From Terriglobia bacterium (lineage in GTDB: Bacteria > Acidobacteriota > Terriglobia > Terriglobales > Acidobacteriaceae), in assembly GCA_021325035.1 (NCBI GenBank), contig JAJPHW010000192.1:1-35675 (forward strand): a stretch of 35,675 bases of DNA. The letters are read 5' to 3'. Every line of letters begins with the position of its first letter. Position 1 is the stretch's first letter. A program made the translations under genes and the position numbers. The notes below the pieces were generated by a model. It had not been told where the DNA came from and did no database searches. It saw nothing but the letters and a program-made list of their open reading frames with translations. Shown one piece after another: positions 1-35,675 of this stretch.

Positions 1-3000
1 GCGTCATTAGCGCTGATGGCGTGCTCGGCCTTGAGATTGTCGAGCTGCTGGGGATTCGCGTTGTTCAAAGTACCGACGAAGGCATTGGCTCCGATGGAAG
101 AATCGTCGGTGGACTTGGAGAGAGTGTAATTACCTTCAAAACTCACATAATGCGTAGCGCGTTTTTGAAAGCGCACCTGCAAAGAGTTGTACCAGGAGCT
201 GGCTTCGAGAAGTGGCAACCCTTCGAAGTTCCCGTCGAATTGTGGATAGGGCCGCAACAGATTTCCCAGTGGAATGGTCGGCTGGTTATAACGGGAATCA
301 GGCTCGTTGAAAACGGGCGCTGGGCCGGTGACCAGACAACCTACACCGTTGAACATCGTGCAAAACGGATTAGGCACAGGATTTGCCAGGTAGTTGCTCA
401 CACAGCTGTCGGCATCGCAGGTCGGATCTAGAGCGTGCTGCTGTGCGGAAATCTGCGCCAACAGCGCGGAAGAAATGTAGTTGCGATTGCGTGTGCTCGA
501 ATAACCGCCCCACGGCAGATGCGTGCTGCGGTTGGCGGAGTAATCCACGCCAATCACAATCTGGCTGGGGAAAAGATGTTGAACGCCGAGGTTCCACTGA
601 TAAATGTCTGCATTGCGCGCGGTCGTTGTGCCGAGATCGTTCTGGTTGATGAAGCCCCACTCGGCGAGCGCGCCGTATTTTTGGTCCTGCGGCCCACTTA
701 AACCGCCGGGAAAAGGATTGGCAAGAGAAGCGGCACGGGTCTGAAAATTGTCGTTGGTAAAGAACATCGTCGCAGTTTCACGAAACGCGGTACCGGGATA
801 CTGAAAGTTTGTGGCGACGCTCGATCCGTAATACACTCCGGCACCGCCGCGAACAACAGTGTTAGACGTGAGTTGGTAGGCAAAACCGAGACGGGGACCG
901 AAGTTGTTGCGATCTACGGGAACGGTGCGCATGCCGTTGCTAGCGAAGATGGTCGTGCCTTGCAGCGGGCCAGTGATGGGAAGACCGGGGACGACGACTC
1001 CGCTGTTGCCGCTGAAATCGCTGAATTGGAGTTTGTTATTGCGTTCATCGTAGGGTGTGCTCCATTCGTAGCGGAGACCAAGATTGACGGTGAGTTTCGG
1101 AGTGACCTTCCAGTCATCCTGGAAATAAAATCCTGTTTCCTTCGATTTGTTGGCGACCGACGGATAAATGTTGATCTGGCTGCCATTATCGGGAAATCCG
1201 AAAAGCAGGCTGGCGAAAGGATTGCCCTGGGTACCGCCGGCTGCCCCGCTGTTGGGGATTTGCGAGGTCACATCATCGGTAAAGTTGAATAGTCCGGTAG
1301 GGTTGGGCGGCTGAAAGAAGTTGTTGTAGAACAAGCGCTGTTCGCCACCAAACTTGAAGATGTGATTGCCATGTACGACTTCAAACCGCGAGGAATATGT
1401 AGCCAGCGTGTGGGCAAAAGTCGTGTTTACGCAGCATTGGTCGTAGAGGCTGGTCCAGGGCGAAGCGCCACTCATCTGGATGGTCGGCATGCGGTCGAGG
1501 CCATTAGCATCCAGTACGGACGGTAGCCCCACGCTTTGCAGCGTGGGCAGGTTATCAGTTTCGGCCTGCTTTACACGATCAAGGCTCAACCGCGACGACC
1601 AGAGAATTTTTGGGGACAGCGTCCAGGAATATTCAAGCGACACGTTTTGTGCTGTCAGCGGCGACCCCGCGATGCCGTCACCGCTGGAGCCGAATTCGCC
1701 GTCTCCAAAGCCGGGAGGAGTTGTAAAGTCAGAATGCAGGCGGCTGTAGCGTGCGGAAACTCTCTGGTTCTGCCCGATTTGGTTGTCCACCTTGATATCG
1801 AATTGATAATCGGGGGCATGGGAGACAGCATTGGCACGGTAGTTGTTAAATTCGCCGGGAAGATTCGGCATCGGGTAGAGGTTGATGATGGCCTGCCCGA
1901 TCTTGTCAATTTCTCCGGTAGGAATAATGTTGCCGGGAACAGCCGGACGGATGCACGACTGGCCGGAGCCTTGAGAGGCGCATTGCAACGGATCGAAAAT
2001 TGGGTTGGCGGCTTGCGAGAAATCTCCGGTGCGTTCCGCGGCGGTAGGCACGCTGGCGACATAGTTAATGGGCTCGTTATCGCGAACTCTTTCAAGATCG
2101 GCGAAGAAGAACGTCTTGTCTTTACGAATCGGCCCGCCAATGGCAAAGCCGTACTGGTCGCGTTCGTGATCGGGCTTGATGCCGGGCGCGGGATTAAAAA
2201 AGTCGCGTGCATCTGTGCCATTGCGTTGCAGGAACCACCAGGCGCTGCCGTGATAAGAATTTGTTCCGCTCTTTAAAACCATGTTGACAACGGTGCCGCC
2301 GTTGTTGCCAAACTCTGCGGAGAAGCTATTGTTCTCGACCTTGAACTCCTGAATAATTTCAACGGACGGCTCGTAATAGACGTTGCTGTTCGCGCCTTCG
2401 CCCTGTTCCGGGGCGCTAATCAAAGCTCCGTCAATGCGTACTTCCGCCGTAGCGTTGCGTTGTCCGTTGGAAACAAAGTTCGTGCCTGCGGGATAGGAGT
2501 CGGCGGTGCCGCTGCCGGCAGTTTCCGTCACGCCGCCTGCGAGAAAGGCCAGGCCGAAGAAGCTCCGGTTTAAGAGAGGAATGTCTTTGACGTACTGGTT
2601 CGTTATATCGGTACCGAGCGAGGCGCTTTCTGTGTCGAGCAAAGGCGCAGTGTCACGAATCTCCATGGTGATGGTGGCACTGGCCGGATGAAGGGTAAAG
2701 TTCAGCGACGCATCCTGGTCCACCGCGAGCACAATTCCCTTTTGCTCAATGGTTTGGAAGCCAGCTGCTTCCACTTTGACGATGTAATTTGAGGGCCGTA
2801 AATCTCGCAGGCTGTAGATTCCACTGGAATTGGTTGTGACCGAGCGGCCGATATTGGTCCCGGCATCCGTGATGGTCACGGTGGCGCTGGGAACAACCGC
2901 GCCGCTTGAATCGGTGATGACGCCACGGAGCTGGGCCTGGTAATTAGCTTGTGCGAATGAAAAATGGACGGCAAGCAGCAAACCAAGCAACGTAAGAAGA

Positions 3001-3014
3001 CGGGTTTTGCGCAT
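1..3014 (-). CDS. TonB-dependent receptor, Oar-like, with N-terminal carboxypeptidase-regulatory domain (partial, C-terminus outside window)
   Basis: Reading the minus strand from an ATG at 3014 gives one frame with no stop down to base 1, so about 1,004 residues are visible and the C-terminus is missing. It starts with a clear signal peptide (MRKTRLLTLLGLLLAV then an AQA cleavage site). A CarboxypepD_reg/CnaB-like domain follows at about residues 25-105 (QLRGVITDSSGAVVPSATV). Next come a plug-like region (NGQRNATAEVRIDGA; GGTVVNMVLKSGTN) and long beta-barrel sequence with typical outer-membrane strands (GFYFQDDWKVTPKLTVNLGL; RNNFGPRLGFAYQL). Such proteins sit in the outer membrane and import large substrates, often glycans, with TonB energy. 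The gene diverges from a DeoR regulator followed by a sugar kinase and glycosidase, so a carbohydrate ligand is inferred. Short plus-strand open frames over this region are shadows. Confidence 0.9.
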   Translation of the reverse strand, partial: MRKTRLLTLLGLLLAVHFSFAQANYQAQLRGVITDSSGAVVPSATVTITDAGTNIGRSVTTNSSGIYSLRDLRPSNYIVKVEAAGFQTIEQKGIVLAVDQDASLNFTLHPASATITMEIRDTAPLLDTESASLGTDITNQYVKDIPLLNRSFFGLAFLAGGVTETAGSGTADSYPAGTNFVSNGQRNATAEVRIDGALISAPEQGEGANSNVYYEPSVEIIQEFKVENNSFSAEFGNNGGTVVNMVLKSGTNSYHGSAWWFLQRNGTDARDFFNPAPGIKPDHERDQYGFAIGGPIRKDKTFFFADLERVRDNEPINYVASVPTAAERTGDFSQAANPIFDPLQCASQGSGQSCIRPAVPGNIIPTGEIDKIGQAIINLYPMPNLPGEFNNYRANAVSHAPDYQFDIKVDNQIGQNQRVSARYSRLHSDFTTPPGFGDGEFGSSGDGIAGSPLTAQNVSLEYSWTLSPKILWSSRLSLDRVKQAETDNLPTLQSVGLPSVLDANGLDRMPTIQMSGASPWTSLYDQCCVNTTFAHTLATYSSRFEVVHGNHIFKFGGEQRLFYNNFFQPPNPTGLFNFTDDVTSQIPNSGAAGGTQGNPFASLLFGFPDNGSQINIYPSVANKSKETGFYFQDDWKVTPKLTVNLGLRYEWSTPYDERNNKLQFSDFSGNSGVVVPGLPITGPLQGTTIFASNGMRTVPVDRNNFGPRLGFAYQLTSNTVVRGGAGVYYGSSVATNFQYPGTAFRETATMFFTNDNFQTRAASLANPFPGGLSGPQDQKYGALAEWGFINQNDLGTTTARNADIYQWNLGVQHLFPSQIVIGVDYSANRSTHLPWGGYSSTRNRNYISSALLAQISAQQHALDPTCDADSCVSNYLANPVPNPFCTMFNGVGCLVTGPAPVFNEPDSRYNQPTIPLGNLLRPYPQFDGNFEGLPLLEASSWYNSLQVRFQKRATHYVSFEGNYTLSKSTDDSSIGANAFVGTLNNANPQQLDNLKAEHAISAND

Positions 3015-3036
3015 TGTGATAGCCTTTGGCATACGG

Positions 3037-3127
3037 CTTTCGTATTATTATGCTTGCAATCTTTTAGTTCCGTTTGTAACGAAAGTCAAGGAAATTCCGC
3101 TTTCGTAATTTTGTTTACAAACGAAAG
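3037..3127. promoter_or_regulatory. Phased array of ACGAAAG/CTTTCGT boxes, candidate DeoR operator
   Basis: Four exact copies of the same heptamer lie in the divergent intergenic region: CTTTCGT at 3037-3043, ACGAAAG at 3079-3085, CTTTCGT at 3100-3106 and ACGAAAG at 3121-3127. Start-to-start distances are 42, 21 and 21 bp, that is two or four helical turns, placing the boxes on one face of the DNA. A fifth copy at 3993-3999 lies just before the kinase gene. DeoR/GlpR/AgaR-family regulators are known to use repeated TTTCG-type boxes. The likely role is control of both the receptor gene and the deoR-kinase-glycosidase genes. Confidence 0.6.
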
Positions 3128-3180
3128 CCCGACGGATTACAAAGGGAGCACGTCAAATTGGCTGGATACGCAGGAGCATT

Positions 3181-3942
3181 GTGCTAAACGAAGAACGACG
3201 GAGAGCAATAGTTGATCTGGTAAACCGGGATGGCCGCGTGCTGGTGGCCGATCTTTCCACACAGTTTGAAACATCACCGGTGACCATCCGAAAAGATCTG
3301 GAAATTTTGCATACCCAGGGACGGCTGCATCGCACCCATGGCGGAGCATTGCCCGCAAAAGAAGGTGCGCTCGAAGACCCGACCTTGCGAGAAAAAGAGA
3401 AGCTACACCGCAAAGAGAAGATGCGCATTGCCGCGGTCGCTGCGCAGCGAGTAAAAGAAGGACAAGTCGTCATTCTGGATTCCGGCACCACCACCACCGC
3501 GATTGCGCGGGCCTTGCGGCATTTCAGCAATCTGACCATCATTACAAATGCCATCAATATTGCGGCGGAACTGGCGGGTTCAGCCGTAGAAGTTATTCTG
3601 ACCGGCGGAACGTTGCGTAAAAATTCTTTTTCTCTGGTGGGACCCATCGCCGAAGAAACATTGCGACGGCTCAACGCAGACATTCTCTTTCTCGGCGTGG
3701 ATGGTTTCGACGTGCACTATGGATTGAGCACGCCCAATTTGCTGGAAGCCAAAGTGAATCGGGCCATGATGGATGTCGCCCGCATGACGATTGCCACTTG
3801 CGACTCCAGTAAGTTTGGCCGCCGCAGTTTGTCGCTAATTGCGCCGCCTACCGGCGTTCAGGAGATTTTGACGGATCGGGGCATTCCAAAATCTGATCTC
3901 AATGCATTAAGAAAAGCCGGGGTGACGGTGACGCTGGCGTGA
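3181..3942 (+). CDS. DeoR-family transcriptional regulator
   Basis: A 253-residue protein of normal length for the family. The N-terminal winged helix-turn-helix (about residues 5-57) has the DeoR signature: RRRAIVDLVNRDGRVLVADL, then SPVTIRKDLEILHTQGRLHR and HGGA. The C-terminal sugar-phosphate sensor domain (about 75-235) shows VILDSGTTTTAIARAL and FLGVDGF, as expected for an isomerase-fold effector pocket. The GTG start at 3181 is chosen because AGGAG at 3172-3176 is well spaced before it. Regulators of this type are usually repressors released by a phosphorylated sugar; the kinase downstream could make the effector. The heptamer array just upstream suggests that it controls itself and the divergent receptor. 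The specific sugar is not readable from sequence. Confidence 0.93.
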   Translation: MLNEERRRAIVDLVNRDGRVLVADLSTQFETSPVTIRKDLEILHTQGRLHRTHGGALPAKEGALEDPTLREKEKLHRKEKMRIAAVAAQRVKEGQVVILDSGTTTTAIARALRHFSNLTIITNAINIAAELAGSAVEVILTGGTLRKNSFSLVGPIAEETLRRLNADILFLGVDGFDVHYGLSTPNLLEAKVNRAMMDVARMTIATCDSSKFGRRSLSLIAPPTGVQEILTDRGIPKSDLNALRKAGVTVTLA

Positions 3943-3992
3943 TCAAAGACTTGCCTCCTGCCGCTGGACAACCTGCCACCAAAAGATATAAA

Positions 3993-3999
3993 ACGAAAG
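3993..3999 (+). promoter_or_regulatory. Single ACGAAAG box before the sugar kinase gene
   Basis: The heptamer of the upstream array recurs within the 79-bp gap between the regulator and kinase genes, 23 bp before the kinase start. It could be an internal operator. A 7-mer alone also occurs by chance, so this copy is weak on its own. Confidence 0.35.
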
Positions 4000-4021
4000 A
4001 AACCGTAAGTTCTGAGGGAAC

Positions 4022-4963
4022 ATGCCCCGTTTCGATGTCACGATTGCCGGTGAGCTGAACCTTGATCTAATTCTCTATGGTTTACCGGGCGAACTACCTG
4101 CGGAGCGCGAGCTACTGGCTGAGCGCATGGTGTTGACGCTTGGCAGTTCCTCCGCCATCGTTGCGCATAACCTGGCGACGCTGGGTTCGCGCGTGGGATT
4201 TATTTCCTGCATCGGCGATGACCAAATGGGCCAGGATGCCCTATCTCGTCTAACCGCTGCTGGCATTGATGTTTCTTGTGTTCGCCGCACGGCAACCGAA
4301 CAGACCGGCATTTCGATTATTTTGCAACGCGAAAAGTGGCGGACTATTCTGACATATCCAGGGACGATCTTTTCGCTTACGCCTGCCCAGCTTGATCTCG
4401 ACTACTTGTGCAGCGCGAAACATTTTCATCTTTGCTCTTTTTATTTACAGCGCGGCTTGCAGGCCAGCGTGCCGGATCTGTTCCGTAAATTGAAAACCGC
4501 CGGACTCACGATTTCCATGGACAGTAATGACGATCCTGAAGACCGATGGGAAGGCGGTATCCGCGATGCTTTACCTTACGTGGATGTCTTTCTGCCAAAT
4601 GAGCGAGAAGCGCGCCGTATTGCTGGCACTGACGATATAGATCGCGCGATTGAGACGCTGTCGCGTTTGGTCCCGCTTGTCGTGGTCAAGCGTGGGGCCG
4701 AAGGAGCAACTGCACGCCGGGGCAAAGAAACGGTCGCTGCGCCAGCAATTCGGCTGAAAAAAGTCGTGGACGCCGTGGGAGCAGGAGACAGCTTTGACGC
4801 AGGGTTCATTCACGAATTTGTGCGTGGTTCGAGTCTTCTAGATTGCCTGCATGCTGGGAATTTGGCGGGAGCGCTTTCGACCACGCGCCCGGGAGGAACG
4901 GAAGCATTTCGTGATCGTGAGTATCGAGAACGATTTATGAAAGAGTGCGGGGTGCGGAAGTGA
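4022..4963 (+). CDS. PfkB-family carbohydrate kinase
   Basis: A 313-residue cytoplasmic ribokinase-like enzyme that would phosphorylate a sugar or nucleoside with ATP. The N-terminal part contains the substrate lid and a glycine-rich stretch (LGSSSAIVAHNLATLGSRVG, about residues 40-60). The C-terminal PfkB signature DAVGAGDSFDAGF holds the anion hole and the catalytic base Asp256. The ATG at 4022 follows GAGGGA. The next gene starts at a GTG that overlaps this gene's stop codon by 4 bp (GTGA), so the glycosidase is probably translationally coupled. The substrate is unknown; fructokinase, 2-keto-3-deoxygluconate kinase and tagatose-type kinases all fit. The context (DeoR regulator, alpha-galactosidase-like enzyme, TonB receptor) favours a breakdown product of a galactoside or related sugar. 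Confidence 0.92.
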   Translation: MPRFDVTIAGELNLDLILYGLPGELPAERELLAERMVLTLGSSSAIVAHNLATLGSRVGFISCIGDDQMGQDALSRLTAAGIDVSCVRRTATEQTGISIILQREKWRTILTYPGTIFSLTPAQLDLDYLCSAKHFHLCSFYLQRGLQASVPDLFRKLKTAGLTISMDSNDDPEDRWEGGIRDALPYVDVFLPNEREARRIAGTDDIDRAIETLSRLVPLVVVKRGAEGATARRGKETVAAPAIRLKKVVDAVGAGDSFDAGFIHEFVRGSSLLDCLHAGNLAGALSTTRPGGTEAFRDREYRERFMKECGVRK

Positions 4964-7032
4964 AACATTTCATTTCGAACCTGAGTCTGGTTGTACTGTT
5001 GGGCATTTTGATTGCTACATCTCAAGCAGAAAATTCAAGCACGCCAAAGTCGGCTGACCGACTGGCTTCCATTCAGAGCCAGAGTCTTCGGATGGAGTTC
5101 GATAACAAGTTGCACAGCCGGGTGGTCGCGCGATTTCAGGGGAAAGAAATTCCTCTAGGCCCATTCTCAGCTTCGGAAACAATATCGAGCGCGACGCAAA
5201 CCTGGCGTGATTTCACGCTTGCTTCACAAAAACGCGAGCACATCACAGACGGATTTGGCAGCGGCGAGCGGCTAACGCTTACGGGAAATGCGGGCTCGTT
5301 AAACAAGACCGTTTCAGTCACGATTTATGACGATTCTCCTGCGCTGGCGGTCTTTGATGTCAGCTATACGAACAACGGGACATCTAATATTGCGATTCAA
5401 AGCTGGCACAATCATTCCTACACAATTGACGCGCAGCGCGGCGCACCAGAGCCTGCATTCTGGTCTTACCAAAGCGGATCTTATGAAAAGCGCCCAAATT
5501 GGGTGTTGCTGCTAAAAACCGGCTTTACACAGCAGAATTATCTCGGTATGAACGCCAGCGACTACGGCGGCGGCACTCCAATTATTGATGTTTGGCGAAG
5601 AGATGTTGGCATTGGCGTAGGCCATGTGGAACCGGGCCCACGATTAGTTTCATTGCCGGTCTCAATGCCAGATGCAAGGCATGCACACATCGCCGTGACA
5701 TACAAGCATGCAAGAGACATTGCTCCCGGTGAGAGTTTCCACACCTTTCGAACTTTTGTCACCGTACATCAGGGCGATTATTTCCAAACGCTAACGACAT
5801 ACCGGCGGCTGATGGCCAAGCAGGGCTTCACGATGGCATCCACGCCGGAATCGGGCTTTGGCGCGATTTGGTGCGCCTGGGGGTACGGGCGCTCCGTCCA
5901 ACTCAAGCAGGTTTACGAAACTTTGCCCACCGCAAAGAAAATGGGATTCACCTGGGTCACACTCGACGACGGCTGGCAAAATGACTACGGCGATTGGCAG
6001 GTGGATCCGAAGAAATTTCCGAATGGCGACGCCGACATGAAAGCGCTGGTGGATCGGATCCATCAGGAAGGATTTAAAGCGCAATTGTGGTGGTCCCCTT
6101 TGAGCGCATCGCCAAATTCGAAATTGTTGCACGACGAGCCTGATTTAATTTTGGAAAACCGCGATGGATCGCCGCGCAAAATTTCCTGGTGGAATACGGA
6201 CTACCTCTGCCCAGCCGATGAAAAAGTTGTAGAAAATCAGGACGCGTTAGTGCGCAAAATCCTTGTGGATTGGGGCTTCGACGGTCTCAAGCTCGACGGC
6301 CAGCACATGAATGGCGTGCCCGCATGTTACAACCCGGCACATCATCACGCGAAGCCGGAAGACTCTGTCGAAGCGTTGCCGGATTTCTTCAAGAGCATCT
6401 ATGACACTGCCCAAAAAGTAAAGCCGGGAGCGTTGGTGGAATTCTGCCCGTGTGGCACGTCGTATTCATTTTTCACCATGCCACACTTCAACATGTCGGT
6501 AGCTTCCGATCCGGAAAGTTCGTTTCAGGTACGATCAAAGGCAAAAACGATTAAGGGCTTGATGGGAGACGACATTCCCTATTTCGGCGACCACGTGGAA
6601 CTAAGCGACGGGGGCGACGATTTCGCGTCAACGATGGGAGTGGGCGGAGTCGTGGGAACACAGTTTGTGCTTCCCTCTTTGGTCACGAAACATGGCAAGT
6701 ATGACCTGACTCCAGCGCGCGAAAAAGTTTTCGAGAAATGGATCAACCTCTACAAAGAAAAAATGATTTCGCGCGGCGAGTATCTCGGATCGCTCTACGA
6801 CATCGGTTTTGATCTGCCGGAAGCCCATGTGATTCGCAAAAATAATTCCATGTATTACGCGTTCTTTGCGAAAAACTGGAATGGCAAGGTGCAGTTGCGC
6901 GGACTCGAAGATAAAACTTATCACGTCATGGATTACGTGAATGGCAAAGACTACGGGACCGTGCGCGGACCGATGGCGCAGATTTCCGCTGCATTTGCCA
7001 AGCATCTTCTGTTGGAAGCAGACCCACAGTAA
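4960..7032 (+). CDS. Secreted alpha-galactosidase-like glycoside hydrolase (GH36/GH27 clan)
   Basis: A 690-residue enzyme with a signal peptide (MKHFISNLSLVVLLGILIA then TSQA). The N-terminal beta-sandwich (to about residue 290) is followed by a TIM barrel with the melibiase patterns GFTWVTLDDGWQ and FKAQLWWSPL. The motif GFDGLKLDGQ carries the expected nucleophile Asp446, and SVASDPESS carries the likely acid/base Asp517. The C-terminal beta domain ends at about 690. These patterns match GH-D clan alpha-galactosidases and relatives. GTG at 4960 is preferred over GTG at 4945: it gives a cleaner signal peptide and a GTGA overlap with the kinase stop. The enzyme would cut alpha-linked sugars in the periplasm or outside, and the kinase would trap the product. 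The exact glycosidic specificity is open. The stop codon is directly next to the stop of the convergent peptidase gene. Confidence 0.88.
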   Translation: MKHFISNLSLVVLLGILIATSQAENSSTPKSADRLASIQSQSLRMEFDNKLHSRVVARFQGKEIPLGPFSASETISSATQTWRDFTLASQKREHITDGFGSGERLTLTGNAGSLNKTVSVTIYDDSPALAVFDVSYTNNGTSNIAIQSWHNHSYTIDAQRGAPEPAFWSYQSGSYEKRPNWVLLLKTGFTQQNYLGMNASDYGGGTPIIDVWRRDVGIGVGHVEPGPRLVSLPVSMPDARHAHIAVTYKHARDIAPGESFHTFRTFVTVHQGDYFQTLTTYRRLMAKQGFTMASTPESGFGAIWCAWGYGRSVQLKQVYETLPTAKKMGFTWVTLDDGWQNDYGDWQVDPKKFPNGDADMKALVDRIHQEGFKAQLWWSPLSASPNSKLLHDEPDLILENRDGSPRKISWWNTDYLCPADEKVVENQDALVRKILVDWGFDGLKLDGQHMNGVPACYNPAHHHAKPEDSVEALPDFFKSIYDTAQKVKPGALVEFCPCGTSYSFFTMPHFNMSVASDPESSFQVRSKAKTIKGLMGDDIPYFGDHVELSDGGDDFASTMGVGGVVGTQFVLPSLVTKHGKYDLTPAREKVFEKWINLYKEKMISRGEYLGSLYDIGFDLPEAHVIRKNNSMYYAFFAKNWNGKVQLRGLEDKTYHVMDYVNGKDYGTVRGPMAQISAAFAKHLLLEADPQ

Positions 7033-8487
7033 CTACTGCGCATAAAAGGCCGACATCGCGCGGTAGAAATTCCACACATCCACTTTTGACGACATTTCAA
7101 AGGGCGAATGCATGGAGAGCAGCGGCACGCCGAGATCAATCACTTCCATGTCTTCCCTCGACATAAAACCTCCGATGGTTCCACCGCCACCGACGCCGAC
7201 TTTTGGCGTTTGCGTCTGCCAGGGAATGTTGTTGCGGTCCATCAGCCCACGGACCTTGGCGATAAATTCGGAGGGTGCATTGAATCCTCCACCATAGAGC
7301 TTAATAGCAACGCCATAGCCCATGCGCGCGGCATTCGTGGTCTCACTGTTGTAGGGGAAAATCGGGTTGACGCCGTCATTCGCATCGGCAGAAATCACTT
7401 CAGCGTTGTGCAGCGCGCGGCGCAAGTCCAAATCGTTGTAGCTGGATCCCCGCTGCGCCCCGATGAGTCTCGCAAAAGTTGAATTCAGAAATTGCGAGTC
7501 TGCCCCGGTGTTGTTCACGGAACCGACTTCTTCAAAATTGCTCAGATATGCCATTGCTGTGTGGCGCGGAGTTCCTTTCAAATCGAGAATGGCACGAGCT
7601 GCACAAAAAGAAGACAAGCGGTCATCTTGCCCGTAGGCGCCAACCAGTCCTCGGTCGAGACCCACGTCGGCGGGAGATGCGGCAGGCACTAAAGCCAACT
7701 CTGAACTGACAAGGTCCTCTTCGGTGATTTTGTAAGTGGAAATCAACTGCTTCGCGACTTCCACGGCGACGGAATCTTTGTCGCTAGGAATGCTACCCGC
7801 CACAGGGTCAAGTTCCTCGCCTTTCAGGACTTCGGTGTAAGTGCGCGAACGTAAGTCTTTATCGGAATGCGGAGCATTATCGGGAATGACAAAAACCGGA
7901 TCGCCGGGATGGAGACCGATGGAAACATCTACCGTGCGGCCGTCGGTTGTATCAATGCGGCCGAGCACAGCCAGAGGAACATTGGCCCACTGATATGTCT
8001 TAATTCCGCCGTAGAAAATTGTCTTAAACAGGGCGATTTCGCCCGCCGAGTAAATCGGGCGGCCTTTCAAATCAATATGCGGGCTGTCGTGGTGGGTGCC
8101 GATCACGTGCGTTCCCTCCACAATTGGATCGGAGCCAACAACCACGAAAATCACTGCGCGGTCGCGGTCGGGAACAATCAGGCGCGCGCCAGCTTTGACT
8201 TGTTTCGGGTCAGTAAATTCAGCAAACCCGGCAGCTTTGGCGCGGCGAATCACTTCGCGCGTGGAAGTTTCCGCCGTGCGAGAGATGTTCAAATAGCTTT
8301 TGTAATCGTCGGCAAAATCCATGGTCTGCTGATGCTCAGCAGGAGTCAGTTGCAGCCATCCCGATTTTTTCCTGGCCCAAGCATCGCCATCGTTTTGGGC
8401 CAGAGTTGGAAGTGGCTGACTAGCGAGAAACACAACCATTGCCAGAGGCAAGAAAAGCTGCAGTAAGCGCATCATTTTTACTGACAT
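7033..8487 (-). CDS. M18-family aspartyl aminopeptidase-like metallopeptidase with signal peptide
   Basis: A 484-residue protein of usual M18 length plus a leader. Metal-site motifs are visible in order: GTHHDSPHID (the HxD pair), GQDDRLSS (bridging Asp), NFEEVGS (catalytic and metal Glu pair) and LLSMHSPFEMSS (final His ligand). M18 enzymes form large dodecameric cages and remove N-terminal Asp or Glu. Unusually, this one starts with a strong signal peptide (MRLLQLFLPLAMVVFLAS then LPTLAQ), which predicts export, whereas characterised M18 enzymes are mostly cytosolic or vacuolar. The start at 8487 has AAAGGG upstream; an ATG four codons later is also possible. Its stop abuts that of the convergent glycosidase gene with no bases between. 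Confidence 0.9.
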   Translation of the reverse strand: MSVKMMRLLQLFLPLAMVVFLASQPLPTLAQNDGDAWARKKSGWLQLTPAEHQQTMDFADDYKSYLNISRTAETSTREVIRRAKAAGFAEFTDPKQVKAGARLIVPDRDRAVIFVVVGSDPIVEGTHVIGTHHDSPHIDLKGRPIYSAGEIALFKTIFYGGIKTYQWANVPLAVLGRIDTTDGRTVDVSIGLHPGDPVFVIPDNAPHSDKDLRSRTYTEVLKGEELDPVAGSIPSDKDSVAVEVAKQLISTYKITEEDLVSSELALVPAASPADVGLDRGLVGAYGQDDRLSSFCAARAILDLKGTPRHTAMAYLSNFEEVGSVNNTGADSQFLNSTFARLIGAQRGSSYNDLDLRRALHNAEVISADANDGVNPIFPYNSETTNAARMGYGVAIKLYGGGFNAPSEFIAKVRGLMDRNNIPWQTQTPKVGVGGGGTIGGFMSREDMEVIDLGVPLLSMHSPFEMSSKVDVWNFYRAMSAFYAQ

Positions 8488-8511
8488 AAGAACCCTTTAG
8501 ACGAAAGCAGC

Positions 8512-8583
8512 GAATTTTAGTGAGCTATCTTACGGCAGGCGGTGTTGGATAATCAAAGAAAATGCTCAGAACATGGCATTATC
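8512..8583 (-). repeat. Duplicated intergenic/promoter sequence, copy 1
   Basis: This stretch aligns with 10868-10938 with one gap. Shared blocks include GAATTTTAG, CAGGC, AAAGAAAA/GAAGAAAA and ATGGCATTAT. Both copies lie upstream of a minus-strand gene. Confidence 0.55.
8527..8556 (-). promoter_or_regulatory. Predicted promoter of the M18 peptidase gene, within a duplicated intergenic sequence
   Basis: On the minus strand a -35-like TTGATT (8551-8556) is followed by 18 bp and a -10-like TAAGAT (8527-8532). The surrounding 72 bp (8512-8583) closely resemble the sequence before the phosphodiesterase/TPR gene (10868-10938), where the same geometry recurs. Confidence 0.5.
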
Positions 8584-8628
8584 AGCCAAAGTACGCCAGG
8601 TTTCGCGAACCAATTTCATCATCTTTGT

Positions 8629-10785
8629 TTACAAAACCGTTTCGCGCGGCTTCGCGTGTTCTTGCCGGCGACGAGCCAACTGCAAATAAATGCTGCGATG
8701 GCGGGCGGATTTCTCGGGATCGCCACCCGGTTGCACATAGAGCGCTGCGAGCCAGCGATGAGCAGCCAACAATCCCGGCAACATGCTTGCCGCAGTTTCG
8801 AAGGCGAGTACAGAACGCTCCCTATGCCCTAGTCGGGCTAGGGCCACACCCAAATAAAAATGCCCCATTGGCAGGAAGTGTTGCAGTCCAACCGCGAGTA
8901 ACGCTTCACTGGCGGCATCCTCATTTCTACGTTGCCGCAGGCGCACAATGGCAAGCCCGAGATGCGCTTCCGGACTGTCACCATCAATATCGAGGGCTTT
9001 CAAGAAAGCGCGTTCCGCATCGGCAGTCCGGCGTTGCCGCAGATATGCTTGCCCAATGCGCAGATGCAGGTCAGGCAAGCGTGGATCGGCTTGCTCCGCT
9101 TTTAACAAACTCGCCAGAGCGGCATCCATGTCGCCTTCTTCGAATTGAATGATTCCCATGAGCAAATCGGCCCAAGGATGCGGGCGCGCAGCCTGCCCTG
9201 CAATCTGCTGCATGGATGTTTGTTCCGTAAGGTGGCTTTTAGTTCTTCCGCCAGATTCTTCCGCTTCCGCTTCATGTTTCGCTTTCGCCTCTTGGAACTG
9301 CTTCTCGCGTCGCTCAGCGTCGTCCGTAATTAGCTTTTCCAGAATCGCTTTTGCTTCAGCGCGGCGGCCCACCGATAAATAACAATGCGCAAGATTCTGC
9401 TGAAAACGGACTTGATCCGGCGATTCTTCGACTAATTCCTCGAACAGGGCAACCGCATCGGTATGCCTCCTTGCGTCAATGTAAGCGCGGGCTAAATTGT
9501 ATTTTTGTTCACGTACCGCAGAGGCTACGGCTTTCGTCTGGTCCTCGCTTAAGGGCTGAACATAACCGAGCGCCACAAACTGCTGCAACACGGCTTGTGC
9601 CGCCGCTGGATCCATACGCATGTCAGCGGGATGCATGCCACACTCTCCCGCTACTTGCTCCCAACTTGGTATCCGTTCAATTTGTGGTGGCTCTTCGAAC
9701 GACTGTACGAGAACGCGGCCGTCCATGTCTTCGCCGACTGGCAGGCCGAAGAGCGAAAGAATCGTTGGCGTGACGTCTAGCAGCGTTGCTCCATAAATTC
9801 TTTCGTCTTTCTTGATGTTATTACCCTTCATGCAAAAAATGCCGAAGGGACGGTGCTGTACTGCCGGCCCGGCGGGCTCTTTCGGAATGCCCCGTGGCCG
9901 CAAATGATCGGAATGAAATCCGTGGTCAGAGACGAGAAGCACCGTCGCATCTGGTCCGGCGAGTTGGAGCAATGTGTCAAGCATCATGTCGTGAAAGCGG
10001 TACGCTCCATTCACGACATCCTTGTAAATTTCAAATTTCTCTTCAGGAATGCCTTCCATTCGTGGAGGATGGAAGTGCATGAAACCGTGGCAAAAATGAT
10101 CGATGCCGTTGTAATAAACAGCCATAAAATCCCATGGTTCGTTTTGGAGAATCCATGTCGCCGCATTATGGATTGAGCAATTCTCAGAGAGAATTTTGGC
10201 AAACGACTGCAATCCCTTATCTTTTTCCTGATCTATCTCAGCCGCGCGGGGTATCCACGGAAGAATCGCTGCTTCGCTGACCTCTGTCGGGTGCATACGC
10301 AAGCGGGCAAAAGTATCGCGCAGGTTTTCTGGGTGTACTGTTCCTGGTGGCATGGGCCACTCTTTATCGATGGGAGCCGTCGCGTAGGGGTAGAGATCAG
10401 AAACCGAAATTCCATTAATGGGCTCGGCGGGATGGCCCGCAAACCAACCAAGAACGTGCGTCTTATATCCGCGCTGCGTAAGGATGTTCCAAATCGCCTT
10501 CACTTTGCGCGAAGTGCTCGTGACCGGCCGAACTCCGCCGTTTTGCGTATCCGGTTCCATGAAACCGTGAATGCCATGCTTGTCTGGCCGCATCCCCGTG
10601 GCAATGGAATTCCACAGCATGGGAGAAAGAATGGGGCGCAATGTCGCGAGATTGCCCATTACGCCCTCATTGATAAAATCATTCAGCGTAGGCATCAGCC
10701 CTTGATCGAGAAGCGGATGAATGATCTTCCAGTCGGCTGCATCCCAGCCGATTAACAGCACTTTCTTTGCGAGCGGCTTACTCAT
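8629..10785 (-). CDS. Alkaline-phosphatase-superfamily phosphodiesterase/nucleotide pyrophosphatase with C-terminal TPR repeats
   Basis: A 718-residue fusion. The N-terminal half (about residues 5-400) is a type I phosphodiesterase/AP-superfamily domain: KKVLLIGWDAADW carries the first metal Asp, ILSPMLWNSIATGMRPDKHG the nucleophile region, YYNGIDHFCHGF a metal Asp/His pair, and VLLVSDHGFHSDH the second pair. The C-terminal third (about 430-700) is made of TPR helices (ARAYIDARRHTDAVALFEEL; AHCYLSVGRRAEAKAIL; LGLAIVRLRQRRNEDA). No signal peptide is seen, so it is probably cytoplasmic. Substrate is unknown; phosphodiesters, phospho-sugars or sulfates are all possible in this superfamily. The ATG at 10785 begins the conserved sequence; a TTG at 10827 in the same frame would add 14 unconserved residues. 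Neither has a good ribosome site. Confidence 0.85.
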   Translation of the reverse strand: MSKPLAKKVLLIGWDAADWKIIHPLLDQGLMPTLNDFINEGVMGNLATLRPILSPMLWNSIATGMRPDKHGIHGFMEPDTQNGGVRPVTSTSRKVKAIWNILTQRGYKTHVLGWFAGHPAEPINGISVSDLYPYATAPIDKEWPMPPGTVHPENLRDTFARLRMHPTEVSEAAILPWIPRAAEIDQEKDKGLQSFAKILSENCSIHNAATWILQNEPWDFMAVYYNGIDHFCHGFMHFHPPRMEGIPEEKFEIYKDVVNGAYRFHDMMLDTLLQLAGPDATVLLVSDHGFHSDHLRPRGIPKEPAGPAVQHRPFGIFCMKGNNIKKDERIYGATLLDVTPTILSLFGLPVGEDMDGRVLVQSFEEPPQIERIPSWEQVAGECGMHPADMRMDPAAAQAVLQQFVALGYVQPLSEDQTKAVASAVREQKYNLARAYIDARRHTDAVALFEELVEESPDQVRFQQNLAHCYLSVGRRAEAKAILEKLITDDAERREKQFQEAKAKHEAEAEESGGRTKSHLTEQTSMQQIAGQAARPHPWADLLMGIIQFEEGDMDAALASLLKAEQADPRLPDLHLRIGQAYLRQRRTADAERAFLKALDIDGDSPEAHLGLAIVRLRQRRNEDAASEALLAVGLQHFLPMGHFYLGVALARLGHRERSVLAFETAASMLPGLLAAHRWLAALYVQPGGDPEKSARHRSIYLQLARRRQEHAKPRETVL

Positions 10786-10867
10786 TTTGAGAATGGAAGT
10801 ATCGTTATTTGCAGCGACGATTGTCAATAGGAGCCAGAGTGTACGAAAGTCTCTATAAACCTGTGGG

Positions 10868-10938
10868 GAATTTTAGCGATTGATTTTACGCAGGCACAGT
10901 GGAGATATCGAAGAAAACATCTCAAAAATGGCATTATT
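10868..10938 (-). repeat. Duplicated intergenic/promoter sequence, copy 2
   Basis: Partner of 8512-8583. The similarity covers about 70 bp and includes the predicted -35 and -10 elements and the region further upstream. Confidence 0.55.
10883..10912 (-). promoter_or_regulatory. Predicted promoter of the phosphodiesterase/TPR gene
   Basis: On the minus strand TTCGAT (10907-10912), an 18-bp spacer and TAAAAT (10883-10888) form a sigma-70-like promoter. It occupies the same position in the duplicated intergenic sequence as the promoter of the M18 gene. Confidence 0.5.
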
Positions 10939-10963
10939 ATGCTGAATACATATGGAGTTAACT

Positions 10964-11878
10964 ATGCCTTTCACTCGATTCTTCCGCTTCTTACTTATTG
11001 GGTTAGTGATTTTATCGTTTTCGCTGGCCGGAGTTGCTCAGACTGCAGCCAGTGGCGTTAACTCACGATTTGCAAGGGTCGAGGGTTTGAAGCTGCACTA
11101 TCTGACAGCGGGCAAAGGGCCGACCGTCATTTTATTGCATGGCTATACGCAGACTTCCCGCATGTGGCGGCCAATTATTCCCTTGCTCGCGCAAAAATTC
11201 ACCGTCATCGCGCCCGACTTGCCGGGGATTGGAGACTCCGATATCCCCAAAGATGGAATGGACATGGCGACCGCGGCGGTAAAAATTCATGCGCTGGCGA
11301 AGTCTCTTGGGGTTCAGAAAGCGAGAGTGGTTGGGCATGACATCGGTCTGATGGTTGCCTACGCTTATGCCGCGCAATTTCCCGAAGAAACTGAGAAGCT
11401 CGTCGTGATGGATGCATTTCTTCCCGGTGTGGAGGGGTGGGAGGCGGTGTACAACAATCCTGGCATTTGGCACTTCCGCTTTAACGGCCCGACGCCGGAA
11501 GCTCTGGTCCGAGGGCGGGAAAGAATCTATTTCGAGCATTATTGGAACGACTTCGCCGCTGATAAAACCCATTCGCTCTCTGAAGCCGACCGCGAAGCAT
11601 ACTCGGCGGCTTATGCGCGTCCCGGACGGATGCGCGCGGGCTGGGAATACTTTGTCTCGTTCCAGCAGGCCGCCAAAGATTTTGCGCGTTTTTCCCAAAC
11701 GAAATTGACGATGCCGGTGCTCGCCATCGGTGGAGAAAAAGCCAATGGAGAGATTTTGGGCAAGCAGATGCAAATCGTCGCGACCAATGCAAAAATTGTC
11801 GTGCTCAAAAACACAGGGCATTGGGTCTCTGAAGAAAATCCAGAAGAAACCACGGACGCGCTAATGGGCTTCTTGTGA
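10964..11878 (+). CDS. Secreted alpha/beta hydrolase, epoxide hydrolase/dehalogenase type
   Basis: A 304-residue protein with a signal peptide (MPFTRFFRFLLIGLVIL then GVAQTAA). The fold motifs are the oxyanion loop HGYTQTSRMW, a nucleophile elbow VVGHDIGLM with Asp126 in the nucleophile position, and the catalytic NTGHWVSEENPEE with His286. An Asp nucleophile points to epoxide hydrolases or dehalogenases rather than esterases (which use Ser). ATG at 10964 is preferred to ATG at 10952, because GGAG (10954-10957) lies 6 nt before it and within the longer version's first codons. It would act in the periplasm. The gene diverges from the phosphodiesterase gene. The substrate cannot be told from sequence. 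Confidence 0.87.
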   Translation: MPFTRFFRFLLIGLVILSFSLAGVAQTAASGVNSRFARVEGLKLHYLTAGKGPTVILLHGYTQTSRMWRPIIPLLAQKFTVIAPDLPGIGDSDIPKDGMDMATAAVKIHALAKSLGVQKARVVGHDIGLMVAYAYAAQFPEETEKLVVMDAFLPGVEGWEAVYNNPGIWHFRFNGPTPEALVRGRERIYFEHYWNDFAADKTHSLSEADREAYSAAYARPGRMRAGWEYFVSFQQAAKDFARFSQTKLTMPVLAIGGEKANGEILGKQMQIVATNAKIVVLKNTGHWVSEENPEETTDALMGFL

Positions 11879-11940
11879 GTTCCCGCCGATGCCGTACCAG
11901 GAATTGCGAAAAAATGTAATTTCACGACTCCGGGTGGTGC

Positions 11941-11946
11941 TAGACT
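11941..11946 (+). promoter_or_regulatory. -10 element placing the transcript start at or next to the ATG (leaderless candidate)
   Basis: TAGACT is only 6 bp before the ATG at 11953 and no ribosome-binding sequence lies between. A start point about 7 bp after the hexamer would coincide with the start codon. TTTCAC lies at a plausible -35 distance. Confidence 0.4.
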
Positions 11947-11952
11947 GCGGCC

Positions 11953-12423
11953 ATGGCCCGTAAAAAGAAAAGTACCAAGAAAAACGCAAAGAAAGCCGCT
12001 GCCCCAAGAAACAAACCAGTGAAGAAGAAAGCTGCCCGCAAGCCTACGAAGAAAAAGGCTTTGCGATCCAAGCCATCCGTAAAGAAGAAAGCGCCGCGGA
12101 AAAAAGCTATGGCTCGAAAGAAGGCTACAACGGGCAAGAAGAGCCGAGCCATCGCGAAGCCCGCGAGAAATCGCGAACAAGACGACTCCGCATATCCATT
12201 GGCACCGCCGCTTACAGAGGTCGAAGCCGGCGATCTGCAAGGGTTGTCAAACCGCAGAGGCGCGGATTCTGAAAGCGTGGATGAGTTGCTCGAAGAGGGC
12301 AATGCGTTCGAGGCTGGCGTGGTTAGCGGCGTTGAGGATGCAGATAACAACGACGGGCGCGAAGTCCACACTCGAGAATTCCCCGAAGACGATGTGCCCG
12401 AAGAATACCTAGATGAGGATTAG
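11953..12423 (+). CDS. Histone-H1-like Lys/Ala-rich protein with acidic C-terminal tail
   Basis: A 156-residue protein with two oppositely charged halves. Residues 1 to about 75 are almost only Lys, Arg, Ala, Pro, Thr and Ser in repeated KKK/KKA/PRKK runs, as in bacterial H1-like and AlgP-like DNA-binding tails. Residues from about 78 on are acidic (VDELLEEGNAFEAG; FPEDDVPEEYLDED at the end). The basic half probably binds DNA or RNA without specificity; the acidic half may be a self-masking or partner-binding segment. There are no Cys residues, membrane segments or enzymatic motifs. The start has no ribosome site and a -10 hexamer very close upstream, suggesting leaderless translation. The function is inferred from composition only. 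Confidence 0.75.
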   Translation: MARKKKSTKKNAKKAAAPRNKPVKKKAARKPTKKKALRSKPSVKKKAPRKKAMARKKATTGKKSRAIAKPARNREQDDSAYPLAPPLTEVEAGDLQGLSNRRGADSESVDELLEEGNAFEAGVVSGVEDADNNDGREVHTREFPEDDVPEEYLDED

Positions 12424-12488
12424 GGATGCTCAACATGAGCGTGCCCCGCACAGATGCGCCGTGATTCATTGTCCATAGAGAGTTATCA

Positions 12489-14087
12489 TTGAGCGCTGCC
12501 AGCCAGCCGATGAAACAAACATCGGGATTACTACATCCTCTGCGAACGCCGGTCTTCCGCAATCTCATTGTGGCCGATGTCGTATCTGACATCGGCACGT
12601 TCATGCAGAGTGTCGGCGCCGCCTGGCTGATGGTGTCGCTCAACGCTGGGCCTTTATACGTTGCGCTCATTCAAACAGCGAGTTCCCTTCCCTTTTTTAT
12701 TTTCGCCCTACCGGCTGGAGCTATTGGCGATATTGCCGACCGCCGCAAGTTAATCCTGTTCACAGAAACGTGGATGGCCTGTTTTGCAACCGTGCTTACG
12801 GTTGTAACGATCACAGGGCGGATCACTCCGCTATTGCTGCTCGTTCTCACATTTGCCCTGTCTGCCGGTGATGCTTTTGAGAGTCCCACTTGGCGTGCAG
12901 TCTTACCCGAACTTGTCGGCAAAGACGACCTCGCGTCAGCCGCCGCATTGAACGGAATTGAATTCAATTTGGCGCGCGCCGTTGGGCCGGCATTGGCTGG
13001 TTTCGTCATCGCGGCATGGAACGTGGCAACGGCCTTCGCGATTAATGCTGCATCGTTCGTGGGAGTCCTTCTCGTCATAGTGCGCTGGAAGCGGCCACCT
13101 CGAAAACGCACGACGCCCAGAGAAACATTGGGCGGCGCAACTGCGGCGGCGATCCGTTATGTTCGTTACTCTCCCGAAATTCGCACACTTTTTTTGCGCT
13201 CGGGCAGCGTCATGTTTTTTGCCAGTGGGTTCCTCGCGCTTTTGCCGTCCTTGGCGCACCATTTGAGCAAGAGTCCGCTGACATATGGTGTTTTACTCGG
13301 CTGCTTTGGTTTTGGCGCTGTTGTGGGCGCCACGATGATGCAGCGCGGACGAGCACGCTGGTCGTCGGAAGCAATTATCTCAACGGGCGTTGTGCTGTTT
13401 GGCCTTAGCACGATGGCCGCAGGAACTGCCCACACCTTACCCTGGCTGCTTGTGACGATGCTGACTGGTGGGGCCTCATGGCTTGTATTCATTTCACTGT
13501 TCAACGTGATTGTTTTAAATCAAACACCGGACTGGGTACGCGCCCGCGTTCTTGCAGTTTCTTTGCTGATTATTCAGGGAGCCATGGCCGGCGGGAGCGC
13601 CGTGTGGGGCGCTTTAGCGGCTCGAATTGGCATATCTGAGACTTTGATATGCTCTGGTGTTGGCATTTTTGCCAGCGCATCATTGGCTTTCTTTTTTAAG
13701 CTTCCGGACGCACCCGCCGACCTCACGCCGTTGGTTCATGGCAAAACGCCTACGATCTTATCCACCGATGTCACTGATGCAGAGTCCGGGCCAATTCTCG
13801 TGACTGTCGAATATGTTGTGCAACCGGGAAAAGAAGAGAAATTTCTAAAAGCGGTACACAAACGCGAACGATTGCGCCGTAGGGATGGCGCTTACCGCTG
13901 GGGAATTTTTCGCGACCTGGGTAGCATCGACCGATATGTCGAAACTTTCCTTGTGGACTCCTGGGCTGAGCATTTACGACAGCATGAACGCTCGACTCAG
14001 GCTGATCGGGTTGTGGAAGAACAAATTTATAAGTTCGTTACGGGGACGCCGACGGTTAGGCACATGGCGTACGCAATGGATAAGTAG
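12489..14087 (+). CDS. MFS transporter of the MFS_3 (EntS-like) family with C-terminal soluble domain
   Basis: A 532-residue protein. About 12 hydrophobic segments cover residues 20-410, with the family's early pattern FRNLIVADVVSDIGTFMQSVGAAW and the loop-2-like GAIGDIADRRKL. The last 110 residues (VTVEYVVQPGKEEKFLKAV onward, ending at HMAYAMDK) are soluble and resemble a dimeric alpha/beta-barrel monooxygenase-like domain; this tail is known in the MFS_3 family. The role is likely drug- or siderophore-type export, driven by protons across the inner membrane. The TTG start at 12489 is supported by AGAGAG 6 bp upstream; ATG at 12510 lacks one. Its stop lies 8 bp before the displaced tRNA-Glu fragment, which marks the left end of the proposed island. 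Confidence 0.88.
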   Translation: MSAASQPMKQTSGLLHPLRTPVFRNLIVADVVSDIGTFMQSVGAAWLMVSLNAGPLYVALIQTASSLPFFIFALPAGAIGDIADRRKLILFTETWMACFATVLTVVTITGRITPLLLLVLTFALSAGDAFESPTWRAVLPELVGKDDLASAAALNGIEFNLARAVGPALAGFVIAAWNVATAFAINAASFVGVLLVIVRWKRPPRKRTTPRETLGGATAAAIRYVRYSPEIRTLFLRSGSVMFFASGFLALLPSLAHHLSKSPLTYGVLLGCFGFGAVVGATMMQRGRARWSSEAIISTGVVLFGLSTMAAGTAHTLPWLLVTMLTGGASWLVFISLFNVIVLNQTPDWVRARVLAVSLLIIQGAMAGGSAVWGALAARIGISETLICSGVGIFASASLAFFFKLPDAPADLTPLVHGKTPTILSTDVTDAESGPILVTVEYVVQPGKEEKFLKAVHKRERLRRRDGAYRWGIFRDLGSIDRYVETFLVDSWAEHLRQHERSTQADRVVEEQIYKFVTGTPTVRHMAYAMDK

Positions 14088-14094
14088 ATTGTAG

Positions 14095-14129
14095 TTGGCG
14101 TCCCCGACGAGATTCGAACCCGTGTTATC
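14095..14129 (-). repeat. Displaced 3' fragment of tRNA-Glu (candidate attachment site, left end of island)
   Basis: This 35-bp stretch matches 30247-30281, the 3' part of the intact tRNA-Glu gene, with one mismatch (position 14110), in the same orientation. It covers the encoded CCA end, acceptor strand, T-arm and variable loop. It has no anticodon or D-arm, so it is not a working tRNA. The mismatch changes a T-stem C to T on the minus strand. Such fragments are left behind when an element integrates into a tRNA 3' end. Confidence 0.8.
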
Positions 14130-14330
14130 ACGCCTTTCTATGCGAATCCCCAGGCAAAACATCAACCCCATAGCGCGGTGTGGTGTCTGATCATTTCTAC
14201 ACTAATCGCGTATCCGTAATAGGTCGCGCGTAGTATTGTGAACCTCCGACGGGAACCGGAAAATTCCGCTCTCCACGCTACATTAACTTTCTGAGCAACC
14301 AAAATGTATTAGCTGTTAAAGTGCTGGATT

Positions 14331-15731
14331 CTACACAAACGGCTCGAGCTTACCCAAGATGGTCGGCAGATATTCCGAGACTGTGGGATGAATGTGCATG
14401 GCGCGCTGGATGACCGTGTACGGCGCCTTTGCATATATGATGTCGAGAAGAACATGAATCACTTCATCGCCTCCGACGCCCAGAATCGCAGCTCCCAGAA
14501 TCTGTTTCGTTTCTGCATCCACACAGATTTTCATGAAGCCTTGCATCTCACCTTTTTCGTAGGCGCGGCTGACCTTACTCATCGGATATTTCACCGCGAG
14601 GGCACGACGTCCGGATTTCCTCACCTGTGCGTCCGTCATGCCGCATCGCCCTAATGGTGGATCAATATATAGCGCGTAGGCTTGGATCCTATCGGAGAGC
14701 CGGCGATGGTCGGCGTTAAAGAGATTGTCCGCAACGATCTCGTAATCGTTATAAGAGGTATGCGTAAAGGCGCCGTGGCCGTTGCAGTCCCCGAGCGCCC
14801 ATATGCCGGGCACGTTGGTTTGCAGTTGATCATCTACTGCTATGTAACCACGATTGTCGGTTGCGACCCCGGCCTTTTCGAGACCCAGATCGCTGGTGTT
14901 GGGAACACGCCCAACAGCAAGAAGCACGTGCGTGCCCGTTACTTCCTTTGGGTCATCGCTGCAATCCATGCCGACGGCGACACCACCAACGTGTTTCGCC
15001 AGCGAGATACATTTCGCGTTCAGCCGGATTTGTATGTCCTCAGCCTCGAGAATTTCGCGCACAGCTTGCGAGATGTCTTCGTCCTCTCGTCCAATTAACC
15101 GCGGTCCCATTTCCACAATTGTGACTTCGCTGCCGAGCCGGCGATAAATTTGAGCGAACTCCAGCCCTACATAACTTCCGCCGACGATTACAAGATGCCC
15201 GGGCAAGGAATCGATATCCATCATTGATGAGTTGTTGAGAAACGGAACATCGTGAACGCCCGGCATATCCGGAACCGAAGCCCGCCCACCTACATTGATA
15301 TAAATCTTCTCGGCTTGCAGAACTTCATCATTGACAACAACAGTGTTCGGCGACCGGAAGCGGGCATGACCTTGAATGACCGTACAATTTGCCATTCCTC
15401 GAAGCCACTCCTCCACTCCCTTATTGGATCTCGCGGAGGCGGCATCTTTGCGGGCTTTGACCCGCTTCATATCTACGCGCATATCTCCAATGGAAAAACC
15501 ATATTCCGTGCCCCTGCTGGCAATATGGATCGCATAGGCGCTGGCCACGAGTGTCTTCGTCGGGATACATCCCGTATTAACACAGGTGCCGCCAAATTTA
15601 TGGCGTTCGATAATCGCGACGGTTTTTCCGGCGGCCGCAAACCGCGCTGCCAGGGGCGGGCCGGCCTGACCCGTGCCGATGATGATTGCGTCGAAGTGCT
15701 TCGTTTCTGGGACAGCAATTGCAGTGTTCAT
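14331..15731 (-). CDS. FAD-dependent pyridine nucleotide-disulfide reductase, RclA/MerA-like
   Basis: A 466-residue flavoenzyme. It has an FAD Rossmann motif (AIIIGTGQAGPPLAARFA, about residues 15-32), the redox-active disulfide GGTCVNTGCIPTKT (Cys50 and Cys55), an NAD(P)H-binding GGSYVGLEFAQIY, the second FAD motif GIWALGDCNG, and the C-terminal dimer helix with HIHPTVSEYLPTIL, where His and Glu form the catalytic pair. It has no N-terminal heavy-metal domain and no C-terminal Cys pair, so mercuric reductase proper is unlikely. RclA-type enzymes reduce metal ions or protect against reactive chlorine. It is not dihydrolipoamide dehydrogenase by context, because no 2-oxoacid dehydrogenase genes are nearby. 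It is the first unit of the island and has its own copy of the island promoter; GGAGC precedes the ATG. Confidence 0.85.
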   Translation of the reverse strand: MNTAIAVPETKHFDAIIIGTGQAGPPLAARFAAAGKTVAIIERHKFGGTCVNTGCIPTKTLVASAYAIHIASRGTEYGFSIGDMRVDMKRVKARKDAASARSNKGVEEWLRGMANCTVIQGHARFRSPNTVVVNDEVLQAEKIYINVGGRASVPDMPGVHDVPFLNNSSMMDIDSLPGHLVIVGGSYVGLEFAQIYRRLGSEVTIVEMGPRLIGREDEDISQAVREILEAEDIQIRLNAKCISLAKHVGGVAVGMDCSDDPKEVTGTHVLLAVGRVPNTSDLGLEKAGVATDNRGYIAVDDQLQTNVPGIWALGDCNGHGAFTHTSYNDYEIVADNLFNADHRRLSDRIQAYALYIDPPLGRCGMTDAQVRKSGRRALAVKYPMSKVSRAYEKGEMQGFMKICVDAETKQILGAAILGVGGDEVIHVLLDIIYAKAPYTVIQRAMHIHPTVSEYLPTILGKLEPFV

Positions 15732-15756
15732 AATTGCTCCGATCTGCCCTGGCTGA

Positions 15757-15816
15757 TTAATGGCAGAATCACGATGACAAATCTATTGGACGAACGTATC
15801 GACAGACAAGTATGCG
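15757..15816 (-). promoter_or_regulatory. Island promoter module 1 (flavoprotein reductase gene)
   Basis: Minus strand: operator 15791-15816 with one good half (GATACGTTCG) and a decayed outer half, TCCAA, -35 TAGATT (15780-15785), 17-bp spacer, -10 CATTAA (15757-15762). The sequence from -35 to the start codon is closely similar to module 6. Confidence 0.6.
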
Positions 15817-15863
15817 TCGGATTCACGGGGCAGAGTCGCGTACTTTATCCCACAGTGCCCCTA

Positions 15864-15920
15864 CTAAGGTATCGCCCATACCATCGTCCAATTGATTCGC
15901 TGGAGCGCTTCGGTTCTAAT
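15864..15920 (+). promoter_or_regulatory. Island promoter module 2 (GlcG/HbpS-like gene)
   Basis: Operator 15864-15886 with core GGTATCGCCCATACC, then TCCAA, -35 TTGATT (15892-15897), 17-bp spacer and -10 TCTAAT (15915-15920). The gene starts at 15969. Confidence 0.7.
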
Positions 15921-15968
15921 CTCCACATTGCAACCGATTTCGTGGGAGGGTTTTTGGGGAGAAAAATC

Positions 15969-16481
15969 ATGTCAAGCAACGTAGCAGAAATCGCCGTGAA
16001 AGCGCCGGTCACATCGAACCCGCTCGATGCCATCCCAAATGAAATACCGTTCGATGTGCCCTACGGCCGCCCAATATCACTGTGCCGGGCACTCGCAGTC
16101 ATTCACGCAGCGGTCGAAGAAGCCAAGAAGAGGAATTGGAAGGTGAATATCGCCGTTACCGATTCCGGAGGAAATTTAGTGGCTTTCCAACGAATGGACG
16201 GCGCAATGCTTGCCTCTATTCAGATTGCGGAGCACAAGGCGAAAGCCGCCGTTACCTTCCGCCGGCCAACGAAAGTCTTCGAGGATGGCGTCAACCTCAT
16301 GCATCTTAACTATCTGCTCGCGTTTGATGGGGTCATTGCGTCCCGAGGCGGAATCCCACTGATCGAGCAAGGGGATATCATCGGCGCAATCGGTGTTTCG
16401 GGAGGTACGGATTCCCAGGATGAAGTCGTGAGTAAGGCGGGCGCGGCATTAATCAATGATCCTCGGGCGAACATCAAATGA
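15969..16481 (+). CDS. GlcG/HbpS-family protein
   Basis: A 170-residue protein whose residues 35-165 form a GlcG/HbpS domain: AVIHAAVEEAKKRNWKVNIA, VTDSGGNLVAFQRMDGA, IAEHKAKAAVTF and GGIPLIEQGDIIGAIGVSGG. HbpS members bind haem and can sense redox stress; GlcG members accompany glycolate or related oxidation genes. No signal peptide is seen, so it is probably cytoplasmic, unlike secreted HbpS. The ATG at 15969 is chosen because GGGGAG precedes it and because the upstream open frame runs through the promoter and the divergent gene. It is the head and probably the only gene of its unit. Haem binding is possible but not shown by sequence. Confidence 0.85.
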   Translation: MSSNVAEIAVKAPVTSNPLDAIPNEIPFDVPYGRPISLCRALAVIHAAVEEAKKRNWKVNIAVTDSGGNLVAFQRMDGAMLASIQIAEHKAKAAVTFRRPTKVFEDGVNLMHLNYLLAFDGVIASRGGIPLIEQGDIIGAIGVSGGTDSQDEVVSKAGAALINDPRANIK

Positions 16482-16520
16482 CACAGATCTCTAGCGCCCA
16501 GAACAAAAAAATAACGTGAA

Positions 16521-16545
16521 GCCTCCGGCTTCGCTCGGTGGAGGC
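16521..16545 (-). terminator. Hairpin, possible terminator of the cupin gene
   Basis: GCCTCC (16521-16526) pairs with GGAGGC (16540-16545), extended by an inner CCG/CGG pairing with a bulge. Read on the minus strand it is followed after a few bases by a T-rich tract (16505-16513). It lies 70 bp after the cupin stop. Confidence 0.4.
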
Positions 16546-16614
16546 CCTGCGCGAGGTGCACAAATCCACTTCCATATTTTGCTGATCGTTCATCTTGTAT
16601 CGTTCCAACTCTTA

Positions 16615-17100
16615 CTACGAATTGTTGTTTCGCGGATCGTCCTCGGCGCTGAGGTATTCCAGTCCAAGCGGTCCCATCGCCGTAACTTGCGTGACGTATT
16701 CGCTGGATTTCGCCCAGTGGAAATGGGGCGTGTTCCCAGGGAGAATGATCACGGCGCCGGGAGGATAGGCTTCCAACTTATTCGCGTCGAATTCATCACC
16801 AAGACCGATATAAAAGACGCCGGAAATCACGGTATAGACTCGATCCTCGGGGTGCTTGTGCGGCATCAGCTTCTCGCCGTGGGGCATTTTGACCCTGATT
16901 GTGTAAGGGCCAGATTTCGAGGGCCGACCAACGACGACGGCCAGCCGGACGGAAGGTGGGAACGCCGGGAACTGTTTCCAGACGACGTCCTCGGGCAAGA
17001 TAGTTTTAAAAACCTCCTGCCCGAGTTGGTGAGGCCGGACCTCGCTGGGCTGGGCTTCGTTTTGCGCGACAAACTCTATTGCGCTGACGTTCTGAGACAT
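16615..17100 (-). CDS. Cupin-domain protein
   Basis: A 161-residue protein with one cupin barrel. Motif 1 is GEKLMPHKHPEDRVYTVISG, giving the HxH and Glu metal ligands; motif 2 is PGNTPHFHW, giving the last His. The metal site is therefore complete and a dioxygenase, isomerase or sensor-like role is possible. There is no signal peptide. GGAGG precedes the ATG by 6 nt. The gene follows the secreted alpha/beta hydrolase on the same strand with a 75-bp gap, so both probably share island promoter module 3. The natural substrate is unknown. Confidence 0.85.
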   Translation of the reverse strand: MSQNVSAIEFVAQNEAQPSEVRPHQLGQEVFKTILPEDVVWKQFPAFPPSVRLAVVVGRPSKSGPYTIRVKMPHGEKLMPHKHPEDRVYTVISGVFYIGLGDEFDANKLEAYPPGAVIILPGNTPHFHWAKSSEYVTQVTAMGPLGLEYLSAEDDPRNNNS

Positions 17101-17175
17101 ATAAAACCTCCACGATGCAGATATGTAGGACTTAAAGTCCGTCGTAGAACCGCCATAATTCCCCGCCGTTCGATT

Positions 17176-17964
17176 CTATTTTGCTTTTAACGCCGCTTGT
17201 TCGATCAACTCCGCCACTTCTTTCGGATAAGACAGCATGGCCAGATGATTGGCGGGTATGGTGATTGAGGTTGCCTTTATGTTCGCTGCTTCGTCTTTCT
17301 CGAGTTGGGGCGGGATCGCCCGGTCGTTCCCCGCAATCACGGCCCATGAAGGCTTGCTCTTCCACGCAGCGGTCGTGATTGTAGCTCCGAAAACAGATGC
17401 CGAGGTCTGACCCTGGGTAGCCGTGAGTACCTGCTGCTCGCTGAGCGTGAGATCTTGAGCCATGTCTTCCGCAATCCCTTTCGGAGTCGCCGTTAGAAAA
17501 CCCTGGGCGTCGGGGCGGAGTTCTGCGCCCAGCGGAGCAGGCGGGTACGGTTTACTGACGGAATTGATGGATTCACCGTCCCCGGGCGCAAAGGCCGCCA
17601 CGTAAACCAACCCGACAACCTTTGCGTCATTACCCGCTTCGGTAATAACGACGCCAGCGTAGGAATGGCCGACCAGTATCACAGGCCCGTCCTGTAAGGC
17701 GATTATGCGCTTCGTCGCTGCCACGTCGTCGGCCAGCAAGGTCAAAGGGTTCTGCACTGAGACTACATGAAAACCCTTCGCTTGGAGAATGCTAATCACT
17801 CTAGACCAGCACGATCCATCTGCCCAAGCGCCATGAACGAGGACGATATTTTTGGTCCCCTGCGGGAAGTTAGTCTGAGCGAATCCACTAACGTCGAGTC
17901 CGTGCAGGAGCATCAGCATTGTGGCTGCGATCAAAGCATTTCGGTACATTTGCGAAAGTTTCAT
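17176..17964 (-). CDS. Secreted Ser-type alpha/beta hydrolase
   Basis: A 262-residue protein with a signal peptide (MYRNALIAATMLMLLHGL then SGFAQ). It contains the oxyanion motif VHGAWADGSCW, the nucleophile elbow VGHSYAGVV with Ser101, and the catalytic His in ANHLAMLSYPKEVAEL. It resembles the EstC/methylesterase-type alpha/beta hydrolase group often named pyrethroid or salicylate-ester hydrolases. It should hydrolyse an ester or lactone in the periplasm. GGAG lies before the ATG. It is the first gene of a unit with the cupin gene and has a near-perfect copy of the island operator 56-86 bp upstream. Confidence 0.87.
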   Translation of the reverse strand: MKLSQMYRNALIAATMLMLLHGLDVSGFAQTNFPQGTKNIVLVHGAWADGSCWSRVISILQAKGFHVVSVQNPLTLLADDVAATKRIIALQDGPVILVGHSYAGVVITEAGNDAKVVGLVYVAAFAPGDGESINSVSKPYPPAPLGAELRPDAQGFLTATPKGIAEDMAQDLTLSEQQVLTATQGQTSASVFGATITTAAWKSKPSWAVIAGNDRAIPPQLEKDEAANIKATSITIPANHLAMLSYPKEVAELIEQAALKAK

Positions 17965-17993
17965 TTCTATCTCCTCGTAAATTGACTGTTGCG

Positions 17994-18050
17994 ATTAGGC
18001 CAGAACGACCGTGACCGCACAATTGGACGATGGTATCGGCGATACTTTCG
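17994..18050 (-). promoter_or_regulatory. Island promoter module 3 (alpha/beta hydrolase-cupin unit)
   Basis: Minus strand: operator 18028-18050 with core GTATCGCCGATACC, TCCAA, -35 TTGTGC (18017-18022), 17-bp spacer, extended -10 TGG+CCTAAT (hexamer 17994-17999). It lies back to back with module 4. Confidence 0.75.
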
Positions 18051-18111
18051 TATGAACTGTATTAAGAACCCGAAATACCTGCGTCATTTCCCTGATTTGT
18101 GATGAGCAATA

Positions 18112-18168
18112 CGAAGGTATTGCCAATACCATCGTCCAATTGTTTTACTTCAAGGTCTTTGGCTTAAT
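18112..18168 (+). promoter_or_regulatory. Island promoter module 4 (cytochrome P460 unit)
   Basis: Operator 18112-18134 is the best dyad of the set (core GGTATTGCCAATACC with outer CGA/TCG), then TCCAA, -35 TTGTTT (18140-18145), 17-bp spacer, extended -10 TGG+CTTAAT (hexamer 18163-18168). The gene starts at 18229. Confidence 0.78.
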
Positions 18169-18228
18169 GGTGGACGTTCGAGACGCATATTGATCCGTCC
18201 TCGAAAATTTTTGTGAGGAGAACACAAC

Positions 18229-18852
18229 ATGCCTGAATTTGTGACGAAATCGGTGGCACAAAAACAAGAAAAGAAGATAGCAAAACGGATTGGAATCAAA
18301 CGTATCGCCAGTTACACCATTGCCGGGACAGCCGCCGTGGCGTTCGCCATCCTCTGTGCAGTCGTTCTTCGCGCGCAAGACCAAAGCAAGAGTAACGACA
18401 AGTACTTATTAAAATCGCCGGGCGGAATTGCGTTCTCTGACTTCAGAGGATACGAAGACTGGTCTTTCGTTTCTTCGGCTCGTACCGACGAAGTGCTCAA
18501 AGTGATCGTCGCTAACCCAAAAATGATCAATGCATACAAAGCAGGCATTCCAGGCAATGGTCAGGCTTTTCCTGACGGTTCCCTCATCGTGAAGCTGCAA
18601 TGGAAGCCGAAGAAAAGCACCGAGGCTCAATTCGCCGTGGATGTGCCCGACTTCTTTAAACAGGCGTTCGTAATGGAAAAAGACAGCAAGAGGTTTCCGA
18701 AAACCGGCGGGTGGGGATATGCGGTGTTCAACTACGACGCCGCATCGAATACGTACAGCCCAGATCCCAGCGCCCTGCAAGACTGTGGAAACGCCTGCCA
18801 TACGGCTGTAAAGGCGAAGGACTACATCTTTCATCCATATCAGAAACGTTGA
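18229..18852 (+). CDS. Cytochrome P460-family protein with CX3CH haem motif
   Basis: A 207-residue protein. An N-terminal signal anchor follows a long basic stretch (hydrophobic YTIAGTAAVAFAILCAVVLRA at about residues 29-49). The P460 fold shows FSDFRGYEDWSFVSSARTD, FPDGSLIVKLQWKPK and GGWGYAVFNYDA. The C-terminal haem site reads CGNACHTAVKAKDYIF: Cys186, Cys190 and His191, that is CX3CH instead of the normal CX2CH. P460 relatives oxidise hydroxylamine or bind NO, or are plain c'-beta cytochromes. The Lys cross-link of true P460 cannot be assigned here. GGAG precedes the ATG. It heads a plus-strand unit with the next two genes under module 4. It acts outside the cytoplasm. Confidence 0.87.
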   Translation: MPEFVTKSVAQKQEKKIAKRIGIKRIASYTIAGTAAVAFAILCAVVLRAQDQSKSNDKYLLKSPGGIAFSDFRGYEDWSFVSSARTDEVLKVIVANPKMINAYKAGIPGNGQAFPDGSLIVKLQWKPKKSTEAQFAVDVPDFFKQAFVMEKDSKRFPKTGGWGYAVFNYDAASNTYSPDPSALQDCGNACHTAVKAKDYIFHPYQKR

Positions 18853-18898
18853 ATCTCACTGGCCGCAGCCAGACACTTGAAGAAAGGACAATAAAGAC

Positions 18899-19198
18899 AT
18901 GCCTGAAGCGACGTGGAAACCACACGAGAAGCACGGACGGCTGACGGCGAAGAGTGACTTGCCCGACAGCGTTTACGCATTTCCGAAGCAGCGGAAAGAA
19001 CCATTGACCGACGCGCAACATGTACGCAATGCGGTGGCGCGATTCGATCAAGTGATCGACGTGTCGGATGACGACCGCGCTCAAGCGTTCGCCAACATCG
19101 AGAAAGCTGCAAAATACTATGACGTTAACCTTGCGGAAACGTCGTGGCACGAGCTCGGCGTGCATCCTCAAAAGAAGGGTAGACAGGCTACAGGCTAA
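18899..19198 (+). CDS. Small conserved protein, DUF6582-like
   Basis: A 99-residue soluble protein. The segment LPDSVYAFPKQRKEPLTDAQ followed by HVRNAVARFDQVIDVSDDDR and the ending TSWHELGV resemble a small family found in many bacteria (DUF6582-like), whose function I do not know. There is no signal peptide or membrane segment. AAGGA lies about 10 nt before the ATG. It is 46 bp after the cytochrome gene on the same strand and is probably co-transcribed. The name is from remembered family resemblance and was not searched. Confidence 0.7.
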   Translation: MPEATWKPHEKHGRLTAKSDLPDSVYAFPKQRKEPLTDAQHVRNAVARFDQVIDVSDDDRAQAFANIEKAAKYYDVNLAETSWHELGVHPQKKGRQATG

Positions 19199-19276
19199 AA
19201 TTTATTTCGTGGCCGACGCTTCCTTCATCCAAAGTTGTATAGCTGATTATTGGTAAATCGCTTAAGGAGATGAAAT

Positions 19277-20179
19277 ATGAAAGCAATCGTTGTTCGCCAA
19301 TATGGCGGTCCGGAAGTGTTGAAATTCGAAGACTACCCTGATCCGGTGCCAGGCGCGGGCGAAGTGCTGGTGAAAGTCGCAGCCACAAGTGTAAATCCTA
19401 TCGACTACAAGCGGCGCGCTGGATTAACGCAAGACTTCTACCCCCTTAAGTTTCCCGGACTCATAGGGGTTGATATCGCAGGGACCGTGGCTAAAATTGG
19501 TTCGGGAGTGGATGGTTTTTCCGTCGGCGATGATGTATTTGCTATGGCGGATAATACTTACGCCGAGCTTTGCGTGGTAAAAGCTGAAGTTCTGGCGAAA
19601 GTTCCCAAGGGACTCGATTTGATTCAAGCAGCCGCGCTACCGCTGGTGACCACGACCGGCAACCAGCTTCTTTCCGCGACGGGAGTCAAAGCGGGCCAGA
19701 CGGTTCTGGTCGTTGGCGCTGCGGGAAATGTCGGGCGATCGGCGGTATTCACTGCGAAGGCGCGAGGGGCGACTGTGATCGCGGGAGTTTTGAAGAGGCA
19801 GATAGATGAGGCGAAGACAGTAGGTGCGGATCAGGTGATCGCAACTGACGACGATACCGCGATTGCGAATCTTGCGCCGCTCGATGCAGTGGCGGATACG
19901 GTCGGCGGTAAAACCGCTGAGAGGCTGATCGCCAAGGTCAAGTCCGGCGGAGTGTACGCATCGGTTGTCGAGGTGCCGCAGAACGCTGCGAAGTATCCAT
20001 CTGTAAAGCTGGTGCACGTATTCTCGAAATTCGACAGGAAAACGCTTGAGTTCATGGCCGAAGCCGTGCGGGATAGCAAGCTGGTGATCCCGATTAGCCA
20101 AAAACTGCCGCTCAGTCAGGCGGCTGAGGCCCAAGCAGCGGCAGAGAAGGGCGGCGGGAAGATCTTGCTGGTGGCTTGA
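19277..20179 (+). CDS. MDR-family NADP-dependent oxidoreductase (quinone oxidoreductase-like)
   Basis: A 300-residue medium-chain reductase. The N-terminal GroES-like part (VRQYGGPEVLKFEDYPDPVP; SVNPIDYKRRAG; PGLIGVDIAGTVAKIGSGV) is followed by the Rossmann motif VLVVGAAGNVGRSAV at about residues 140-155. The zinc ligands of alcohol dehydrogenases are missing, so it belongs with the zinc-less quinone/enone reductases, which act on quinones or alpha,beta-unsaturated carbonyls using NADPH. AAGGAG precedes the ATG. It is third in the P460 unit, 78 bp after the small gene. The role fits removal of reactive electrophiles, which is inference. Confidence 0.88.
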   Translation: MKAIVVRQYGGPEVLKFEDYPDPVPGAGEVLVKVAATSVNPIDYKRRAGLTQDFYPLKFPGLIGVDIAGTVAKIGSGVDGFSVGDDVFAMADNTYAELCVVKAEVLAKVPKGLDLIQAAALPLVTTTGNQLLSATGVKAGQTVLVVGAAGNVGRSAVFTAKARGATVIAGVLKRQIDEAKTVGADQVIATDDDTAIANLAPLDAVADTVGGKTAERLIAKVKSGGVYASVVEVPQNAAKYPSVKLVHVFSKFDRKTLEFMAEAVRDSKLVIPISQKLPLSQAAEAQAAAEKGGGKILLVA

Positions 20180-20245
20180 ATCTGCCCGATGATGTCCGAA
20201 TTCTTGGCGGGCAACTGATCAAGACGGAAACCCCCTGCGTTGTAT

Positions 20246-20917
20246 TCATGCAGCTGCGTTCATGTGCCGCTTGGCTAGAGCCTCAATGTCAGGCTCAGTT
20301 ACCGCCGAGAGGTCTGCCTGTTCGGTCGCTATCACGCGGCGAAAAATCTCCGAGTGATGGCTCTTTAAGTATTCGTTCAAGAAGTCGGCAGCGTTGCTTT
20401 TTCCGGTGGCGTGACCGATGATGACGATTTCATTAGCCGGAGTAATATCTTTCGCTATCTCCTCGTAAAATGAATCTTCTTCTGGTACGCGATCGCCACG
20501 GTAGTGAGCTTCCTTTCGATGAATCAGATGATGATGGAAATGAAAAGGATCGTAAGGTCGCACCGTGCGTTCATCGGCCGGACGACTTCCGCCCAAATCT
20601 TTGTAAACATGCGCGACGTGGTGGTCAATGACGACGATCATGCGGCCAGGTTGGACTGGCTCTTCTACACGTTTACTTATTCCGGCCTCCTTTAAGAATT
20701 TGCGCAGCCGGGAAATTTCCTCCACGCCAAGATCATGGCTATGCGGCCGCTTGAAAAAGGCCTGTTGGCTGCCGACACGGAAAATGAATTCATCGTTCCC
20801 GTGCGGTTGAACTTCACCTAGATGCTCGACCAGTTCGACAGTCTCGCTCCAACTTAGGTTATGAGGTAACTTGCCGTTGAGAAGATTTTGATGCAGCGAT
20901 TCCAAGTGTTTGCTCAT
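20246..20917 (-). CDS. eRF1-domain-like (bacterial archaeo-eukaryotic release factor family) protein with HicA-like N-terminus
   Basis: A 223-residue protein with two parts. Residues 1 to about 85 (LSWSETVELVEHLGEVQPHG; FIFRVGSQQAFFKRP) look like a HicA-type double-stranded-RNA-binding fold, but no HicB partner is present. Residues from about 95 on start with RMIVVIDHHVAHVYKD and include a His-rich loop (FHFHHHLIH) and NEIVIIGHATGKSNAADFL, a pattern of bacterial eRF1 domain-3-like ('translational machinery') proteins. A link to ribosome rescue or stress is possible but not proven. ATG at 20917 is chosen over GTG at 20923; neither has a good ribosome site. It follows the alpha/beta hydrolase gene by 76 bp on the same strand. 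Confidence 0.7.
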   Translation of the reverse strand: MSKHLESLHQNLLNGKLPHNLSWSETVELVEHLGEVQPHGNDEFIFRVGSQQAFFKRPHSHDLGVEEISRLRKFLKEAGISKRVEEPVQPGRMIVVIDHHVAHVYKDLGGSRPADERTVRPYDPFHFHHHLIHRKEAHYRGDRVPEEDSFYEEIAKDITPANEIVIIGHATGKSNAADFLNEYLKSHHSEIFRRVIATEQADLSAVTEPDIEALAKRHMNAAA

Positions 20918-20993
20918 AATCACTACTATAGCCCCTTCGTGATGCTTGCAAGATTAGCAAACAAGATTTGCGAACTTCACTCCTGTATGGATC

Positions 20994-21878
20994 TCAGCCC
21001 GCACGTCTCGCCTTCAATTCGCTCCCTGCCATAAAATTTCCGACGAACGCCGCGATCTCATCGGCAGCAGTGTCCAATGCGAAATGGCTCGCGTCAAGAA
21101 CGTGGACTTCGGCATTCGGAACATCACGGCGATAGCGTTCGGATTCGCCGATGTCAAAAGAAGAATCGTATTTGCCCCAGATCACGAGTAGCCGCGGCTG
21201 ATTTTCGTGCATCCACCCCTGCCACTTCGGATAGGCGTCCACATTCGTGCGGTAATCGTAGAAAAGATCGCTTTGTATATCGGCCTGGCCCGGCTGATTA
21301 AGAAAATAAAACTCGTCGGTCCAGAGATCTGGATCGAGGCGTTCAATGTCCTGGCCGATTCCAACGTGACGCGATCGCGTGGTGGCGAACGACAAGAGAT
21401 TCGTCCGCAGTGCGCTTTCGTTAGCAGTGCGATCAGCCCAGAACGCTCGGCGCGTTTTCCAAATCGCTCCTAAGCCTTCGTTGTGGGCGACGGCGTCCTG
21501 CACGATCAGGCCTTCTATCCGGTCTGGATGTGCTAGTGCCATTCGAAAGCCGACGGGGCCACCATAGTCCTGCATGTAAAGTGTGTAGTACTGGAGACCA
21601 AGCGCTTCGGCGAAGTGATTCATAATTTCGGCGATGTGATCGAACGTATATGCGAATTTCTTCGGATCGGGCCAGTCACTATGTCCAAAACCGGGATAAT
21701 CGGGTGCGATTAGGTGATAGCGGTCGGACAACCTTGCGAAAAGCGGCTCAAACATGCGCGATGAAGACGGAAGGCCGTGCAGCAGAAGAAGTGTCGGTGC
21801 GTCTTTAGGGCCTGCCTCTCTGTAGAAAATCGATAGACCATCAACTTGCAAGGTGCGATAGGAAGTAGGGTAGTTCAT
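20994..21878 (-). CDS. Alpha/beta hydrolase, haloalkane dehalogenase/epoxide hydrolase-like
   Basis: A 294-residue cytoplasmic enzyme. It has the oxyanion motif LLLHGLPSSSRMF, the strand-4 motif APDYPGFGHSDWP, the nucleophile elbow YMQDYGGPVGFRMA with Asp104 in the nucleophile position, and the catalytic His in LDASHFALDTAADEIAAF. The elbow is close to that of haloalkane dehalogenases (QDWGG), but the halide-holding Trp next to the Asp is replaced by Tyr, so epoxide or ester-like substrates are as likely. ATG at 21878 is chosen because AAGGAAAGGA lies just upstream; a longer open frame from 21935 has no such signal. It is downstream of the EHN-domain hydrolase gene (268 bp apart) and before the eRF1-like gene. 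Confidence 0.87.
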   Translation of the reverse strand: MNYPTSYRTLQVDGLSIFYREAGPKDAPTLLLLHGLPSSSRMFEPLFARLSDRYHLIAPDYPGFGHSDWPDPKKFAYTFDHIAEIMNHFAEALGLQYYTLYMQDYGGPVGFRMALAHPDRIEGLIVQDAVAHNEGLGAIWKTRRAFWADRTANESALRTNLLSFATTRSRHVGIGQDIERLDPDLWTDEFYFLNQPGQADIQSDLFYDYRTNVDAYPKWQGWMHENQPRLLVIWGKYDSSFDIGESERYRRDVPNAEVHVLDASHFALDTAADEIAAFVGNFMAGSELKARRAG

Positions 21879-21995
21879 CGAAGATTCCTTTCCTTGCGCG
21901 AAAGTTCTGAGCCGAGGGCTCCACAGCGACAGCAAATATTCCGCAGCCGCCGTTCAAAATCAGTTGACCCGAACTCTCATCGTCTCGTTATTTTT

Positions 21996-22023
21996 CTCAA
22001 CCCCGCCACTCGGCGGAATTGAG
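21996..22023. other. Hairpin between two hydrolase genes
   Basis: CTCAA and CCGCC pair with GGCGG and TTGAG around an ACTC loop, with a 2x2 internal mismatch. There is no T-run after it on the minus strand, so it is not a standard terminator for the upstream gene. It could be an attenuator or processing site in the 268-bp gap, which otherwise shows nothing clear. Confidence 0.35.
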
Positions 22024-22146
22024 CCTACATCTCACCCTCTATGGGCACCATGGGGACGCAAATTCCAACCCAATCACCATCCGAAGCATCAGCAAGGCTG
22101 CTTTCATAGAATTTGCGCTCCCAATAAATGTAAGATGCTCCACCGA

Positions 22147-23379
22147 TTATGCGGCCGTCTTCATCGCACCTGCACGCAACGATCGGAAACCGGCACGAAT
22201 TTCTTCTGATAAAAGTTGCGGTTGCTCAAACGCGGCGAAGTGGCCGCCTTTCGGCAGCTTGTTGTAGTGGATGAGTTTGGGATACGCCTGCTCCGTCCAG
22301 CTCTTCGGAGCCGGGTAGAGTTCGTCGGGGAACACGCTCACGGCAACTGGAATGTTGACGCCTTTGGCATTGAAATATCCGAGTTTACCCCAATTCTCCC
22401 AATAAAGACGGGCGCCAGAAAGCGCCGTGTTCGTCAGCCAGGCGACAGTGATGTTGTCGAGGACGTCGTCGCGCGTGAGGCCCTCGGATTTTCCCTCAAA
22501 AACGCGTGTGATCAGCTCGTAGCTCCGCGCGTCGTGATCGAGGAAATAAGCCGCCAGGCCAACGGGTGAGTCCGCGATTCCATACAACGTCTGCGGCCGT
22601 AAGCCCATCTGGTATCCGTAAGCGATTCCTTTTTGGTATACGAACTGCAAACGCTCGTAAGCGATCTTCTCATCGGCTGACAGACCCGCTGGCGCCGGCG
22701 CTCCGGAAGCGGCCGCCTTATCAATCTCGTTAGGAAAAATGCCTGGCATGTTGCTGTGAATGCCGAGCAATTCCGGAGCCGCATCCACACCCATTTGATC
22801 GACAATGAGTGCGCCCCAGTCGCCGCCTTGCGCCACAAACTTCGTGTATCCGAGGCGCCTCATCAGCACGACCCAGGCACGCGCGATGTGGGCAACATCC
22901 CATCCGGTGGTGGCCGGTCTTCCTGAAAAGCCATAGCCCGGCATTGACGGAATCACGACATCGAATGCGTCTGCGGCACTGCCGCCGTGCGCGGTGGGAT
23001 TGGTCAGTGGGTCAATGATCTTCATCTGTTCGATGATTGAGCCGGGCCATCCGTGCGTGACGATCAGAGGCAATGCATTTTCGTGTTTCGAGCGAACATG
23101 AATGAAATGAATGTCGAGCCCATCAATCTCGGTGATGAACTGTGGCAGGGCGTTGAGCCTCGCTTCAACCTTGCGCCAGTCGTATTCCGCCGCCCAATAG
23201 CGAGCGAGTGCCTGAGTGGTCGCGAGTTGCACACCTTGCGTTGCGTCTGTCACAGTCTCTTTTTCAGGCCACTTCGTCGCATTGATGCGCGTGCGCAATT
23301 CGGTAAGTTCGGCTTCCGGAACATTTACATGAAAAGGACGAATTGCATTCTCGTTAGTCGTTGGTTTTGTCTGAGCCAC
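22147..23379 (-). CDS. Epoxide hydrolase with EHN N-terminal domain
   Basis: A 410-residue enzyme of normal length for microsomal-type epoxide hydrolases. The N-terminal EHN domain (about residues 12-120: RPFHVNVPEAELTELRTRI; WAAEYDWRKVEARLNALPQF; IDGLDIHFIHVRS) leads into the alpha/beta fold with THGWPGSIIEQ, MPGYGFSG and the nucleophile motif AQGGDWGALI (Asp187). The C-terminal LPKGGHFAAFEQPQLL carries the catalytic His. It would open epoxides to diols; some relatives act on other substrates. GTG at 23379 is chosen because AAGGAGG lies 5 nt upstream, and the open frame further upstream crosses the promoter. It is the head of a unit under island module 5. Confidence 0.88.
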   Translation of the reverse strand: MAQTKPTTNENAIRPFHVNVPEAELTELRTRINATKWPEKETVTDATQGVQLATTQALARYWAAEYDWRKVEARLNALPQFITEIDGLDIHFIHVRSKHENALPLIVTHGWPGSIIEQMKIIDPLTNPTAHGGSAADAFDVVIPSMPGYGFSGRPATTGWDVAHIARAWVVLMRRLGYTKFVAQGGDWGALIVDQMGVDAAPELLGIHSNMPGIFPNEIDKAAASGAPAPAGLSADEKIAYERLQFVYQKGIAYGYQMGLRPQTLYGIADSPVGLAAYFLDHDARSYELITRVFEGKSEGLTRDDVLDNITVAWLTNTALSGARLYWENWGKLGYFNAKGVNIPVAVSVFPDELYPAPKSWTEQAYPKLIHYNKLPKGGHFAAFEQPQLLSEEIRAGFRSLRAGAMKTAA

Positions 23380-23431
23380 GGGGTCCTCCTTATTGAGTAG
23401 TTTTGATTGTTTGGGAGCTTTCAATGCCCCA

Positions 23432-23488
23432 ATCAAAACAAAAGAATGGAAGAGAAACAATTGGACGAAAGTATTGGCGATACCTTGG
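23432..23488 (-). promoter_or_regulatory. Island promoter module 5 (EHN epoxide hydrolase gene)
   Basis: Minus strand: operator 23466-23488 with core GGTATCGCCAATACT, TCCAA, -35 TTGTTT (23455-23460), 17-bp spacer, -10 TTTGAT (23432-23437). It lies inside the 3' end of the upstream small gene. Confidence 0.72.
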
Positions 23489-23771
23489 TATCGCTTGATG
23501 CTGGGAGGGACTTCCGACGATATTCCGCGGCATCGATCCGACTTGCCAATCGAGCTAAAGCTGCGATCGTCACCGATCGCCAGTCGCTGCTTGTTGGGGG
23601 AAGCGAGCAATCCATTATTTCCGCTTCGTCTAGCCAATCCTGCGCCGCGGTGCGGGCTTGTTCCGGGCCAAACTGTGCCGTCACTGCGTTTATAAATGCA
23701 AAGAGCTCCCGCTCAGCCAAGTGGAGGTCCGCTTCCCGTGGAATGTGAGAGGTACTTCTTGAAGCGCTCAT
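23433..23771 (-). CDS. Small protein of unknown function with island promoter
   Basis: A 112-residue protein not recognised. The middle (DLHLAERELFAFINAVTAQF; ARTAAQDWLDEAEIMDCSLP; DWRSVTIAALARLASRI) looks helical and ordered; the last 25 residues are low-complexity and overlap the promoter of the next gene, so the true end may be non-essential. ATG at 23771 is chosen because CAGGAGCAATT precedes it. The promoter and leader are nearly the same as those of the flavoprotein reductase gene 8 kb away, which supports a real gene. It may be co-transcribed with the EHN hydrolase. Confidence 0.65.
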   Translation of the reverse strand: MSASRSTSHIPREADLHLAERELFAFINAVTAQFGPEQARTAAQDWLDEAEIMDCSLPPTSSDWRSVTIAALARLASRIDAAEYRRKSLPASSDTKVSPILSSNCFSSILLF

Positions 23772-23797
23772 AATTGCTCCTGTGGTAATCAATCGTG

Positions 23798-23855
23798 ATT
23801 AGGCCAGAATCATGATGGCGAATCTATTGGACGAACGTATCAACCGATACCAAAG
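23798..23855 (-). promoter_or_regulatory. Island promoter module 6 (small unknown gene)
   Basis: Minus strand: operator 23832-23855 (24 bp, one longer than usual; core GGTATCGGTTGATAC), TCCAA, -35 TAGATT (23821-23826), 17-bp spacer, extended -10 TGG+CCTAAT (hexamer 23798-23803). Confidence 0.7.
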
Positions 23856-23882
23856 GCTAGGTTGGAGAATATGTTTCGCAGG

Positions 23883-23939
23883 TTCCCGTGAATCCAATAC
23901 CAAAGTACAATGGACTCCCCTTATGAAATGCCGCATGAT
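23883..23939 (+). promoter_or_regulatory. Island promoter module 7 (response-regulator pair), half-site operator
   Basis: The gene-proximal operator half is present (CCAATACC at 23894-23901) and the distal half is decayed. ACAA precedes -35 TGGACT (23911-23916), a 17-bp spacer and -10 CATGAT (23934-23939). The expected start point falls on the ATG at 23946. Confidence 0.5.
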
Positions 23940-23945
23940 TTTGCT

Positions 23946-24341
23946 ATGAAGTCCCTTAAGGACGGAGGCGGGGGCGAATGCCCGCTTCTATCCGTAGTTG
24001 ATGATGATGAATCCATGCGCGAGTCGCTGCCTGATCTGATTAAAGAGTTCGGCTATAAAGCTCGAGCTTTTGCGTCAGCAGAAGAATTTATCTCGTCTGG
24101 TTCTGCCGACGAGACTAGCTGCTTAATCCTTGATATCGCGATGCCAGGCATGAGCGGGCCGGAACTTTACGATGAGCTAAAACGTCGCGGAAAAAACGTC
24201 CCGGTCATATTTATCACTGCTCAAAAAGATGAGACGATTCGGGCTCGGGCGTTCGAAGAGGGCGCGTCAGGGTTCTTAATCAAACCATTCAGTGACGCGG
24301 CTTTGCTTGCAGCCATCAAGACCGCACTCAAGGCCACATGA
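23946..24341 (+). CDS. Single-domain response regulator (FixJ-type receiver)
   Basis: A 131-residue receiver domain without an output domain. It shows LLSVVDDDESMRESL (acidic pocket Asp19-Asp21), the phosphoacceptor Asp63 in CLILDIAMPGMSG, the switch Thr in VIFITAQKD, and Lys in GFLIKPFSD. It is closest in style to FixJ/NodW receivers. Such lone receivers act as phosphate shuttles or sinks. ATG at 23946 is chosen because the predicted promoter puts the transcript start there; the longer ATG at 23910 would sit at the -35 element. No ribosome site is seen, so it may be leaderless. The second regulator follows 33 bp later. Confidence 0.85.
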   Translation: MKSLKDGGGGECPLLSVVDDDESMRESLPDLIKEFGYKARAFASAEEFISSGSADETSCLILDIAMPGMSGPELYDELKRRGKNVPVIFITAQKDETIRARAFEEGASGFLIKPFSDAALLAAIKTALKAT

Positions 24342-24374
24342 AGGTCCACCAGCACGGCCTTTAAGGGGGATACA

Positions 24375-25055
24375 ATGAATGCGGTGCGCGCACTTAGCCG
24401 TGAAGTAGAGGCGTTACCAATGTCCAGTGCCATCCCCATTGTCTTCATTGTTGATGATGACGTCTCCGTCCGTGAATCACTGGAATTATTGATTCGCGAT
24501 GAGAAATGGAAGCCAGAGACCTTCGCCTCCGCACAAGAATTCCTCGACTACCCAAGAAAACGTGTTCCGAGCTGCCTTGTCCTGGATCTTTCTCTTCCCG
24601 GTTTAAACGGCCTTGAATTGCAGAAACAACTTTTGGCTGAACACGCCGACATGCCGATCATCTTCATCACCGGTCACGGCGATGTGCCGCAGTCAGTCCA
24701 AGCCATGAAAGCCGGCGCACTTGAATTTTTGACCAAGCCAATTGATAGTGACGCCTTGGTGAGTGCCATTCGAAATGCCCTTCAACGAAGTAGTGTAGCC
24801 CTTGTTCAAGATGCCGAGATGCAGGATCTTCGCAACCGTTACGCTTCGCTGACTACCCGAGAAAAGCAGGTTATGAAGCTAGTCGTCTCTGGCTTGCTGA
24901 ACAAACAAGTCGGGGGCGAGCTTGGCATCAGCGAAATCACGGTAAAGGCGCATCGTGGACAAGTCATGCAGAAAATGAAGGCGAACTCCCTCGCCGACCT
25001 GGTGAGGATGGCGAGCAAACTTCGTCCTGCGAATCAAGCTATCCACCTGGCTTAA
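24375..25055 (+). CDS. FixJ/StyR-type response regulator with LuxR HTH (candidate island master regulator)
   Basis: A 226-residue two-domain regulator. The receiver (about residues 20-135) has [15 protein letters not shown], phosphoacceptor Asp71 in [13 protein letters not shown], Thr in [11 protein letters not shown] and Lys in EFLTKPID. The LuxR/GerE HTH (about 150-215) reads [20 protein letters not shown], then [18 protein letters not shown]. It should bind DNA as a phosphorylated dimer and activate transcription. AAGGGGG precedes the ATG. It is co-transcribed with the lone receiver; the FixL-like kinase 3 kb downstream is the likely partner. It is the only two-component DNA-binding regulator in the island, so it is the best candidate to bind the eight dyad operators. 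Confidence 0.9.
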
Positions 25056-25259
25056 TGATGGTCCGGCTCGGCTGAGTTCGTAATACACCTACCTCATCAG
25101 ACTCCTCGTATTGTTTACACGCCCGTTGAATCCATTTTTTCTGCTGACAATACGCAACAGCTAGTTCCATTGCTCTTCAGTTTGAAAATATCCAAGATTT
25201 CTATTAAACAATCGCGCCATTTGTCTTCTCACGGAACACAATCATCGATCTAACTGATG

Positions 25260-25317
25260 CGAAGGTATCGGTCAATACCATCGTCCAATGGATTGGTTTT
25301 GGAGCTTCTGGCTTAAT
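25260..25317 (+). promoter_or_regulatory. Island promoter module 8 (upstream of small ORF and sigma-factor operon)
   Basis: Operator 25260-25283 (24 bp; core GGTATCGGTCAATACC), TCCAA, -35 TGGATT (25289-25294), 17-bp spacer, extended -10 TGG+CTTAAT (hexamer 25312-25317). The rest of the 299-bp gap from 25056 to 25354 is AT-rich and shows nothing else clear. Confidence 0.72.
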
Positions 25318-25354
25318 CGCATTGTTAGTTCAATCCGATTTGAAAGCGGTTTAT

Positions 25355-25528
25355 ATGTCAGAGAGAAAAACACGAATCGAAGCTCAACACGGGGTCCGGC
25401 TCACGGAAATTCAATGTATAGCATGTGCAGCCCTTCACAACGTTCTGGCTGCCGGCGTTCTGATGTTTTGTTCGCGAAGCGTCTTGGGCGCTGTGATTCG
25501 GGGATTTGTAATGACAGCTAATTTTTGA
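25355..25528 (+). CDS. Possible small membrane peptide
   Basis: A 57-residue frame (MSERKTRIEAQHG, then a hydrophobic stretch IACAALHNVLAAGVLMFCS). It starts 31 bp after the expected transcript start of module 8. The ribosome site is weak and I recognise no family. If it is not a gene, module 8 would make a 295-nt leader for the sigma factor. Confidence 0.3.
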   Translation: MSERKTRIEAQHGVRLTEIQCIACAALHNVLAAGVLMFCSRSVLGAVIRGFVMTANF

Positions 25529-25618
25529 TTGAGATTTGTATTTTGCTCAGTCGGAAATGAGCTGAGATCGATTTGGATTCTGTAGACATTTTACTTCTGA
25601 TCTGAAAGGAATGGTCAC

Positions 25619-26236
25619 ATGCAACAAACCGAAGCACACATTGCGACTGAAAATTATTCCAAACTATTAAATGGGGAAAGACCGACCCGAGATTTGCATG
25701 ACGTTTTTAGAAGGCACGTACCCTCTCTTCACAAAAGGGCTTACAGGATTTTAGGCAATGCTGCCGACGCCGAAGATGCGGTTCAGGAGGCTCTTCTCTC
25801 CGCATGCAAGCACCTCGATCAATTTCGCGGAGACTCGCAGATCTCTACTTGGCTAACTACCATCGTGTTCAACTGTGCCCGTATGCAATTACGTCAACGG
25901 CGGGGTAAAGTCCATGTGTCACTGGACGAAAAGGTCGGAGAAAGTCAGCAATACTCGCTTTCGGAACGGTTGGCAGGGCGTGGGCCTAGTCCAGAGGAGG
26001 AGTATCGAAATTGTGAACTGACTGGGCACATAAAGCAATTGATGACCCAGCTTTCGCCAACTCTACTTAGGAGCTTTCAACTCAGCGAGATGGACGGTCT
26101 CTCCATCCGTGAAACGGCAGAGATTCTGGGAATACCGACCGGAACTGTAAAGGCCCAACTGTCACGAGCGCGAAAGAAACTCAAGCAATTGATGCAGATG
26201 GTGCTTCAACCTCGATTGTCTAGGAGGAGAGCATGA
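25619..26236 (+). CDS. ECF-type sigma-70 family sigma factor
   Basis: A 205-residue sigma factor with region 2 (RAYRILGNAADAEDAVQEAL; FRGDSQISTWLTTIVFNCAR, about residues 40-95) and region 4 (LSIRETAEILGIPTGTVKAQ, then LSRARKKLKQL, about 160-195). There is no region 1 or 3, as in extracytoplasmic-function sigma factors. No anti-sigma with an HxxxCxxC zinc motif is adjacent. AAGGA precedes the ATG. The next gene starts in an ATGA overlap with the stop. It may direct some promoters of the island or elsewhere; the -35/-10 sequences of the island modules look sigma-70-like rather than ECF-like (no GAAC -35), so the dyad modules are probably not its targets. Confidence 0.9.
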   Translation: MQQTEAHIATENYSKLLNGERPTRDLHDVFRRHVPSLHKRAYRILGNAADAEDAVQEALLSACKHLDQFRGDSQISTWLTTIVFNCARMQLRQRRGKVHVSLDEKVGESQQYSLSERLAGRGPSPEEEYRNCELTGHIKQLMTQLSPTLLRSFQLSEMDGLSIRETAEILGIPTGTVKAQLSRARKKLKQLMQMVLQPRLSRRRA

Positions 26237-26505
26237 GGTGGGCAAAGTGGATATTTGCGTACGTATTTGACTGCGTTCATCTAAAGACAACTTGGCCGCA
26301 ACGTGGGCGCAACGGCCTCGATTATGTCTGCTGTCTTGATTGCGGAAAAGAATTTCCCTATTCGACTCAACTAATGAGCATAGTAAGTAAAGAGGAACAA
26401 ATGAAGGAGCGGAATCCGTATGGCTGGACGGAGCATGCGAATGTTAGATATTCAACTGCGGCGCGATCAAACGCATTGGTGCCGATGGATACGTTGGTCC
26501 GGTAG
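26233..26505 (+). CDS. Small zinc-ribbon-like protein coupled to the sigma factor
   Basis: A 90-residue protein. Possible metal ligands are Cys14 and His16 (FDCVHLKTTW) and Cys34 and Cys37 (VCCLDCGKEFPYST). The rest is polar. The ATG overlaps the sigma-factor stop (ATGA) with TAGGAGGAGA upstream, so the two are translationally coupled. It could be a regulator of the sigma factor, but it does not have the classical ZAS anti-sigma pattern. No membrane segment. The function is unknown. The 229 bp after it (26506-26734) contain only unconvincing short frames. Confidence 0.7.
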   Translation: MRWAKWIFAYVFDCVHLKTTWPQRGRNGLDYVCCLDCGKEFPYSTQLMSIVSKEEQMKERNPYGWTEHANVRYSTAARSNALVPMDTLVR

Positions 26506-26734
26506 CTTATATGGAGCGGTTCAATGTCCACGGAGGTTGGTGCTTTGGGAAATTGGCGAGCCCACGCCTGTCTGCTACGACGAGGACGTTCGCGTCGGAT
26601 TTCTGTTACCATTCCTGCGTGCAAACGAGGAAGACGGTTGATGTGCGTGGGGCGCACGCTATCGCTTATGCCTAACGTTGCAAAGGCGGTGAATACTGCT
26701 TTCGCTATCCATCAAAATCGAAACCATATGTCGT

Positions 26735-28096
26735 GTGATACGCCGGGCCGGTTCGCCTTGGTGTGTATTTCATAGCTTTAGATATTTACCTATCACGGGA
26801 ATTCTGCTTTCAGTACTCCTTTTTTCCGGTTGTAGCAAACCCGCACAACCTGTAACCATCACATTTTTCGATTCTGACGCCAGAGGCGTGGCGAGCGACC
26901 ATCGGATGATCCCGGAGGCTTACTTACAGGAATTCACACAAGAAACAGGCATTCGGGTCAATGATCTACCGACGCCAGAAGACAACGCATCGAAACTGGA
27001 TCTTGCCATGGAGTTGCTCCGCAGCGGCGCTCCGTCCCCTGACCTCTACGGTGTTGATACGATCTGGACTGGAGCTATGAGTGAATACCTTATTGACTTG
27101 CAACCTTACTTCGCCTCAGAGATTTCATCGGAGGCCCCCGAACTCATCGAACCCTACAGAGTTCAGGGAAAGGTTGTGGCCATGCCCAAACAGCCTCTTG
27201 GCGTGCAGGTTTTGGTTTATCGGACGGACCTTCTCGCCAAGTATGGTTACAAAACACCCCCGAGAACCTGGGATGAGCTTGAGAAAATGGCACGCCGAAT
27301 TCAAGCTGGAGAACGTGCAAAAGGGAAGAAAGATTTTTGGGGGTTCGTGTGGGCCGGCGCGATTGCGACCGATAGCGAACAACTCACCATGGAAGGGTTA
27401 GAGTGGCAGGCAGCAGAGGGGGGCGGCCACATTATTGAGCCCGACGGAAAGATCAGCGTAAACAACCCAAATGCTATCCGGGCCTGGGAACGAGCGGCCC
27501 ATTGGTTAGGTTGGATCACCCCTCCGAGTGTTGTTTCTTATACCGCGACGGACGCCGAAAATAAATTTTGGGTTTCCGGCGAAGCTGCATTCCTGCTCAG
27601 TCACGCCATCGTCTACGAGGTTTTCGCCGAAGACAAGCCGTTCCGCGACCTGGCGGGAGTGACAAGCGTCCCTGCGGGGACAAGCGCGCGCGTGGCCACG
27701 ATTGGGGGCTACGCACTGGGGATATCCCGCTTTTCACCCCACCGTGCTGAATGCGTCAAGTTCATCGAGTTCCTGACTCGCAAGCAGGCAGAATACAGGG
27801 CGACTCATCCTGAGAAGCTGGACCGCAAAGTAGAGTACTTTGAAGTTCCGCCAGTAATAAGGGAAATCTATCCCTGGTGGTACAAACCGGGGGATTCGGG
27901 AGGGAGTGAGATCATCTCGCGCCCGTCGGGGGTTGCAGGATCGAACTATGAAGCGGTGTCCAAGGCCTATACCCAGGCACTGCATTCCGTGCTGACGCGG
28001 GAGTCTACCGCGCCCGCAGCAGCTGCATCGCTCGAGAGTGATCTGGTTCGGATCATGGCTAATAGTAAGGCTCAATCGGGAACAGGTTCACACTGA
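26735..28096 (+). CDS. ABC-type sugar solute-binding lipoprotein (orphan), paired with the histidine kinase
   Basis: A 453-residue family-1 extracellular solute-binding protein. The N-terminus has a hydrophobic leader and lipobox (GILLSVLLFSGCSKP), so it is anchored by Cys to the membrane. Typical motifs follow: DLYGVDTIWTGAMSEYLIDL, QPLGVQVLVYRTDLLAKYG, PRTWDELEKMARRI and GGYALGISRFSPHRAECVKF. Homologues feed trehalose/maltose-type importers, but no permease or ATPase gene is present. The histidine kinase starts 1 nt after this stop, so a sensing role is likely. GTG at 26735 is the only sensible start in frame and lacks a strong ribosome site. The ligand is unknown. Confidence 0.88.
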   Translation: MIRRAGSPWCVFHSFRYLPITGILLSVLLFSGCSKPAQPVTITFFDSDARGVASDHRMIPEAYLQEFTQETGIRVNDLPTPEDNASKLDLAMELLRSGAPSPDLYGVDTIWTGAMSEYLIDLQPYFASEISSEAPELIEPYRVQGKVVAMPKQPLGVQVLVYRTDLLAKYGYKTPPRTWDELEKMARRIQAGERAKGKKDFWGFVWAGAIATDSEQLTMEGLEWQAAEGGGHIIEPDGKISVNNPNAIRAWERAAHWLGWITPPSVVSYTATDAENKFWVSGEAAFLLSHAIVYEVFAEDKPFRDLAGVTSVPAGTSARVATIGGYALGISRFSPHRAECVKFIEFLTRKQAEYRATHPEKLDRKVEYFEVPPVIREIYPWWYKPGDSGGSEIISRPSGVAGSNYEAVSKAYTQALHSVLTRESTAPAAAASLESDLVRIMANSKAQSGTGSH

Positions 28097-28097
28097 G

Positions 28098-29987
28098 ATG
28101 AATCGATTGCGACTCAACATTGGCCCACGCCTGGTTTTGTGCTTCGCGCTCATCATCGTTTCGATGTTGGCCGGAGATGTAATCGTTCTATGGCAATTCC
28201 ATATTGTCCAGGCGCAGGCAGAGCGACTCAATGGATATGACGAGGAGTTGGTAACTGTCTTGCGTGTTCACTCGGATATGTTGAAGTTTCGTGACACGCT
28301 GGAGTCGCTTGCAAGTGCGCGAGACTCCGAACGTCTGAAGGCAGAGACTCAATCAATGAATGTGGCGATTTCGGAGGACATGCGGCGCGCTAAAAGCGCG
28401 CTGCTGGCCGTACATTCCGACAATGCCTCTGACCCCACGATTCTCCCCACCTTAGCGGTCGTCCAGTCGAACCTCCAATCGGAAACCGCCTCGGTGATCG
28501 AGTTAGCGGAAGCGAATGATTGGAATGCCTTGCAAGTGCGGCTGGCCAATCAGCTGCGCCCGCTCGAGTTTTCGATCTCTGCCTTGGTAGAGCGAATCGA
28601 TCACGAAGTGAGGGCGGAACATGCCCAAGCTGCAGCCAAGATCCGTCAAGTGCAGCAGTGGATTTTTATCGCCGTACCGGCCACGGTCGTTCTCACGTTG
28701 TTGATTGCTGGAACGTTGGGACTCGCCATTACGCGCAGCATCACCCGGCCACTGGAACAACTCGTCCAAGGTTCAAAGAGGTTAGCAGGAGGTGATTTTA
28801 AACATCGGGTGGCCCTCCAGGGAGAAGACGAACTTGCCCAACTGGGACGCGTGTCGAATGATACAGCGCAGCAATTACAGGATCTGTATGAGAGCTTGCA
28901 AAACAGTGAGGACCGGCTGCGTCGTGTGATCAACACGATTCCCGCGCACGTGTGGAGCACTTTGCCCGATGGTTCAGTGGATTTCATCAATCAGCGTTTG
29001 CTCGAATCGACCGGGATGCCGATTGATGCATTGCTTGGCTCGGGCTGGCAATCGATTGTTCATCCGGATGATCGTACTCGATACATCACTAAGTGGAGAT
29101 CGGCATTGGCCGCGGGAGAGCCTGTCGAGATTGAAGCACGTGTCTGGACTGCACAGCACGACTATCGCTGGTTGCTTGTGCGTAATGTGCCTTTGCGTGA
29201 TGGTCATGGAGAGATAGTCAAGTGGTATGGCACAGGAATCGATATAGAGGACCGCAAACGCGCGGAAGAGTCATTACGTAAAGCGCAGGGAGATCTGGCA
29301 CACGCGAATCGCGTAACCACCATGGGCGAACTCAGCGCCTCACTTGCGCACGAGATTAATCAACCCATCAGTGGCGCCATCACAAATGCGTCTACCTGCC
29401 TGCGCCGGCTCGACCATGAGCAGCCTGATCTTGAAGGCGCTCGGGTTGCGGCTTCAAGGATAATTCGCGACGCAAACCGGGCAGCTGAGATCATTGACCG
29501 AATCAAGATGTTTTTTAGAAAGGGGGTTGCGACAAAGGAGCGCCTCGATGTCAACGAAATGATTCGAGAGATGGAGATCCTTTTGCACAATGAGGCGACC
29601 CAGCACTCGGTTTCTGTGCAGACCAAACTCTCAGCCGATCTCCCACTTATTGTGGCAGACCGCGTCCAGTTGCAGCAGGTGTTAATGAACCTCATGATCA
29701 ATGGGATCGAGGCAATGAAGGCCGTCGACGGCCTGCGCCAACTCACGCTTGGCACCCGGAATGAGGGCAAAGAACAGCTTCTGGTATCAGTCGAAGACAC
29801 TGGTATCGGACTTCCCGCCAACCAAGCTGACCAGATATTCAACGCTTTCTTTACTACAAAGCAACACGGCACCGGTATGGGGCTTCGCATCAGCCGAACG
29901 ATTATTGAGGCCCACGGGGGCCGCCTCTGGGCTACCGACAACTATCCTCGCGGGGCAAGTTTTCATTTCACGCTAGCTGTTTCTTAG
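28098..29987 (+). CDS. FixL/DctB-like sensor histidine kinase (TM, helical sensor, HAMP, PAS, HisKA, HATPase)
   Basis: A 629-residue membrane kinase. The first membrane helix (LVLCFALIIVSMLAGDVIVL, about residues 12-31) is followed by a helical periplasmic domain of about 150 residues, a second helix (IFIAVPATVVLTLLIAGTL), HAMP (SITRPLEQLVQGSKRLAGGD) and a PAS domain (about 275-395, HPDDRTRYITKWRSALAAGE; RDGHGEIVKWYGTGIDIEDR). The H-box MGELSASLAHEINQPISGA has His418. The N box NLMINGIEAM, DTGIGL and GTGMGL complete the ATPase. This H-box class partners FixJ-type regulators. ATG at 28098 is chosen: it comes 1 nt after the binding-protein stop, and the frame upstream overlaps that gene. It probably senses through the binding protein and phosphorylates the island response regulators. 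Confidence 0.92.
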   Translation: MNRLRLNIGPRLVLCFALIIVSMLAGDVIVLWQFHIVQAQAERLNGYDEELVTVLRVHSDMLKFRDTLESLASARDSERLKAETQSMNVAISEDMRRAKSALLAVHSDNASDPTILPTLAVVQSNLQSETASVIELAEANDWNALQVRLANQLRPLEFSISALVERIDHEVRAEHAQAAAKIRQVQQWIFIAVPATVVLTLLIAGTLGLAITRSITRPLEQLVQGSKRLAGGDFKHRVALQGEDELAQLGRVSNDTAQQLQDLYESLQNSEDRLRRVINTIPAHVWSTLPDGSVDFINQRLLESTGMPIDALLGSGWQSIVHPDDRTRYITKWRSALAAGEPVEIEARVWTAQHDYRWLLVRNVPLRDGHGEIVKWYGTGIDIEDRKRAEESLRKAQGDLAHANRVTTMGELSASLAHEINQPISGAITNASTCLRRLDHEQPDLEGARVAASRIIRDANRAAEIIDRIKMFFRKGVATKERLDVNEMIREMEILLHNEATQHSVSVQTKLSADLPLIVADRVQLQQVLMNLMINGIEAMKAVDGLRQLTLGTRNEGKEQLLVSVEDTGIGLPANQADQIFNAFFTTKQHGTGMGLRISRTIIEAHGGRLWATDNYPRGASFHFTLAVS

Positions 29988-30247
29988 GACGCGTAGTTTC
30001 CTAATTTAGGGACACTACCGGACGCTGGAAGCTTGGCCGGTAGGAGCAACTGATGGTGTGCTCGGTGAAGGCATCATGCGTAATGCCTGCTTCAGTACAA
30101 CAGTGGATGGCTGTGGCTGTACATGCAGGCGTTGAAGCCAACATAGCGCCAGACCATATGACAATTGCCTAATCTCATCCCGCGCGAGAATAACTATCTT
30201 GGACTGTTGTGGGAAGATCAGCCCGGCACGTGAATGCATTGATATAT
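29988..30247. other. Non-coding end of island before tRNA-Glu
   Basis: Both strands were read for an integrase or transposase remnant and none was recognised. A hairpin (CTACCGG 30015-30021 with CCGGTAG 30037-30043) follows the kinase stop by 27 bp and may end that transcript, although it has no T-run. Nothing else clear is seen. Confidence 0.4.
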
Positions 30248-30325
30248 TGGCGTCCCCGACGGGATTCGAACCCGTGTTATCGCCGTGAAAGGGCGGTGTC
30301 CTAGGCCGGGCTAGACGACGGGGAC
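30248..30325 (-). tRNA. tRNA-Glu (anticodon TTC)
   Basis: The minus strand folds as a 78-nt tRNA with acceptor GTCCCCG/CGGGGAC, discriminator G and an encoded CCA, T-arm ACGGG-TTCGAAT-CCCGT and anticodon loop CTTTCAC with TTC (Glu). The base of the anticodon stem has a C-A mismatch (GGCGA in place of GGCGG). The D-loop is slightly longer than in E. coli tRNA-Glu. The 3' 35 bp match the displaced fragment at 14095-14129, so this gene is the likely integration site and was restored by the element. Confidence 0.93.
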
Positions 30326-30465
30326 GCGAAAGGAATGAACTACTTACAAGTATAACTGATTTTCCCAGAAGAGCGCTCTTCAAACCCCGCTTGAATCCCA
30401 CACCGCGATTTCCACATCATAAGCTCACATCATTTACAGTTTTAAAGATCATTTTAGGAGCCCTG

Positions 30466-31056
30466 ATGGCGGATCCTCTTTATTTGAGTTTGTGGTACCA
30501 GAATTTTGATGTGGAAGAGATGTTGCCGCGGATGCTTTCGGTGCTGCGGCAGTTCCCTTTCTCTCCACAAGCGCCGGGAGTGAGTTATGTGGCGCTGCAT
30601 CCCGTGTCGTGGGCCGAGGCCACGATTCTCGAAAGGCGGTTCAGCCCTCCAGCAAGCCCGGAGGCAGCCGTACTGGTAGCTTCGGAGTTGCTGCACCAGG
30701 ACTACGCGTACGTCTTCGACGGCGCATGGGATATTTGGGTGCGGGGCGACGATGGCAAGTGGCGTCACCAAGCTTCCCCAGTGAGGTTTATTGCCCGCGC
30801 GCTAGACTTTGACGAAGGCGCGTGGGAGCAGGAGGGGCATATCGAGATTGATTTTGGTTTGGATTCGTCTTTCTTACAGGAGGGCGTGCAGCTTGACCGC
30901 GAGGCAGAAGAACACGTGCGCGCGAATGTGCAACAGCTCGTGGATTTCACCAATGCCATAGAAAAGAAATCCGGCGCGAACGGGCGAGTGCTGTGGTCGG
31001 AATCGGAAGACAATTTTGCGCAGAAACTGGTTGCGCGCTTGCAAAAAGTGAATTGA
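30466..31056 (+). CDS. Conserved hypothetical protein
   Basis: A 196-residue soluble protein not recognised. It starts MADPLYLSLWYQNFDVEEML and includes Trp-rich stretches (YVFDGAWDIWVRGDDGKWRH) and an acidic middle (ALDFDEGAWEQEGHIEIDFG). There is no signal peptide, membrane segment or catalytic motif. AGGAG lies 5 nt before the ATG at 30466, so the longer frame from 30391 is rejected. It is the first gene to the right of tRNA-Glu and belongs to the chromosomal flank. The next gene begins 23 bp later, so they may be co-transcribed. Confidence 0.75.
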   Translation: MADPLYLSLWYQNFDVEEMLPRMLSVLRQFPFSPQAPGVSYVALHPVSWAEATILERRFSPPASPEAAVLVASELLHQDYAYVFDGAWDIWVRGDDGKWRHQASPVRFIARALDFDEGAWEQEGHIEIDFGLDSSFLQEGVQLDREAEEHVRANVQQLVDFTNAIEKKSGANGRVLWSESEDNFAQKLVARLQKVN

Positions 31057-31079
31057 ACTCTTTAACCACGGGGAATTGG

Positions 31080-31514
31080 ATGTTCGCATCGGTAACGAGG
31101 CTAAGAGTAAGGTCGGCGATGAGTCTGCCGAAAATCTGGTGGTACACGTTCCTAATGCGGCGGCAGGTTGTCCGCTCCGCTGGATTCGTTGGTGGCAGAC
31201 TTCTGATTGACGCGCATCGAACCTATTGGACGCTGACCGTCTGGCAAGACGAAAAAGGGATGAAAACATTTCGCGGATCAGGCGCACATGCAAAGGCTAT
31301 GCCGAAGCTACCGAAATGGTGCGACGAGGCGGCCTATGCACATTGGGAAACTTCCAATGGGACAGTACCCGAGTGGCCGGAAGCTTACGAGCATTTAGTC
31401 AAAGACGGAAAGCTGTCTCGGGTGGAGAATCCTTCGGCAGATCATAATGCAAGAAGATTCCAAAAGCCGCGATTGCAGCCGCTGATTGGGGCAACATTGA
31501 AGCCCCATCAATAA
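31080..31514 (+). CDS. DUF3291/CrtA-like (spheroidene monooxygenase-like) protein
   Basis: A 144-residue protein with the pattern of the DUF3291/CrtA-like dimeric barrel group: MFASVTRLRVRSAMSLPKI, SAGFVGGRLLIDAHRTYWTL, TVWQDEKGMKTFRGSGAHAK and AMPKLPKWCDEAAYAHWE. These proteins are small ferredoxin-like barrels, some of which are haem monooxygenases; most are uncharacterised. ATG at 31080 follows GGGGAAT. The gene is followed by a strong hairpin terminator and converges on PPDK. An earlier in-frame start at 30993 overlaps the preceding gene and has no ribosome site. Confidence 0.75.
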   Translation: MFASVTRLRVRSAMSLPKIWWYTFLMRRQVVRSAGFVGGRLLIDAHRTYWTLTVWQDEKGMKTFRGSGAHAKAMPKLPKWCDEAAYAHWETSNGTVPEWPEAYEHLVKDGKLSRVENPSADHNARRFQKPRLQPLIGATLKPHQ

Positions 31515-31518
31515 AAAT

Positions 31519-31550
31519 GGGCGGGCGATGGCGCCCGCCCTGTGTGTTTT
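31519..31550. terminator. Rho-independent terminator between convergent genes
   Basis: A perfect 9-bp GC stem (GGGCGGGCG at 31519-31527 with CGCCCGCCC at 31532-31540) around ATGG is followed by TGTGTGTTTT on the plus strand and preceded by ATAAAAAT, which gives a T-rich tail on the minus strand. It can serve both the DUF3291-like gene and PPDK. Confidence 0.85.
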
Positions 31551-31555
31551 ACCAG

Positions 31556-34288
31556 CTATTTCGTTCTTCCGCCTTCTACTTTCAGCTGATCTGCAGCCGC
31601 AGCCTGCGCCGCCGCAAGGCGAGCCGTCAACACGCGGAAAGGTGAACAGGAGACATAGTTCAAGCCGATTTGATGGCAGAACTCGACGGACGATGGATCT
31701 CCGCCGTGTTCACCACAGATGCCGACTTTAAGCTTGGGGCGCGTCTTGCGTCCACGATCTGTCGCCATACGAACAAGCTGGCCGACCCCTTCCCGATCAA
31801 GGACGGCAAAGGGATCCTGCTTGAGAATGCCTTCGGCGATATACGTAGGCAGAATTTTGTTTACGTCATCGCGCGAGAAGCCAAACGTAGTCTGCGTCAG
31901 GTCATTGGTGCCAAAAGAGAAGAACTGCGCTTCCTGCGCGATTTCATCCGCAACCAAGGCTGCGCGCGGCAATTCGATCATAGTGCCGACGAGATAATCG
32001 ACCTTCATCCCCTTCTCAGCAAAGACTTCCTCAGCAACACGATTCACGATCGCCGCTTGATTGGCCATCTCCTTCAGTGTGGCGGTGAGTGGAATCATGA
32101 CTTCCGGAAAGACTTTGACTCCATCTTTGGCGACGGCGACCGCAGCTTCAAAAATTGCACGCGCCTGCATCTCGGTGATCTCGGGATAAGTAATTCCGAG
32201 ACGGCATCCGCGATGGCCAAGCATAGGGTTGACTTCGTGCAGTGATTCCACGCGTTGGAGAAGCGTTTTCAACCCTTTGAGCTTCGGAGATTTCGGCTTG
32301 GTGGCTTCGAGTACAGCAATCTCAACCATCAGGTCTTCACGGCGCGGCAAAAATTCGTGCAGCGGCGGATCGAGCGTACGAATCGTGACCGGGAAACCGT
32401 CCATGGCGCGGAAGACGCCGATAAAGTCAGCACGCTGCATTGGTAACAACTTTTTCAGCGCGGCGCGGCGGTCTTTTTCATTTTCAGCGAGAATCATCGT
32501 TCGCATGTGCGGCAAACGATCTTCCGCGAAGAACATATGCTCGGTGCGGCAGAGGCCAATGCCCTCGGCACCGAAGGCACGTGCTTGAATCGCATCGCGA
32601 GGAATGTCGGCGTTAGCGCGAACCCCAAGTTTACGAAATGGTTCGGACCAGCTCATGATCTTGACGAGTTCTGGATCATCGGGCTTCGCCGCCACAGTGC
32701 TCAGGCGGCCCTTGATCACACGGCCAGTCGTACCGTCGAGCGAAATCCAGTCGCCAGCTTTAAAAGTCTGACCTTTCACGCGCATCTGGCGCGACTTTTC
32801 ATCCACCGTGATGTCGCCGGCTCCGGCGACGCAGCATTTCCCCATGCCGCGCGTGACGACAGCGGCGTGGCTCGTCATGCCACCGCGCGAAGTAAGAATG
32901 CCAGCCGCAACTTCCATGCCATGAATGTCTTCTGGTGTGGTTTCAGCCCGAACCAGAATGACGGGGTTCTTGGTCGAGCCGTGCCCCGCCTTTTGGACGG
33001 CTTCGTCGGCAGTGAAAACAATTTGACCCACAGCGGCGCCGGGAGATGCGGGAAGTCCAGTCGCGAGTACTTCTACTTTCGCAGTCTTTTCATCGAGCCG
33101 CGGAACCAGAAAGTCATAAAGCTGGTTTGGTTCGACACGGAAGATCGCCTCTTCTTTGGTGATAAGTCCTTCGTCTACCATTTGAATCGCTACGCGCACG
33201 GCAGCGCGTCCAGTGCGCTTGCCATTGCGGGTTTGCAGCATGTAGAGCTTGCCTTCCTGAATGGTGAACTCGAAATCCTGCATGTCGCGGTAGTGCTTTT
33301 CGAGACGGGTGGTGATGTCACGCAACTGCTGATAGACCGCAGGCATGACTTTTTGCAGTTCGAGAATCGGCACTGGCGTGCGAATGCCGGCGACCACATC
33401 TTCACCCTGCGCATTCATTAGGAACTCGCCGTAAAATTCTTTTTCTCCGGTGGCGGGGTTGCGTGTAAAGCCTACGCCGGTGCCGCTAGTTTCGCCAAGA
33501 TTGCCGAAAACCATGGCTTGCACATTGACGGCTGTCCCAAGTTCTTCAGAGATGTTATTGATGCGGCGGTAGTGCTTGGCGCGGTCGTTCATCCAGGAAC
33601 GGAAAACGGCATCGCGGGCCATGACGAGCTGCTGTTGCGGGTCTTGCGGAAAATCGGCTTTGGTGTACTTCTTGACGACTTTCTTATATTCGGCAATGAC
33701 TTCTTTCAGCGCTTTGGCGTCGAGGTCGGTATCAAGTTTGGCCTTCTTTTGTTTTTTCTTGGCATCGAAGACTTCTTCAAAAGCATGCTTGGGGATTTCT
33801 AGCACGACCGAGCCGAACATCTGAATCAAGCGGCGATAAGAGTCGTACGCGAAACGCGGATTGTCGCTACGCTTGGCCAAGGCTTCGACGCTCTCATCGT
33901 TCAAACCAAGGTTAAGAATGGTATCCATCATGCCGGGCATAGAAAACTTTGCGCCCGAGCGAACGCTAACCAGCAGCGGATTATCGCCCTTACCGAGTTT
34001 TTGGCCCTGCAAATCTTCAAGTTGTTTGAGTGCTGCTTTCATCTCACGGTCAACTTCGTTGGAAACGCCACCGTGCCGCATGTATTCGCGGCAAGCTTCG
34101 GTGGCGATCGTGAATCCGGGAGGGACGGGCAATCCGGCGTTGGTCATTTCGGCGAGGCCCGCGCCTTTGCCGCCGAGATCGTCTTTCATTTTGCCATGGC
34201 CATCGGCCTTGCCGCCGCCGAAGGAATAAACGTATTTGATCGCTGGTTGTTTGCCGGTGTTCAATTCAGGGAGGGTTTCGGTCGCCAT
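31556..34288 (-). CDS. ppdK: Pyruvate, phosphate dikinase
   Basis: A 910-residue enzyme of normal bacterial length that interconverts pyruvate + ATP + Pi and PEP + AMP + PPi. The N-terminal nucleotide-binding domain has GGKGAGLAEMTNAGLPVPPG and VSVRSGAKFSMPGMMDTILN. The swivelling domain has GGMTSHAAVVTRGMGKCCV with phospho-His474. The C-terminal PEP barrel ends with KVGICGEHGGDPSSV (catalytic Cys858) and the GLNYVSCSPFRV closing motif. ATG at 34288 has AAAGGA 6 nt upstream; the ATG next to it at 34291 is too close to that site. The gene lies 16 bp after the stop of glyS on the same strand, so they are probably co-transcribed. Confidence 0.97.
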   Translation of the reverse strand: MATETLPELNTGKQPAIKYVYSFGGGKADGHGKMKDDLGGKGAGLAEMTNAGLPVPPGFTIATEACREYMRHGGVSNEVDREMKAALKQLEDLQGQKLGKGDNPLLVSVRSGAKFSMPGMMDTILNLGLNDESVEALAKRSDNPRFAYDSYRRLIQMFGSVVLEIPKHAFEEVFDAKKKQKKAKLDTDLDAKALKEVIAEYKKVVKKYTKADFPQDPQQQLVMARDAVFRSWMNDRAKHYRRINNISEELGTAVNVQAMVFGNLGETSGTGVGFTRNPATGEKEFYGEFLMNAQGEDVVAGIRTPVPILELQKVMPAVYQQLRDITTRLEKHYRDMQDFEFTIQEGKLYMLQTRNGKRTGRAAVRVAIQMVDEGLITKEEAIFRVEPNQLYDFLVPRLDEKTAKVEVLATGLPASPGAAVGQIVFTADEAVQKAGHGSTKNPVILVRAETTPEDIHGMEVAAGILTSRGGMTSHAAVVTRGMGKCCVAGAGDITVDEKSRQMRVKGQTFKAGDWISLDGTTGRVIKGRLSTVAAKPDDPELVKIMSWSEPFRKLGVRANADIPRDAIQARAFGAEGIGLCRTEHMFFAEDRLPHMRTMILAENEKDRRAALKKLLPMQRADFIGVFRAMDGFPVTIRTLDPPLHEFLPRREDLMVEIAVLEATKPKSPKLKGLKTLLQRVESLHEVNPMLGHRGCRLGITYPEITEMQARAIFEAAVAVAKDGVKVFPEVMIPLTATLKEMANQAAIVNRVAEEVFAEKGMKVDYLVGTMIELPRAALVADEIAQEAQFFSFGTNDLTQTTFGFSRDDVNKILPTYIAEGILKQDPFAVLDREGVGQLVRMATDRGRKTRPKLKVGICGEHGGDPSSVEFCHQIGLNYVSCSPFRVLTARLAAAQAAAADQLKVEGGRTK

Positions 34289-34304
34289 CATTTGTCCTTT
34301 GTAC

Positions 34305-35675
34305 TTAAGATTCCTTGCCATCGGAGACGATTTCGGAGAAGTCCGCGATGGTCGAAAATTGTTTGAGTAGTGTTCGCAGTAGCGCAAGGCGGTTGGCGCG
34401 GATGCGCTCGTCATCCACCATGACCATGACTTTGTCGAAGAAGGCGTCCACCGGTTCCCGCGCGGTGGATAGCGCAAGCAAAGCTTCAGAATAATTTTTC
34501 TGTCCGCGTAATTCTTCGACTCGCGGAACAGTCAAATCCATAAGTGCCGCTAATTGTCTCTCTTCTGTCGCTGAGTCTGGTAATGCTTCAAACTTTGCTG
34601 CTGGCAGAATCTTCTTTTCTCCGGCCTGCCGCAGAATATTGCGAATACGCTTGCAAGCTGCGCCGATGGCCTGGAATTCCGGCATACTGGAGACGTTTTT
34701 AACAGCTTCTGCACGGCGCAGCGCATCGACAACGTCATCATCGCCGACTGCAAGAACGGCGTTTACCACGTCATAGCTGAATCCCTTCACATCTTTAAGA
34801 AAAAACTCGAGCCTCTCGCGGAAGAACGCTTTGGTACCCTCATTAAATTTGTCATCGGCAGAAAATTTCTTTTCTGCATCGGAGCCTTGATAGCGGGCGC
34901 GCGCATCGCGCATTAAATCTGACAAAAGAAAAGGCAGTTTGTAATCGGAAATTGCCTTCACGATGCCATTGGCTTGACGGCGCAAGGCAAACGGATCTTT
35001 CGACCCTGTCGGGTGCAAACCAATCGCGAACATTCCCGCGATGCTGTCCGCTTTGTCCGCAATGGAGAGTACAGCACCTTCGATGGTTCGGGGCGATGAA
35101 TCTTCGATGGACTCGGGCTTGTAGTGATCGTAAATTGCATCGCCGATAGCGAAGCGTGTGGACTCGGGCACATACGGGTCGATTTCCTGAGCGCGGGTAT
35201 AAAGTCCCCCGACGATACCCTGCAACTCGGTAAATTCTTTAACCAGTTCAGTGGTGAGATCGGCCTTGGCCATGTAAGCTGCCTTGTGAACGATGCCCGG
35301 ACGAATTGGAGTTTCATTTTGCCGGACAATTTCCGACAGCCAGCTAGCGGCGCATTGCACGCGAATCGTTTTTTCGTAGTAGCTGCCGAGATCTTTTTGA
35401 AAGGTAACTTTTCTTAGCAGCTGGACGCGGTCGAGCAAAGAAATTTTCTGGTCGGCCTGCCAGAAGAAGCGCGCGTCGTTGAAGCGTGCACGCAAGACAC
35501 GTTCGTGACCGTGCCGAATCACTCCACTGGCATCTCCGTCAGTATTGAGCACAGCAAGGAAGTGAGGGAGCAGTTTGCCATTCGAATCTTCAACGGCAAA
35601 ATATTTTTGATGGTCACGCATGACGGTGACTAGAACTTCTTCGGGCAATGCGAGAAATTCGTGTTCAAAATTGCC
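34305..35675 (-). CDS. glyS: Glycine-tRNA ligase beta subunit (partial, N-terminus outside window)
   Basis: The C-terminal 456 residues of a protein usually near 690-700 residues; the frame is open to the right edge. The visible part has the family motifs LPEEVLVTVMRDHQKYFAVE, FNDARFFWQADQKISLLDRV, KADLTTELVKEFTELQGIVG, GLHPTGSKDPFALRRQANGI and the C-terminal helical tRNA-binding domain. The beta subunit works with GlyQ as an alpha2beta2 glycyl-tRNA synthetase; glyQ would be expected just outside the window. A housekeeping gene here supports the view that this flank is core chromosome. Confidence 0.95.
   Translation of the reverse strand, partial: GNFEHEFLALPEEVLVTVMRDHQKYFAVEDSNGKLLPHFLAVLNTDGDASGVIRHGHERVLRARFNDARFFWQADQKISLLDRVQLLRKVTFQKDLGSYYEKTIRVQCAASWLSEIVRQNETPIRPGIVHKAAYMAKADLTTELVKEFTELQGIVGGLYTRAQEIDPYVPESTRFAIGDAIYDHYKPESIEDSSPRTIEGAVLSIADKADSIAGMFAIGLHPTGSKDPFALRRQANGIVKAISDYKLPFLLSDLMRDARARYQGSDAEKKFSADDKFNEGTKAFFRERLEFFLKDVKGFSYDVVNAVLAVGDDDVVDALRRAEAVKNVSSMPEFQAIGAACKRIRNILRQAGEKKILPAAKFEALPDSATEERQLAALMDLTVPRVEELRGQKNYSEALLALSTAREPVDAFFDKVMVMVDDERIRANRLALLRTLLKQFSTIADFSEIVSDGKES

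Follow-up and report, generated by a model that had tools for sequence, protein, structure and literature searches.

The question raised by this locus is how a set of regulatory and enzyme genes came to fill the space between a complete tRNA-Glu gene and a displaced copy of its 3' end. The window, by which we mean the whole stretch of 35,675 nucleotides that was analysed, is an entire contig (C73) of a source assembly of 232 contigs that is 98% complete. Within it, positions 14095-14129 and 30247-30281 form a direct repeat of 35 nt, identical at 34 of 35 positions, which spans CCA(A), the 3' strand of the acceptor stem, the T arm, and the variable loop plus 2 nt of the anticodon stem; the sequence-only reading that this work follows up had rightly described a one-mismatch repeat running from the CCA end through the variable loop. 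ARAGORN and Rfam place a tRNA-Glu(TTC) gene at complement 30248-30325 (Rfam boundaries 30251-30325), and the partial copy lies downstream of it, on its 3' side, in the same orientation and reaching the CCA end. The two ends of the interval and their neighbours are as follows.

12489-14087, plus strand: MFS_3 transporter, ending 7 bases before the fragment (8 in the sequence-only reading); rare in the family, its clade not seen with the regulon
14095-14129, minus strand: displaced 3' fragment of tRNA-Glu, a putative distal att remnant of 35 nt (34/35), missing the 10 nt before the anticodon-loop start
30248-30325, minus strand: complete tRNA-Glu (TTC), the presumed target gene (ARAGORN, Rfam)
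30466-31056, plus strand: right-flank gene (hyp30466), which with tRNA-Glu, PPDK and GlyS makes up the conserved side of the site

The best other ungapped match to the 35-mer on either strand of the window carries 14 mismatches. Across the whole 3.86-Mb genome a 331-nt stretch around the fragment matches only itself and the tRNA copy (E<=0.001; tRNA copy E 1.2e-9), a 161-nt tRNA query finds two places only (E<=0.001), and the fragment is the sole partial tRNA-Glu copy found. The complete gene and its cognate fragment share one replicon, the interval that they bound measures 16.15 kb, within the 2-200 kb of Islander-type islands, and the fragment lies outside any conserved coding domain.

As the relatives compared are other genera of the same family or order, with no genome of the same genus and no empty site in the sets searched, the history of the site has to be read from more distant loci. 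The tRNA-Glu loci that we fetched come nearly all from the window's family or order. Many of them keep the order tRNA-Glu, hyp30466, PPDK, GlyS on the 5' side, and the best 80 of 291 records of right-flank gene homologues all bear Acidobacteriota names, including Acidobacteriaceae, Terriglobales, Terriglobia and Candidatus Sulfotelmatobacter, with a top identity of 64%. The 3' side is variable, and the only protein cluster common to more than 4 of 35 loci (proteins of at least 80 aa) is a tyrosine integrase, present in 9 of the 35 fetched loci, from 8 genomes. Joining the fetched loci to 80 right-flank-gene loci and removing identical sites gave 76 distinct loci with a complete tRNA-Glu, window included. 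In 64 of these the 3' side extends for at least 1.2 kb; an integrase ORF (a short remnant in a few cases) lies within 400 bp of the tRNA 3' end in 22 of the 64 and within 3 kb in 24, and each of the 22 has an integrase ORF or remnant oriented toward the tRNA. On the 5' side the same HMM detected no integrase within 3 kb in any of 74 loci; 7 of these loci supplied the sequences for this HMM and so match it by construction. Judged from these loci, tRNA-Glu(TTC) is a recurrent tyrosine-integrase target in these Acidobacteriota relatives. A scan of the 3' flanks of tRNA-Glu in 74 loci recovered the motif TCAANNACTTA just past the CCA end: 20 of 26 loci with an integrase have it (leave-one-out), as do 21 of the remaining 48, a group to which the window belongs, each at p<0.01 relative to random stretches. 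This motif may be an integrase arm site and as such could reveal lost elements; the tRNA flank of the window itself fails the motif test (p 0.085).

Displaced fragments like that of the window occur in these relatives as well. Fragments of the tRNA-Glu 3' end, 41-49 nt long, were found in 13 of 60 relatives, a 29-nt match in G023 being excluded. In four of them (G004, G031, G034, G047) no more than 17 kb separate the fragment from the complete gene; in the remainder the fragment is found on a different contig or, for G030, at a distance of 0.73 Mb, so that a lone fragment is no sure sign of an element's near end. Of 20 fragments shown with their flanks, 16 extend exactly to the anticodon loop sequence CTTTCAC, some sharing up to 3 more bases, whereas in the other four this sequence is changed (L092 and the first copy of L102) or absent (L081, L209). 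Ends at CTTTCAC fit a crossover in the anticodon loop, which corresponds to class A in the relevant passages of the Islander paper (PMC4383910), class J standing for the T-stem region, and CTTTCAC is likely the crossover point. An integrase together with a same-orientation fragment spans 8.6 kb in L068, 11.8 kb in L077 and 15.6 kb in L097, while L081 (2.7 kb) and L092 (3.75 kb) show a fragment but lack an integrase within 3 kb. These loci offer parallels for the 16.15 kb of the window and for its missing integrase, and by its fragment without integrase the window resembles the L081/L092 type. Some contigs carry several fragments, three on G038:C12 (L098: 4322, 7874, 12383) and two each on G021:C13 (L102: 7413, 12520) and G047:C155 (L097), which suggests arrays of elements. 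The 8.6-kb G031 element (L068) also encodes, at 1433-3362, an ATPase and a RloB-like protein, named from reading translations and possibly a defence pair.

Taken with the integrases at the site in relatives and their fragments reaching CTTTCAC, the fragment of the window very probably originates from tyrosine-integrase insertion at tRNA-Glu, in line with the recombinase origin first proposed for it. The window fragment is nevertheless damaged: with 35 nt, as against 41-49 nt in relatives, it ends 2 nt into the anticodon stem, whereas those of relatives mostly end at the anticodon loop, and it stops 10 nt short of the loop start, the adjoining bases failing to match ungapped. The absence of an integrase, also noted at the outset, was borne out by every search. 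The integrases of 7 relatives gave nothing better than E 0.1 against the window by tblastn, the HMM of the same 7 gave a best E of 2.4 over six frames with filters off, Pfam recognised no integrase among 30 chosen window ORFs, and no integrase remnant was seen in the window, not even in the 259 bases next to the tRNA. The integrase within or overlapping the island that an Islander-type definition requires was thus not found. Nor were integration, replication, transfer or virion genes found in the interval by the ORF scans (Pfam on 30, PHROGs on 10, small ORFs lying outside both scans), which returned regulators, a transporter, unknowns and one weak 'toxin' match.

The first ORF of the interval lies 201 bases past the fragment and the last one stops 259 bases short of the tRNA copy. 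Between them are the following genes.

14331-15731, minus strand: FAD-containing pyridine nucleotide-disulphide oxidoreductase (PyrRed; NF004992, above the curated cut-off)
15990-16481, plus strand: HbpS-like haem-degrading family protein (domain at residues 276-398 of ORF 15252-16481; start trimmed by inspection)
16615-17100, minus strand: ORF weakly like (R)-mandelonitrile lyase (E 4e-4, 20 bits against a curated cut-off of 140)
17176-17964, minus strand: alpha/beta hydrolase (ABH1; Pfam)
18229-18852, plus strand: cytochrome P460 family protein (Pfam)
18899-19198, plus strand: DUF6582 protein (Pfam)
19277-20179, plus strand: zinc-type alcohol dehydrogenase / quinone oxidoreductase (ADH; Pfam, NCBIfam matches below cut-offs)
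20246-20923, minus strand: protein without a Pfam family (weak PHROG match annotated 'toxin', E 8e-4)
20994-21935, minus strand: alpha/beta hydrolase (ABH2), haloalkane-dehalogenase-like (below cut-offs)
22147-23454, minus strand: epoxide hydrolase (EPHX; EHN plus alpha/beta hydrolase; start trimmed by inspection from ORF 22147-23637)
23910-24341, plus strand: single-domain response regulator (Pfam)
24375-25055, plus strand: FixJ-type response regulator (receiver plus GerE; Pfam)
25619-26236, plus strand: ECF-type sigma factor (Pfam)
26735-28096, plus strand: solute-binding protein (SBP_bac_1; Pfam)
28038-29987, plus strand: PAS/HAMP histidine kinase (Pfam; its ORF overlaps the solute-binding ORF)

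The 20246 protein has a 63% homologue on pACIX903 (NC_015058.1, L237 10001-10685), a conjugative plasmid of Granulicella tundricola, where it is split into two annotated ORFs among stress genes. For the solute-binding protein, plasmids gave remote matches only (<60%), and this candidate was set aside. The suggested comparison of composition inside and outside brought no clear support: GC is 52.7% in the interval, 53.3% to the left and 53.8% to the right, and codon-usage correlations are 0.76 (left-interval), 0.83 (interval-right) and 0.84 (left-right). With GC this flat, composition was dropped as a test of foreign origin, being of no use for or against it.

What sets the interval apart is a shared sequence in its promoter regions. 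Seven copies of CAATTGGACGA-NN-GTAT..ATACC lie at 15.8-25.3 kb, all inside the interval, in agreement with the first view that the inside is accessory and shares one promoter-region sequence. Predicted by a motif model, they are:

15783-15814, plus strand: predicted operator 1
15863-15894, minus strand: predicted operator 2
18020-18051, plus strand: predicted operator 3
18111-18142, minus strand: predicted operator 4
23458-23489, plus strand: predicted operator 5
23824-23855, plus strand: predicted operator 6, the weakest
25260-25291, minus strand: predicted operator 7

Their scores of 31-42 bits are in-sample, the model having been built from the same seven; the rest of the window stays below 14, and in 1.74 Mb of relatives' DNA one site reaches 16 bits. 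The best other candidate in the genome, among places with at most 2 mismatches to the core pattern or 3 to the longer one, scores 22.3 bits. The interval links a receiver plus GerE regulator to a histidine kinase, and the common predicted operator stands near target genes, in relatives together with the regulator, so the interval genes look like one FixJ-type regulon; the direction of the genes is mixed. Of 39 boxes in 26 stretches, 7 have an island family within 700 bases on the predicted side and 8 on the opposite side, so that outside the window the operator and the direction of the genes do not agree consistently.

Parts of this gene set recur elsewhere. In genus g28 the best copies are 89% (PyrRed), 89% (ADH), 93% (DUF6582), 86% (EPHX), 85% (HbpS), 76% (ABH2) and 70% (P460) identical, against 82% (PPDK), 64% (GlyS) and 58% (hyp30466) for core genes in one g28 genome; as these best hits come from loci partly picked for cargo and are set against three core genes, the comparison favours the cargo. 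The regulators are just 56-74% identical to g28 or g7 copies and ABH1 45% (g7), and the ECF, SBP, HK and 20246 proteins have no g28 or g7 copy over 70% of their length. EPHX occurs in 39 of 397 other family genomes (E<=1e-120). G121 has EPHX (87%), FixJ (74%), DUF6582 (86%), ADH (88%) and P460 (70%) within 20 kb, where the 26-position model finds five operator matches at 32-37 bits, and G286 has ADH (88%), DUF6582 (93%), ABH2 (76%) and FixJ (68%) with three such matches. A strong operator accompanies RR (74%), FixJ (85%) and SBP (85%, cut by the contig end) in G036, and operator-bearing stretches of G343 and G327 contain HbpS (85%), ADH (87-89%), DUF6582 (94%) and PyrRed (89%). In G036 (L114 14142-15107) the gap between FixJ and SBP, about 965 bases, has no ECF sigma match, where the window has its ECF gene (25619-26236). 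Of 19 EPHX stretches, 5 have an operator match of at least 18 bits and 14 have none. Counting that of the window, 58 of 398 family genomes, from 18 of 79 genera, contain the exact pattern ATTGGACGAWVGTATYG; read backwards it has one match in the table. Operator matches are clustered in G253:C5 (99-129 kb), G331:C139, G276:C162 and G424:C582, perhaps in bigger clusters than that of the window. As the enzyme genes, most at 70-94% amino acid identity, and the operator recur at other loci and in other genera, the cargo is accessory and probably mobile.

The tRNA-Glu site, on the other hand, was not seen with these copies. None of the 19 EPHX stretches contains a complete tRNA-Glu, no fetched regulon copy stands at a complete tRNA-Glu(TTC), and neither this tRNA nor an integrase was found with the regulon in G121 and G286. 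Conversely, EPHX, P460, DUF6582, HbpS and SBP are absent from the 75 other tRNA-Glu loci (E<=1e-8), and none of the window's main cargo families matched in the integrase-bearing elements. A tRNA-Glu(CTC) near the G286 copy and a tRNA-Phe near a G331 copy were considered and dropped, there being no 3'-end repeat and no integrase in the fetched stretch. The latter copy, in L322 (G331:C212, 7629-9843), is an EPHX/ABH2/P460 stretch with an operator, about 1 kb or less from the tRNA-Phe 3' end. L326 (G011:C17) contains, at 16410-16455, a worn tRNA-Glu fragment of 46 nt (83%) that extends to CCTTCAC. An EPHX homologue (72%) lies about 6 kb away from it, in a stretch with no operator or integrase; the 68 cargo-related stretches gave no other match of this kind, and it may be due to chance.

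The sequence-only reading took the outside of the interval to be mostly core, which holds on the right, where hyp30466 follows the tRNA in conserved order, and fails on the left. The M18 gene has a match in 3 of 60 relatives (1 of 36 from the same family) and the phosphodiesterase-TPR gene in 1 of 60 (0 of 36; both at E<=1e-60, with at most 18 candidates per genome scored for the latter), and MFS is matched in 17 of 397 other family genomes (E<=1e-130). Judged from these searches, the left flank is not core. The proposal that the MFS gene end faced tRNA-Glu before the insertion likewise found no support: MFS, LysRich, phosphodiesterase-TPR and M18 have no homologue at the 75 other tRNA-Glu loci (E<=1e-8), 57 of which extend beyond 2 kb on the 3' side, and the stretches fetched around three clade-mate MFS genes with the 3' side present showed no tRNA. 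Homologues near EPHX, ABH2 or ADH in G121, G286 and G337 first suggested that MFS travels with the cargo. In a tree of 20 rows (the window, two outgroups and 17 of 18 other matches, the omitted one being G216, whose gene is split over two frames) the window groups with G149, G397, G286:C120 and G415 (100/97), while the G121, G286 and G337 genes form a separate clade (100/99), and MFS was therefore dropped from the cargo. In G405 and G375, of one genus, a distant MFS match starts about 190 bases past a pair of differently sequenced tRNA-Glu genes; it faces the opposite way to that of the window, and we draw no meaning from it.

Based on these data we propose that a tyrosine integrase inserted an element by recombination at the anticodon-loop region of the tRNA-Glu gene, the element bringing a new tRNA 3' half and moving the old one outward, where it would have become the 35-nt fragment. 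Loss of the integrase gene, whose place in relatives is immediately inside the tRNA 3' end, and with it of the fragment's crossover end would then have left the block fixed. We infer that the solute-binding protein and the histidine kinase act as the sensor of some compound, that the predicted operator between divergent genes is the binding site of the FixJ-type regulator, and that the enzymes detoxify epoxides, quinones or similar compounds; the products of the regulated genes, oxidoreductases, hydrolases and an epoxide hydrolase, would then most likely counter reactive or epoxide-type chemical stress.

Whether the regulon came with that insertion is a separate matter. We lean slightly to 14095-30281 being the decayed scar of a site-specific insertion at tRNA-Glu(TTC) with the regulon as its cargo, and equally slightly to arrival of the regulon with it in one step: that the gene set takes up almost all of the interval favours cargo, whereas the lack of a recognised mobility gene and the occurrence of the gene set at other locations speak for later gathering. 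A smaller but appreciable probability goes to the fragment being the relic of an older, unrelated insertion whose element is gone or eroded, the regulon having been gathered later by homologous exchange or other routes. The differing 3'-side gene content among relatives, the interval without a recognised mobility gene, the fetched regulon copies that lie elsewhere than at this tRNA, and the eroded crossover end are all consistent with such a history; against it, regulon genes fill the interval almost fully and no other filler was recognised. The sequence-only reading had itself named a widespread relic unrelated to gene content as something that would refute it, and this applies by half: such fragments are indeed widespread with differing content, as is expected of a hotspot.

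It is conceivable, though unlikely, that two or more successive insertions took place and that MFS, M18 and phosphodiesterase-TPR stem from an earlier one, the fragment being an internal boundary of a larger accessory region; such accretion can coexist with either history of the regulon. The rarity of the left-flank genes in the family and the existence of multi-fragment contigs (G038:C12 with three, G047:C155 and G021:C13 with two) point this way, yet no second fragment appears farther left up to the contig end. The flank past the window fragment resembles the integrase-side motif TCAANNACTTA at p 0.011, before correction for two looks, but this match shares bases with the MFS stop codon and could be fortuitous. 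That the repeat is a chance match or an assembly join at a short repeat is very improbable: direct repeats can misjoin in an assembly of 232 contigs, but 34/35 stands against a next best match with 14 mismatches, the copies differ by one base, the contig continues 14 kb and 5 kb past them, and the same kind of fragment is present in related genomes.

Returning to insertion with the regulon as cargo, one may ask how far the gene set has travelled. We regard it as possible, though doubtful, that this is a family-wide mobile detoxification regulon, in which a sensor, a FixJ-type regulator, one operator and a loose set of targets have spread together across Acidobacteriota genera, the tRNA-Glu hotspot being one door among others. 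If this is true, genes bring their operator along and a newcomer is wired in on arrival. In the titles and abstracts that we looked through, a partial and mostly open-access literature, we found no description of this site or gene set, and the passages on acidobacterial prophages in PMC5900883 do not name this site.

Compared with the tRNA-gene islands in the relevant passages of the Islander paper (PMC4383910), the window shares a tDNA with a downstream, same-orientation, non-coding 3' fragment that reaches CCA and bounds 16 kb, and the fragments of its relatives fit the anticodon-loop class (A); it differs in that no integrase was found and the crossover end is damaged, and the Islander integrase filter would reject it. 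The elements of G031/L068, G034/L077 and G047/L097 have the same target, end geometry and similar size, but they keep integrase and fragment, and their cargo differs, comprising the ATPase/RloB-like pair, primase-like and resolvase-like ORFs (translations read by eye). Comparison across relatives places the likely crossover point of a recurrent integrase target, tRNA-Glu(TTC), in soil Acidobacteriota. The receiver plus GerE regulator of the window and a PAS kinase with FixL as its best NCBIfam match recall FixL/FixJ, whereas the kinase reaches 199 of the 850-bit FixL cut-off, stands beside a solute-binding protein, and has presumed targets in detoxification genes; we know of no operator like the predicted one. 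The scar itself is real and of an ordinary kind, and the regulon is the less expected part, an unnamed two-component gene set whose operator, present in part of the family, gives a handle on how regulated gene sets move.
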